A stretch of 64,000 nucleotides of DNA from Aphrocallistes beatrix (taxonomy: Eukaryota > Porifera > Hexactinellida > Sceptrulophora > Aphrocallistidae): NCBI GenBank assembly GCA_963281255.1, contig OY725493.1:5053857-5117856 (forward strand), given 5' to 3'. Of this stretch, positions 1-64,000 are shown piece after piece. The stretch's first letter is position 1; each line of letters opens with the position of its first letter. The notes beneath the pieces were generated by a model. That model worked only from the letters and a program-made list of their open reading frames with translations, did not search any database and was not told the DNA's origin. The position numbers were made by a program, and so were the translations under genes.

Positions 1-1910
1 CCGAGGTGAGAGAGAAAGCAGAGAAGAGTGGAGAGCTGTTTCCTGACCAGAACCAGCCTAGCATGCTGAAAGTTCTACTCAACACTTCGTTCAGCAAGTA
101 CAAGTCTGTGGCTAAAGCGCACCAGATCGTGCTAGAGAGACTTCTCTTCCTGGAGGGGAGCACTAGGATCGAGAACCTGTACCTCTACTCCATGATAAAC
201 GTGTGGAATGACATTCAGCAGGTGATGGTAGGAATGCTGCAGGACTACCTCGACACCACCACTGGTAGAGAGAACCCCTCCCTCCCAACTCTAGACCTAG
301 AGTCCAGAGATATTAACAGCTTCTTCGCTCTCAAAAGGAAGGACGCACCTCAACAAAGACAGAGCTTATTCCGACTCGACCACTCCTCCCACTCGATCAG
401 CATTACCTCGTACATGCGTGAGAGCAAGGGAGGGATGCCGTCCCTCCTAGAGGGGATGGTAGACGATGGGACGATGGGACACCACCAGACCTTTCTACAG
501 GAACACCTGTGCACCCCTCAGTTTAGAAATATCACCGTCGTCTACCAGTCGCTCAAGGTGATGTGTAACTACATCGAGATGGAGCTGGGCAAGGTTACAA
601 CGAAGCAAGCGCAAACGAAGAGTAATAAACTGCAGGAGTTCCTGTCTGAATTCGTAGAGCACGAGTTCATAGTGAAGATACAGGACGAGATCATGAAGAA
701 AGTCGACTCACTCACAAGTGAGTCCCAGCGAGTGGTTAAGGACGAGCAGAGTGGGGGTATGCACAAGGAGCGACGTTCTCAAAAACCGCTGTTGAAGAGC
801 TGTGTTGTGATAGAACAGGCACTGTCCGAGCTGAGATACCTCCTGACCGACCTCCCGCACTACACGAAACAGCTGCTGGATATCGGGTACAAGGCGCTGG
901 ATACTTACGCCAAGTCTGCGAAGCAATTCTTCATGGACCTCACGCATGTGCTAGGAGAGGGGGGAGGGGACAGGGGGGACTCGCCCAGCATCTCCATCAG
1001 TCACTCCTGGGGTGTGAACAACGAGGAGGTTAGGAACCACGTGTTGAAGCTACCAATGTGGGCGTCTCTGTACAATATCCCCCCCGACACCAACCAAGAC
1101 GAAATAACACTAGAACAAGAGTCTTGGATTATTTTGCACCAGGTTAGCAACACGGAGGTGAAGAAGAATGTGATCATAACAGCTGTTGCAAACATCAGGA
1201 ACCTAGGGTTGCTACACGAGAGCATGGAGTGGTTCTCAAGTAGGATAAAGGTCCTCCTCACCGACATAGCTCAGCTGCCTACCATCGATGCCCAGAAATC
1301 TGCCGAGCTGAAAGGCCTACACGAAGTGAATGCTAGCATTACTAAGCTCGCACAGGACATTCTCATAACGCTGCATCTTGAAGTTCGCATGCACTGCATG
1401 CACTACTTACCTCCAGCCGTGATGAGGGCAGGCACTGCTAATGAGGAAGAGGCTGCTATTGAGGATGTGGGAATCAAAGAGTTTAACAGAGATCTGTGTT
1501 CCCTAGAAGAGCAGCTGGCTCTACAGCTATCAGACTTGAAGTTACGGTTTTTGTTTGAAGGAATCGGACACCTGATGGCTACCGTGTTGATTTACACGGG
1601 TAAGAAGTTACCCAAAGTTGACACCTCCTGCATCACTAGACTGTCCGTGATCGTGTTCCTGCTGCAACAGAACCTGACTAATATTACGATGTCGAGGGAA
1701 GCTGAGCTGGACCATGCTCGGCAGTTTTATGAGCTGCTACGCTGCACTCCCGAATCTCTGCTCAAGTTTGCTACAGAGCAAGAATACAACTTCACGAATG
1801 CCGAGTACGAACAGGCTCTCGCGATGATATGTAAGAGCCCAGAGTTTAAATCACAGTTTGAACAGGTCCAAGAGAGACTGAGGGAGCACTTTGATGCCAA
1901 TCGAGACTAG
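1..1910 (+). CDS. EXOC4: Exocyst complex component 4 (Sec8), 3' part
   Basis: Subunit of the octameric exocyst, which tethers secretory vesicles to the plasma membrane. The frame is open from the left edge (first full codon at base 3) to a TAG at 1908-1910, giving about 635 residues without an intron. Animal Sec8 is about 970 residues, so the N-terminal third lies outside. The best evidence is the C-terminal block near residue 550, LLQQNLTNITMSREAEL, followed by a helical tail with a Tyr-Glu-Leu-Leu motif, typical of the Sec8 C-terminus. The upstream part is helical with a low-complexity acidic/glycine insert near bases 955-985. MTMR2 follows 418 bp downstream on the same strand. The true 5' exon structure cannot be seen. 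Confidence 0.88.
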   Translation, partial: EVREKAEKSGELFPDQNQPSMLKVLLNTSFSKYKSVAKAHQIVLERLLFLEGSTRIENLYLYSMINVWNDIQQVMVGMLQDYLDTTTGRENPSLPTLDLESRDINSFFALKRKDAPQQRQSLFRLDHSSHSISITSYMRESKGGMPSLLEGMVDDGTMGHHQTFLQEHLCTPQFRNITVVYQSLKVMCNYIEMELGKVTTKQAQTKSNKLQEFLSEFVEHEFIVKIQDEIMKKVDSLTSESQRVVKDEQSGGMHKERRSQKPLLKSCVVIEQALSELRYLLTDLPHYTKQLLDIGYKALDTYAKSAKQFFMDLTHVLGEGGGDRGDSPSISISHSWGVNNEEVRNHVLKLPMWASLYNIPPDTNQDEITLEQESWIILHQVSNTEVKKNVIITAVANIRNLGLLHESMEWFSSRIKVLLTDIAQLPTIDAQKSAELKGLHEVNASITKLAQDILITLHLEVRMHCMHYLPPAVMRAGTANEEEAAIEDVGIKEFNRDLCSLEEQLALQLSDLKLRFLFEGIGHLMATVLIYTGKKLPKVDTSCITRLSVIVFLLQQNLTNITMSREAELDHARQFYELLRCTPESLLKFATEQEYNFTNAEYEQALAMICKSPEFKSQFEQVQERLREHFDANRD

Positions 1911-2328
1911 CTACTGCATGTATTAATGATGAGATAGTTAAATACCGTTAGAAGTTTATACGTATTGATAATCCAATGGTAAATGTGAATTATATGGTTT
2001 TTCTGAAGGTTTAACTTAACCAACTATGGAATAAGATTTAAGATCTGACGTAATGGTTTAGTTTGTGACATGGTGTGAGGCCATATATCAATCTAGTTCA
2101 AGGAAGTTCTACTTAAATCATGTTACCAGTGAATAACCTGGAATTACTTGCACATTTTAGTTAAAGTATTAAATAAGAGTAATAAGAATATGTCTCAAGT
2201 ACCAAGTATCGATTCTATAGCATGGTTTATATATCAGTGCGATCTGAGGTTGTATAAATACCGAAGAGATTTGTGTCAGTAATTCATTTAGTTCAAGTCT
2301 CTTTCATTTAATTAGTACAGCCTGTCAA
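1911..2328. other. Intergenic EXOC4-MTMR2, no gene seen
   Basis: AT-rich spacer of 418 bp. It must hold the EXOC4 3' UTR and the MTMR2 5' region. A TACAG ending at 2320, eight bases before the MTMR2 ATG and preceded by a T-rich stretch, looks like a splice acceptor. Confidence 0.6.
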
Positions 2329-4831
2329 ATGTCACAAGCAGGACTTTTACAACTGACAAGCTTCAGGAGCACTCGGCCGGGGGAGAAGAAGAAGCTATCA
2401 AGCAAGCAGCGCTCAGTCAGCTTCGAAGACGTATCTTATTACCCCAGTACAGTCCCAGATAAAAAGACTAAGCGTAGTGGTAGCCTTTCTCACTTCAAAA
2501 TTTCAGGCGATGCCATTTTAAACACTTCGTCGCGTCATATTCTGTCCTGTACAAGCGATGAGTTTGAGACGAACTCAGATCCGGGAAAAGACGAAGAAAT
2601 TCAGGTTCGTACGATTAGAAATTTCCTAACTTTACAAGATGGCGGTTGTAATATTATGTTGAATCCATAGCATCCCTTCCTGGCCAAGATTTCAGGAGAT
2701 CGCGCCCTCGCTTCAAGCTCAGATGAAAGCGACAACACGTTATCTCCCATGGAGAGGCACGCCAGAGGTAGTAGCGGGAACGGTTACCTAGAGCTGATGG
2801 ATAACATCCCGATGAAGGAAGGAGAGAAGCTCTACTTCAAAACGGAGGAAGCGTCTGTGGTGTACATCAGCCCGTTCGGTAATCCTATCACGGGGTTCCT
2901 CTACATCACTGACTACAAGGTCTACTTCAGAGGCGGTGAGGATGAGCAGTCAACCAAGATTCAGGTGAGTGTCTGTAAGCCAGGAACTCGGAATAGAGAG
3001 AACATTGTTAATGGATTGAGGTGTTTCTTAGATTCCGCTGGGATGTGTGACGCATGTGGAGAAGGTAGGCGGCAAGAGATCGAGAGGAGAGTACGCATAC
3101 GGGCTAGTCATTATCTGCAAAGATTTCAGGAGTGTGCAGCTAGCTCTTAAGATTACCGCAGAGTATAGTCGAAACGATATCGTCAACAGTATTTGTAGAT
3201 TTGCATTCATTTCCAGCTGCCCAAACGGACAATTCTTCGCGTTTAGGTACAAACCCACCTATCCAGGTGCGTACCGTAATGGGTGGAAACAAGCGGAGAT
3301 CTATAAGGACTACCAACGACTGAATATACCCAACGGAAAGTGGAGATTTACTGAGGTAAGATTGAATTTCCGAAATTTCAATCGTTTATTTGTGTTCATT
3401 TGATTAATCGATTCCTGTGCTTTGTAGATTAATAAGAATTACAATCTGTGCGAGACCTACTCAAAGACTCTCGTGGTGCCTGCTCATGTGAGCGATGAAG
3501 AGCTGAGGCAGGTAGCTACCTTCAGGAGCAAAAACCGCATCCCCGTCCTGTCCTGGTGTAAATCTAATGGCGCCTGTATTTGCAGATCCAGCCAGCCTCT
3601 GGTAAGCTCAGCCTGTGATTATTATGGCAGCCTCAACTGCTAAATTTATCTGACTGGTGCTATGTGTAGCCGGGACGGTTGAATCGAAGAAGCGCAGACG
3701 ATGAGCAGTACCTACAGAGCATAATGAGGACAAACCTCCATAAGCACATGCTGTACGTGTTTGACGCTAGGCCTAAAGTGAATGCACAGGCGAACTCCGT
3801 GATGGGCGGAGGCTACGAGCAAGAAAACCACTACCAAAACATGAATTTCCGTTTCCTGGATATTCCAAACATCCACGTGATGCGTGAGAGCCAGCGTAAG
3901 CTGTTCGAACTCTGTTTCAACGGGATGGACAACCCGAACTGGTTCACGAAACTGGAGGACACGCGCTGGCTAGAGTACATCCGTCTCATACTCGACTCTG
4001 CCAACAAGATTGTGTACACTGTGGACAGGTAGGCTCATGCTCCAGATGCTCTTGTAAGCCTACACGCGATGTTATAATATTGTGCTTATCTGTTAGACTG
4101 GACGGTACCGTGCTGATACATTGTTCTGATGGATGGGACAGAACAGCACAGCTCACCTCTCTAGCCCAGCTCATGTTAGACCCATACTACCGGACTATTG
4201 AGGGTTTCGAGATGCTCATTCAGAAGGAGTGGCTAAGCTTTGGACACAAGTTTAGTGACAGGATAGGACATGGGAAGAAGAACCATTTGGATGAGCAGAG
4301 ATCCCCTGTCTTCCTTCAGTTCATAGATTGTGTTTGGCAGGTAGCTATTGATCAATTCTCCTTACCTACTCAGCTTAGAGTATAGTAGTTACGTATTGTG
4401 TCTAGGTCATCATGCAATTCCCGTTCGACTTTGAATTCAATGAGAAATTCCTACTCACTATCCTCCAACACCTTTACAGCTGTTTGTACGGGACTTTTCT
4501 TTTTAACTGTGAGAGAGAGCGCACCAATGTCTATGCTATCGATGTCGTTACAGAGTCGCTATGGACATACGTTAACTGCCAGAAAGACATCTACACCAAC
4601 GTCCTATACCAGCCACAGCTCTCTCAACGGGTTCTCTACCCTGTGGCCAGCATACGGAAGCTGGAGCTGTGGACTAATTATTTCATGCAATGGAATCCGA
4701 GGATGAAGCCTCAAGAAGCTGAAGTGGAGCGGTGTAAAGAGCTGGAGGAGATTATCAAAGTGTTAAAGAAGAAGTGCGCTCAGTTAGAAGATGAACTTCG
4801 AAAAAGGAAAACTGCAGGCGATTTATGCTAA
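2329..4831 (+). CDS. MTMR2: Myotubularin-related protein 2-type phosphoinositide 3-phosphatase
   Basis: Removes the 3-phosphate from PI3P and PI(3,5)P2 on endosomes. Proposed exons are 2329-2604, 2689-2964, 3032-3355, 3428-3601, 3670-4028, 4097-4340 and 4406-4831, giving about 692 residues. The order is a disordered N-terminus, a PH-GRAM domain (about 110-230), the myotubularin phosphatase domain and a short C-terminal coiled coil. The P-loop HCSDGWDRT has Cys near residue 479 and the conserved Arg, so an active enzyme is expected. [21 protein letters not shown] and RMKPQE are MTMR1/2 family blocks. The first junction is ambiguous: donor 2605 with acceptor 2688, or donor 2609 with acceptor 2695; both keep frame. 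The C-terminus lacks the PDZ-binding tail of vertebrate MTMR2. MTMR1 versus MTMR2 cannot be separated by eye. Confidence 0.9.
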
Positions 4832-5898
4832 AAGTACTGATGTCTTGAGGAATGTATCTATTTTATTTATTTGTATTTTATTATGGAATCATACATTTTG
4901 ATGGTTTATCATTTCATTACTTGGTGAATTAATTAAAGAGTTTTGATTTTAGTGCATGTGAGATCACATCCTTAGCTGGAGTCATACTGATTCTTCGTTT
5001 TATACTCGTATTGCTTCTTAAGCGAAAATATTGAATCAACTTATTCGTCTCGTTCTAATCTAATCTTATTCAGACATTTTAAGTCGAACTTGCGACTTTT
5101 ATCAAGAGCAGACATCTCTTGCTTGCATTATGTAACACCAAAAAAGGTTGATTTGAAGTGATTCACAAAACTTCAAAACTGAATTTATTAGTTTAATTAC
5201 TTCTTCGTATATATCAGTTAATAATAGAATTTTAAGTATCTTGAAGTAAAGACTTCGATATTCAGTGGGCGAAATTACTTCTATTTATGCATGAAATGAA
5301 GAACATTACATTCGTAATCCATGAGGAATATTTTACTTTATTTGTACATGAATGAGGGGTGCAATGGACATCCAAGGCTTTAGTTTGAGTGCGCTATTCT
5401 ATGGTTGTGGAACTCTGTCAACTATTCAACTCTCTCTTAGTGAGTACCAACAATAACTGCATGGTAGTTCTACAAATAAAACAAAGCAAACATTGATAAA
5501 ATTAGTCCAAGTTATTTAACAACGTATGTTGGATTTTTGTCCGATTTTTAAGCATAAGTTTCGCATAATTTTTTGGCTAGATATTTTTTTATTTGGAATT
5601 ATTTAAGTGTTGCACAACCTGGGGTCCGTAAACAGTTGCGTTCCACGATATAACTAAGTTACACACCTATATAAGGATGTAAAATACTATTTACATACGT
5701 AACGGTATCAAAAACAACAAGACTTTCAGGTTCGGAACCAGAGGATCAGTATTCTTAGTAATATTATTTGTAAGTTCATCATAATTTAAAACATTCCATG
5801 AATTAAAAGGATATCATTGATATTGATAATACGTTAGGTTCTGGTTGGTGTATGAGTATTTAATTAATTAATTGCGGTCAGACTAGGTTTAATTAAAT
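4832..5898. other. Intergenic MTMR2-WDR46, no gene seen
   Basis: AT-rich spacer of about 1.07 kb, the longest gene-free stretch in the window outside introns. ATTAAA at 4932-4937 may be the MTMR2 polyadenylation signal. I see no convincing ORF, tRNA or repeat. Promoter elements for WDR46 presumably lie at the right end. Confidence 0.5.
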
Positions 5899-8800
5899 AT
5901 GTCTGAGGAAAAGAAAAAGAATAATAAATTAAGGAAGAAGATGAAACCAAAAGGAAGAGGTTACAATTTTGGCAAATTGCAAGGCAAGCGTTATTTTAAT
6001 GCAAAAGATAATCCAACCAAAAAGAGAGTAAAAATTGAAACTAAATCAAAGAAAGAATTCAGAAAAGATAAAAATATCGATCAGGACATAGAGCGGTACC
6101 AGTCCCATCTCCCTGAGACAGCGGGTTATGTAGATTTGCACATAAACACAAGCGAAGAAGAGGGGCGGAAACACAGAACTAAAGTTCTATCGCTCACTCA
6201 GGAAGATATCTTGAAGCAGTCAGACCTTGTGAGCGCTAGCAAACGCTTTGAGCTAAAACTCCCCAAACTCGGACCTTACCATCTCAACTACTCAAGATCT
6301 GGACGCTACCTCCTGATAGGCGGTAACAAGGGACATGTGGCCTCGATTGATTGGATGTCTAAAAAACTGACGTGTGAATTCCAACTGAAGGAAACTGTGA
6401 GAGCTCTCCACTTCTTGCACAATGAAAACATGTTTGCAGTTGCTCAGAAGAAGTGAGTTAAGTTTTATTTATTTATTTTTTCATACACTAATCATAATCT
6501 ATTTACCTAAGTAATAAAACCACACGAAGACCGTTATAATGGTCTTCGTTGTAGGTGGTCTCTCCCGTGTGGAAGATGTAGATCTATAATTGGTCCGATT
6601 GAAATGATTCCTTTGGGGTTATTATTCTTCTGATACTTTAAATATATTTTCTTTGCGTGATCCATGTTTACAGTCTCCTCAACGCCTGGTATCTGGAAGA
6701 TATCTCTCGTATAGCCTGATAGGTTCTTATAGTCTGAAATTCTCCGAAGATTACAGAGATACAGGATGTTGTAGATGGGATCAAACCGTAGTAAGCTTGG
6801 CCAAAGCCGTAGATCAGCTTCTGTCAGTCTGTCACCACATAAGTAACGTTGATTCTCTAAAATATCTTCTACCTTGTCCAGTGCATCGAACACGCGCATT
6901 ACATTGCGTTCGTAGGATTTTTGGTTTCTCGAATTCCCCGTAAGGTATACTCCCATGGTGATATCGTTGTGAACCCATTCATTCACCTGATCGATATCCT
7001 TTTGCAGTGATTCAGGGTAAAAATCCCGATCTGGATATTCTGCGAGCTTGTTAAACTTATCATTGAAAATGCGCATTATCTCGGCGCTTTCGTTGTTGAT
7101 GATTCTATTCAAGTTTCTATCGAACAAGGCTGGGACTGTGGCTCTTCCCTTGAAGGAACCGCTGCTCTTCTTATACACTTCCATCAGAGTTGTTTTCCTG
7201 TTAACAAAATCTGGAGAACCTTCGCCTGGCTGATCAGAGAAAATGTATTCGTTTCTTTCGTTAACCCACAGATCTGAAGAAGGAATAGCCTTAGTCAGTC
7301 CTTTCAGAGCTCTGACGAGCAGAGCGCGATGAGCGAATGGACACGCAAATGATGAGTAGAGGTGATAGCGGTTGGGGGTGATAAGAAAATGCTTCACTCC
7401 GTCACTATCCACAGTTTCATTGAAACCCGATTGAGATTTCGGGAAAGGTAAACTGGCAGTGAGTTGTACATTACGTATTTGTACGCGTAGAAGGGATTTC
7501 AGGACTTTTCTAGGGTGCATTTGTAAGGAAGTGTCACGTTTTCTTAAATTTTTCACTGAAAAATCCTACAAGTTCTAATAATTAAAAGCATGCCAATGGT
7601 TTTAAAATAGGTAAATGTGGATACTCAGAGAAAGTTCACGTTATGAAGCCCTTTGCTAATCTGTTGTTTAGTCAGGTAATTATTTCCAAAAGATCCAAAA
7701 TTAGAAATAGTGCTTTCAGATAGTAATTTCACTTAGTATGTTTTAATAATTTTGTCCATTGGCAGAGATAATGTTTTTGAAGTTATCAGCATGGGTTGTA
7801 ATTACTTCATCTGATTGGAATATGATTAGAAACTCGTGCTCATTATGTTATGATGTGACATTACTTTGTAACCTTTCTGATCGCTAAATTAAGGCTTCGA
7901 TAGTTTAAGTCGAATATTAGCTTAAAAAGTTCAATTATTTTTAGTTATTGTCAGAATTTGGTAGATCATAATTTTTACTGTTGAATGCCTAGCATTTATA
8001 TGACTTCGCACTTTTATGGCTTCAGTGCCATAGAAAGCTGGGAGAACATCCGCGATATCGGGGACACTGTGTCCCCAGTGGGCATTCTACGGTTAAAGTT
8101 AACATAATGCGTAATAAATGCATTCAATTGCTCAATAACTAGAATCCCAACTAATTCTGAACAATTCGTTAGAGAGATTTAAGAGATTTAATTATAAATC
8201 AAATCAAAGTCCTAACCTACAAATTATTGCGAGAGTGCATGGGAATTGACCTTTACACCGACTGGCATAACTATGCCTCACTCTCTTATGATACTATTTC
8301 GGATGGAATCGCTTATTCTCCTTCGCCATGTCGAGTAGCAACGGAGCTGGTTCGAATTGCACCCCATACGTATCTCTGAAGGCGAGCATTTTGCTTAGAA
8401 ACTTGTTCGCGCCCAATGTATCGATAAATCTGAACGGGCCTCCATGGAAGGGAGGGAACCCGAGTCCGAAAATGGCTCCCAGATCCCCATCAGTGGGGGA
8501 CTTAAGGATTCCTTCTTGGAGAGTGAAAATCGCTTCGTTAATGAATCTACTCGCCACTCTCCACTGCACCTCCTCCTTCTCAATGCTCCCCTTCGTCTGC
8601 TTGCTGAACTTCTTTAGGATGGACTCTGCTTCTTCGTTAATCTTGCGATCCTTCCCCTTTTCAGAGTACACGTACACTCCCTTTCCAGACTTCCTCCCCA
8701 GATGACCTGCATTCACGAGACCCTCCAACAGTCCAATGTCTGATCCGCCTATCCGAGCTCCGAACCTCTTCAGCATGTCTTTGGACACGTGGTATGCCAC

Positions 8801-11800
8801 GTCAATTCCCACCTCGTCAGCCAGGGTCGCCATTCCCACTGGCCATCCGAATGCCTTGGTGTAGTTGTCTAGTTCCTGCGGTTTGACTCCTTCCTGGAAT
8901 AGACTGAGACACTCGTCTAGCATAGGCGCTAAAATTCGCGTTGTGTAGAACCCAGGCCCGTCTCCTACCACAATGACCGTCTTGCCTTGCCTCAGGCCTA
9001 CGTCCACTGCGGTAGCCGCTGCCTCTTTCGAAGTTTTTTCAGTCGTGATGATCTCTAGAAGTGGCATCTTATCCACTGGGCTGAAGTAATGCATACCGAT
9101 CACGTTCTCGGGTCGACTGCTAGCCGCTGCTATCTCCGTGATAGGGAGAGCTGAGGTGTTGCTAGCGAATATGCAATTCGCGGAAGTTACTGCTTCACAT
9201 TCCTTCAGAACTCGATGCTTCAGATTAATATCTTCGAATACAGCTTCGATTATGATGTCCAAACCTTTGAACTGTGCGTAATCTGTCTGCAGGCTGAGGT
9301 TAGTCATTATTTGGTCTCTCTCAAAGGTTGTGATAGATCGCTTTTTCGCACGTAAATTCATCCCTCTGTAAACCTGTTGATAGCCGCGAGAAATGCCCTG
9401 TTCGTTGGTGTCCTTCAGTATAACCTTCATCCCTTTGTCAATGCTAACCTGAGCAATGCCAGCTCCCATCAGTCCCGCACCCAAAACAGCGATATTTTTC
9501 GCAGGCTTTTGCGGATTTCCGAATCGATTTTTCTTACTTTCTGTTTGTGCGAAGAAAATAGATTTGAGGGATTTCGAGTGTGTAGTCATTCCGAGCTCAG
9601 CGAACCCATCCGCTTCCGCCTCGTACCCCTCTACTCCCCCTTTCTCCAGGCCCGCGCGCGTGACGTCTAAGATTTTCAGAGGAGCGGGGTAGAGTCCCTG
9701 AGTCTGCTTCATCACCATCTTCTTAGCCTGATCCAGCGCGTAATTGCGTCCGTACTTGGTGTGAGTGATCGCATTGAACATAATCCCTTTCATGCTCGTC
9801 CATGGTTGAGTTCTCGCAGGGATTTTCTGTTTCCCAGTGACTAAATTCTTTGCAGTATTGATGGCTACCTTTTCGAGGTAATCGATATTATTCTGCTTGG
9901 CATCAGTCACTCCTGCTCCTATAGGCTGTACCAGCTGGTCCACGAGGCCAATACGTTTTGCCTTATTAGCTTTAACCTAAGAAAATAAGATATAGCATCA
10001 AATACTTATAAGATACGTATAATAACGTATGACGTCATCACACACCTGTTTCCCTGTCAGCATCATCGGCAGTGATTCTTGTAGTCCGATTAGTCGAGGC
10101 AGCCTTTGAGTCCCGCCTGCTCCAGGCAGCAGCCCGAGCAGCACTTCGGGTAGGCCTAATGTGGTTTTCCTTTCGTCCATTGCAATTCTGTAGTGACAGC
10201 CCAATGCTACCTCGAGTCCCCCTCCTAAACAGGAGCCGCTGATAGCTGCTACGACCGGCTTGGGACTTCTCTCCATTGATTGAATCATTGCCTGTCCGCC
10301 CTGAGAAATCTCCTTCATCTCCTCTTTATCGCTCGCTTGATCTAGCCATGCTATGTCAGCGCCGGCTATGAACGTGCCAGGCTTTGAGCTGATAAGAACG
10401 GCAGAAGTTACGTCATCTCGTCTAAGGCCCTCCTCCATAACAGCAGTAAGCTCTTCACTGAATTCAGGTCCAAGCGTGTTGACCTTGCTCCCTTCTTCAT
10501 CCAAGCGCACGACTAGCACGCCTTCTACAACCTCGCTCTTCACATGCCTCGGCTTCTGAGAGGATAGGAGAGAGGGGGTGAGACTGAGGGAGCGGTGTGG
10601 TGCGTAGCTAGGAGCTCGTATCGCGGTGAATAGTCTGTGTCCAGATCCGGAGACTGCTCGCCTCAGACACTGCAATGACATTCTAAGAAACCCAACTAGG
10701 ATCAGGACAAGTTATTCCAATAAGAATAAATACGTCTCCGAAATTCTGAACAAAACCCCGTGTTAAGTTCAGCGAATTAATTCACCCTTTACTTCGACGC
10801 ATTAAGTGGGTATATGTGTTCCTTAGGTACATGTACATATACGACAAACAGGGTGTGGAACTCCACTGCCTCAAGACACACCACCAAGTTTGCGCTCTCG
10901 ACTTCCTCCCCTACCACTTCCTGTTAGTATCTGTAAACAAAAAAGGCTACCTACAGTACCTCGACACCTCTACAGGGGATCCAGTTGCCAACTTCCAGAC
11001 TCGGCTAGGTCGCACTAGCACTCTCACACATAATCCTAACAACGGAGTTGTACACTTGGGCCATTCCAATGGTACTGTCACTCTTTGGAGCCCTAAAACA
11101 CCTGAACCGCTCGTTAAAATGCTATGTCATCATGGTCCTGTGAAGTCGATTGTTATTGACAACAGTGGGCAGTACATGATATCAGGAGGCGTGGATTCTA
11201 AAGTACGAATTTGGGATGTAAGGACGTACAAGAGCCTAGGGGAGATTAGGAATCGTGCACCTGCTGATGTTATGAAGTTAAGTCAGAGGAATATATTAGC
11301 CATTGCCTCTGGTCGTAGGGTAAGTTTATGATTCGTAAAATAATAATTTGAGTAATTATATTATTATTGACTTCCTAGATAACTACATACCATGAACCGT
11401 TCTCTCAAAAATCTTGCATTCCTTATCTCAAACACTACTGTGACGATGCCATAACTTCTCTAGACTTCTGTCCGTATGAAGATGTGTTAGGGATTGGACA
11501 CGGTTTAGGTTTTTCCAGCATTCTCATCCCTGGGTCAGGAGAGCCAAACATTGATTCATTAGAAGCCAATCCTTACCAAACTAAGTCTCAGAGGAGGGAA
11601 CACGAAGTGAAGATGCTGTTAGAGAAGTTACAGCCAGAGTTGATTACACTGAGATCCGACAGCATAAAGAAAGTTGCGGACATGACAGGGGAGGAGCTAG
11701 AGAAGATGAAGGAGCAACAGATAGAGGCGGGGAAAGAAGCGAAGAGAGAAGAGTTCAGGAAAAGAGGCAAGTCAGGCGCCATTAGACAGTTGAATACGAT

Positions 11801-11924
11801 GGAGAAGAGAGCGAAGAAACAAGAAATTTCATTCGCAAAACAGAAGAAAGCGCGGGACAATGCTCTCCTAAGGAAGCGAAGAATTCTCGAAGGGGACTAC
11901 ACAGTTCTAGACAGGTTCAAGTAG
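5899..11924 (+). CDS. WDR46: WD repeat protein 46 (Utp7), SSU processome
   Basis: Nucleolar component of the small-subunit processome, needed for 18S rRNA maturation. Exons are 5899-6452, 10827-11319 and 11379-11924, giving 530 residues. The first junction is AA|GTGAGT to CCTTAG|G and restores Lys-Tyr within the family block that continues as [11 protein letters not shown]. The protein has a Lys-rich N-terminus, WD repeats (about 130-370) with [14 protein letters not shown], and a C-terminal block with [18 protein letters not shown] and a basic helical tail, all diagnostic of WDR46/Utp7. Intron 1 is 4374 bp and contains two complete minus-strand genes; intron 2 is 59 bp. An AG occurs 12 bases before the ATG. 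AMDHD1 starts 134 bp after the stop. Confidence 0.92.
6534..7520 (-). CDS. Glutathionyl-hydroquinone reductase (Xi-class GST), nested in WDR46 intron 1
   Basis: Predicted to reduce glutathionyl-hydroquinones to hydroquinones using glutathione. The single open frame gives 328 residues from the first ATG (7520); the frame runs back to a GTG at 7556 but has no earlier ATG. The catalytic motif is Cys-Pro-Phe-Ala-His-Arg with Cys near residue 60, where the family usually has Cys-Pro-Trp-Ala. Other Xi-class blocks are [35 protein letters not shown] and a C-terminal [13 protein letters not shown]. The N-terminus is basic and could be a mitochondrial presequence. It lies antisense inside the WDR46 intron. 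As I recall, this class is described from bacteria, fungi and photosynthetic organisms rather than animals. A TTTTTCAG lies 35 bases before the ATG. Confidence 0.85.
   Translation of the reverse strand: MHPRKVLKSLLRVQIRNVQLTASLPFPKSQSGFNETVDSDGVKHFLITPNRYHLYSSFACPFAHRALLVRALKGLTKAIPSSDLWVNERNEYIFSDQPGEGSPDFVNRKTTLMEVYKKSSGSFKGRATVPALFDRNLNRIINNESAEIMRIFNDKFNKLAEYPDRDFYPESLQKDIDQVNEWVHNDITMGVYLTGNSRNQKSYERNVMRVFDALDKVEDILENQRYLCGDRLTEADLRLWPSLLRFDPIYNILYLCNLRRISDYKNLSGYTRDIFQIPGVEETVNMDHAKKIYLKYQKNNNPKGIISIGPIIDLHLPHGRDHLQRRPL
7557..8293. other. Spacer between the two nested genes, with small inverted repeats
   Basis: 737 bp between the reductase 5' end and the HADHA stop, inside WDR46 intron 1. 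There is no ORF of note. Two perfect inverted repeats lie close together: TATGGC/GCCATA at 8015-8032 (6-bp stem, 6-nt loop) and GGGGACA/TGTCCCC at 8060-8076 (7-bp stem, 3-nt loop). The second stands out from AT-rich surroundings. Confidence 0.5.
8294..10681 (-). CDS. HADHA: Mitochondrial trifunctional protein alpha subunit
   Basis: Catalyses the enoyl-CoA hydratase and 3-hydroxyacyl-CoA dehydrogenase steps of long-chain beta-oxidation in the mitochondrion. Exons are 10046-10681 and 8294-9976 (69-bp intron), giving 772 residues, close to the usual 760. The N-terminus is Arg/Ser-rich, as expected for a presequence. The hydratase domain shows [13 protein letters not shown] and [20 protein letters not shown] with both catalytic acidic positions. 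The dehydrogenase domain shows the Rossmann motif [11 protein letters not shown] and [18 protein letters not shown] with the catalytic His. The C-terminal domain ends with [19 protein letters not shown] lies one base before the ATG (AG at 10683-10684). It is antisense within WDR46 intron 1. Confidence 0.95.
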
Positions 11925-12058
11925 ATTTGTTAATCTCAACAATATTAGCATTTTTTTGAAATCAACAAAATAATCTACGTAAACATGATCAATTGATCAT
12001 AGTTTCAAATTGTTTAATATGAATAACCTTTTTAGCCAAATATCACTTAGACTCACAA

Positions 12059-13390
12059 ATGGCCAGTAAGGTGTCAGGGGAGTATCTCCTGAGAATACGC
12101 AATGCGGTGCAGGTGGTCCAGGTATGTAGGGAGAAGCAGCTCATGCTACGAGGTCCTGAGATGAAGAATCTGGTAGTGATGAATGCCACTGAGGACAATG
12201 GCATATCAATTGTAGTCGATAACGCTGGGTTGATTGCTGACATCTGTACAGATCAAGAAGCAGATTCCAAATTTTCAGGTGTCACCTTTCGCAGGGAATT
12301 AGATGCAACCGGGAAATGTATCATTCCAGGGTTAGTGGACGCACACACTCACCCAGTCTGGGCTGGGGACAGGGTGCATGAGTTCGCGATGAAGCTAGCT
12401 GGAGCTTCCTATTTGGACGTACATAAGCAAGGAGGAGGGATACACTACACAGTCGAGAAAACTCGAGAAGCGACGAAAGAAGAACTGTCTTCCCTCCTCC
12501 TCTCTCGACTCAACAAAATGCTACGTCATGGGACAACTCTCCTCGAGGCAAAGAGTGGATATGGATTAGATGCTGAGAACGAAATAAAGATGTTGGAAGT
12601 GATAGAAAACGCGAAAACAGCTCAAGCAATAGAAATATCGTCCACCTTCTGTGGCGCTCATGCTATCCCCAAAGGGAAGTCATTATTAGAAGCAAGCAAT
12701 GACGTCATCAGCAACCAACTGCCAGCCTTACGAGATCAGATCTCTAAAGGGGAGCTGAGAGTGGATAGCATCGATGTGTTCTGTGAGAAAGGAGTTTTCG
12801 ATATCGAAGAAACGAGGAGGATTCTGCAGGCTGGAGCTCAAATGGGCCTGGAGATTAATTTTCATGGCGATGAACTGAACCCGTTAAACGCCGCGGAATT
12901 GGCAGCAGAACTAAATTCGCGTGCAATTAGTCACTTAGAAGAGATTTCTCCACAGGGCATTAAAGCCATCTCTAAGTCCTCTACGGTTGCTATCCTGCTA
13001 CCAACAACTGCGTACATTCTCCGTCTAAAGCGGCCGCCGGCTAGACACATGCTGGAAGAGGGTGTGGCCATCGCTCTCGGGAGTGACTTCAATCCTAACG
13101 CGTACTGTACGTCAATGCCTGTGGTAATGCACTTAGCTTGCGTCCTACTTAACATGAGTCTAGAAGAAGCTCTGGTCGCTAGTACGATCAACGCAGCAGC
13201 TGCGCTTAAGAGGAGTAGCACCCATGGCAGTCTAGAGGTAGGGAAACGAGCGGACCTGTTGATACTGAACGCGCCCAGGTGGGAACACCTTGTATACCAG
13301 TTCGGAGAGGCTGATTCTGTGATAGGAAGTGTTGTGATTGGCGGACGAATCGTATTCGAGTCCCAAAACGTTAACCAACACCAATTCTAA
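12059..13390 (+). CDS. AMDHD1: Imidazolonepropionase (histidine catabolism)
   Basis: Hydrolyses 4-imidazolone-5-propionate to formiminoglutamate, the third step of histidine degradation in the cytosol. The single exon gives 443 residues, the usual length. It belongs to the amidohydrolase superfamily: the metal-binding HTH is at residues 96-98 (DAHTHPVWAG). Further blocks are TTLLEAKSGYGLD, FCGAHAIPKG, INFHGDELNP and LGSDFNPNA, which carry the other metal ligands and substrate contacts. CACTTAG ends eight bases before the ATG. AATAAA occurs at 13432-13437. Its 3' end converges with TLNRD1. Confidence 0.95.
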   Translation: MASKVSGEYLLRIRNAVQVVQVCREKQLMLRGPEMKNLVVMNATEDNGISIVVDNAGLIADICTDQEADSKFSGVTFRRELDATGKCIIPGLVDAHTHPVWAGDRVHEFAMKLAGASYLDVHKQGGGIHYTVEKTREATKEELSSLLLSRLNKMLRHGTTLLEAKSGYGLDAENEIKMLEVIENAKTAQAIEISSTFCGAHAIPKGKSLLEASNDVISNQLPALRDQISKGELRVDSIDVFCEKGVFDIEETRRILQAGAQMGLEINFHGDELNPLNAAELAAELNSRAISHLEEISPQGIKAISKSSTVAILLPTTAYILRLKRPPARHMLEEGVAIALGSDFNPNAYCTSMPVVMHLACVLLNMSLEEALVASTINAAAALKRSSTHGSLEVGKRADLLILNAPRWEHLVYQFGEADSVIGSVVIGGRIVFESQNVNQHQF

Positions 13391-13431
13391 CTAATTTAGT
13401 GTATTTTACCCATTGATTGGTATAAGATAAT

Positions 13432-13437
13432 AATAAA
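13432..13437 (+). terminator. Polyadenylation signal AATAAA for AMDHD1
   Basis: AATAAA 42 bases after the AMDHD1 stop, within an A-rich run. It is the only good hexamer before the convergent TLNRD1 stop. Confidence 0.6.
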
Positions 13438-13491
13438 ATAAAAACACACAATTCGGTGAAAATAATGGATGGGGTTGCTATGCTGAGTGGT

Positions 13492-14469
13492 TTATCTTTT
13501 ATGTGATATCTTTCCTGCCGGGGCGTGGTCTCGCAATAACGTCGTTAGCATAAGGGAGGCGTCAGTTACCGCGATTTGGCATTTTAATAGCTGCTGCCAT
13601 CTGTGCTCTTCGCTCTCTCCTGACTGTAGTTCCGCCGCAGTAGCTAAGAATTTCGCACAGCCGGATACGACTGCCATTGCGATTCCTAATATTTTGAGTT
13701 GAACTTTGTGTCCCTCAGTCCCTAGCTCCGCTGGCCGTCCTAGCAACACGTCACCTCCTTCTAACAAGTAATCGATACAGGTGTCGAGAGCCGCGAGTAG
13801 TGGCTTGCTAAACAGAAGAGAGATGTGACAGTCTTTCTCTGTTGGTAGCGATTTGAGTGAGGTCAGGAATGATGCAGAACATCCTTGCAAGCATTGTGCG
13901 AGCAATGCTAGCTGCTCTCTCTTAGCCGGAGGTACCTTGTCGTGTTCAGCGGCGCGGGAACAAGCTTTTACGAAAACTGTCACATTTTCCGCCACGCTAC
14001 GACTTAAGGTAACTGCTAACTTCCCTTGGTCGTCTCTCACAGCCGCTCCACTCCCACCCAACTGACGGACACACCTCTCCACCAGGAATCTGGCCTTGCT
14101 GACACGGTACAAGTCTATCACTCCTGGCACGGCAGGTTTGCTGTCCGGCATGTCGACTGCTACATGGTACGCAGCATGTGCTGATTGCTCGGTCAGGGAG
14201 ACTGTTGAGCTGGTGAGCATATCGACTATCCTACCCTCATCCTGTTTATTGTATGAGTTATTACTCAGCGCAGATCTGAGAAAGTCGAGCAGAGCCTGAA
14301 GGCTAATTAGCAAACTCTTACTATTCGCTATCGCGCTTTCAAGGCACTTTGAAAAGGAACTGTGTGCAGATGCTACAGGTCCGAGGACTTGTGGTCTCTT
14401 CCCTCCTCCCAGCAGTAGGAGGTCTGCTGTCATTTGTATCTCGAGAGCGCTCTCCTCGTACGGACTCAT
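13492..14469 (-). CDS. TLNRD1: Talin rod domain-containing protein 1
   Basis: Actin-bundling protein made of two talin-rod-like helical bundles (R7/R8-like), acting at the cytoskeleton. The single exon gives 325 residues. The all-helical sequence carries a block near residues 90-140 (VSLTEQSAHAAYHVAV, then VPGVIDLYRVSKAR) that matches the TLNRD1 signature. A later block (KILGIAMAVVSGCAKFLATAAEL) matches its second bundle. The disordered N-terminus of mammalian TLNRD1 is missing. GTAG precedes the ATG by five bases. Its ATG is 113 bp from the divergent NAA38 ATG, so the two probably share a bidirectional promoter region. Confidence 0.85.
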   Translation of the reverse strand: MSPYEESALEIQMTADLLLLGGGKRPQVLGPVASAHSSFSKCLESAIANSKSLLISLQALLDFLRSALSNNSYNKQDEGRIVDMLTSSTVSLTEQSAHAAYHVAVDMPDSKPAVPGVIDLYRVSKARFLVERCVRQLGGSGAAVRDDQGKLAVTLSRSVAENVTVFVKACSRAAEHDKVPPAKREQLALLAQCLQGCSASFLTSLKSLPTEKDCHISLLFSKPLLAALDTCIDYLLEGGDVLLGRPAELGTEGHKVQLKILGIAMAVVSGCAKFLATAAELQSGESEEHRWQQLLKCQIAVTDASLMLTTLLRDHAPAGKISHKR

Positions 14470-14582
14470 GCTCTCTACAATCCCTGACTCAATTAACCGA
14501 TTAATTTTATTGTAAATATTAATTAGAACCTTGAAACAATTGATTATTTATGAAAATTAAGGTTATTAAATGAATTAGTCCA
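14470..14582. promoter_or_regulatory. Probable shared divergent promoter region, TLNRD1/NAA38
   Basis: 113 bp separate the two divergent start codons, and both genes have a TAG 4-5 bases before their ATG. Transcription of both must begin in or near this AT-rich segment. No TATA box or known factor site is claimed. Confidence 0.45.
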
Positions 14583-14939
14583 ATGAGCGAGACTACAGAG
14601 ACAATTGATAAGAAGGAAGAGAGTGCGAGTAGAGAAGCAGAAACGCTTGTAGAGGCGGAGCCAACTTCCAAACCGGATGCAGTTCTGAAGGGACGAGACT
14701 ATCTGAAGTCACTCCTTGACAAGAAGATGATGATACTGACAAGAGACGGACGGGTTCTTATAGGAAGGTTCCATTGTACAGATAAGCAGCTTAATATCAT
14801 TCTGGAGGGGTGCAATGAATACCAGAGCGTGGAAGAGATGAAGAAAACCGAGAACAAAAGCAAAAAGAAAGCGCGTTATCACAATCTCGTTATTATCGCA
14901 GAGAAATTTATAGCTAACATATTTGTACATAAGGGTTAG
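14583..14939 (+). CDS. NAA38: NatC auxiliary subunit, LSM domain (NAA38/LSMD1)
   Basis: Small Sm-like subunit of the NatC N-terminal acetyltransferase, which acetylates ribosome-bound nascent chains. It has 118 residues: a Glu-rich, disordered first third, then an LSM fold from about residue 38. Sm1 shows DGRVLIGRFHCTDKQLNIIL; Sm2 shows NLVIIAEKFIANIFV. The pairing of GRFHCTD with NIIL favours NAA38 over spliceosomal LSm proteins, but at this length the assignment is less firm. ATTAG lies four bases before the ATG. NUP88 starts 117 bp after the stop on the same strand, an operon-like spacing. Confidence 0.75.
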   Translation: MSETTETIDKKEESASREAETLVEAEPTSKPDAVLKGRDYLKSLLDKKMMILTRDGRVLIGRFHCTDKQLNIILEGCNEYQSVEEMKKTENKSKKKARYHNLVIIAEKFIANIFVHKG

Positions 14940-15005
14940 ATCAGGTCTTAGTTTAGTTATTCAACTAAATTTTAAATCTTAGAATATTTTAGATTTCGCA
15001 TTTCA

Positions 15006-15011
15006 AATAAA
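15006..15011 (+). terminator. AATAAA between NAA38 and NUP88
   Basis: AATAAA 66 bases after the NAA38 stop and only 45 bases before the NUP88 ATG. A CTAG acceptor-like site follows at 15047-15050. Signal followed closely by acceptor is the arrangement seen between genes of trans-spliced operons. Confidence 0.55.
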
Positions 15012-15056
15012 AATACAATTCTTTGTTGTGTTGACACTCTAGAATTCTAGATCTTA

Positions 15057-17237
15057 ATGGCTGAATCCCTCGTCACGCCGACTTTCAGTGTGAGTACACC
15101 TCTAGGCGAAGTGTTCCATCGGTCGGTTAGCTCAAGTTTATCAGAATCAGAATTCCTTTCATGGACAGAAAAGCTATCGAATCATGACATCTTCCTCTCC
15201 CTCAAACACTCCATTCCTCCTACTCACGCTACAAGCCTCAGCTCTTCTACCCTATTCAGTCTGTCTGCTTCCTGCAAAGGAGTTCTCCTGCTCTGGTTCC
15301 CAGCTAAGCGCGAAATTAACGCGATTTCTCTCGTCACTCTAGACATCCTATCACCTCCGAACTGGCCCGTACTTCGACTGACACCAGAGCCCAGAGCTGC
15401 TATTCACCAGCTGCTCCTCTCTCCGGATGGTTATCACTGCCTGCTCGTTTCGGACGATTCCACTTATCTCATTGCACTACCCAAGTACCTCTATGATTCC
15501 CGTACATATTCCCATCACTTGGCGAAACCCCTCTCTTCTACTATCGATTGCAACCAAATCAAAGTGCTTTCGAGGAAGCAGAAGTTTGTAGAGATCTGTG
15601 AGGTTCGATTTTCTCCAGAAGAGCTCACAGCACAGCTAATCTTCGTACTCTGCTCTGACGGATTTCTGCATATTTTCTCACCTCTCGCCATTAATGAGCC
15701 AGTTTGCAGCTACAACCTCAATCCTGATCCTAATGCAACCATCTCCGCCTCGATATCACTCTCAAAAGCAATGGGAGATGAGCCTGTATCGTTCGACTTC
15801 ACAGTTTCTAACACTCCAATTACACCAGGAGGGCAATGGCTGTCTCTCTACCTGTTGATGGGCAATGGAGATGTAAGACTGGTCTCGATTGATTTGAGTC
15901 AGATAGACATGGGAAGGGGAGAGGGCATTATATTCGGAGATGTCCTACCCATGCACCCATCACCTCCTGACTTGTACGATGATGAGGCCTGCAAACTTGT
16001 CTGTCTACGCTCAGCTGTGCCTAGCTTCATAATCGCCAGTGCCCCTGGGAAACTGTACCACTGCGTGCACCTCAGCACTCCGCCCTCACCCCAGCCCACA
16101 CCTCCCCCAACTGGCACAGCTAGTCATGAACCCGACGAGATGATCTTCCTGCTGGAGGTAGTGGATCTAACTTCAGAAGAAGACAATGATCAACTATTTT
16201 CACACCCGCCTCGCATCATAACCGATCCCAATTCCCCTTACAGGTACATTCTATGCTGTGAGAACGGTGTTTACAACATTTCACTACCTTCTCTCGAGCT
16301 AATGAACGCATACTGCAAACAGGATGAGCTGGGTTATGATATCTCTCTCCTGTCTCGAGACGACTCCCTCACTGCAACAGAGGTAGATCTCATCTTGCAG
16401 ACCAAATCCAATCAGATATATGGGGTCGTGTTAGTCTCCCTGCCGAGCCTGGGACCCCCTGTGCTACTCTTCACTTTCAAAGACGGAAATTGCCTCTCAA
16501 AGGACCTCCCACCTATTAACAGGATATCAGCCGTTCCCTTGGTCGTTCAGTCAGATGAAAAAAGCTCTCTTAACTCTTCGCTTAGTATTGGCCGAAAAGA
16601 TTTTGCAGAGTCAATAAAGCAAACTTTGAAATCTGCAAATACAATGCCGATATTGAAGAATCAACCAGATGAGGAGGTTTCACAGGAAGAGCTGTATAGC
16701 CTTCTGATCAATAGCACGGACAACTTGAGGCAACAAGTCAATCTCTCCCAGTACAAAGCACTGGAGGAGCTTTTGCACAAGGCTCAGTCTTTACTAGACA
16801 GCAAACAACATCTCGAAGAGGCTATCATACGCAGTCAGAACGAGGTACAAATGCTGAGAGAAAACACGAAAGAAATTGACACCAAAATTGGACTCGCAAA
16901 TGTGAAATACGCTTCCAATCTTGAACGAGTGCACAAGGTTCTACAGAAAATTTTACAAATGAATCCAACTCTCTCCAAAGAAGAAAAGAAATATCAGGAG
17001 ACGCTTAAAGAACTGGAGAACAGGATCCCCCTCTTGAACGAGAGGATCCAGCATACCCGAGCTAAGCTCGAAAACCCTAGCCTAATCATTCCAGGGCGAG
17101 GGAGATCTAGCTCCACCGGGATGATGAGGAGTCAACACGAGCAGATACAAGCTAAGATCAGAGCGTTCGCGCAATCGTACAAGTCACTGAGAACTAAACT
17201 CGACCAGCTAAACATCGATGTCGCTACCATGTCCTAA
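15057..17237 (+). CDS. NUP88: Nucleoporin Nup88
   Basis: Cytoplasmic-face nuclear pore subunit that works with Nup214 and Nup98 in mRNA and protein export. The single exon gives 726 residues, close to the human 741. The first 480 or so residues have the low-identity beta-propeller pattern of Nup88 (for example GVLLLWFPAKREINAISL and RFSPEELTAQLIFVLCSDGFLHIFS). Residues from about 530 to the end form coiled coils (ALEELLHKAQSLLDSKQHLEEA and later heptads) that would join the Nup214/Nup62 trimer. An acidic/proline loop interrupts the propeller near 355-375. CTAG is six bases before the ATG. Confidence 0.85.
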   Translation: MAESLVTPTFSVSTPLGEVFHRSVSSSLSESEFLSWTEKLSNHDIFLSLKHSIPPTHATSLSSSTLFSLSASCKGVLLLWFPAKREINAISLVTLDILSPPNWPVLRLTPEPRAAIHQLLLSPDGYHCLLVSDDSTYLIALPKYLYDSRTYSHHLAKPLSSTIDCNQIKVLSRKQKFVEICEVRFSPEELTAQLIFVLCSDGFLHIFSPLAINEPVCSYNLNPDPNATISASISLSKAMGDEPVSFDFTVSNTPITPGGQWLSLYLLMGNGDVRLVSIDLSQIDMGRGEGIIFGDVLPMHPSPPDLYDDEACKLVCLRSAVPSFIIASAPGKLYHCVHLSTPPSPQPTPPPTGTASHEPDEMIFLLEVVDLTSEEDNDQLFSHPPRIITDPNSPYRYILCCENGVYNISLPSLELMNAYCKQDELGYDISLLSRDDSLTATEVDLILQTKSNQIYGVVLVSLPSLGPPVLLFTFKDGNCLSKDLPPINRISAVPLVVQSDEKSSLNSSLSIGRKDFAESIKQTLKSANTMPILKNQPDEEVSQEELYSLLINSTDNLRQQVNLSQYKALEELLHKAQSLLDSKQHLEEAIIRSQNEVQMLRENTKEIDTKIGLANVKYASNLERVHKVLQKILQMNPTLSKEEKKYQETLKELENRIPLLNERIQHTRAKLENPSLIIPGRGRSSSTGMMRSQHEQIQAKIRAFAQSYKSLRTKLDQLNIDVATMS

Positions 17238-17961
17238 ATAACTAGAGCGTAGGTGACATTAGAGATTATATTAATTCTAACCTGTAACGTTATTCTACCA
17301 TGTCTTAAATTAGATACGTGAATTGTGCAATTGATAAGCAGTCTGTTGGTTGTGATGCATGTGACTGCATGTCTCGAGTAATATTGACACAATAGTTCAA
17401 GTTCAGTGAGCTCAAGAGTCTAAGTTGAAGCAAAGCTTTGACTAAGGCGATTTATAAACAATTAATTGACTGTTCCGGCAGCAACGAAAACAAAATATAT
17501 AATTAGATAAGTATAATTGAGAAAACTAGAAAACAACACCCACCTAAATAACATATCCTAGAGACAAAAAATATACACTAACAAAAAGTATTAGGGGTCC
17601 ATTACTTGATGTTTAGATAAACAGAAAATAAATCAAGATAATCTAAACTAGTGAGTCAACGAAAATAGAAATGTAAGTTTGGTCCTGGTTTGCGCTACAA
17701 TTATATTGTTATGACTGTTCATTTCTAAGAGCCATAGTTACTATGAGCACATACCAGTAGCCAGTATGGATAATGGAGTAATTTGAGTCGCTCAGGTGCT
17801 CAAATCCCATAGGGGTATGGGATAAGTATTGAGCAAGGAAGGAGCACGCACCTCGAGCTTTCTTCTACGCTAATTATTAAGTTTAACGTAATGTGGGCGT
17901 TTTCTACGTTTTCAAATAAAGCAGTTACTTGTGGAGCCTGTTGTTGTGACAGCTGTAGCTA
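17238..17961. other. Convergent spacer NUP88-Vasa with a structured block
   Basis: 724 bp between two convergent stops. AATAAA occurs on the plus strand at 17627-17632 and 17915-17920. No ORF is seen. The right half (17698-17834) carries several inverted repeats; the best is listed separately. Confidence 0.5.
17798..17834. repeat. Two-part hairpin, candidate structured RNA element
   Basis: Perfect 8-bp stem ATCCCATA/TATGGGAT closed by a GGGG loop (17804-17823). It is extended by an outer 6-bp stem GCTCAA/TTGAGC (17798-17803 with 17829-17834) and a 5-nt bulge on the 3' side. Two weaker hairpins (ACAAT/ATTGT near 17700, CATAG/CTATG near 17735) lie upstream. Function unknown. Confidence 0.45.
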
Positions 17962-20475
17962 TCAATCCCAGCTCTCATCATCCCCAGCCGTGGGGGGCAC
18001 TGAACTATTAAATCCAGTGTTGATGGGGTCGCCGAACGATTGACCCCCGAATCCACCGGAACCCCCCTCAAAGTTTCTTCCTCCTCCCCCTCCTCCTTGC
18101 CTGCGATCTGTTCCTCCGAAATTCCCTCCTGCAGCTCCGTATCCTGTCCCGATTGCGCTCTCCGCTATTTCTTCTAGGAACGTAGGCACGTCTTGCTCTG
18201 CGTCGGACAAGATCTTGACTAGACTCCTGGCGATCGGAGTATCCTTAGATGTGTCGAAAAATGAAGTGGAAAGACCTGTATGTCCGATTCGTCCTGTCCT
18301 GCCTATTCTGTGAACGTATTCAGAGATATCTGTCGGCATATCGAAATTAACCACGTGGTTAACCTTAGGGATGTCTAAGCCCCGAGCAGCGACAGAGGTC
18401 GCGACTAGAACTGGGGTTTTTCCTGTTTTGAATGCGTGTAGCGCTTCTTCCCGTTCTCTCTGCTGCCGTGCCCCGTGAATGCTGGTAGTCGGGAAATTCT
18501 CTTGGGAGAGATACGTTGCTAGGAAGTCAGCTTGTCGTTTGGTTTCAACGAAAACTAACACCTTATCCTCTGGTTTGTTGCGGAGGATTTCAGCTAACTT
18601 TTCTCTTTTCTCTAGCGCCTCTACACACACAATCTTCTGTACAATATCGTTGGCTGCGCCTCCTATCTTCCCTACTGTGAGGAAGAGGTAGTCGTTGAGA
18701 AAGTCTGCTGCGAGCCTTTGAATTTCCTCTGGGAAGGTAGCAGAGAACATGAGTGTCTGCCTCTCACTCTTCTGACACATGTCGAACTCATGCACGACCT
18801 TCTTCACATCAGGAATGAAACCCATGTCCAGCATACGATCTGCCTCGTCGAGTACAAGGAACTTCACCTTGTCTAGCCTCACTTTGCCCCTAGTCATGAA
18901 GTCGATTAGTCGTCCTGGGGTTCCAACTAAAATATGGCAACCTTTCTCTAAGTTTCTCAGCTGGTAGCCAACTGAAGTTCCACCGTAAGCTACGACCGGT
19001 TCGATAATCGTGGTGTAGGAGAACTTTCTAGCTTCGTGGAAAATCTGCAGCGCTAGCTCCCGAGTAGGAGCGATTATCAACGCAGTAGGATGGGCAGTGC
19101 CGGGGTCCATGCTTGCCCCCTGGTACAGCCCCTTGCTCAGCATGACGGACAGGATGGGCAAGAGGAAGGCGGCGGTCTTTCCGGACCCTGTCTGAGCGCA
19201 TCCCATCAGGTCTCGTCCAGAGAGGATGGCGGGGATCCCGTACTTCTGGACTGGAGTGGGGTCGGTGTATCCTGCTTTCGAGACGTTCTCTGAGATCGTT
19301 TCAGAGAGACGCGCCTGACTGAAGGAGGTGATGTGCTGGGTCGGGTCGCGCCCTGTCAGCTGCACAGGGATATTTTCGTACTTGTTGAAATTGATCCCTT
19401 TCGTGACGTTGACGAATATGTCCCCTTCCTGGTCCGAAGGAGTTGGGGGGATGTAAGGTTCCGGCCTCGGTCCGTCATCTCCGAAACTCCCTCTTTCACC
19501 TCTGTCACCTCTGTCACCTCTGTCGCCTCTGCCACCAAAATCTTCTCTATCTCCATCCCTGCCTCCGCCTCGTCCCCCTCCCCCTCCCCGTCCGGAGAAA
19601 CCGCCCCGGCCCCTGCCCCTATCGTCGGAGGAGCTGTTCACGAAGGATCGACTTACGACAAAGCCATCCGTGTCGCCACCTCCACTATTGCCTCCACCAA
19701 ATCCTCGATTGCCTCTAAAGCCAGATCCGCCATCCCCGTCGAATCCAGGAGTGTTCGGAGCACTGCCTCTCCCTCTGTTTGATCTAAACCCCCCACGGCC
19801 GCCTCCATCTCCATTATCATCGTCTCGGTCACGTCCGAATCCAGATCCACCCCTGCCCCCACGAAATCCCCCACCGCGGTAACCTCCTCTGTCTCCATCA
19901 CGGTCTCCGAAATCTCGTCTCCCGCCGAAGCCTCCCCTTCCACCCCCGGAATCGTCATCTCGTCTCCCACCGAAACCTCTACCGCCGGAGTCATCATCTC
20001 TTCGTCCGCCGAAACTTCTACCGCCAGAGTCGTCATCTCTTCGTCCGCCGAACCCTCGACCACCGGAGTCGTCATCCCTTCTGCCACCGAAACTTCTTCC
20101 GCCGCCGGAATCATCGTCTCTTCTGCCTCCAAAGTTTCGGCCACCCCTTCCGCCTGAATCGCCATCTCGCCCAAACCCACCCCTGCTGCCAAATCCCCCT
20201 CTCCCGCCTCCGGAATCGTCATCTCGTCTCCCACCGAAACTTCTCCCGCCTCCGGAATCGTCATCTCTTCTCCCACCGTAATTTCTTCCGCCGCCAAATC
20301 CGCCTCTCCCCCCTCCGTTGTCATCTCTACGGCTGCCGAACCCCCTGTTTCCAGATCCAAACCCTCCACGGGAGCTTCCCTCCTGGTCGCGACCCCCACC
20401 GAAGCCGCTTCCACCACCCCCTCGCCCGCTTTCTCCACCCCCACCCCCGGTATCTCCATCATCCCAGTCGCTCAT
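17962..20475 (-). CDS. DDX4: Vasa/DDX4 germline DEAD-box RNA helicase
   Basis: ATP-dependent RNA helicase of germ granules and animal stem cells. It has 837 residues from ATG 20475; the frame stays open upstream (to 20625) but that stretch is unlike the family, and MSDWDD is a natural start. The first 370 or so residues are RGG/Gly-rich repeats. The helicase core follows: PTPVQKYGIP (Q motif), AQTGSGKT near 423, PTRELALQ, TPGRL, DEAD near 543, SATFPEE, ARGLDIP and HRIGRTGR near 728. The C-terminus DDESWD and EEIQRLAADFL favour Vasa over PL10/DDX3. I see no CCHC zinc knuckles. ACAG lies 12 bases before the ATG. It is intronless. Confidence 0.9.
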   Translation of the reverse strand: MSDWDDGDTGGGGGESGRGGGGSGFGGGRDQEGSSRGGFGSGNRGFGSRRDDNGGGRGGFGGGRNYGGRRDDDSGGGRSFGGRRDDDSGGGRGGFGSRGGFGRDGDSGGRGGRNFGGRRDDDSGGGRSFGGRRDDDSGGRGFGGRRDDDSGGRSFGGRRDDDSGGRGFGGRRDDDSGGGRGGFGGRRDFGDRDGDRGGYRGGGFRGGRGGSGFGRDRDDDNGDGGGRGGFRSNRGRGSAPNTPGFDGDGGSGFRGNRGFGGGNSGGGDTDGFVVSRSFVNSSSDDRGRGRGGFSGRGGGGGRGGGRDGDREDFGGRGDRGDRGDRGERGSFGDDGPRPEPYIPPTPSDQEGDIFVNVTKGINFNKYENIPVQLTGRDPTQHITSFSQARLSETISENVSKAGYTDPTPVQKYGIPAILSGRDLMGCAQTGSGKTAAFLLPILSVMLSKGLYQGASMDPGTAHPTALIIAPTRELALQIFHEARKFSYTTIIEPVVAYGGTSVGYQLRNLEKGCHILVGTPGRLIDFMTRGKVRLDKVKFLVLDEADRMLDMGFIPDVKKVVHEFDMCQKSERQTLMFSATFPEEIQRLAADFLNDYLFLTVGKIGGAANDIVQKIVCVEALEKREKLAEILRNKPEDKVLVFVETKRQADFLATYLSQENFPTTSIHGARQQREREEALHAFKTGKTPVLVATSVAARGLDIPKVNHVVNFDMPTDISEYVHRIGRTGRIGHTGLSTSFFDTSKDTPIARSLVKILSDAEQDVPTFLEEIAESAIGTGYGAAGGNFGGTDRRQGGGGGGRNFEGGSGGFGGQSFGDPINTGFNSSVPPTAGDDESWD
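19945..20280 (-). repeat. Tandem RGG-type coding repeat in Vasa
   Basis: Coding tandem repeats with consensus GRRDDDSGG plus a short Gly/Arg/Phe spacer, repeated about eight times with a period of 12-14 residues. The DNA is nearly identical between copies, which suggests recent expansion or contraction. Such regions drive RNA binding and phase separation in Vasa proteins. Confidence 0.85.
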
Positions 20476-20950
20476 TTTGAATGGGTTCTGTAATCGCGTG
20501 AAGTTCTGAGCCACTTGTCTACTTAGACAGCAATAGCTAAACAATCGAAAAAGTTCGAGATTAGTAATGGACAATTTATGTCGGAGCAGGAAAACAAATA
20601 ACAATATGTATGGGTAGCTAGACACTGTGAAGATAGTGAATGTAGAAGTGAATGAGTAAGGCTATGGTTGGATTATAATGCTATTTATAGCATATGATTG
20701 TGTTGTCCAGCAGTCTCGAAGAACGTGATTATTTCATATATAATTTTAGCAACTATGAATCCTTACAAGGAAAGCAATTAATTAAGATCGTGACCAATAC
20801 AAACAATTGATTTGCTCAATGACTCAAGTGCAGATGATACTGGATTCACAAAAACAGGTTTTAGTAATCATAAAATATAAATTTCAAAGCAGCACAAAAT
20901 AATCGAATACCTATATATACATATACTATATGCCAAAAAATTCTAGAAGT
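20476..20950. other. Intergenic Vasa-PRDX5, no gene seen
   Basis: 475 bp, AT-rich. It holds the Vasa 5' region and the PRDX5 3' UTR. The open frame continuing upstream of the Vasa ATG is not counted as coding. Nothing else recognised. Confidence 0.5.
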
Positions 20951-21475
20951 TTACACATCTGAAAGTTTCATCTCACTGGTATCAAGTAAACCGAGCATTG
21001 CACTAGAAGTACTGCAATTCGTGGAGCCGAGGCTTGACTCCACATTGATGCTTGAAACCTTGTTGTCCAAAATCTCCATGGAGTAGCGCTTGGACCGAAT
21101 ACCGCCTAGCTTGTCGGTCATATCAATATCTAATCCGATCGCTTTCGTAAATTCTGCTTTCACATCAGCAACCATCACAACTTTGCCTTCGGCTTGATGC
21201 TGTTTCCCCCAAGCTTCCATCACAAAAGCATCGTTTACAGAAACACAGCAAATGACCTCAAATCCTAATCCCCTCCACTTCTCACGGTCTTTTATAAATT
21301 CGGGTAAATGCGTTGCAGAGCACGTGGGCGTAAAAGCACCAGGCAGTCCGAAAAGAATCCCTTTCTTACCTCGGAACAAATCGGTTATCTTCACTTTAGT
21401 GTCGGGACTGGTGTTGACAATGATATCAGGTAGGGATTCACCTGATTCAATCCTTCGATTCGTGCTAGAAGCCAT
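20951..21475 (-). CDS. PRDX5: Peroxiredoxin 5 (atypical 2-Cys)
   Basis: Thiol peroxidase that reduces H2O2, alkyl hydroperoxides and peroxynitrite using thioredoxin. The single exon gives 174 residues. The Prx5 signature LPGAFTPTCSATHLP places the peroxidatic Cys at residue 52. The block VSVNDAFVMEAWGKQH is also typical. Cys154 in a divergent C-terminal tail is the likely resolving Cys. No mitochondrial presequence is evident, so it is probably cytosolic or peroxisomal; the terminal tripeptide SDV is not a classical peroxisomal signal. TATAG lies two bases before the ATG. It starts 155 bp below the BLOC1S1 stop. Confidence 0.9.
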   Translation of the reverse strand: MASSTNRRIESGESLPDIIVNTSPDTKVKITDLFRGKKGILFGLPGAFTPTCSATHLPEFIKDREKWRGLGFEVICCVSVNDAFVMEAWGKQHQAEGKVVMVADVKAEFTKAIGLDIDMTDKLGGIRSKRYSMEILDNKVSSINVESSLGSTNCSTSSAMLGLLDTSEMKLSDV

Positions 21476-21630
21476 TCCTATATACCCTAATTGTTCCAGA
21501 ATGTCTTGTCAATTCACATGATTGGGTTAACTTATTAGAAGATCAAACTACTAGGGTCATCAACATTTCAAACAATTTGCCAAACATAACATTTGTATAT
21601 AATACAGCATAAGGAGTTGTATAACTAATT

Positions 21631-22143
21631 TTACAAAGTTTGTTCTGCTGGAGGTGGTGATGGAGCTTCCTCAGTCTGGGGAGACAGTTTCGTTTCTGCC
21701 TCACTGGGAACAAGATTAGCTAGGGAAGTTGGCATTTCGCAGAGAGGAGGATTTTCAGCCACGGGGGAAGAAATTATATCCATTGAAGGCCCGTTGTAAG
21801 CATACTCGAGAGAACGGCAAATAGCAAGCATATCTTTCTCTATAATGCTTGCCCAGTTCGGGAGATCTCCGAGCTCCTTGAGAGAAGCATTGAACGCTTC
21901 TACCGTGTTGATCCATTGTGAAGCCTGCTTCAGAAAGAGGCCCGACTGAGTCTGGAGTTCTTTGACTAGGTGGTTGATCTTCTTCTGGTTCTCATACGCC
22001 GATTCTACTCCGCTGTTCAGAGCGTCCACAAAGCCTGAACTCACCTCCTGTGCGCTTTTTATCGCCTGCTTCCTCTTACGCTCTTGCTCTAAGCGCCGCT
22101 CAGTTTGCTGGTGCTGGTGAGCTTTGTAGATATCAGAGAGCAT
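21631..22143 (-). CDS. BLOC1S1: BLOC-1/BORC subunit 1 (GCN5L1) with C-terminal extension
   Basis: Shared subunit of BLOC-1 and BORC, which govern lysosome-related organelle biogenesis and lysosome positioning; also linked to mitochondrial acetylation. The single exon gives 170 residues. The first 120 or so residues align with the whole family protein: an N-terminal helix (MLSDIYKAHQHQQTERR), then SGVESAYENQKKINHLVKELQ, QASQWINTVEAFNASLKELGD and LEYAY. The last 50 residues are a Pro/Glu-rich extension that I do not recognise from animal orthologues (about 125-153 residues). GCTAG precedes the ATG by one base. It lies between GAS8 and PRDX5, 185 bp below the GAS8 stop. Confidence 0.87.
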   Translation of the reverse strand: MLSDIYKAHQHQQTERRLEQERKRKQAIKSAQEVSSGFVDALNSGVESAYENQKKINHLVKELQTQSGLFLKQASQWINTVEAFNASLKELGDLPNWASIIEKDMLAICRSLEYAYNGPSMDIISSPVAENPPLCEMPTSLANLVPSEAETKLSPQTEEAPSPPPAEQTL

Positions 22144-22328
22144 GCTAGCTTATGGGAAATGAACGATTCCTAGCTCAGTCTTAACTCATGAAATCAGATA
22201 AATTGGTACCGGAATCCAAACAATAAATCTTAGTGCGTTGATTAGATAATCGGTTTGTATTAGACAATAGGTAATAGTACATACGTGTATAAGATAAATT
22301 AGAGTCAAGTGATCGGATGACCGCATAC

Positions 22329-24036
22329 TCAAGGAGGGGCGGCGACCAAACCTGCCGGTCCCTTCCCGAGGGCATGTCCAGGGACCTTACTCTCCAGAGC
22401 CTTGAACCCGAGCTCTTCTGTTGGGACCTCGAATGCCCTCAGCTTCGCCTCGTAGGTTCGCATGAGGTCATTGTGTGCCTTGCAGACACGGTCCAGTTCA
22501 TACTGCAGGTCCCGGATCGCGGTGTTCTTGCTGTCGAGGATATCCTCCAGCTTACGCGTGACGGCCGTGAGAGCGTTGGGATCAAGATTGGAAGCAGAGA
22601 GAACTTCGTTTAGTTGTGCCTCTTTCATTTCCAGAGTCTCAGCCAAGGAAAGGAGTTTCTTCTCCAACAGCAGGTTTTTGAGTCCGTTCTTCTGCTGCAC
22701 TTCTTGTATGGCCATAGTGAAGTTATGGTACAAACCATCTCGCTCTGTATTCGTCTGAAATCAGATTAACATAAAGTAGAATTTCACAGCTAGAGGGATG
22801 TGTGTTTTCTCACCTTTTCATATCTCTGTCCAAGCACCTCGTGCTCCCAGTTCAATCCTTTCAGCTCCTTATCCTGAGCTTTCAGACGGAGTTTACAATG
22901 GCTGAGTGAAGCCTTATCTTTCTCATAGTTCTGTAGTTTCCTCTTCAGGTCACTCACTTCCTCTTTAGCTCTATTCAGAGGCTCCTGCAGTCTGCGGTTT
23001 TCGGCTAGTTTTTCATTCAACTCCTTCTCAAGACGTTCTTCCTTCTTCTTCATCTCTTCCACCTACAGTAGTTTTTAGGTGATTAAAAGGAAGTAGATAT
23101 TATGTTGTAAAAAGAGAAAAGAAAGTCCACCTTGTCCTTGAGAGAAGATATGAGACTGAGGTTGTTATACGTAATGTCGTTGTAGTAGCTCTTTATGTCA
23201 GAAAATTGCTTTTCGTGGTTGTCTCTCAAACTCTTTATCTGTTCATTCTTCCTCTCCTCCACCTCGTGCACCTCGTTCTTCCTCCTGATCTCTAGCTCCT
23301 CCCTCAAAGTCCACATTTTGGATTCGTACTTAGTTTGGATCTCATCTACATCCAGCTCATAATCCTTCCTCAGTTTGGTCACCATCCCATCTTGTTCTCT
23401 CTTCAAGTTTCGAATCACCTGAAAAATATGTACAGTAAAGTTATGAACTACGAATACTCACAGAATAGGAGGTTATCTAGCCTACCTCTTCATGAGACAG
23501 CTCACACTCTCTGGTATGCTTCTTCAGGTTCCAAATCTGCTCGTCTAACTGCTTCTCTTCGATTTTCTGCTCTCCCATCTGAGCTTTGAGTGCAGCTGTT
23601 CCTTCTCCTTTCAACTCGGTCACGTTGTTCTGGTGCTGGAACAGCAGGTGCTTCACTTTCTGCTTGTAGACTTTAATTTCCACTCGATGGCGCTCCTCTC
23701 CATCTTCGATCTGACGTTCTTTAATTCGAATATCACCTTTTGAATCCTATTGGACAATCGGTATAATCCAGAATGTGTAAACAAATCAATACTCGTCCCG
23801 CTACTTACATCAAGCTGCTGTTTGGAGATCTCCCAGAACATGTTGACCTTGTCTCTCTCCAACTGAATCAAGTTCCTCTCTTCTCTCTCTCTGTCCACTT
23901 CTTCTCGCAGCCTCTCGATATAGTCCAGCAGCTGTTCAGGGTTCATCTGGTCAGCTGGCAATCCATCTACCATCACTGCTTTCTTTTCTTTGTCCTTTCC
24001 ATCCTTTTTCTTATTTACCTTCTTCTTAGGAGGCAT
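22329..24036 (-). CDS. GAS8: Dynein regulatory complex subunit 4 (GAS8)
   Basis: Coiled-coil subunit of the nexin-dynein regulatory complex of motile cilia, which bridges outer doublets and coordinates dynein. Exons are 23809-24036, 23486-23746, 23131-23418, 22814-23062 and 22329-22754, all phase 0, giving 483 residues (human 478). Strong blocks include [86 protein letters not shown] and [13 protein letters not shown]-like residues near the end. The final [10 protein letters not shown] mirrors the family C-terminus. It indicates an organism with motile cilia or flagella. CATAG lies one base before the ATG. Confidence 0.94.
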
Positions 24037-24197
24037 GCTATGGCTATGCTAGCTGTTCCAATATGGTACACATGTAATTATGGCAAACTAGGCAAGATGG
24101 ATGTTTACAATCGATTCTCCATAATTTAACTCTGTACAAACCTCAATACTATAATACTAATAAAATAATCAAACGATCTAAACCACTTCGAGTGGGA

Positions 24198-25224
24198 TCA
24201 GTGCTTCCACCCCACCTCGTGACCTCCTTCCATCTGGGGCTCTAAGAACCCTCTGAACTCCTTCCCATCCGCTATCCACCTCACCCCATACCCTTCCACC
24301 GTCCTAGCCTCCAGCACCCCAGTGTCGTGCACCATGAAGTGGATATTCATCCAGGCAGCATTGTCCAGGATCTTCTTCACGATGTTCAGAGAAGACAGGT
24401 TCTTCTGCTCCTCCGTCCCGGAGCAGGTTCCCCACCAAGAGGCGGTCTGGTCGCGGTGGCCATGTTTCGCGAACGCACGCGCCCCCACACTCAACTTGGA
24501 TCCTTCTGAGTGCAGAGCTGTGAAAGTGTCCATGATCACTTCTCTCCTGGGCGGGACCAGCAGTTTGCTGCCTACCGTTTCTCTGAAGCCCAGAAGGTCC
24601 AACACCCCCCTCAACTCTATCTGTGTGATGAAGCTGGAGAGCTGTTCGAGCTTGGTTTCATCGGGCCAGCCTTCCCAGTTATCGGGAAACTTTTTCAACA
24701 CCTAAGTACAAGAAAGCCCCTCACAGACGGGATGGGAGTGTGCTTCCAACTTAATTATTGTAAGGATATACATGTGAAATGTTATGTTATTGAGTCATGG
24801 GTACACTATGACTTGTTCGATTTCTTACCTCCCATCCCTGGTCCATTCTCAAGATGCGGCGTTGCTTCTGCTCCGACTCGTTTAGGAGGTACATCTCTGG
24901 GAGGTGGAAGGTTGGACAGGATGCAGCATCTCCTCTGTCCATCCACACGAGCAAGCAGCGTGCGAATCTTAACACCATCGGAGACTCAGGGTACCCTTTA
25001 AGAATGGACCAAGCTTCTCCGTCCAAGTTGCCCACCCCAGCTGTCAGATCAACATCCCGTGATATCTCTTCGCTGCCGCATATCACATCGATCTGGTCCT
25101 TGTCAATAATGAGACCTTTAGCCGGCTTGCTTAGCTGCAAGAAGCTCTGCTTCGTGAAGTAAGGGAGGTCTTTGAAGTGTGAAGCATTGATACGCAATAC
25201 CAGTGGAATCCCTGCCGCTGCCAT
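24198..25224 (-). CDS. Conserved-looking protein of unknown function
   Basis: Exons are 24829-25224 and 24198-24701 (127-bp intron, phase 0), giving 299 residues. I do not recognise the family. The first half has mixed alpha/beta character with an acidic segment (IDKDQIDVICGSEE) and a hydrophobic stretch near residue 85 (VLRFARCLLVWMD). The C-terminal third is Trp/Gly-rich and ends with a compact, conserved-looking block: GYGVRWIADGKEFRGFLEP followed by GHEVGWKH. There is no signal peptide or membrane span. It sits 161 bp above the GAS8 start and 146 bp below the POLR2C stop, both same strand. CTTAG precedes the ATG by one base. Confidence 0.8.
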
Positions 25225-25370
25225 TCTAAGTTTGAGCTAAAACCTCGTAAAATGGGAACTCGTATACTCTCCAATATCTCGACGAGACTAAGGCTAAAAT
25301 CAATTACGGAGTTTGAAATAATTCCATTCTAATCAAGCACCATAACATTCCAATAAAACACAGGTATTAA

Positions 25371-26276
25371 TTAATAGGCAGCAGTGCCCTGCGCGATCTC
25401 GGTAGAGAAGGACAGCTGGAGGTTGGAGAGCTTCTGCTTCAGAATGTTGATGCCAGACAGGACAATTGCCTCGGGACGTAGGGACCCAATCGTTTCGACG
25501 TTGAAGAAGAACTTGTTGGGCTTGGATTGGAAGTCATACGGTGCTTGGGACTCTTCGTCTCCAATCTCTGAGTGCTCACTCTTGGGCCATTCCTCAGGTT
25601 TAGGATAGGTGGTGTGTCTGAGGGCGTTATCAGGATCGTACTCAAATGAAACCACCGATGTGCCCCATTTCGCGTGCTCTTTACCGAATCCTTTTTTAGC
25701 TACCGCATGTAGCTTCAGCTCCTGTCCTTTGCGGAGCTTTACGATGAGAATATCTTCCTCTTCACTGTACTCCGAGCTGTCTAGGTCTTTGCCAGGGGTG
25801 GTAGCAGGGACAACCTATGTTGGAGACATAACGACAGAAAGCCTTAGCATCGTGAGTACATGCAGTGCTGTATAAACTACCTTCAAGTCATGGGACCTGA
25901 GGTCCCTAGTCGTAACCTGCCTGGTCGCAGCTCCCTTGTCATCCTTGTCGTCAGTGAATCGCACATCCAGATCAAACTCGACTGAACACTTCTGACAGAA
26001 CTGTTCGCAAACGCAGTTTCGAGAATATTCCAACTTCTCTACAACATCATCGCTCCTGAGCGGAATCATGCCTAGGCGATGCGCGATGAACTCGTCATGT
26101 AGCACCGTGGAATTGCTGATAATGTGCACCCAGTCAATGGCCAGGGTGGGGACCTCCGAGATGAACACGCGACGCATACCGTTCGCCATTGCTAGGTCAG
26201 TGTCCTCGATCACAAATTTGACACTATCACTCGTTACTTCAAGCACACGCACGATTGGTTTATTAGCATATGGCAT
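25371..26276 (-). CDS. POLR2C: RNA polymerase II subunit RPB3
   Basis: Alpha-like subunit that nucleates Pol II assembly with RPB11, RPB10 and RPB12. Exons are 25881-26276 and 25371-25814 (66-bp intron), giving 279 residues (human 275). The N-terminal dimerisation block reads [19 protein letters not shown]. The zinc-binding cluster is [10 protein letters not shown] at residues 88-97. The insert domain is followed by the C-terminal dimerisation region ([26 protein letters not shown]). Unlike most neighbours, the nearest good AG is 17 bases before the ATG. Confidence 0.96.
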
Positions 26277-26740
26277 TTTTAGTGTGAAAATGACTTGGAG
26301 TATTCGCTATCCTTTGAACTAGATTGAAAGAGAAAAGAGATAACAATGAGCCTACTACATACACCAGTATGCCTTACTCTAACTTTGTATATACATATGA
26401 CCATGGATATATAAGCCTAGTAATCAGTTAGGAGCTGCGATTATTATATTTTAGAATAGGGCCCTAGCCACACAGTATGTGGGTGAGATTCAGCATGATA
26501 AGTAATAGTATGCTATTATACAATCAATTTCTAAGAAGAGTGCAATTAGAGTGAACATGTTCTATCTATTTCAGATGAAATATCGAGTATCCATCATGGC
26601 TAATGTAGCTAGAATTGCGATTTGAGCTAGGCAAGCGATAATATTCATGGTTAGGAGAGAGAGAGAGTGAGAGAGAAACAAATCCAAATTACTACATAAA
26701 TAGAGTTCAGTAGTGTTTGGCAGCTTCCATGGTCTAACTA
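26277..26740. other. Intergenic POLR2C-RTF1, no gene seen
   Basis: 464 bp of AT-rich spacer holding the POLR2C 5' region and RTF1 3' UTR. A short (GA)n tract lies at about 26656-26677. Nothing else recognised. Confidence 0.5.
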
Positions 26741-29116
26741 CTAAATGAGACCATTTCTCTTTTTGTAGTCTGAAAGGTTTAGGCTTTTTCTAGGCTGATT
26801 ACCTTTGTGGGTTTCCTGAGAGAGTATGGACATGGATGGGAGAGAATGATTGAGACCAGTGGGTATGTCGATTTGGATGTCAAAGTCATGCGCTGAGTAG
26901 AGGTCGCGTTTTTTTCCAGATTTGGGTGTCTCTGTGACACTGTCATTTCCATTGAAGTCTAGCGTTTTGGCGGTGTCATTTCCTGGCGAGTTGTGTGTCG
27001 AGGGCGTGAAGCCTGCAGAAGCCATGGGTGTCTGGGCGGTGAGGGGGGTCGAAGGTTTGGGTGTTTTAGGGGTAGCCCCTACTTTCTCTGATCCGTTTGT
27101 TTCTCCATCTAAAATTGTGTTGTGAAAAAGCGCAATCGGTGCCAGTTTTGGATTGCATTTTCTCCTCGTGAAAGGATCATCCTCTCTACCAGCAGCCATC
27201 TCCTGTCTGATGGCTTCTTCTCTCTAAAGTAGAGAGAAACGCTCGATTATAACACTTCTACCTTAGAGAGAGCTAGAGACAGTATTATAATGATACGTTG
27301 CGTACTTGAACGGATAACTATACTATAAGACGTAATAAGTGAAATTTAGTATACGATTATGCGTCAATACCTCGAGGTTGTGTTGTCTATTTCTCTCGTT
27401 GATAAAAGATATTCTCGTAAGATCTCTGTTCCTGTCTTTCTCCAGGACCTCAGCTCTCTCATTCAAGTCGTGAATCCTTCCGGTCAGCTCCTGGACTGCG
27501 ATGCGATCTCCTTTCATCTCGGCCCTCTCCTTCTCAGCAATTAGCCTCGTCTTAGCCATAGCATAGTTACAAGGCGCTTTACGGAATTTTTCCTTCTCCT
27601 TTACCATTTTACTGATGTCGGCATCTTTGAGAACCATATTTTTCGCTTCTTCTATTTGCTTTATATGCTTGTGGATTTCCTCTTTTGTTGGCATCCTCAA
27701 ATTCGCGGAATCTACAGCTTTTTGCCACTTTTCAAATTCAGCCTTGGTTATATCAGAATTGGATACGAACTGCATTTTGAATACTCTCTCCTAGAAATTG
27801 AGTATTCTAACGTTCGTTTCCTACACACGTATGCATTAAACCAATCCAGCATACCTGTCTCCCATGTCTCAGCTTCAGCAGCTTGTTCGTTGGATTCGAG
27901 ATGATGTTGTAAACCTTTGCCCCCTCGATTAGATCGATCACTTCCGCTACTCTGTACACGCTCCTGCCCTCATTCGCGCCAATACCGACCCTCACGAAGG
28001 AACCAATTACAACTTTATCGAAAAAAGGCCTGTGCACCCACATGTCCAGTCTAAACCTGGACATTCGAACTTTATTTATCTCTTCCGCGCTAGAAATTGG
28101 AAGATGCCGCTCCGATCTCTTCAACCCATCCTCCTCTTCATCACTGGTCTCGTCACTATCTTGCTGACTCATTCTCTCCTCATTCTCGTCCACCGTAGAC
28201 CCGCCTTCACTACCTGATCCGAACACACCTTGAACCTACCAATAAATCCGGCATCACACCATAATATCAGACTAGTAGACCGTATATATTTATATGAAAG
28301 ACGGCTTACAGTTAATTGTTGCTTCTTTTTCGTCTCAAGTTTGGTTTTCGGGTCTAGTTTATCACTCTTCACGTCGTTCTCCTGTTTCTCTCGCCGGAGC
28401 ATTCTGTTCTGCTTCAACTGGTCCATGGCCTCAGATCTTTTCACATCAGTCGGCTTCCTCTTTCGTTCTGACCGCCGACTGATGTCATTAAAAAGATCCA
28501 TCTCTCTCTCATCCGTGTCGTTCCCTCGCTTCTTCTTGCTACTCTTCTTCCGAATCTTCTCGGGACGTTCTCTCCTCTCCTTCTCTCGCCGTTCTTTCTG
28601 CATTTGCTTGTAAATCCTCTTTCGCTCCATTAACGTCTCGCGGTGCTCAAGACGCCTGTAAATCTCTTGCTCTCTCTCCGCCTCTGTCATCCTGTGCAGC
28701 TTGTCCCTGTCTTCTGGTCCTGCTGTCAGGTCGCTATTCAGCCCGTCATTAAACTCATCCCCCCCTGAAGTGGATTCATCTTGCGAATCACTCGCGGAAT
28801 CTGATGCCTCTCCCGACTCAGATTCAGATTCGTCCCCATTCGTGTCCACAGACTTGTCCTCCCCAGACTCCCAACTCTCCCCTTGACTGGGAGAAGATGG
28901 ACGCCCCTTGCCCTCCTCATTGTCCGCACTCTCCGCTGCATGTCTCTTCTGCTTGCCTACGCCCCCCTCTCCCATGGTCCACTCTTCATCGCTGCCCTCA
29001 GACGAGGAATCTGAGCTGTCCGTGCGAGAAGGTTTTACTCGCTTGTTCGCATCCCCGTCCGATTCAATTTCATCCTCAGAGCTGGAATTCAAGACGTTCT
29101 TCCGGCGTTTCGACAT
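26741..29116 (-). CDS. RTF1: Paf1 complex component RTF1
   Basis: Subunit or partner of the Paf1 elongation complex that stimulates H2B ubiquitination and Pol II elongation. Exons are 28310-29116, 27855-28235, 27371-27790 and 26741-27223, all phase 0, giving 696 residues (human 710). The start is set at MSKRRKNVLNSSSEDE; the open frame upstream looks non-coding. The protein has a Ser/Asp/Glu-rich N-terminus, a basic helical segment containing the histone-modification region (DLFNDISRRSERKRK), the Plus3 domain (about 300-430: VRMSRFRLDMWVHRPFFDK, VGIGANEGRSVYRVAEV), then a coiled coil and a Pro/Thr-rich tail with LNLSDYKKRNGLI. Confidence 0.94.
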
Positions 29117-29448
29117 TTGCGAGAGAGAAATCTCGTGGCTCTGGTATAAGCTGCTAATATCGATAGAATGAACTGAACTGAGCTCACTATAATCAAATAA
29201 CATAAATACGTACATATTGTTGAAATATGAAATTTAAATAGAGATAAATTACATAGCAGAATAGTTCTTTAGAATCGGGTTGGCTTCAGAGCACATGCAT
29301 GCTCGTTAAACATTTTATTATATTATATGTAACGTGAAAAGATAATTACTCTGTCATTTACATTCGAGGGTAAAAGACTAAGCTGCCATGCCAGAGGGGG
29401 CATTTAAAGATAAGTGAGAATCGAATCACTAAACTGATCATTACAATC
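29117..29448. other. Intergenic RTF1-BRPF1
   Basis: 332 bp. AATAAA on the minus strand at 29314-29319, about 130 bases after the BRPF1 stop, is its likely polyadenylation signal. No ORF. Confidence 0.5.
29314..29319 (-). terminator. Polyadenylation signal AATAAA for BRPF1
   Basis: AATAAA about 130 bases downstream of the BRPF1 stop in an AT-rich stretch. Confidence 0.5.
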
Positions 29449-32400
29449 CTAATTGCTATTTTGGAATGAATGTTTTTTCTCAGCGAACTGTGAGGCCTTC
29501 TGGTAAGCATCGTGAACGGATGACTTCAGATGTGAGCCTTTCACTTCTTTCATTTTAGATTCGTCGATTTCATCTTCTCCCAGGAAAATAAGTTTGGAAG
29601 GAGGGAGCCATTGCCTGTGTTAATCAATAGATACGCGTTACTACCTGATTTATAAAAAAATAACCACAAAAATGTAACTAAGAATCTTACCAGGTCCTTT
29701 TCGAGTCGAAGAAGTTAACGAGAAGGAAGTCGGGCTTGGCTGATTTGTCTGCTAGCACTTCCTTCTTGGGAATAGGGATGGCTTGATCCTTTAATTTGCT
29801 TGATTGTTTCAATTGTTTGGGATCGACAATCTGTGAATGTCAATTATTAACGAATAGAAAACAAATACAATAATGCCCATAACTCCAAATAACTTACAAT
29901 AGCAGGGTAGGACGGATACCCGACGGATTTGGCCCATACTAAATCCAAGTGATGAAAGTCACCAGACTGATAATGATTCTCAAGATCATCTGACTTCGAG
30001 TCGTTCGATTGGCAGTTCTTTGTTCCTACTAGGATCGGGAGTGCAAAGGGTTCTTTCTCTGGAATAGCAGGCATGTGTTCCTCTCTAACCCTCTGCCTAG
30101 TCAATCTCTGAGGGGTGTTGTCTGGCTCTTCGGATAACTGCTGCTGTGAGGTGGAATCAACACCCGGGCTAAGAGAGGGGGACGCTATGGGAGGAGTGAA
30201 GTAGCTTGGGTCCAAGGGAACCTTCTGCCGGAAGAGCAGATGGGGCTCAGGGTGGGACAGGAGCGGTGGCAACTCCATCGTCTGAGACATGCTACGCGTG
30301 CGGGGACGCGCGTCGACGAAACTACGAGACAGGTCTGTGGGGTGCGTGTCTGTGGTGGAGGAGGTTGAGGGGAGTGTCTGCTCGTCTGCTTCTATCTCGA
30401 GAGAGGGTTCAGGGCTCTGTCGCTTCCTGGAGGCGCTCTTCTTCGGTTTTTCGTGTGACAGTCGATAATAGTAGGCACGCTTCCGCTTCTTCTTGCTTGA
30501 ATTGCTGCGAAAAGATCCTACCAACACACAAAGATATAGAAGTATATAGAATTAGCTAACCAGGCCTTGGAGTAACTGATATACCTTTATCGCTGGATAC
30601 TGCAGTGACGACTGTATCTTGAGAAGACGGTAGATTCTCTGTTCCAGAGTCCTCTTTATCAGAACTGTCCTGTTTCGCTCGTTTAGGAGATGGAGAGTTG
30701 GATTTTGGAGATGGAGGGGGGTTGTTGTTTTCTTGATTCTGCTGTCTAGCACTATTGTAAGAATCGCATAAATGCCAGCATCAATAAATCAAATAAACAG
30801 CTTGCTCACCACGAGAGTGCGGCCCTTCTGCTGGCAGTCATTCTCAAGCTAGACTTGATGTCGGAGGGAGTGGCGTCAGTCTCCGTTCTGCTCCGTTTCT
30901 TCTTTGCATTCTCTTTCCCTGGGTCCGTAGTAACAGAATCAGACTCTGTAGAATGGACATTATGTTGAAGTGTTAAGTAGTGGGATTGTCATCGTAACAA
31001 ATTGAGTGTACCTGAGAATTTGTGTTCTAAATTTACATCTTTTAGTCCGTACTCGCTAACCAACTTCCCAATCTGTTCTCTGAGGCTTCTCACAAGCGTT
31101 TTCCTCGTCGTTGCTAGTGGAGATATTGAGAAGATAACAGTATACTCTCATACCAGCGTATGAATTAAATCAATTTCTGCTTAGGTGCCAACATCAGGAA
31201 CACATCCGTACTCTAATTCATTCATGGTGCTGGTACATAATACCCCAAATATGAATCGCAATCACTAGGGAATGCCTGGATAATAATGAGCAGTAACTGT
31301 TCTAATGACCTTGTTAGCTTAGCTAATAAATATTCCATACATGTTTTCGGGTCACATATACCTGAGGAAAGGATCGCCCGAGTCTCGTCCAGCTTATCTT
31401 GTAACTGTCGCACCTGTTCATCAGGTGATAACTTTAAATATTCATCAGCGGGTTTACCATCTAGAGTGTATTTAAATATTTCAATAGTGTACCAACTGTA
31501 CCATTCTAACTATTGTAATTTAGCAGTTTGATATACAGAGCGTATGCAATAACGAGTTGAGGTGAGTTATGTTAATTCAGAGATTCATTGTACCTGCTCG
31601 AGCTAGAGGGGTTTTCTTAAGAAAGCCAGTTTTGGGATCGATGTTAATCTCTTTAGACTTTTTGTCCAGCCACTCAATTAGGATATCAGTAAAGTTTTCC
31701 ATCCGCTTTGCAGCTCGAGTATAAACAGAATCTTCTGGATTGTAAGATTTCGCATTTTCCCATATTTTAGAGATGTCTTTATAGAACATTTCTAAGTTAT
31801 GATAATCGAAATTATCAAGCTTTTCCCTAACTGTAGATATGTCAATTGGCTCCTTCACAACATCCTTATAATCAGGTACCTGTATGATAATATTGTATAA
31901 ATACGGTTAATATCAATAAGAAGATAGGCTTTAATATGCAAACATACATCTTCTGTGTTCACAGGCTGCGTGAATATCTCGGCGATGTCACGTTCTGACA
32001 ACATGTCGACGACAAGGGACATCAGTCTGTGAAGAGGCGCGAGCTCAAGTTCCAAAGTCTGGTATATTACTTTAGCCTAAAAAGGTGATGTTGTAACTCA
32101 ACCAATAACCATACAGGAATAATAATACAAACTATGGGGGCGAGCTAGATATAGATTTGGAAGAAATGTTCTATGATGAGTAAAGGTTATCCCTGTCCTA
32201 CTTATAACATGGGGAGATCTCACTCTGAGACTGCGTACCTTGTCTCGTTTCACTCTTTCTCGCTTGTAAGTCAGTTGCACTAGCATCCGAACCTTTTCTA
32301 GGTCGGTCCTCACTCGCCGGAGGAGAAAGAATTTCTCTTTCATCTCACTCAACTCTTCAGTACTGAGATCCTGTACATACGGCATTTAGTAGCACCAGTA

Positions 32401-34655
32401 TTACACTACAAAATCAATATTGCTAATATACCTGATGGCTGAGCTTCTGCTGGGTGCCAGCAGCAAGCCTTCTGATGAGGGGTACTCCGTTTCTCATGTG
32501 CCTCTTCAACATCCAATAGCACTTCATTTTTGTAATAATTCCGTCTGCATCTGGCAGCTGAACTTTGAGAGCGACCTCATTTAATCTAGATATAATAGAG
32601 AGTAAAACTTTTAAATAGAGACAAATGTAATATTCTGCGTGCAACCCACTTTGAGTCTGGAACTTTGGGAATACTGATGGTGGGGAGAGGTAACGGCACA
32701 GTTAGCTGTTTTTTAACTTTGGGAGTTTTCAACTCTTTCTTAGGTTCGCCCGCGCCCTTTTTCTCTTCTACTTCTCTCTTCTCTTCATCTTCCTTCCCAT
32801 TCTCATCGTCATGGTCAGTCCCAGTCTCATTCGTTTTAACTGACTTCTTCCGCCTGCCCCCCCTCAGCACCCCTTCGGGCCCGTGGCTGACGCAGTACGC
32901 TAGCTTCCTTAAGGTCCCCCCCACTTCATCCAATGCCTCAATACGCATGTACAGACTATGGTCCTGAGCGCAGGTCACGTGGAAAGCGGCGTAGCAGTTC
33001 TGTCTGCTACATTGGATGCAAGGTCCCTTTCTCCCACAGATATAACATAGTAATTTCCACCTGGCAGGTGGAATGTTCTTAATCCCGTCAATCGGTTCCA
33101 GAAACACATGATTAGCAAACTGTACCTCTGGAATCCAGAGGGCACAGATCACGTGCGTCCAACGTCCATCATCGGTTTGTTTAAAGGCGCCTGATTTGTT
33201 CGGACAGAGCACACAATCAACTCCACACGATGGAGACAGCTGGCAGCGTCTACCTGACGAAATAAAGGAGTGAAAGAAAAAAAACTTACATTTTAGACAA
33301 GTCATTAAGAAGGTTAATTGAGAGAGAGAGAGAGCCTGAGCCAACCTACAAAGCCATTGTCCTTCAGGTATGTATGGCACTCCGTAGCATTCCTGGTGGA
33401 CAGGGATGTTGCACATGTCGCAGAACAGAATCATGTTCGTATTCTGAGCCTCTCCGTCGCTGCAGATGGAGCAGACTGCGTTTTCGTCGATATTGTTGAG
33501 AGGATCGAAAGAAGTACTTGGATTGGTACTCACACCCTCTGCAGACGTCTCGAATACGCACATCTGAAAAATAACTATAAATATTGTAATGATACGAGTC
33601 TATATTTAACTACGATATAATACCTTTTCAAATTTATCCATTACCAACTCAAAAATGTCGAAAGTGATTGGACATAAATCGTCTTCTTTGCGCTTATCAT
33701 TGACAAGTGAGAGCCAGGCCATGTCTTCCTCGTCCATCTCATACTCGATGAAGGAAGCGAGGTCTTCAGGCGTTTTCTCAATGTACTGAATGTAGCTAAG
33801 CGGGATCGTCACACCCTGGTTAATGTGCTCTCGTTCTGAGACGGGTTTAAAACTGGCCTCTGGTGGAGGACCCTTTTCAGGGGAGTATTGTCCACGGAGA
33901 GTTTTGGGAGAATTCTTTGCCGGGGAGGTCTGCTTGGAATCAGACACCTTACTCTTCAGAGGAGAGAGGGATTGGGGAGGTGTTGGAGGTGGGATATCGG
34001 AGACTTCTAAGTATATCGAATTATCGAAAGAGAGTCGGTATATTTCTCCTGCGATCTCAACTTCAGCGAAATTCTGCCCTTCCCCGCCCGACTTAGGCTT
34101 GCGTCTGTGTCTCGCCATCTTCTTCCTGTTCTCCAGGATCGCAGCCTCCGAGTGCGTGTTATTCCTCACGTGGTGAATCACTCCGGAGTAGCTGAAGTAT
34201 ATCTTCAGACACAGCGGACAGCGATAGGGAGGTCCGGGTTGCTCGCGAAATGAACGAGAAATTTCGTTAATCTGGTCTTTTAGTGGGATAGAAAATGGAG
34301 TTGATGTTGATCCAATTTCTTCTAATTTTATATTTTTTCTAGGCCTCCCCTTTCTCTTCCTATCAGATGACATACTCGTGTTATCCTCGGATATATCGAA
34401 GGGGATGGGTGTAATCAAATCACTTCCACCTTCCACACAGGAGTTATTGGTCAAATTGTGACGTAGGGAACTGTCTTCGTGGTCAGAGTAAGGGTCCTCC
34501 CGCTCAAAATTATTCCAAGTGTGATTAGGGGACATAGTAGCATCCTTACTACAAGTAGGTGGCTCTGTTAATGGACCGGATATATCACAATTCGGCGTGG
34601 AATTGGATGGGACGGGAGATGGGGAACCATCTATATTGTTGTTATTGGAAGACAT
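29449..34655 (-). CDS. BRPF1: Peregrin-type bromodomain/PHD/PWWP protein (BRPF)
   Basis: Scaffold and histone reader of MOZ/MORF/HBO1 acetyltransferase complexes. Fourteen exons: 33624-34655, 33346-33563, 32650-33249, 32432-32585, 32239-32370, 31948-32076, 31594-31879, 31362-31460, 31012-31113, 30810-30945, 30585-30751, 29898-30517, 29691-29830 and 29449-29614; they sum to 1326 residues in frame. The order is a C2H2 finger ([23 protein letters not shown]), an EPL1-like region, PHD1 ([25 protein letters not shown]), zinc knuckle, extended PHD2 ([25 protein letters not shown]), bromodomain with the acetyl-lysine Asn (AKSYNPED), and a C-terminal PWWP ([24 protein letters not shown]). One junction (exon 3) needs acceptor GTAG at 33250. 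CTAG precedes the ATG by one base. BRPF1, 2 and 3 cannot be separated. Confidence 0.93.
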
Positions 34656-34982
34656 GCTAGCTAATGTTCAAAACTCCAACTGTGATCATCATAAGAAATA
34701 ACACCACATGGATAATGATTGGATATTTGTATTTGCAGTATTTACTCACATTTATAAACTCTATAATTATGCGTCAGCAGTTGTAATCGAAACAAGATAA
34801 CATATTATTATGTGAAGATATAATTAGCGATGACTGGGCAAGAGACTTGACAAAATAAATAATAAATAAAGCATTTAAAAGAGTTAAGAATACAAAATAT
34901 AAATATATTGCTGGACATAGGTCAATAGAATGGAAGTGAAAATAAATTAAATTCACAAAACATGTCCCTCCCTTTTTCTCAG
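34656..34982. other. Intergenic BRPF1-DRAM-like, no gene seen
   Basis: 327 bp, AT-rich, holding the 3' UTR of the membrane protein gene and the BRPF1 5' region. Nothing recognised. Confidence 0.5.
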
Positions 34983-36062
34983 TTACAAATTCGTTTCTCT
35001 GAACAAGTCTAATACTGAATTTGTATTCGAATGCGAGTCGATGTTATGGTTGCCATAGAGCACACCAGAAGATTCAGAGACGGTATCTCTTCTCGGAGCA
35101 TTAACCTGTTTGCACTCGTTAATACTATCCACAGGTGGAACAGTAGGGACGGTATCTTGAGATGCTCTATCGCTGTCTACCACATACGAGTGCGGAAGTT
35201 CAATGGCAAGGCTGATACGTTTTCTCCTGAGAGGAGGAATTATGGTTAGGCACAACAGGAATAAAGTTAAAGTAGCGATATACTGAGAACCTATCGCAAC
35301 GATGTGCGAGTAATATCCAAAAGATTCCTGCTCCCAGCAGAGATTTCCCACATTGGTCCGAGTTTCCGGTTGTGTATGGTAGAACACAGTCATCAATATC
35401 ATGGAAATGACAGTGGAATGCAGGAAGAGAGTGAATATCAGTAGAAGGATACACTGAGTGCAAAGAAAATATACGCGAGGTAGAGCAGAAAAGACAGAAC
35501 GAGTACGAACGTTTAGGATGAAGACAATCCAGGCGAACAAGAAGAATCCCGAATAAAACATAACAACATTCACCATGTGAATCATGTTAACTGCAACCTT
35601 GATGTTACTTGTGATGTTAGAGGTGTTCAAGATTGGGTAGAGGGATTGGATCACAGGCATGCCTTCAAAAGGAAATGAAACGGTGCCAATCAATCCTAGC
35701 ACTGAAAGGATTCCACACAAAAGACTCAATTTATTCATGAAAAAAAACTTGGGAATTTCATCTTCTGTGTTAACCCACTGGAGTCGTAGCTTGATATCAA
35801 CATATTGTATAAATATGGCAATGCCTACTAGGCAGGCGGAAATTGTGCAAAAGTAAGTGATAAACATCCTACTGAGATACATACTGGCTATGTTGCTTAG
35901 GAATACGATAGGACAGCTAAACGTTGAGGTCGAGGATGGGAGAGTATATGCAGAGCTGAAAGCACCACCGAGAGCGATTATGGAAAATATAAAAGCAAGG
36001 AGGGGCGGAAGACCCAGATAGGAAATTGAAACTTGACTGTCGTCTCGCATTGCGTATGGCAT
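34983..36062 (-). CDS. Six-helix membrane protein, DRAM/TMEM150/FRAG1-like
   Basis: The single exon gives 359 residues with about six strongly hydrophobic segments (near residues 17-40, 65-88, 107-130, 155-185, 197-225 and 250-278), then a 75-residue hydrophilic tail. The pattern matches the Frag1/DRAM/Sfk1 superfamily: a short N-terminus with an ISYLGLPP block before helix 1, a helix-loop-NKLSLLCGILSVLGLIG segment, and YYSHIVAIGSQYIATLTLFLL before the last helix. Family members sit in lysosomal or plasma membranes (DRAM in autophagy, TMEM150 in phosphoinositide kinase localisation). Assignment within the family is not possible by eye. A GAG rather than TAG/CAG lies near the ATG. Confidence 0.6.
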   Translation of the reverse strand: MPYAMRDDSQVSISYLGLPPLLAFIFSIIALGGAFSSAYTLPSSTSTFSCPIVFLSNIASMYLSRMFITYFCTISACLVGIAIFIQYVDIKLRLQWVNTEDEIPKFFFMNKLSLLCGILSVLGLIGTVSFPFEGMPVIQSLYPILNTSNITSNIKVAVNMIHMVNVVMFYSGFFLFAWIVFILNVRTRSVFSALPRVYFLCTQCILLLIFTLFLHSTVISMILMTVFYHTQPETRTNVGNLCWEQESFGYYSHIVAIGSQYIATLTLFLLCLTIIPPLRRKRISLAIELPHSYVVDSDRASQDTVPTVPPVDSINECKQVNAPRRDTVSESSGVLYGNHNIDSHSNTNSVLDLFRETNL

Positions 36063-36361
36063 CGTGCTCGGTTAAGAGTTTAACTTAGACGAGCTTATTT
36101 ATATGTACCGTGCGGGATAAGCTAATAGAAAGCAAACTACTATATCAGCACTCAGCCTCTATACTCAATGACTATATACTACATTGCTAATACGTATCTG
36201 AGTGAATAATTACATCAAGTTTGTCAAATTAATTTACATCTTAAAAACATTTCAATATTATCAATAAATAAATATGTAGAATCTTGTACTATGCAATACC
36301 GAAACTCAAAATTTAAAGTTAAAGTATTCTAAATAACAACGCATGATACCTTAAACTTGTG

Positions 36362-38985
36362 TCAGTGTCTCAATAGAGTGGTGACATTAATTGTTCCATC
36401 GGATGAACCAGTAATACAGGAGCAGCAGTATTCAGAACTCGACCAGTCCACACACGTAACAACTCCGTCATGACCTCCGATGGACAGGACTTCTGCCACC
36501 GGTTCTGAGCGGAAGATCTTGTAGACGTGGGCGCGGGGGTTCCCACAAGTCAAGACATGTTCACTATCGCTATCGAAAGCGAATAACCTCCCGACTGACA
36601 TGTTTAGCGGCACCTGCTCGCCCTTGGACATAATCAAGTGAGGAATGCAGGCATCTATTTCCACAGGAATGTCTTGTAGACGCTGCCCCATGTTCTGTAT
36701 CGACCACTGAGTGAATTTCCCATCACTGCCCATGGAGAAAATAGAATTCTCGTCATTAGAGAACATCAAATTGCTAACCTATAAAAGCAAATCAAATAGG
36801 GAAATAGTGTGCCTAATTTCGATCAGAAATAATGTCCCTACCTCTCCGCTATGTGCGTGCCATCCCATGATGCAACTCTGGTTCGAGAGGTCATACAATC
36901 TCACCATCCCATCTACGCCCCCAGTCAACAGCAGGTTGCCGTTGTGGTTGAATGAAGTGGTGGTGATTGAAAACGGTCGTGGTTGTACGTCGATTCGAGA
37001 AGTGATCTTAAGCGTTTTCCAGTCCCAGATGGTTAGAGTGCCTAGACGGTGCTGGTCCACGAGAGCGATTGGAGATTTGATCGTATTGCGTTTGGGACCT
37101 GGAATTGCATCAGAAATGGTCCGAGGAAATTGTCCGGATTCAGAGCAAGCGAGCACAAAGGAATTGTTAATGGGATGAGAGGCGATAGATATCACTCTAG
37201 GATATTGCTCATTCAGTTCTAGCTCACGCTGTAGTTTCTTATTTGCGATTGAGTGCAGTTGGACTTTAGCTAGAGCAATAAAACTCATAAATCACAAGGA
37301 GAATGGATAAATAAATACAACCAAATTTACCGTTGTTTCCCCCAATAAACAGTGACTGTCCGTAAAGGCTCTCCCATTCCAAAGAGAGGACTTGGAAACT
37401 ACTGCAGTTCACTTTGTATAAATCGTTGATCCCTTCTCCAAACTTCCACACACGCACTCCTCCTCTACAATCAGCTGACGCAACAGACATACCGCCAGGC
37501 GCTACCATGCAGTGTGTGATGGGAGATCCATGGTTGGTGTAGCGGTCCTGTGAGAGGAAGAGGAAAGGCGACTCATTCAGCTTGTCGTAGTTGTTAAATA
37601 TGACAATGTTCTTATCTGTAATGTCTTCTGTGTGAGTTGAAGAATTATCTATAAGTGGTAAGATTGTAAGATTACTCTACCTATTACGCTATTTTGGAAT
37701 TCAATTTCATACATAGCAACCGTTAGGTACCTTCCGGGAAGTTAGAGATTCCGAGAGCAGTGTTTTCAAGCAGTTTAGAAGTTGGGTGTGTCTGTAATTT
37801 GGTTTGTCCACTTAGAACTTCGTTTGTGTCCGAGTGTAAGGAGTTCTCTCCGTTCTCACTCGACACACCAGCTACAGCTTGTGATACTGTCGCAGGAGAA
37901 ACTTGCTTCATTAAAAAGCTAAAAGCGAGTCAAATTATGAATTGAATTAGTTAATCAGCCGTTGAGAATAAGTTACCTGGGATCTAGTGACTTGGTATTC
38001 TCGGACGGATCTGCTGTAACGGAGTAAGGCCTGAGGGACTCTTTTCGAGGCTCTGTGCGATCCGTAGCTGGGACATCTGAATCCGAGCGTGGACGTTGTA
38101 CTGTGCCAGAAACTGAAACTAAGTCAGTCAGCTGCTGCTTCAAGAGTTTCAGCTGTCTATCCTTGTCTCGGATCTGATTCTTCAATTTATGCAATTGCTC
38201 GTCTACACAGCGTCTCTCTACGTTGGCTTGAGAAAGTTGCTGAACTAGAAGGTCATTCTCGCGAATCAAAGATCTAGAATAAGTCAAGCATAACAGTACA
38301 ACCAATGGACACGCAGCTATAGCATACCTACTTGCTTCTAATGAGCTCTTCTTCGAATCTAAACAGCATGGGACGGGGCATATATGCGAGGATGGTGCTG
38401 ATGAAATTGTGCAATGAGACCATGACCTTCTCGAAATAGATTTTACTGAAATATCGACCGAACTTGGGGTGCTCTTGTATCCCTTTTATATAAGGAACAG
38501 CAAACCAGTCTTTCCATTCAGAAATATGTTGAAGCTCTGGAGATAGCATCTCAAAGAACTCGTTGACCTGGAACAATTACAGATAGGTTCATATGAGACA
38601 TTGGGGAAGTTAGTGGGAGCTGGGGACACACACTTACTTTCTCTTTTCTGCCTTCCTTGATCGCAGAAGTGAGGTAGAGACGGAGAATGCCGGTCTCAAT
38701 CTTCCGGATAGCTTCCATGTGATCTCTCTCCAGCCGACTGAAGAACTGCTTGTGCAGATAGCCCCAGTAGTCTCGTAGGCTGCTCAGGTCATGGTTGTCG
38801 ATCTGAGTCTGAATCTCTTTCAATATCCTAGCCGGCTGCAACATTTTATCTCGGGTGTTCTTCTGATCACTCTCCAGTGCTTTGAGTGTGGCGCTGTAAC
38901 CGCGGAAGTACAGGAAATCTTTGATAAGATCTTCTACATACTCGCTTGTGTAAAACGCATATGAGAGCTGGTCGCCATTCGCCAT
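36362..38985 (-). CDS. WDR91: WDR91, endosomal PI3P regulator
   Basis: Rab7 effector that with WDR81 inhibits the Beclin1-VPS34 PI3-kinase complex during early-to-late endosome conversion. Exons are 38638-38985, 38332-38567, 37977-38273, 37731-37918, 37331-37648, 36842-37269 and 36362-36778, giving 743 residues (human 747). A LisH-like helical N-terminus contains LIKDFLYFRGYSATLKALE, RDYWGYLHKQFFSRLE and EWKDWFAVPY, all WDR91-specific. A coiled coil (about 200-245) and a disordered linker follow. The C-terminal WD40 propeller includes FNHNGNLLLTGGVDGMVRLYD and ends TINVTTLLRH, as in the vertebrate protein. In exon 2 the donor AA|GTAGGT is used, because the next GT would leave an in-frame TAG. 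AATAG precedes the ATG by two bases. Confidence 0.93.
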
Positions 38986-39530
38986 ATCTATTTCCTTATT
39001 GTAATAAAAAAGTATTATACAGTTAATACAATTAAAACTTAAGAATTTAGAGTGAAATAGAGGTACGCATTACGTATCTGCAAGCGATGGAAGCCAGTAA
39101 CTGTCCCCACACAACTACGATCAAGGATTCAAGGTCAACCACACAGAAATATTCTGACTAGACATGCCAATAGAAATGCACGATCATAGATTCTATACAG
39201 TACATTGCTCTACAGTAATGTGCATACGTTTTTAATAAAGCAGAGGAATTCTGATGTACCAGGAAGCTCAGTTGGCTGTGATACACTTGTACTAGTTTAT
39301 ATCATTAACTTGTATACCTCGTATTATAGTATTGAATTCGATTATAACATCTTGATAATAATAAAATTGCATGAATAAGTGCTGCTACATACAATACAAA
39401 ATCAACTCGAACCATTGGCTTTCGAAACAGAAATGACTTCAATTTGGACTAAAAAGTAAAGCGAGAAGTGAAATGTTCAGACTCATATTCATTGCAATAC
39501 TGAATTAGACTCAATTTGATAAAAGACAAT
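38986..39530. other. Intergenic WDR91-SENP, no gene seen
   Basis: 545 bp, AT-rich, the longest gap in the minus-strand run. No ORF, tRNA or repeat recognised. It may separate two transcription units. Confidence 0.5.
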
Positions 39531-42047
39531 CTAAACTCGTTTAATAGAATATCTTTCATCGCGCGAAAGATCGAAAATCAGCTTAATTACTTGATTTCGC
39601 TTATGTTTAATTTCCTCCAGTGAAAACATTCTTTCCAACTTCAGGGGGAAGTTGAAGTCATCAGGGGGAGCAGAAAGGAAGCTCTCGGCATACTGCATCA
39701 GGAATAGCCCGCAGTCCCAGCTGTTCGGTTGAACGGGGAGCTTGGGATGGTGGCCTACGAGGAGCTGGCCCTCTGAGCACTTGTACGAGGTGTCCGAAGG
39801 ATGACGAGCGTTCCATTCCGCCTGTAAGTAGAATCGTAGATTGGTCGTAACGGTATTCCGTTGTATGTTCAAAGAGTCGAATATGAGAATGCAGGCCTTC
39901 TTCTCGATGCGGGGCCTCCGTTTACGTTGAGAATGCTTTGAAGTGTCTGTTGAATCCAATACAGAAATATCTTCATCTACGATGATGGGATCTTTTCCAG
40001 CCATACAGGGATAACAGATGATAGCCAGGAACCAGTGAGCATGATCGTGGATCGGGACCAGGATAAAGTCCTTGGTGAACAGATCTACGTTCTTTGTCCA
40101 TTTCGACACGAGAGAATGCTGTGTTTTGGTGTTTTCAGCTGTGAGGTGAATGCCTAAATTATTTGTCAATTTTGTGTAGAAGAATGTGTTGAAAATGTGC
40201 ACTTGCTCTTTCTGCTTCGGTTGTAGCTGGTGCTGGATATAGTGTAGGTAGAATTCGATGATTGTGTCGTTCAAGAAAATCTCCGGTTGTAGACACTTGA
40301 TTGTGTCCTTTGGGATTGTAATTCTCCCGGGGTACCCTGCCTCAGGGAATGTGAGAAGCTTAGCATCTTCGCTCTCGATCAGCTGGAAGTATTCCTCTAT
40401 CACTGGTTCATGGTGGGAGCGACCACCTTTTGAAGTATAGGAATGGTCAATTTCTGGAAGGAGACTACTCTCCTCTTGAGGGGGACTTTCTGAGCTTACA
40501 GTGATGCTCTGAGAGACAGTTGGAGAGTTGAGATTTGAAATAATTAATGAGTCCCTCCTCGTACGTCTGTATGAATTCCCATTATCTTCTAAGGAAGAAG
40601 AGTTGGAATATTCCCCATCATGACCTAATAATTTGTAGTTATTTTTCTCATCTATTTTGACAGAAATATACTTGCCGTACCATTCTTCAAGTTTGCAGAA
40701 AATGGAGTTGATAGAGTGAGTTTTGTTGTTGAAATTTATAATAATGATCGTCTTAAAATATTGAGAATCTCCCTGATTCAGGTAGAAGGTGGGAATAAGC
40801 TGTAGGTCAATGGACAGTTGGTTGTAAAATTGTGGTTTTGGAGTGATGATGATGAATCCTGAGCTGATGAGAGTGTTCAATTCAATGACTTTAATATTTT
40901 CTCTGGTTATGTTCAGAATCCGCTTAAATATGGTGTCTTCATGAGTAAATTGGATGTGAAGTTTGAAGAGTTCAGGAGTGATTTCTAGATTGTCTAAAGG
41001 CTTACAACTGAGGCTCCCGAAATAAATATTTCTTATCTCCATTCTTAATGACTCTCCACTACTGTCCTCTTGAGTGCAGTCCATGGGTTCATCTTCGATT
41101 GTCGGGAGGGGCGGTAGATCATCATCATCGTAGTCGAGGTTAAAGTCTGGCTCTATATCGAATTCATGAAAAGGGGACAACTCCATCATTTCGCATTTAG
41201 AATGTGTAGTCTCGCTTGAAGCGTGTTTTGCAGGAGTGCTTTCTTTTGAATGATCTCTACTCTTCGGAGGAGTAACATTGATCTCTTCACAACCTAACAG
41301 GTCAATAGTTTCCATCTCTTGATGCTGAGCTTTGTACTTGGACTTCATTGGATGATATACCTGATCCCTTCCGATGTGAATTCCTCTGCGTTTGAATTCT
41401 TCGATTCCTGAGGTGGAGCTGTACGGAGGGTATCTCTTCTTTGTAGGGGTCTCGGGAGTATCAAGCTTGACAGAGGGTTTAGTGTTAATCTTCAGGATTG
41501 GCAGTTGCTTCTGAATCCTTCCGTTGCTAGGTTGCACACGGCTATAAGTTTTCTTAGAGAATGGACGCGACAGGGGACTAGAAGAACTGTTGTAAAAGTT
41601 AATAGTTTTAATTTCTTCTTTCTTCCTCGGGGATCGTCTACTCGTGTCAGACTTGGTTGTCTCTAACAGGTTGATAGAAGTACCCGCATTTCTCTTCACA
41701 GCGAATTTATTCTTAGATTTCTCTGGGTAGATACTGGGCTCATCATCATCCTCGTCATCATCCGAATAGTCCACAATTATCTTTTGGTTTGGACGGCTTG
41801 TATCATTGGATTTTTGTTCTGTCGCCCGGGAAGGTTCAGGGGGGAGAGAGGAGGAAAGAGAGAGTCTAACTTTTCCCCTCTTACTCGACCGACCAGGTTG
41901 ACACCTCTCCGCATAGAGTTTCTTGAAAATAGCACTCTCTCGATCTAAGATTGTGCGAGGCTTGTTTTGAGAGTTTGGTGCTTTCTGTTTGTTTGCAGAC
42001 ATCTGTTTCAGTGTTATTTCAGGACTCTTCTCTCTGCCTCTAGACAT
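39531..42047 (-). CDS. SENP6/SENP7-type SUMO protease
   Basis: Ubiquitin-like-specific (C48) protease, expected to trim poly-SUMO chains in the nucleus. The single exon gives 838 residues. The first 480 or so are Ser/Lys-rich and partly disordered; a more ordered segment near 335-460 could be a PH-like or split domain. The catalytic domain starts near 570: RITIPKDTIKCLQPEIFLND, FYLHYIQHQL, then His in DHAHWFLAI (about 667), Asp in LIFDSLN (about 726), Gln in LPVQPNSWDCGLF and the nucleophile Cys (about 778). The insert between His and Asp (IIVDEDISVLDS and basic residues) is typical of SENP6/7 rather than SENP1/2. ATTAG precedes the ATG by three bases. Confidence 0.88.
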   Translation of the reverse strand: MSRGREKSPEITLKQMSANKQKAPNSQNKPRTILDRESAIFKKLYAERCQPGRSSKRGKVRLSLSSSLPPEPSRATEQKSNDTSRPNQKIIVDYSDDDEDDDEPSIYPEKSKNKFAVKRNAGTSINLLETTKSDTSRRSPRKKEEIKTINFYNSSSSPLSRPFSKKTYSRVQPSNGRIQKQLPILKINTKPSVKLDTPETPTKKRYPPYSSTSGIEEFKRRGIHIGRDQVYHPMKSKYKAQHQEMETIDLLGCEEINVTPPKSRDHSKESTPAKHASSETTHSKCEMMELSPFHEFDIEPDFNLDYDDDDLPPLPTIEDEPMDCTQEDSSGESLRMEIRNIYFGSLSCKPLDNLEITPELFKLHIQFTHEDTIFKRILNITRENIKVIELNTLISSGFIIITPKPQFYNQLSIDLQLIPTFYLNQGDSQYFKTIIIINFNNKTHSINSIFCKLEEWYGKYISVKIDEKNNYKLLGHDGEYSNSSSLEDNGNSYRRTRRDSLIISNLNSPTVSQSITVSSESPPQEESSLLPEIDHSYTSKGGRSHHEPVIEEYFQLIESEDAKLLTFPEAGYPGRITIPKDTIKCLQPEIFLNDTIIEFYLHYIQHQLQPKQKEQVHIFNTFFYTKLTNNLGIHLTAENTKTQHSLVSKWTKNVDLFTKDFILVPIHDHAHWFLAIICYPCMAGKDPIIVDEDISVLDSTDTSKHSQRKRRPRIEKKACILIFDSLNIQRNTVTTNLRFYLQAEWNARHPSDTSYKCSEGQLLVGHHPKLPVQPNSWDCGLFLMQYAESFLSAPPDDFNFPLKLERMFSLEEIKHKRNQVIKLIFDLSRDERYSIKRV

Positions 42048-42185
42048 GGGCTAATAGAACAAATATACAAAGTAAAAATTGCCTTTTTAAAAGAATAAAT
42101 GAGTAGGGAAAGAGTAGGTTGTATCGTGTGCTACAAGGTAAACGTGACGAGTGGTGGTGATAATAAAAATGTGAATACGGAATAA

Positions 42186-44004
42186 TTATAAATTATCTGC
42201 TTCTTTCTCAGGCCTCTGATAGAGATCTTCTACCATCTGACAGAGCTGGAGACGCTCCCTCAACAAGCAGTTGTGCTTCGCCATCAGGTCCTTGATCTTA
42301 TTCGTGTCTTCTCTTCGCTTCTCTTTCATCGCCTTCAGCTCGTGCTTCGACTTTTCCAAGTCGCGAGTTTGCTGTATCAGTTTGGTTTCGCACTCTAGTT
42401 TATCTCCGTTACATTTGCTGTAAGTGAGATCTAGATGTGTCAGAGAATCTCTCGCCTCTTCTAATTCTCTGCTGAGGGATGAAATTTGCTTATCAAACTT
42501 TTTCCGTTGACGCTTCAACTCTTCCTGACTGCCTGATACAACGCGAGATTCTTTCTCGCGGAATGCCTCCACTTCTATCCTCAACACCTCATCCACCTCC
42601 CTCAGCCTCCTCACCTCCTCAGCCAGCTTCCTGCACTTCACACTGCACGCTTCTTCCAGCTTCAAAACTTCATTCTGATGGTTGCTGCTAGCTGCTTCAA
42701 GTTCGTATTTCAGAGTGCGGACCTGGTTTTTGAAGCGGTTTTTCTCAGTCTCTGCTTCCAAAGTCTGCTCGCGTAACTTCACACTCTCATCCCTCGCTCC
42801 AGTAACCTGAGATCTGAGTTGGTCGGCTAACAAGCGAACTCGAGACAATTCCTTCACACTTCTCGCATCACTGGCTTCCTGTTCTATCTTCGAACTGTCC
42901 AGACTTCCTAACAGACTTGTTTTCTCAGCCTCCAACACTCCCACTCGACTCCTCAACTCCTGTGTCGTACGCATACTCTTAGACTCAGCATCAAACACTT
43001 CAGATTGCATGGCTTTCAGTTTACGTTCTAACATCAGCTTACTCTGGGTGAGTGAATTGATCTCATTATCCTTCAGGTTGATGTCAGCGCTAGCATGAGT
43101 GAACTTTCCTTCAAGTTCGGTGTATTTATACTGCATTTCACGCCTGACCCCGTCTATCTCAATCTTGTGCTGCTCTCTAGCGGACTGTAACAGGGACTCC
43201 TGTCTCTTGTTCACACTTTCCACCTCTCTTTCTAGCTCAATGACTCGTAGCAGCGTCTGATCTTTCTCTTCGAGGGCTGCTGAGGCTGTCTCAAGGCTCT
43301 GTTTCACTTGGGACACGGCCTCGTTCTCTCGGTCCCTCGCGCACTGTAGCGTGTCCCTGAGGCCTGTCAACAACTGCATGCATTCCTCCCTCTCAGCTGT
43401 CAACTTCCGCAGAAGAGCTTCCTTCTCATTCTCCTGCTGCTGCGAGGGAATGGGATAATAGGCTTCTGAGTCGTGGCACACTACGCAGAGAGAAGGCTGC
43501 TGTATCCGAGTGAGGAGAGACTTGTGTACGGTCTCCTCTACGGCTAGCTTGCTCCTCAGATATCCGTTCTCTTCTCTCAACAGCCCTACCTCTTCAATGA
43601 GGGAACCTAAATACCATAATACATGAACATATACGTATACGCACTAACACAGTACATAAGTACCTCGTATTATTAAACAATCGATTACCATGTTTATTCC
43701 CTCTTTTGACAGCAAATTGGTTCTTACACTCGACGGAAGTTTGATCGAAATCATCCACGCATTCAGCTTTAGATTCAACAATCTTATCGACTGTCTCCTC
43801 GCTCCCATCTTCTGCCGTGTTCAACATGCTGTGTAGGTGTTGGTTCTCCTCTGCCAGCTGTCCAGCTCGTGACTGCAGATCGGAGAGAGCACTCGAGAAG
43901 TACTCTATCTGCGAGTCTATCCTCTGGTGGGAGAGACGGGGGTGGAAGAACACGGTGCTCCGCTCGCTCATGAAGTGGTCAGGTCGCTTCTGGTAGTCAG
44001 ACAT
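42186..44004 (-). CDS. Long coiled-coil protein, family not identified
   Basis: Exons are 43689-44004 and 42186-43606 (82-bp intron, phase 1), giving 578 residues. Nearly the whole protein after residue 100 has coiled-coil heptads rich in Glu, Leu, Lys and Arg. A short insert with a Cys-Val-Val-Cys-His motif near residue 140 breaks it, too short to be a zinc finger by itself. The Arg-rich N-terminus (VFFHPRLSHQRIDSQIEYFSSALSDLQ) looks more specific than the rod. Centrosomal or ciliary rod proteins are the likeliest class, but I cannot place it in a named family. A textbook acceptor, TTTTATTCAG, ends two bases before the ATG. Confidence 0.75.
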
Positions 44005-44242
44005 AGCTGAATAAAATAGAAAATGATTACGCAGTTAATCTTCTCAAAAAAGGTAACAACAATAATGACTCAGAATGGATCAAATTTCCAGTAGGACCAC
44101 ACGCACGCATACGCATATTCTAAATACCGAGCAATTCAATTCAAATGATAAAAATTGATCCAATCGGAATTGGAATGATACGAATAATTCATTAAATATG
44201 TATATAAGTGATATAAACCAGGCAGGGTAATAATGGACTCTC

Positions 44243-45121
44243 TTAAACTAGTATTGTTCCCTTCAGAACCAGGGTAGCTTCCCCAGACAAAGAAACTCTC
44301 CCATTCCCCAGCACCTTCACCCTCACATCCCCTCCCCTCCGAGAGCATTGCCTAGCTAGGAACTCGCCCTTCCCCGACACCCCGTGCCAATAAGCGGCCA
44401 GAACAGTGTGAGCGGAGCCTGTAACAGGATCCTCTGGAATCCCATTCCAGGGTGAGAAATATCGCGAGTAAAAATCATACTGATCACTCCCCTTCTTGGT
44501 GAGAATAACACCTCTAACGACACCTTTATGCTTCAAAAGACTGGGGATATCCAACTGCAATGATTCGAGAGGAAAGTCATCTTGCAACCTGACCAGTAAC
44601 TTCCCGGTTTGAGGAGAGAATTTAAGATCGAGATGCTGAGTGGAATCTGTCAGAATGACGCTTAGGATATCAGAGACAGTTTCTAGCTTCACTTCCTCCA
44701 CAGTAGCCAGCGGAAAGTCCATTGAGACAGCGAACTCTGGTGTGAATTGTGTTTTCAGCACGCCGCATTTGGCGGAGAAGCTTATCTCCTTGTTGCAGTT
44801 CTTACACTGTGTGAATAGGACAAAAGCGGAAGCCAGAGTTCCGTGTCCACACATTGACACCTCACAGGTCGGCGTGAACCACTGCAAGTTGAAATGAGGA
44901 GCAGAGTCAAAGGTCTCATCGGAACTCAGCTCTTCGACAAACGCCGTCTCTGAGTGCCTCATCTCACATGCAATTCTCTGTTTGCTCGCCTCGCTTAACT
45001 CTGTACCGAACGGGACGAGACAGACAGCTGCTGGGTTGCCTTTGAAAGGCTCGCCACTAAACGAATCAACCACGAACATAGAAAGTCCTCGCGGTTGGCC
45101 TTTTTCAACTGGACATGACAT
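44243..45121 (-). CDS. PBLD: PhzF-like isomerase domain protein (PBLD)
   Basis: PhzF/DapF-fold protein of uncertain in vivo reaction; vertebrate PBLD (MAWBP) is cytosolic. The single exon gives 292 residues (family about 288). The hallmarks are FVVDSFSGEPFKGNPAAVCL at the start, the catalytic Glu in HSETAFVEE (residue 58), WFTPTCEVSMCGHGTLASAFVLF, and GIPEDPVTGSAHTVLAAYW in the second lobe, which has the pseudo-symmetric fold. CATTAG ends one base before the ATG. The ATG is only 97 bp below the TAF1 stop, the tightest same-strand junction in the window. Confidence 0.92.
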   Translation of the reverse strand: MSCPVEKGQPRGLSMFVVDSFSGEPFKGNPAAVCLVPFGTELSEASKQRIACEMRHSETAFVEELSSDETFDSAPHFNLQWFTPTCEVSMCGHGTLASAFVLFTQCKNCNKEISFSAKCGVLKTQFTPEFAVSMDFPLATVEEVKLETVSDILSVILTDSTQHLDLKFSPQTGKLLVRLQDDFPLESLQLDIPSLLKHKGVVRGVILTKKGSDQYDFYSRYFSPWNGIPEDPVTGSAHTVLAAYWHGVSGKGEFLARQCSRRGGDVRVKVLGNGRVSLSGEATLVLKGTILV

Positions 45122-45195
45122 TCTAATGCGACTGAAAATAATTTTAATATTACAATGTATTTAATGACAATTAAGAACATCCAATTTGTCAATAT

Positions 45196-45201
45196 TTTAT
45201 T
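45196..45201 (-). terminator. AATAAA between TAF1 and PBLD
   Basis: AATAAA 17 bases after the TAF1 stop and about 75 bases before the PBLD ATG, which itself follows an ATTAG. TAF1 would therefore have a very short 3' UTR. Confidence 0.6.
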
Positions 45202-45218
45202 CATAAAAAAACAGTCAA

Positions 45219-48200
45219 TCAAACTATCCTCTCCTCATACTCATTATTTTCGTCCGAAGTGACGCCTGTCTGCTCGTAGGAATAGTTTGTTTCATCTTCT
45301 GAAATGTCGTCAGTTATCTCTTCCTCTACAAAGTCCATCTCTCCGTCATCAACCACTGTATCGATAACTGTCTCGTCGAATGAAGCAGGATCTGCCAGGA
45401 TCTCGCCCTCTTGAAGAGGGGTCTCCTTGGAGGACTCGTCAAGATTTCCTGTCATCACCATCTCCGATAGCATGTTTGATGGGCTGTGAGGCAGCAAGAT
45501 CTTCTGTTCCAGTTCAGAAAGTTTCTCGCTGTAATTGGCTAACAGGTTAATCCCACTGTCCCTGAGGATTTCAGCACATTCCGTATTAGGATGCTGATTG
45601 CCGTAGAAGTCAATACAGTTGTTGACTAGCAGGTCAATACGAGAGAGGAACTCGTCTCGAGAACGGTAGTTGCACTTCTTACAGCTCTGGTAGATCTGAG
45701 TAAGGAACACTGGCTCCTTCACTCGCTCCGTGTACCCCTCAGCCTCCTCTCTGATGAGGGGGTAGATGAAGTGCACGGCTTCAGGGAGCATGCTGATCTC
45801 TCTCGTGATCTCTCTGAAGATCATCGAGAGGGAGAGGTGAGGGTCTTTCTCGATCATCGGATTGATCTCGAGCTCAAGTTCACGTACCCGCGAAGAGTTC
45901 GCAGACAAGTTCTCCTTGAAAGTGCGCACTATCGTGTATGCGGCTTTGGTGAGCTCATGATCTGCTCCATTGAATCTCGTCGAGTTCAGTAGCAGCAGCG
46001 AAACATGCTCCAGGAAATCTTCTTGGCAGTTGTAGATGCAGTTGGATATATTCTCTTTGATCGTCTTCAGGTCCATGGGAGACTTGACGTAGATCCTGTA
46101 CTCCGGATACAGCTTAGAGGAGACAGGGTCCATGAACTCTGCTACGGACGGCAGTACCTCTACTTCCTTGAACGCGTCCTCCAGGATGTTGCAGAAGGAG
46201 AGCATCGGGGTAGGGCGACGCCGTTTCACCTTATCAGAATTCTTCAGGTACTCGAGGCTAGATTCACTCCTCCGAGGTCCTCTCTTGCGCTGGTGCTTAG
46301 CTCCCAAAGGACTGAAAAGAGTCTTGGATTTGGGAATTTTGAGTTTTAGAGCGTCTCTTTTAACTTTATTCGTATTCTCAACCAGAGTTTTACTGAACAC
46401 AAGCGTTGTCCCTTGAGTACGAACCAGACCGTCTTCCTTACCCACCAACTCAGCCACACGTTTGTCCTGCTCCTCCTCAGTCATGGCTACCTGCAGCCGC
46501 CCCTTCTTCTGCGCCCCGCCCCTCCCCATCCCAGACTTCCGGCTGTACAGGGGGCAGGAGCGATTGCTCCTCAGATGTCCGATTTCTCCACAAGCAGAGC
46601 ACTTTTTCGTGGTAGTCTTGTTCGGGCTAAGCAGGGATTTGTTCAGGCTAGTGCCTCCGGTTCGATACGGTCTTTTGAAGGGTTTGGGAGAGTCAAATTC
46701 GTGGAACCTGGCGCCACCGACTGGAACTCGATCTGTGCTCTTAAGATGGCGGAGCTGCTGCATCAACTTCCGTTTCTGTCGCTTCATATCTTCCTTGTCC
46801 TTCTCAACCTGAAGCTGTGCTCTCAAACTGTTGCCCTTCTCCTTTTTAATCTTTATGTAGGCGTCAATAACCGCAGCATTCTTAACAATCTCCTGTCGAA
46901 CGAACTCCTTCCCCTCTTTCCTGTACGTCCGCTTGATCAGGAGTTTCCTCCCTACCACGGATTGGTTGCTAGCAATGGAAGCGGTGTCGTCATCAGAATC
47001 TGGAGCTGCGTTCTTGTCAGAAATAAAAGAGGTCCTCCTTCTGATGTCACCAGAACGAGATGGACCCCCTCTCATCGATCCAGAGACAGAGCTAGTGCGG
47101 TCTCTACCACTGGAATGCTGGGGCCTCGCACTCGAAGAGCCGACCAGCATGTTCTCAAACTCACGTCCGAACTCAATCTCCGTTTCCGAGCAGCTGGAAG
47201 AGTCTTCATCGGTGCTTATGAGATTCTGTGAAGAAAGGATGTCATTCTGAATATTGAAAATTCGCTGGCATTCCTTGCGGTATTTGTCCTGTTGCTCGCT
47301 CTGACTAACTTTCACACCTCTTGCGAATTTTGACATCCCGCCACCATCGCCTTGAATCACAGCACTGTTAGAGAGGTCTATCAGCATTCGGATACATTTC
47401 CACCTCCCCATGTCTTTAAGCTCAGAGTCCGGAATATTGAATCGATTCTTCAGAAATGTTCTCGCTTCATTCACTCTCAACTTTCTCAGATCAGCATCTG
47501 TGCCTCGGATGCTAGCTCGCGGCCGTTCCCCTAAGGAGGGGGACATCCCCATGGGGGTCAGAGGGGTCATGGGTGTTTGAGCAGAAGCCCGCTTCGGCAT
47601 TTTCATATAAGCGAACCCTTGATTGCAACCGGTGGGATCGGCTATCCCGTTCACATTCAGCGTGTACTTGCCCTGCAGAGCTGCGAGGTAATGCTTCGTG
47701 GTTCTCCAGGGCGCAGTCATAATCTCATCTTCAATCTTGGCTGCGTCGTCATCCGAGTCGTCATCTTCCGCCTCACTGCTGATCGAAGTTCCGGTGTACC
47801 CGGCGTCCCTCAGCCTCTGCTCCCCGGCCTGCATGCTGTAGTAGGTGCAGACCTGCTCCGGCGAGAGCATCAGGCACAGCTCCTCCTCTGTCGGAAGGCG
47901 GAAGTCCCTCTTCAGCACCCAGGAAGAGAAGTCGGGACCCGCTTTAACCAAGTCTGAGCATTGACGGAGCGTTTTGCGGACAAAGTTCTCAGAAAGGTGC
48001 TGGAAAGCTCGGTTCACTGCTTCCATTTTCACTCGCTTCGGTTCCTCTTCGTTGGATAGGAACATCCTATACAGACGTACCTGGAACAAATCCTTCATGA
48101 TGTTTCCCGCTTGTCTCGAGTTGGGATGAGGCACCTCCAACTTCGGATTCTGTTGTCCGATGCAGAGGATCACGGACATCTTGCGAATGAAGAAACCATC

Positions 48201-50120
48201 TCGTGAGATTATCAGCAGGAAGTCAGTGTCTGGTACGGTGTGGAGGTAGACAGGAGAGGTGAACAGTTTGTTGTCTAAGGTGGAGATACGCGTTCCAGGC
48301 GTCAGTTTACCGAGCAAGTATGGCGGCTGTTTGGCAGGGTATGTGTCCCCGAATGGGAAGGGGAGCTGGTGAGGCGTGTCACTCCCCTTGGGGGCCTTTC
48401 TATAGTAGGTGATGATGCGGGATGCCATGCCGACCATGGACACCAAGGGAGGGTGTTCCTCACAGTACTCGCACAGTATCAGGTGACCGTCCTTCGCGGA
48501 CAGATCTTCAAGAGACCGCATAAAGAACACGTCCCCTCCGCCGCTCGCATCTCGCTCCCTCTGTCTATCTCTCAGCTTCTCGTCCGCGTACTGCACTAGG
48601 TTCAGGACGGGGTGGAACTCGGGAGATCCTCGCTTGCGGGCGGAGGAGACCTGGGGTCGATGCAGCCTCCTCTTCTCGTAGGGAGTGAGCTGAGCTGGGA
48701 AGAGACTGGAGGAGAGTTGGTTAGCTGAGATGGAATGCTCGATCTTGCTGCCGTAACCGATTCCATCTCCTTGCGCGCGCTCGCGACCGCTCTCCAGCAG
48801 GCAGTAGTGCTCGTCATTGGACATGTTGAAAGGGTCAGTTGTCGGATCCAACATGTCGTCATTGTTGTTGTGACCTTCCGCTATGCGTTTCTTTTTCGTT
48901 TGTGTCTGAGATTTGGAGTCGTAAAATTTCGAGAAGAAGTTATCGAAAGCGAGCTCAGAATCGAGAGGGTCCAGAACCATGGGGCGCGGTTTGGGAGGGT
49001 TTGAAGAGGAGATGTCCCAGATGATATCATCTATCCACCCACCACTCACCAGTTGGTCGTTTTCAGGCGGGAAAATTGAGCGCGCGAGAACAGAAGAATG
49101 GGTGTCTCCTTTAGGAGGAACAGGTGGTTCAGATATTCCTTTTGGGACGGTATACCATTTCCCGTCTCTAACTTTCGAGATATTTTCCTGCTGTTTTTCA
49201 GGATTCAAGATGACGTCATTCTCCCAGTCTTTTTGTGCTATCATCAAGAATGCGTGCGGGTTGAGAGGAGGTCTACTCTCAGGCTCCAGAGAGTTCGGAG
49301 AGGAAGGATTTCCTTCGTCTTCACTCACGGCTTTGCGTACTTGATCTCGTTTCGAGGGAGTGACGCTTTGCTTTTGTAAGAAGTTGTATTGGTAGGTTGA
49401 GAAGGGCTCTAAAGGAACTCCTGATTGGTCGAATAAGAGCTTTGCAGGGCCTAATCGCCAATCGGGGATGTCTTTATCCCTCCTGTTATCCTTTCTTCCC
49501 CCCTTCTTCCCGGGAGTGAAGTGGGAATTGTGATTCACATTCTGTAATTGGCGACACTTCTCATCTGACCAGGTGCGTAGGAAGTCCACTTCATCGTCAG
49601 GGAGAAAGGCCGGGGGAGGGTCGGGACAGGGAGTGGTGAAGAGGTCATGGTAGTGTCTGTGCTTCTTCTTCGGTTTCGGTTTTCTAGCGTGCACCCAAAC
49701 CTCTGAGATAGAAGCTGGGGTGTTGACTGCGAAAAGACTCTGGAATCGTAAAACGCCGTCCGGTTTGTAACCAGGAAAATACTTCGCAGCTTCTTCTTGG
49801 CACTGTTTACGAAACTTGATCAAGTTCTCCTCTCTAGCTTTCGCCTCATCTGGATCTTCCTTGTTCAGGCTTGTTGCATCCGTTTTATCCGACTCTATAT
49901 TTATAATATTATCATCCAGGTTCTCATCGTTCTCCTCACGCAACTCGTTTGATTTGTAAGTGCTTGCATCTGGCTCTGTTCCTTCTCTGTCTGAAGAGAT
50001 GTCTTCCGAGGGGTCAGAGGTGGTGACAGTGGGCACAGCGGGTCTGCTCCCTTGCATTGATCCCGTTATCATCGTTTCCTCCATCGGAACGTCATAATCC
50101 TCATCACTCTCGTAACTCAT
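45219..50120 (-). CDS. TAF1: TFIID subunit TAF1
   Basis: Largest TFIID subunit, scaffold of the Pol II preinitiation complex and chromatin reader. A single 4.9-kb exon gives 1633 residues (human about 1870-1890). From about residue 100 the family blocks run in order: KYFPGYKPDGVLRFQSLF, WRLGPAKLLFD, the DUF3591 core (ASGGGDVFFMRSLEDL, PPYLLGKLTPGTRI, DFRLPTEEELCLMLSPEQVC, GIADPTGCNQGFAYMK), PMSKFARG-like MSKFARG, and the zinc knuckle CSACGEIGHLRS (about 1173). Two bromodomains follow at about 1305-1410 and 1428-1535, then an acidic tail. The N-terminus is acidic but lacks a recognisable TBP-binding TAND1. The second bromodomain has Tyr where the acetyl-lysine Asn is expected. CTTAG precedes the ATG by one base. 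Confidence 0.96.
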   Translation of the reverse strand: MSYESDEDYDVPMEETMITGSMQGSRPAVPTVTTSDPSEDISSDREGTEPDASTYKSNELREENDENLDDNIINIESDKTDATSLNKEDPDEAKAREENLIKFRKQCQEEAAKYFPGYKPDGVLRFQSLFAVNTPASISEVWVHARKPKPKKKHRHYHDLFTTPCPDPPPAFLPDDEVDFLRTWSDEKCRQLQNVNHNSHFTPGKKGGRKDNRRDKDIPDWRLGPAKLLFDQSGVPLEPFSTYQYNFLQKQSVTPSKRDQVRKAVSEDEGNPSSPNSLEPESRPPLNPHAFLMIAQKDWENDVILNPEKQQENISKVRDGKWYTVPKGISEPPVPPKGDTHSSVLARSIFPPENDQLVSGGWIDDIIWDISSSNPPKPRPMVLDPLDSELAFDNFFSKFYDSKSQTQTKKKRIAEGHNNNDDMLDPTTDPFNMSNDEHYCLLESGRERAQGDGIGYGSKIEHSISANQLSSSLFPAQLTPYEKRRLHRPQVSSARKRGSPEFHPVLNLVQYADEKLRDRQRERDASGGGDVFFMRSLEDLSAKDGHLILCEYCEEHPPLVSMVGMASRIITYYRKAPKGSDTPHQLPFPFGDTYPAKQPPYLLGKLTPGTRISTLDNKLFTSPVYLHTVPDTDFLLIISRDGFFIRKMSVILCIGQQNPKLEVPHPNSRQAGNIMKDLFQVRLYRMFLSNEEEPKRVKMEAVNRAFQHLSENFVRKTLRQCSDLVKAGPDFSSWVLKRDFRLPTEEELCLMLSPEQVCTYYSMQAGEQRLRDAGYTGTSISSEAEDDDSDDDAAKIEDEIMTAPWRTTKHYLAALQGKYTLNVNGIADPTGCNQGFAYMKMPKRASAQTPMTPLTPMGMSPSLGERPRASIRGTDADLRKLRVNEARTFLKNRFNIPDSELKDMGRWKCIRMLIDLSNSAVIQGDGGGMSKFARGVKVSQSEQQDKYRKECQRIFNIQNDILSSQNLISTDEDSSSCSETEIEFGREFENMLVGSSSARPQHSSGRDRTSSVSGSMRGGPSRSGDIRRRTSFISDKNAAPDSDDDTASIASNQSVVGRKLLIKRTYRKEGKEFVRQEIVKNAAVIDAYIKIKKEKGNSLRAQLQVEKDKEDMKRQKRKLMQQLRHLKSTDRVPVGGARFHEFDSPKPFKRPYRTGGTSLNKSLLSPNKTTTKKCSACGEIGHLRSNRSCPLYSRKSGMGRGGAQKKGRLQVAMTEEEQDKRVAELVGKEDGLVRTQGTTLVFSKTLVENTNKVKRDALKLKIPKSKTLFSPLGAKHQRKRGPRRSESSLEYLKNSDKVKRRRPTPMLSFCNILEDAFKEVEVLPSVAEFMDPVSSKLYPEYRIYVKSPMDLKTIKENISNCIYNCQEDFLEHVSLLLLNSTRFNGADHELTKAAYTIVRTFKENLSANSSRVRELELEINPMIEKDPHLSLSMIFREITREISMLPEAVHFIYPLIREEAEGYTERVKEPVFLTQIYQSCKKCNYRSRDEFLSRIDLLVNNCIDFYGNQHPNTECAEILRDSGINLLANYSEKLSELEQKILLPHSPSNMLSEMVMTGNLDESSKETPLQEGEILADPASFDETVIDTVVDDGEMDFVEEEITDDISEDETNYSYEQTGVTSDENNEYEERIV

Positions 50121-50239
50121 GCTAAGCGATTCAAATACAGTTTAAATGGCAATTTGAATGAAAGAAGATTTTGAGGAATATTTAACACGTTATACAATAC
50201 AAAATCTAATTTATCCTAGCAACAAGGGAATTCATAAAT

Positions 50240-51622
50240 TTATAAATAGAAATCTTCACTAGTCACGTGTGCACTGAACTTCTTTCCTTTGCCTTTTGGG
50301 TCTTTCTTACCTTTCTGTTTCCTACAGCTCCGCATTTGATGCTTCTCTTTCATCAATTCCTTTCTAACCTTCCTCTTTGCCTGCATTTTAATATCCACCA
50401 TACTCAGCACAGAAGAGACATCTGACTGAGCGTCGGGGGCAGGATCTTCCATACCCAGGTGTTCACCTTCTGATTCTAACTCACCTTTTACTACTTCTCC
50501 AGTCAGAATATCTTTATGTTCTGATATATGTACCGACTCTATACCCACACATAACGAAGTATGTTCCTCTTCCTTCCTAGCTGGAGTATCTACGCTTATG
50601 TCTAACTCGTCTGGTTCGCTGAGGTTATCATCACCAGCAGAGTCGTATTCGAGGTCTAAGTCCGTTGGGTTATTCCTGATATGCTCTACTAGCATCTCAT
50701 CAGTGAATTCTCCATCTAGCTCCTTTATCTCCTTCACATCTCCCAGCTTTATGCTGTCCACTGAAATCTCATGCGTGTCTACGCCAAACCTTCTGCGAAA
50801 GAAATCCCTCACACAACCCAGGTCTCTTTTGAGATAGGACTTAGCTAGGGGGTGCGTGCACGTTAGCATCTGGGGAAGATCAATCAGTGTCACCTTCCCT
50901 TCATCATCTACGAGGAGATTAAACTCGTTGAAGTCTCCATGCACATACCCTAGAGCCGCTAACTGAACAATAACGTGGATGAGATCGTCGAACAGAGCAA
51001 CAGGATCCCTGACCTCCCGCACATGGTTGAGTGGGAATGCTGGTATCAGTTCCATCACGACACAATGTCTATTGCAGTCGATTGGCTTAGGCACGTTGAT
51101 GCCGTTCTTAAACATTTCTCCGAGGAAACAGAACTCTCTATGTGCAGCCATGCGGGACAAGTACAGCCAGGATACATGGTGGAAGCCTGACAAGTAGTCT
51201 CGCTTTGAAACCATGTTGCGATTACTCGTGCGACCTAGGCGGTGTATTTTCAGACAAAACTGGTCTCCACCCTCGTTCGCTACTACGTACACATCGGACT
51301 CCTTCCCCTTACCGATCTGATTGCCCACAGAAGCAATGGTGTCACGGGAGGAGAGGGCTTTCAGGGCCAGGTAGTCATACCCGAGGAATGTGAGTCTGTA
51401 ACCTTCTATCTTGGAATGTTTCTTGTGCTGGAAGCTGACGAGTTTGTCTTGAGAAAGACTTTTGAGAATTTTAAATATCTGTCCTTGTGGGATTTGAGAA
51501 ATTCCGGATATTAAATCGAGGGGGACTAGTTCGTGATTCCGCATGCCAACTTCTAGAGAGTTGAGCACGCGAAAATCTTCCTTCGAGAGATAGCGGAGTA
51601 GTGATACGTTGAATCGAGGCAT
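50240..51622 (-). CDS. RIOK2: RIO kinase 2
   Basis: Atypical kinase/ATPase on pre-40S particles, needed for cytoplasmic 18S rRNA maturation. The single exon gives 460 residues. The N-terminal winged helix (MPRFNVSLLRYLSKEDFRVL, to about 90) is followed by the RIO domain: IGKGKESDVYVV (glycine-rich loop replacement), Lys125 in CLKIHRLGRTS, the catalytic loop HGDFNEFN with Asp230 and Asn235, and LIDLPQM with Asp248. The C-terminal third is acidic then basic, as in the family. AATAG directly abuts the ATG. It starts 391 bp below HUWE1 and ends 119 bp above TAF1. Confidence 0.96.
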   Translation of the reverse strand: MPRFNVSLLRYLSKEDFRVLNSLEVGMRNHELVPLDLISGISQIPQGQIFKILKSLSQDKLVSFQHKKHSKIEGYRLTFLGYDYLALKALSSRDTIASVGNQIGKGKESDVYVVANEGGDQFCLKIHRLGRTSNRNMVSKRDYLSGFHHVSWLYLSRMAAHREFCFLGEMFKNGINVPKPIDCNRHCVVMELIPAFPLNHVREVRDPVALFDDLIHVIVQLAALGYVHGDFNEFNLLVDDEGKVTLIDLPQMLTCTHPLAKSYLKRDLGCVRDFFRRRFGVDTHEISVDSIKLGDVKEIKELDGEFTDEMLVEHIRNNPTDLDLEYDSAGDDNLSEPDELDISVDTPARKEEEHTSLCVGIESVHISEHKDILTGEVVKGELESEGEHLGMEDPAPDAQSDVSSVLSMVDIKMQAKRKVRKELMKEKHQMRSCRKQKGKKDPKGKGKKFSAHVTSEDFYL

Positions 51623-52013
51623 CTATTTCCGAAGAATGGAGACAAGGAAAAAATGGAATATTGTCCACTTGGAGGGCTGATAGATAGAATATGTATATCA
51701 TTGGAAAATCATCATAACCCCCTTTCAAATCTATCCATCACATTCGACCCCAATAATTAAAATATAAGGAGAGATGGAAAACTATATTTTCAAACTAATA
51801 TTCATCAAAGTACTAAGGAACTATTAGATTACATGACACTAACTAATAAATTCAGCCTAGTTGATGGGCATCGACAATTAACAGCCAGCTATGCACTTAA
51901 AGTACGTAATAATTACAATGATTGACAGTCTGAGTAAGTCAAGTCTCAGTGAGACTAGCTAGTCATGATAAAGTTTGAAATAGTTAGAGTAGGACTAAGG
52001 TGAAAATAGACTG
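51623..52013. other. Intergenic RIOK2-HUWE1, no gene seen
   Basis: 391 bp, AT-rich, containing the HUWE1 3' UTR and RIOK2 5' region. No ORF or repeat recognised. Confidence 0.5.
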
Positions 52014-55000
52014 TTAGGCCAGACCGAATCCCTCCGGGCACTCTTGTGTGGCGTAGAGGAGCGCAGTTCTCAGATCTTCGTAGCTGCTGTAGGCAGGAAG
52101 ATCGAGTTGATTGAAGCTATAGAATGATCTTGTCAAAATCCGTTAGTTAATCACTAATGTTAATCTCACTTACCAAGTGTGAGCTGATGGCAGTCGCATG
52201 TCTGATCTCTCATCTTTGTGGATCTGGAACTTCTGAATTCCATTCATCCCTTCCAGGAAAGCAAACCCTCTCAGTGGGACTTTCGAGGTGCCAGTTACGA
52301 ACTGGAGGAACTTGGCTCGGTCTGCTTGATCGAAGGAGCGCAGAGCTCTCCAAAACCATTGTATCTGGAAAGAAGGAAGCATAAATCGTGAGAATGCAGT
52401 TCTTCGCAACTCTAATACTTACACTACCTGCATAGAGTTCTCGTTGTACTTGTAGTACTCTGTGTTAGCTTTCAAATCGTCGATATCAACGTTGGGTAGG
52501 CCTGATATGAGCAGCTCCAGCTCCTGCTCATTGAAGATGGAAATCAACTTCTTGGGAATAATTTCGTAAAATCCTCCCAAAAAGCTTTTGATTTGTTGGT
52601 GAATAGCGCCAGTCATTTTCATCTGGCACACGAGACGTACGTAGTCCTTCTTGTTTTCTTCAGTCACTGTAAGATTGCGTCCATTCTTGACCAGATCCTT
52701 GACCTCCATTACGCCGAAGTCATCAATCTAGAAGAATATCCGAATTCATACGTTAGCTCATCTGAATTATTCTCTTACCCCCCATCTACTAACCCAGCAC
52801 ATCAATCAAACATAAAATAGGTCATTACATTACATACATATTATATAAACTACGTAAAATCCAATTAACAATCTAGCACTCCTAATTCAGATTCAGTCTA
52901 AAGCTACAGGTTGTACGGCACATTCTTAGGCGGGTCGAGTAGGTTGAGGAGGACGGGGGTGTTGTGTGTGCTCGTGAAATGCTTCATATACTGCATGGCC
53001 AGGTAGACGGCAAGAGCCGTCTGATCTTGGAGAGGTAGTTCCCTTCCGATTTCGCAGGGAGGGGCCAAGCTAGCGGTCATGGAATAATCCTGAATCAGGT
53101 CATACATCCGTTTTCTATCGATATTATATTCAGAATTAGTTCTCTCATGGTCAGTCAGGTGCAGCCAAAGCAGGACGGCCTTTTGACACTCGTGTATGCT
53201 GAAAAGGAACGGATATCTGTTCTTGAGAAGAGACATCAGTAAGTCATTCCCGCGGTTTGTAGCAGCTCTATTGTTAATATCTGTTGTAATAATATCATCT
53301 TTCGTGCGCCTTATAAGGGTGACGGGACCGTTGTATTGGGACAGGAACACCTGCGGCTGCAGGTTGAAGTGGTTGGTCAGGACTTCGGTGACAGGTGTCA
53401 GGAGGAGGCTCGGCATCTTGGCTGTGGCGAGGGGGACGATGTCGTCAAAGGATGCGTCTAAAATGAGTCCTTTTAGCATCGGAAATGCAGCAGTGGCATA
53501 GCTGGCTGAATAGCCTCCGATTGACCAGCCATACACGATGATGGACTCCAGAGGGTGATGGAGCTCCTCTACCGCGTATTGCACCGCAGCAATCACTGCC
53601 TCCTGGTCAAAGTGGGGGAAAGGCTTACCGGTGCTGTACTGGAAGCCTGGATGGTTCCAACCTAGGACGGAGTACCCCCTCCCCAGGAAATGGTGCGTGG
53701 ATGCACTCTCCATGAATCCAGCATTTCCCTCGCAGCAGATGACTAGAGTATCTGAATACGCAGTTTCATTCTGTCTCACATAGATCGTGTCTATCGAGTG
53801 TCCAGATTTGCACAAGAGCTTACCTCTCACTCCCCCCTTTGCCAACAGTTGATATCTCCCCTGTGCGCAGTCTATGCCTACGATTGAGTTCACAAACCAG
53901 AGAGAGCCGGGGTAAATGGCAGCTCTGCCGAGAGAATGGGCTAGAAGGTAGTGCCACGCGTCCAGAATGAATCCGTAGAGGAGCGCGTATCTCAGAACAG
54001 AGTAGCTAGGGATATTGGGGGGCGTGGGGGTCCTAGGTGTTAGTTTTGACTTTGATTGGATAAATGCGGGAGGAAGTGAACTAATGTCAAAATCAAACAT
54101 TCTCAGAGACTGATAATTTCTAGTGTTCTTCCCCTCTCGATCTTTTTTGAGAATTCTCATAAATTCCTGATAATCTGGGTTCATTGAACGTCCAATCCCC
54201 CTCACGAGGTAGAGAGGAGTCATGAGAGCGGCAGAGAGGGTCAGTATCTTAGCACCTGTCAGCAGGTTATGATTTGAGAGCAGATTTGTCGTATTCATGT
54301 ACAGCTTGTAGATAATGAGAGGTGATAGGTAGTAAGTCATCTTAATAGCAAAGTAGCTGGCATTCAAAATCATATTCGGGATGGATTCAAGCGCCTTAGG
54401 AGAGTAGGGAACCACTCCTCCCTGTTTGTATAGGAAGTACAAGTTGGGCGAGAAGATGTAGTCGAGAATCCCCATAGTACAGCTAATAGTTCAAATTTCA
54501 AAATAGTTTCAAAAAGGTATACTATAGAGTAGCAGGAGGCTAAGATAATAATTGTATAGTTTAAAATTATTTAAGTTCGCAATTGTTCTAGGAAACATTA
54601 GGCCGCAGTAAATGTAATGAAAAGGTAACGTACCTCTGTGCTGAAGGTCAGTTCACACCCGATCTCATTCAGATCGTGCTCCATGAGGTAGAGCATGCTC
54701 TTGTAGAAGCCGTAGTCCTCCGCTTCCAGGTCTGTGTACTGCACTGGCTTGCTGAGAATGTGCTTGTAGAAAGAGCGGCCAAAGTAGCAGTCGAGTAACT
54801 TATTGTCATAGATTGCCTTAGCAATTAGTCGTCCCACAAACTTGAAGTAGTCCAGGTGCTCTTTGTTCACGTAGGAACAGCTGTTCGGGACATACGTCAC
54901 CCTGTCGCCAGGCGTTGTGGTGAAGAGTGCATAGTCTGGATTGAATATTTCGCGAGAGATGATCAAGTACCATTCCCTCAACAACCCCCCTGCATCCTGC

Positions 55001-58000
55001 CCGTCCTCATCTTTGAATATGATGTAGAGCTTGTTCTTCATTTCGTCAGGCGTTTTACGACTCAGCTGTCTAAAAGATTCCTCGAACACGTTCTTCCTAC
55101 TCACTTGTATGATCATGTCCTCTCGTCGTGAGTGAGGACTCGTCGCCTCCAACTCCTGACGGAAATATTCGCGCTTCACATCAAAGTCTAACAAGCGTGT
55201 GTGGTTGATGAGGATTGAGAAAGTGCCGGAGCTGAGTGGGGTGGTGGTCTGGCGTAGGATCTGATTCAACACGATACGATGGCAGTCTAGAACGAATTAA
55301 ATATCACACTAGTACAGCTCTACTCTACGTACAGAGACAGAGCATCAAAACAAATGGAAGAAACGCAACCTGCAAACTTGAGGAATTTTGCCATATCTGG
55401 GTCGTCCTTCGCCTGGCTAGAAATACTCCTAGTGGGACTGCTTGGGGGCATGAAGGTGTCTGGAAGGTCGGTGAGGGAAACGAGAGATCCCTCCCTGTCG
55501 AAGCGAGACAGGACCACATCCATATCTTCTGACTCCTCCGCTGGCTAAATGTCAATTCGTTAGAAGATGTAATGTCTTATAATATTCTCAAAACTCACCA
55601 TGCTTTCCTTGTCGCCTGCGTGAACGATAAAGAAGCACTCTACCATGTTCTGCATCACCAGCACTGCGTGGTCATGACACGTCATGCCCAGCTGCTCCAG
55701 ACAATCCTCTAGCAACTCCCAGACACCGGACAGGTTGAGGACCACGCTCAGTCTTTCTGAGTCTCGTTTCTTGATCGATGGAGTCAGCAAGGAATCCTTT
55801 TTGGGAATACACAGATAAAGAATACATTTAAAATTAAACAATGCAGAATAGTACCAACCCCAGGATCTCTGTTTCCCTTGGGGTTGGGAGGAATGCCCCT
55901 TTCCTGTCGCCTCCTTGTCAACGCCTCTTGCATAACAGTAGTTCTGATCCTCAGAGCCTCTTCGTCGAATGAGTCTGGATCCTCATTCAGAACCTGCATG
56001 TACTCCTGAATCTCCTCGGCCACCTCGTCGCTCCGCTGCGTCAGCTCCTGCACATGTCTCCTCATGTCGTTACGCAGCCTGTCTCTGAAGCCGTTGTGCT
56101 GTGGGGGCATGTCGAATGAACCGTCCCAGTCGTACAAGGGGTCGTCGCTCAGGTTGATGAGCTGTATCTCTTTTCGCAGCATCTGGATTATCTTCAGCAT
56201 GCGGAGGAAGAGGGAAACATTCGAGAACTTGGAAAGGAAGGGGGACATGGACTCGAGGTGCAGATCGGGGCGGTAGGACTTGGTCAGCTTCTGCTGGTCC
56301 AGCGTATAGAAGGAGAGCGGGTCCTTGTTAGCCTTCAGTTTAGCCTCCTCGGAGCTGATTGGGTTAGCGGTATTGTAAGCAAACAACTCCACTTTCAGGG
56401 TCTCCAACTCGCTCTGTAGCTCCACGCCAATCTCCTTGCAGCTCCCGATGAGGGTGGAGTAGATGTGCTTCATGATGGTGGGGTGGTACTTGGCTAGCTT
56501 CATCACCAATACGTTAACATGGTTCAGGCTGTTCTCGTTGCACGTCTTACAGCTCAGTAGACTGATTATCAAATCCACTTCATTATTGCTGAACAAAAGA
56601 GGTTTCTTCTCCTCCTTCTTCTCTGCGATTGGTTTTTCCGTCTCAGCGATGGGAGCTGGTTCGAGTGGGGTAGTGCTAGAAGTGGGATTTGGGAATTCTG
56701 GTATTTCTACGTTGAGGACATCAGGGTGCGGCTCTATGTGCATAGGAGGGTTGGGCTGGGGTTTGTGGATGGTGGAGGAGGTGTGCTTCAGATTCTGACA
56801 GATGTGTGACAGAAGTTTGATGAGCTTGTCTAGTATTGTTTGATTGGTTCGAATTTGGTCGCAGTTGAGAAGACTGATAATGATGTGGACGAGAGGAAGT
56901 TCATTGGAACTATCACTGAGATTCGGTAGGGTGAAATGACTTCGACTGTTACCCTTGCCTTTTGAATTGATGTGTGTACTCTCAAGTTTGATCAAGCACT
57001 CCCAGAACTTGGAGTGCATCAGGAGAGCTGAGTTGGTAGGTTCCAAGAAGTTCCTGCTCATAGAGCCAGCTTCCCTCCTGCTCTGGTTGTTGAAGAGGAA
57101 ATAGTTCTGAGAAAAGAGGTGCAGGAAGGCGTCGAGCACGTTGTTGTTGATGAAGTTCTGAGCCTGAGAGTGCAGGTGTAGGTGAGCAGGCTTAGATCCT
57201 TTCCCTGAAGGAGTTTCAAGATGGATTATATTCTGCACGCCGGTCCCGCAGGTTTGACTGATACTCATCCAGGAAGGAGATTTCTTCTTGGGGTGAGGAA
57301 TGATGGAGATGCACTCCAGTTTTTTATGCTGATCCTCCAGCATCGGTTCCTCTTCAACCGAGTACTGTCCGGAATTGGACTGGTTGACCTTGATGACAAT
57401 GGGGGGCGCTGTCTCTACAGAGCAGTCAGGAAGAGAGACGAGGTTGATGTCAGCTAGGAAGTAGGTAAGGATGGAGAGAATCCAGTCCTTTGTTTCTTTG
57501 TGTTCACACAGCAGACGGATCAGCTGGTTAAACTTAGGTCTGACTTTAGCGGAGTCTACGAACAGGACGCTCAGTAAGCATATCAGCGCTTCGAAGTCGA
57601 GGGGCGGTTTATTGCTGGAGTCTGAGTTCAGAGGGTTGAGTGCATCTTCCGGTCTCCGCCTGGCCATTGCGTACGGAGGAATGTGATGTCCGTCGAATCT
57701 CCTCAGGTAGAAGGAAGGAGTGGGCAGGGAGAGGAGGTCGTACGGTGCGAAGGGGGGCTCTGTCATCATCTGCCTGTCGAATATGTAGTTGCGCTGTCTC
57801 GATCTGTGTCTCTGCGTGGCTTCCTCCTGAATGCCGGAGGGGAGGTTACCGAACGTCTCCTCATCCATCTCGTTCAGCACGCTCTGTCTAAGTTCCCGTG
57901 GCAGGGTTTCCAAGAAGGAAGCAGGATCGTCCGAGGTGCCCAATCGCTGTCTCTGCTCCTGCATCCGTCTCTGGGAGATTATCTAGGAGGAGGAAGGGTA

Positions 58001-58310
58001 GAATGCCGCTGAGAAAACTATATACAGATTAACAGTCACTACCTCGTCCTGTATATCCGCTGGCATTTCAGCAAGCACCTCAGTGGATATGTCTGCATAT
58101 ACGTGATCCAGCTCATGCCTGCTCCTTCCTTGGGTAGGGGCAGCGGAGCGATCTCCTGCAGAGGTGTTTGGGGTTCTTCCCCGATCCAAGACGTTCCGTA
58201 GCTCCTGCTCCTCTCTCAGTATCTCAATTCGCATGTGCTCAGGAATAGCGGCTAAGAACTCTGGATCTATGACGGAGCGGAGAGAATGATAAACACTGGA
58301 ATCAGAAGAA

Positions 58311-58350
<40 letters not shown>

Positions 58351-61300
58351 TATAGGTATATAACTACCGATGCTCCTCAGTATCGTGGGTCCGGAAGCAG
58401 CTGGAGCCGGGGCTTCTGTGTCGCCTTCAGAGTTGGTACCTGCATTAGCCTCCTCGGAGGCGATAGGGGGATCGTGAGAGGGTTCTGGCGTCTCAGTAGA
58501 GGAGCTGGTCTCTAGAGGAAGTGGCGGAAGTAGGTTTGAATCGATGGGAGTGATGGGAGTGAAGATGCTGGCGGAATTTGACTCCAACGTTTCACCTCCT
58601 ACTGCGTTCTGAATGGAAATGGAAGAGGGGTGGTCAACGGGGATATTAGTGTCGGGTGGTACGTGGGATGTGTCCCCAGCGGGACCCTCTCGTGGCCTGT
58701 CCATGGTGGTGACGGTAGGAGGTGCCGTGAGCTGTATACTAGAGGTGTCAGGTGTGAGGGCGGTGGCAGGGGAAGAAGAGACCGCCGTGGTAGAGGGAGA
58801 GATTGGGATGAGAGGGTTGGGGGGAGGCGGGTTTCCTGCTACCGCTGAGAAGAATGTGTACAGAGGATGGTTGGAGTCCATCTGCTGCAGAGCTGCTCTG
58901 GCCGACTGTTGAGAGCCGTCGATCTGGTTGAGGAGCATCGGGGAGTCTGTGGGGAGCTGAGTGTTGAAGTCAGCTGGTGGGTCTGTCACCTCCGTAGAGG
59001 GGTCAGGAAGGGAGGGAGGGGCAGGAGGCTGATCAGAGGGAGAGGGCATGCTGATGTTACTCGGAACAGGCTCGACATCTAGTGGGGGAATGGGAGGAGG
59101 AGAAAAATCAGCTGATAAAGGTGCAGGAGAGATTAGGGGCTCGGTAATGTCTTCTGTTTCAGGAGGATTTTTCTTCCTCTTCAGTTTCTCTAATTTCTCC
59201 TTCTCTTCTCTCTCTTTCGCACTCTCGGCTCTTAGGAACTCTGCAATCTCCTCCTGAGCCTTCTTCAGACTCTGAAAGTTGTGACAGCTCCCGAGTATCC
59301 CGTCTTCCTGGTGCAGCCTCAAGATGCAGGTAGGAACGAACAGCTCGTCCTCGTTGTCCTGCGGGTCACCCCCCTGCTCCTTGATGAGGGGGTCCTCTTC
59401 AAACACCAGCTGATCGTGCTCCAGCACCAACCGTCTCCTCTGAGTGGGCAGGGCCCGTAATCCGGCGTCTGGAAGGGCGCCGCTCCGGTTGGAAGAGACA
59501 AGCTGCAGCACCCTCTGAGGGTCTGACACCCGGAGGGACGAGGCGGTGCTGGGGGGCTGGGGGTTATTCGGGCGACTCTGTTGGCGGTTGAGAAGAGGGT
59601 GAGATGGAATGCGAGTCGAATTGCTGCTGCGTGGCATTCCTGAGAATATCGACTCTCTGAAGATACTCCGTGTGATGTTGTACTGAGGCTGACGTCTGAG
59701 AATGGGATACATCTCTAAAAGAGGATATTCTTTCAAGGAGTGCAGTTAGTTTAATGATCCATGGTGTATGTCTTACCTAATCCCAGTCCACTGTGTCTCA
59801 TCTCATCAAAAGCTGTATCGTAGCCTAAATGCTGACCCATGAAAGTCGTGACGTCACTCATCTCCTCTGTCTCAGCCTCGCTGTCCAAGGTCACGTCAGA
59901 CTCGATCTCGATCCCTTCCGGGATACCGTCTTGCTCCTCGTTAGAACTGGTGGAGCCAAGAAGAACGTCGGAGGGGGCCGGCTCATCTGTATAGAAAGAC
60001 ATGACTCATAGACGAATCGAAATATCAACGCACCCATTGAGCTCACAAACCTTCTATATCGATATCATCGTCCACCACTGTGTTTTCTGGGTCCTCCGTG
60101 AGCTCGTTCACATCTGTCTCATCCAGATCGATGGATGGATCATCGTCATCGTCATCATCGTCGTCATCAGGAGATGAGTGAGGGAGATCGTCTCCTTCCA
60201 GGTTCTGGGAGGTGTTGGGACCTAACGAGATGACAACTCTGACGTCACTATGCTCTCCCACTTCCGTGGCGCCTGATTCATCGAGTACATCATAGTCTAG
60301 CTCCTCTCCGGCGGAGTTGCAGTTGTCTGGATCATCTCGCAACTCCTCCGTATCATCGATAGTGCCCTCACTCTCACTGTCATCGCTGTGCTCCGTAGAG
60401 CTGGAATGATCGTCTGAAATGTCAGCTTGGTTCTCTGCTGCGGTGCTCAGGTAGATGTCTTCATTCTCCTGGCCTCCTTCCTTGTCAATCCCAGACAGTT
60501 CCATCATCATCATCTCGTTGTAGGATGGGTCATCTATCAGCGTCACATCACCAGAAGCTACTAACAATGCAATATAACACCACAACTCCTCAAGCATTCA
60601 GATTCTGGCTTTAACTCACTGTTGTTAGCTGCCTCTTCGGAATTGGCGGGCTGGCTGGTCGTGGGTAGCTCTTGGTTAGCTGGGTCGGTCTGTGGATCAG
60701 CAGGGGCGTTGGCGGGCTCACTCTGCTCTTCTCTCTGCGAGTCTGTGGCTTTATTCTGCTTCTTGGGTTGGTTCGGATGTCCAGGCGTTTTGTACATCTG
60801 GTTAGTCAGCGATTCTATCGTCTTCATGATCAAGTTCGCTGTCTCGGGAAGCTCAGAACTATTCAAGTCGAAACTATGGAATATCTTAGCCAAATCGGAA
60901 GCGAAGTTCTTTCTTATCATCAGCTTAGCGATGTTGAGCACGTATTCCTTGCCCGAAGTGACAAATTCGTTGATGAGAGTTAGGAGAGCTCTCAGCTTGG
61001 CGTGCTTCAAGTGACACTCGGAAATCTGAGAAATTCTCAGGATAGAGAGCTTTATCTCGTTAATCAATGCGTTCTGTACGTCCGGGATGTTAGAGGTGAT
61101 GTGTCCGCCGATCGTGTTTAGAAACAGTTTAGCTACGTCCGACTCGTGCAGGAGATTATCCAGAATGTAGGTCAGCACTGTCGTATCCTATAAGCACGTT
61201 ACATAACGAGATAGTGAGAATAGTACCAATCTTCTAGTTACAAACTTACCCCATTCTTGGGTAGTTTCTCTTGACAGATAAAGCTCGCACACATCGGGTA

Positions 61301-63992
61301 ACTGAGAATTAGCTCTGCTAACAGTCTCAGAATCCCAGATTTCCCGACTATCGGCTGCTCGCTGGGGTTTACCTTAGTCTTGGCTATGGAGACAGGAGCA
61401 GGCAGAGAGAGAGGAGCTAGTTCTGAGAGCTCGTCTATCTCCATCTCATCATCCACCAGGTCCATCAGCATGCTAAAGTTCCTACATACATATACATGGT
61501 GTCAGTAGATCAGACAAGGTCTGAGGGATAGCATCCAGTTACCTGATGTCTCCTCTGAGAGTGTTGCCGTGTAGCCGCTCGAAAGGATGGAATCTGTTGC
61601 GAGGCAGTCGGATGATGCTTGAGCCCCTGGAGAAGGAGAGGGGGTCCGCCATGGAGGAGGAGAGGAGGCTGGAGGTGGGGGCTGGGTGAGTGTTTATGGA
61701 GTCGTGTCCGAGGTAGAGCAGCTCTAGCAGGTCCCTGAGGAAGGACTCCTGACTGCTGTTGTCTAGGGAGGTACATGGCTTCTTACGAGGGACAAGCTTA
61801 ACCAGGTCTGAATTCTTCGCATCAGGTGGAATCAGAAGCTGGGAGACATCCAGTTTGAAAACCTCCTTAGCAATCTCTTTGAACATGGTGGGGTTCTTGT
61901 TGTAAATGGGTCCAATGGAACGGAAGAAGGAGTCCAGGTCTTTGGTGTTCCTATCCCTCCGTCCTATCCGATAGGGCATCGAGTTCATCGGGGGGGAGTG
62001 GTAATGGTGAGAACCACGTATAGCGTTCTCCATCATGTATCGCATCGCGTTCTCTGACTCGAAGAGATGCCTCATGAGGATGGAGGTGAGCGCTTGAAAG
62101 CCCGAGAAGAGCATGTCCTTCTTGAGGCTGAAGAGATGCAGGCACCCCTTACATTTTCCGAATATGAGAGCGATGCGGTAGTCCTTCGTTAGCCGGATTG
62201 AGAGCTGGAGCACTGCTTGCAGCAGAGAAGTGTTCTTCACGAATTTGAGGAGAGAAGCACAGTACCTGTATGGGAATTGGACCATAAGAGTCGTGCTGTA
62301 ATATATTGATAATCGAATGGTTGAGGAACGCACGTGATCAGTGTTACTTTCTGGTCATAATTCAATGCCAAGTCAGACGCTATTTTCTTCATTTGATCGC
62401 CATCTATTAGCGATAGAACTTGTAAGCTGAGGTAAAGTAAATAGAAGGAAAAATAAAATCACAAAAAATAACTGAGGAACTAACGAGAATCTGGAACATC
62501 TTTAGAAACAAGTTCTGTCTCTTTACTTGAGGTAGGAGTCTCACTCTCGTCGTCTTTGGGGACTTCAGGCTTTTTAGTGTAACGAATGGGATATGTTGGT
62601 GAGTGGAGATCAATTCCCCTCTAATGAGAGAAAAGGAAGCTAGTTAGTACTCGTCATTATTGAAAATGAATAGCTAATCCACAGTAATATAGTACGTAGT
62701 TAGAAGGGTAATTTTGTAAATATTAGACCACGGATTATAGAAAGTTTGATAAAGCAAAAAGGAAAACGCACTGAGCAGGATTTGAACCTGCGCGGGCAAA
62801 GCCCATTGGATTTCGAGTCCAACTCCTTAACCTCTCGGACATCAGTGCATAAAACTTTTATGAGGATTATAATACAATACTTCAAGGTCATTACAGCCAA
62901 AAATTAAGTGCTACATATATGATTAACCGTGTGGATAGACGCAACCGATCTAACTAGAACTAATCACAAAATTATCTAGAGCTTACCATGGCCATCGTCT
63001 CCAGATTGAGGATATAACGGTTGTTCTTTTCAGTAATTCTAACAGAACATGTTGCATATATAAACTCCAAAATTTGCAACGAAAGAAAAAGCAAAAACTA
63101 ACATACGGAACAGATGCTGCCCCCTCTGAGAACGCATTATCAATAAGGGTCGAAGTTTCAGGGGAGAAGTTTGACCATCCACCACGGTTCGTGTTGAGCC
63201 ACGACCAGGTGTGGGCACCTGTTGGTCTACGATCCCTGTGAATAATCATCTGAGCATGTTTCTCCAGGAGATCAATGAAGAGAATGAGTGGGGACAGCCA
63301 CCTACGTGAATTCAATACAAATCAAACTGAGTATAAAATATAGCTCATCTAACGGATGACATGCGCTTACTCGATTGTTATGTCAACATCCTCTCCCAAT
63401 TTCTTGAGAGCTATGCTTAGTAGATTGATGCAATGGTCTTGTATTGGAGACCCCTCTGTACAGCTGAATGTGTTCAACGTCAGATTCTACATGTATATCG
63501 CATAAAGAGTATATTTGCAATCGCTGTAGCATACATAACAAGGATAAGCAAGATCTACCTCGAATAGGAACAGGAGCAGCAGGATGAGAGAGTACAGGTG
63601 CTGGTGCACAGGGGAATCTGATTGAGAACTCTGAATCATTTTCGCAGTTTCGTTGAATTCTTTGAAAATAAGATGTAGAGAAGGTTGGATGTAGCTCGGG
63701 CCCCAGTTCTCTGTGATTACTGTGAACAGAGGTACGATGCGGTAGACTGCCTGAGGCATCTTCTTCAGAAATTGAGCAGAACAAGAAATGACCTCATCTA
63801 CAAATTCCAGGTCTTCCCGCAAATTCAGTATCTTGGGAATGGGGGGCTCTTCCTTCAGGATAAAATAATATTTTGAAAGTATTTTCAAATATAAAGAAGT
63901 TTATAAGCACAACGCACCTTCAATTCATTATCTAACGAGAGAGCGATTGCTTTGGCGAAGTGGTCATCTTCACTCATGCTCTCCACCTCTTG
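52014..63992 (-). CDS. HUWE1: HECT E3 ubiquitin ligase HUWE1, C-terminal 2836 residues
   Basis: Giant nuclear/cytosolic E3. Exons (5' to 3'): 63918-63992, 63559-63852, 63371-63486, 63107-63301, 62987-63038, 62485-62620, 62334-62418, 61543-62265, 61250-61481, 60620-61187, 60051-60560, 59777-59986, 58368-59714, 58043-58266, 55859-57982, 55599-55796, 55370-55544, 54634-55286, 52428-52727, 52174-52364 and 52014-52116; all join in frame. Domains: UIM ([15 protein letters not shown]), WWE ([15 protein letters not shown]), acidic/Asp-rich region, three UBM-like motifs ([42 protein letters not shown]) and HECT. The catalytic Cys in CFNQLDLP is split TG|C by the last intron, and the protein ends EGFGLA. 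The acceptor of exon 62334-62418 is uncertain; the acceptor at 60561 is a TAGTAG tandem. The 5' end lies outside. Confidence 0.93.
52904..54475 (-). CDS. ABHD16A: ABHD16A-type phospholipid lipase nested in a HUWE1 intron
   Basis: Membrane alpha/beta hydrolase; the vertebrate enzyme makes lysophosphatidylserine from phosphatidylserine. The single exon gives 523 residues. Two hydrophobic segments (near 40-58 and 78-95) and another near 165-185 precede the hydrolase domain. The sequence shows [24 protein letters not shown], the nucleophile elbow [10 protein letters not shown] with Ser near 320, [14 protein letters not shown], Asp in [10 protein letters not shown] (near 391) and a C-terminal His in TSTHNTPV. 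It lies wholly within a 1906-bp HUWE1 intron (52728-54633) in the same orientation. ATTAG precedes the ATG by seven bases, so it can be a separate trans-spliced mRNA. ABHD16A versus B was not resolved. Confidence 0.9.
   Translation of the reverse strand: MGILDYIFSPNLYFLYKQGGVVPYSPKALESIPNMILNASYFAIKMTYYLSPLIIYKLYMNTTNLLSNHNLLTGAKILTLSAALMTPLYLVRGIGRSMNPDYQEFMRILKKDREGKNTRNYQSLRMFDFDISSLPPAFIQSKSKLTPRTPTPPNIPSYSVLRYALLYGFILDAWHYLLAHSLGRAAIYPGSLWFVNSIVGIDCAQGRYQLLAKGGVRGKLLCKSGHSIDTIYVRQNETAYSDTLVICCEGNAGFMESASTHHFLGRGYSVLGWNHPGFQYSTGKPFPHFDQEAVIAAVQYAVEELHHPLESIIVYGWSIGGYSASYATAAFPMLKGLILDASFDDIVPLATAKMPSLLLTPVTEVLTNHFNLQPQVFLSQYNGPVTLIRRTKDDIITTDINNRAATNRGNDLLMSLLKNRYPFLFSIHECQKAVLLWLHLTDHERTNSEYNIDRKRMYDLIQDYSMTASLAPPCEIGRELPLQDQTALAVYLAMQYMKHFTSTHNTPVLLNLLDPPKNVPYNL
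58313..58349. repeat. (AT)n microsatellite in a HUWE1 intron
   Basis: Uninterrupted AT dinucleotide run of about 37 bp inside the 101-bp intron 58267-58367. It is likely length-polymorphic. Confidence 0.95.
60125..60171 (-). repeat. Asp-codon run in the HUWE1 acidic region
   Basis: Imperfect GAY repeats encode about nine consecutive Asp residues followed by PSIDLDETD, within the acidic region that HUWE1 orthologues also have. The codon mixture suggests selection for acidity rather than a simple microsatellite. Confidence 0.6.
62767..62848 (-). tRNA. tRNA-Ser (anticodon CGA)
   Basis: 82 nt with a perfect 7-bp acceptor stem (GCACTGA with TCAGTGC) and G as discriminator base, as usual for tRNA-Ser. 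The D-arm/A-box region reads GTCCGAGAGGTTAAGGA. The anticodon arm GGACTCGAAATCC gives CGA, reading UCG. A long variable arm (TGGGCTTTGCCC) marks a class II serine tRNA. The T arm contains the B-box GGTTCAAATCC. A TTTT Pol III terminator follows directly. No intron and no encoded CCA. It sits inside the 366-bp HUWE1 intron 62621-62986, sense orientation. Confidence 0.95.
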
Positions 63993-64000
63993 CTAAATAA

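Follow-up and report, generated by a model that had tools for sequence, protein, structure and literature searches.

Genes of the window and their start codons

The window, by which we mean the whole 64-kb stretch of DNA analysed here, contains 24 genes whose start codons could be fixed. TAG or CAG triplets were scored when they ended 0–8 nt 5′ of the ATG. On the plus strand, a CAG at 2318–2320 lies 8 nt before the ATG of MTMR2 (2329). TAGs on the same strand are located at 12048–12050 (8 nt before the AMDHD1 ATG at 12059, with the WDR46 stop 134 nt upstream), at 14576–14578 (4 nt before the NAA38 ATG at 14583) and at 15048–15050 (6 nt before the NUP88 ATG at 15057, with the NAA38 stop 117 nt upstream). 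On the minus strand, TAGs were found 1 nt before the ATG of HADHA (10683–10685; ATG at 10681), 5 nt before that of TLNRD1 (14475–14477; ATG at 14469), 1 nt before that of BRPF1 (34657–34659, with a second TAG at 5 nt), 2 nt before that of WDR91 (38988–38990), immediately 5′ of that of RIOK2 (51623–51625) and 7 nt before that of ABHD16A (54483–54485). The divergent start codons of TLNRD1 and NAA38 (14469–14583) are 114 nt apart, with a TAG at both.

Eight further minus-strand genes carry their triplet a short distance behind another gene. These are PRDX5 (TAG at 21478–21480, 2 nt before the ATG; BLOC1S1 stop 155 nt upstream), BLOC1S1 (TAG at 22145–22147, 1 nt; GAS8 stop 185 nt upstream), GAS8 (TAG at 24038–24040, 1 nt, and a second TAG at 7 nt; a 299-aa gene 141 nt upstream), the 299-aa gene itself (TAG at 25226–25228, 1 nt; a POLR2C-like gene 146 nt upstream), SENP (TAG at 42051–42053, 3 nt; a coiled-coil gene 138 nt upstream), the coiled-coil gene (CAG at 44007–44009, 2 nt; PBLD 238 nt upstream), PBLD (TAG at 45123–45125, 1 nt; TAF1 stop 97 nt upstream) and TAF1 (TAG at 50122–50124, 1 nt; RIOK2 stop 119 nt upstream). 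The starts lacking a TAG or CAG at 0–8 nt are those of WDR46, the GST gene, Vasa, the POLR2C-like and RTF1-like genes and the 359-aa gene at 36062.

Fourteen window proteins were scanned against Pfam, and 12 of them gave matches fitting the gene name, including AMDHD1, NAA38 (an LSM domain), NUP88, PRDX5, BLOC1S1, SENP, PBLD, TAF1, RIOK2 and ABHD16A; TLNRD1 and the 359-aa gene gave none. In BLOC1S1, RIOK2, PRDX5, PBLD and ABHD16A the domain begins no more than 20 residues from the chosen start. The remaining gene names come from the initial annotation or were assigned by eye, and are presumptive.

Several genes appear to be nested. A larger gene that looks HUWE1-like apparently harbours ABHD16A (52904–54477) within one of its introns, and since both are oriented alike, an AG of its own would compete for the donor of the host gene just upstream. 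A tRNA-Ser (CGA) is located on the minus strand at 62766–62849, in a predicted intron of the same HUWE1-like gene. The WDR46 intron of about 4.4 kb (6453–10826, its donor after 6452 predicted by a simple gene finder and its acceptor near 10826 placed by eye) seems to contain two antisense genes, a GST-like gene and HADHA.

As a control, we took 300 other ATGs from non-coding stretches of the same window on both strands. TAG or CAG at 0–8 nt preceded 18 of the 24 starts and 75 of the 300 control ATGs (25%; Fisher p=1.3e-6), and chance was rejected as the source of the excess. TAG alone preceded 16 starts, against 16% of the control, and was the most enriched of all 64 triplets. A slight excess persisted at 9–17 nt (10/24 starts versus 21%, p=0.023), the bin that holds the triplets found 12 nt before WDR46 and Vasa; in the bins from 18 to 44 nt the 24 starts showed no TAG/CAG excess over the control ATGs. 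The initial annotation had listed 18 AG positions, all of which proved correct to the base when read from the window. Its count of 18 in 24, its placing of the WDR46 and Vasa triplets and its estimate that about a quarter of genes would carry such a triplet by chance were likewise borne out.

Gene spacing, flanks and wider samples

The analysis was extended over 30 kb on each side of the window (124 kb in all), within an assembly of 100.5 Mb in 28 contigs. From 23 start candidates listed in the flanks we kept 17, dropping four that were unsure (F, F2, M and Nn, among which M has an AG) and two that were alternative starts for genes already included. Some other ORFs stand outside the count: two in the left flank (329 and 405 aa), which score low for coding and have no AG, and those that were taken for internal exons. 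Gene starts were chosen by hand, and the hits and gaps used in the pooled tests were also compiled by hand. The flank genes presumably include, to judge by their appearance, NSF, RPA1, NOP9, MTCH2, COG6, BAP31, MON1 and TMEM106, and those of the left flank are taken to be housekeeping genes on the same basis.

The two flanks differed markedly, with AG at 0–8 nt in 2/9 starts on the left and 7/8 on the right. Pooled, they gave 9/17 (p=0.012 against 0.25), and window and flanks together gave 27/41, where about 10 would be expected by chance (binomial p=4e-8 against 0.25). Two adjacent BAP31-like paralogues, named by eye, start at about 4245 and 5120 on the minus strand of C7:5137857-5147856; each has a TAG before its ATG, one at 1 nt and the other at 8 nt.

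Farther afield the signal was weaker. In 190 kb sampled from 19 contigs, at a single place per contig, 11/28 ORFs had the AG; these ORFs were selected for their coding score and for a stop codon ahead of the first ATG, and the set includes internal exons and perhaps ORFs of mobile elements. Among five Rab/Ras starts elsewhere (ranks 1, 2, 5, 6 and 7 of 154 matches, two tandem copies being passed over), two had an AG at 0–8 nt and a third had one at 9 nt. The AG signal is real, yet these low counts, taken with the left flank, suggest that it is confined to a subset of genes. It appears to be patchy along the chromosome and does not mark nearly all genes.

The distribution of the signal follows gene spacing. 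Ten window genes begin 97–238 nt after the stop of a neighbour on the same strand, and all ten have the AG, compared with 8/14 of the others (p=0.022). With the flanks included, the AG precedes 13/14 genes lying less than 250 nt behind a same-strand neighbour and 14/27 of the others (p=0.0085), the 250-nt cut-off having been chosen post hoc with the gaps already seen. The sole exception among the 14 close genes, flank gene A, has its nearest TAG at 14 nt.

From Vasa to the HUWE1-like gene (17962–64000), 16 non-nested genes in a row are encoded by the minus strand, and the last of them extends beyond the window. Eight genes of this run lie 97–238 nt behind the preceding stop. A run of this length has p=0.0005 under a fair coin and p=0.12 under permutation of the observed strand totals, and the 45 genes of a strand list compiled by hand fall into 11 strand runs (p=0.045). 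We consider the gene cluster of the window operon-like, with short same-strand gaps and an AG at the downstream genes. Short distances between genes are by themselves no proof of co-transcription, because the divergent TLNRD1 and NAA38 starts are also only 114 nt apart, and because AATAAA or ATTAAA occurs in 2/10 close gaps versus 3/8 wider ones.

Splice-site context and competing readings

A first alternative to trans-splicing is that ordinary cis introns in 5′ UTRs end at the start AGs. The triplets themselves are those of cis acceptors, which are TAG in 32 and CAG in 6 of 38 curated introns, as against 16 TAG and 2 CAG at the AG-bearing window starts. The likeness to cis acceptors drawn by the initial annotation thus holds for the triplets and only in part for their surroundings. 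Context scores, computed with the NAG triplet excluded, averaged -3.63 at random non-coding TAG/CAG, -1.87 at the start AGs and +0.50 at cis acceptors, so that the start sites exceed random ones (p=0.0125) and fall below true cis acceptors (p=0.008). T content at positions -9 to -3 is 34% before the start AGs versus 46% before cis acceptors. The acceptor context therefore argues partly for and partly against splicing. In favour of acceptor function, the simple gene finder joined some neighbours through start AGs, for example NAA38 to NUP88 via 15050.

Upstream donors speak against cis introns. The best donor 45–200 nt upstream of the 24 starts had a median score of 4.88, versus 4.90 in shuffled sequence (p=0.59); the donors of the 38 curated introns score 8.3. 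Good donors do occur in this range before TAF1 (9.9; this donor falls within the preceding gene), BRPF1 (7.9), ABHD16A (7.9, perhaps belonging to the host gene) and BLOC1S1 (7.4). The pattern of an AG before the start with no matching donor upstream holds as a statistical excess and not site by site. In addition, the gaps of 97–238 nt at ten starts leave little room for a promoter, an exon and an intron. On balance, we regard cis 5′-UTR introns as an unlikely general source of the start AGs.

The triplets could instead form part of a Kozak-like start-codon context with no role in splicing. The sharpest peak falls at offset 1 (TAG-N-ATG or CAG-N-ATG), which accounts for 10/41 starts versus 5% of 295 controls and places an A at -3, as such a context would. 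However, offsets 2, 8 and 12 are raised too, and when the offset-1 starts are set aside, 17/31 of the remainder still have an AG at other offsets up to 8, versus 59/280 controls (p=1.2e-4). Moreover, an A at -1 is found in 10/14 AG-less starts versus 13/27 AG-bearing ones. A start-codon context of this kind is an improbable explanation for the excess.

Another reading is that transcription begins at the motif and yields almost leaderless mRNAs. The short distance between AG and ATG would suit it, as would the divergent TLNRD1 and NAA38 starts, whose separation of 114 nt suggests that promoters can be very small in this genome. The AG offset varies, however, and 5′ UTRs of 0–8 nt would be too short for scanning ribosomes. 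To our knowledge, almost leaderless mRNAs of this kind have no precedent in animals, and we judge this reading very improbable.

Finally, the excess is almost certainly no local accident of the window, as might be thought from the weaker random sample (11/28) and left flank (2/9), given that the right flank, which was outside the view of the initial annotation, has the AG at 7/8 starts and both flanks together reach 9/17 (p=0.012).

Proposed trans-splicing and gene organisation in a probable glass sponge

The class of the organism was judged from mitochondrial sequence. In cox1, tryptophan is encoded by TGA 14 times and by TGG 0 times, and the gene is rich in ATA codons. AGA stands at conserved sites where the cox1 of other animals has serine. 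A trnR(ucg) was found by ARAGORN, and a nad3-like ORF lies just before cox1. These features agree with the account in PMC2267718, according to which three hexactinellids read AGR as serine, almost never use TGG and are rich in ATA codons, and which describes trnR(ucg) and nad3 adjoining cox1 in Aphrocallistes vastus. The mitochondrial code is of the hexactinellid type, as read from cox1. On the grounds of this code and of codon use, a bilaterian or demosponge origin was rejected.

SL trans-splicing is already known from glass sponges. It is stated for hexactinellids in PMC7986045, and PMC10282587 describes it for A. vastus, with a leader of about 37 bp derived from long reads and predicted leaders on 4% of reads. 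The genome studied here, apparently of the same class, resembles that of A. vastus (PMC10282587) in being small and dense, with many single-exon and nested genes. In A. vastus only 4% of reads carry predicted leaders, which counts against widespread use, whereas here an AG precedes 27/41 starts in 124 kb, of which about a quarter would be expected by chance.

Based on these findings, we propose that the start AGs are trans-splice acceptors in a glass sponge, an explanation we consider likely. From the AG excess and its position, the chance-level upstream donors, the link to tandem spacing and the hexactinellid-type mitochondrial code, we infer a leader, its joining in trans and a role in separating neighbouring genes. 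The outron, a short stretch before the AG, would be removed, and an SL RNA would donate its leader exon instead. This exon would supply the cap and the 5′ UTR, which is why the AG could sit 0–8 nt from the ATG. The leader may serve a subset of genes, chiefly those close behind a same-strand neighbour. The initial annotation had also read the sites as targets of a spliced leader; the specificity of the excess, the chance-level donors and the published SL trans-splicing in the class favour that reading, and the acceptor context, weaker than in cis, the apparently patchy gene subset and the negative scans for an SL RNA gene count against it.

A search for an SL RNA gene produced nothing convincing in local scans of the examined loci, by 5S linkage or with the Rfam SL1 model. 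The U1 (three matches) and U2 (four matches) genes have a common CCAT(A/T) element about 54–56 nt before the RNA start, and the U2 genes have an additional TTATA about 30 nt before it. A local pattern combining the CCATA element, taken from these upstream regions, with a donor and an Sm site gave one weak match in the examined loci; a looser version gave two, one of which (L013) lies between copies of dispersed repeats. The 5S rRNA genes, of which there are at least four, are scattered single copies with little common flank and form no tandem array. No adjacent block was common to all four 5S matches, with 47 of 3434 candidates scored. Rfam SL1 gave a single sub-threshold match (E 0.15) in sequence resembling an AT-rich repeat. 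In Rfam scans, only a tRNA exceeded the cut-off in the window, and nothing did in 14 further loci.

SL trans-splicing is also described for the ctenophore Hormiphora californensis, a non-bilaterian that likewise has nested genes (PMC8527503). There, the leader was found on 56% of Iso-Seq reads, with first exons of 35–48 bp and 718 leader loci, whereas here local scans and Rfam SL1 found none.

Operons of Caenorhabditis elegans are characterised by short gene spacing. They are resolved by SL trans-splicing (PMC7986045), and the window resembles them in that genes follow one another closely on one strand and the downstream gene has an acceptor at its start. Whereas C. elegans has SL2-type leaders and polycistronic RNA, the operon-like layout is known here from DNA, and AATAAA or ATTAAA is present in only 2/10 close gaps. 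It is conceivable, at somewhat less than an even chance, that glass sponges have true operons, in which runs of housekeeping genes would be co-transcribed and then cut by SL trans-splicing at the AGs near their starts. PMC7986045 (2021) describes operons and polycistronic mRNAs as so far unreported in hexactinellids, and none of the titles listed in our literature search (sponges, Oopsacas), which covered few subscription journals and is weak evidence for the years after 2021, concerned glass-sponge operons.

The fresh part of our findings is the tie between the AG and closely packed same-strand genes. SL trans-splicing has a scattered distribution among animals, which bears on the question of a single ancestral or a repeated origin. 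With acceptors that can be read at the starts in a chromosome-scale genome of a probable glass sponge, candidate target genes can be listed from DNA alone, and the existence of operons outside the bilaterians becomes open to direct test.
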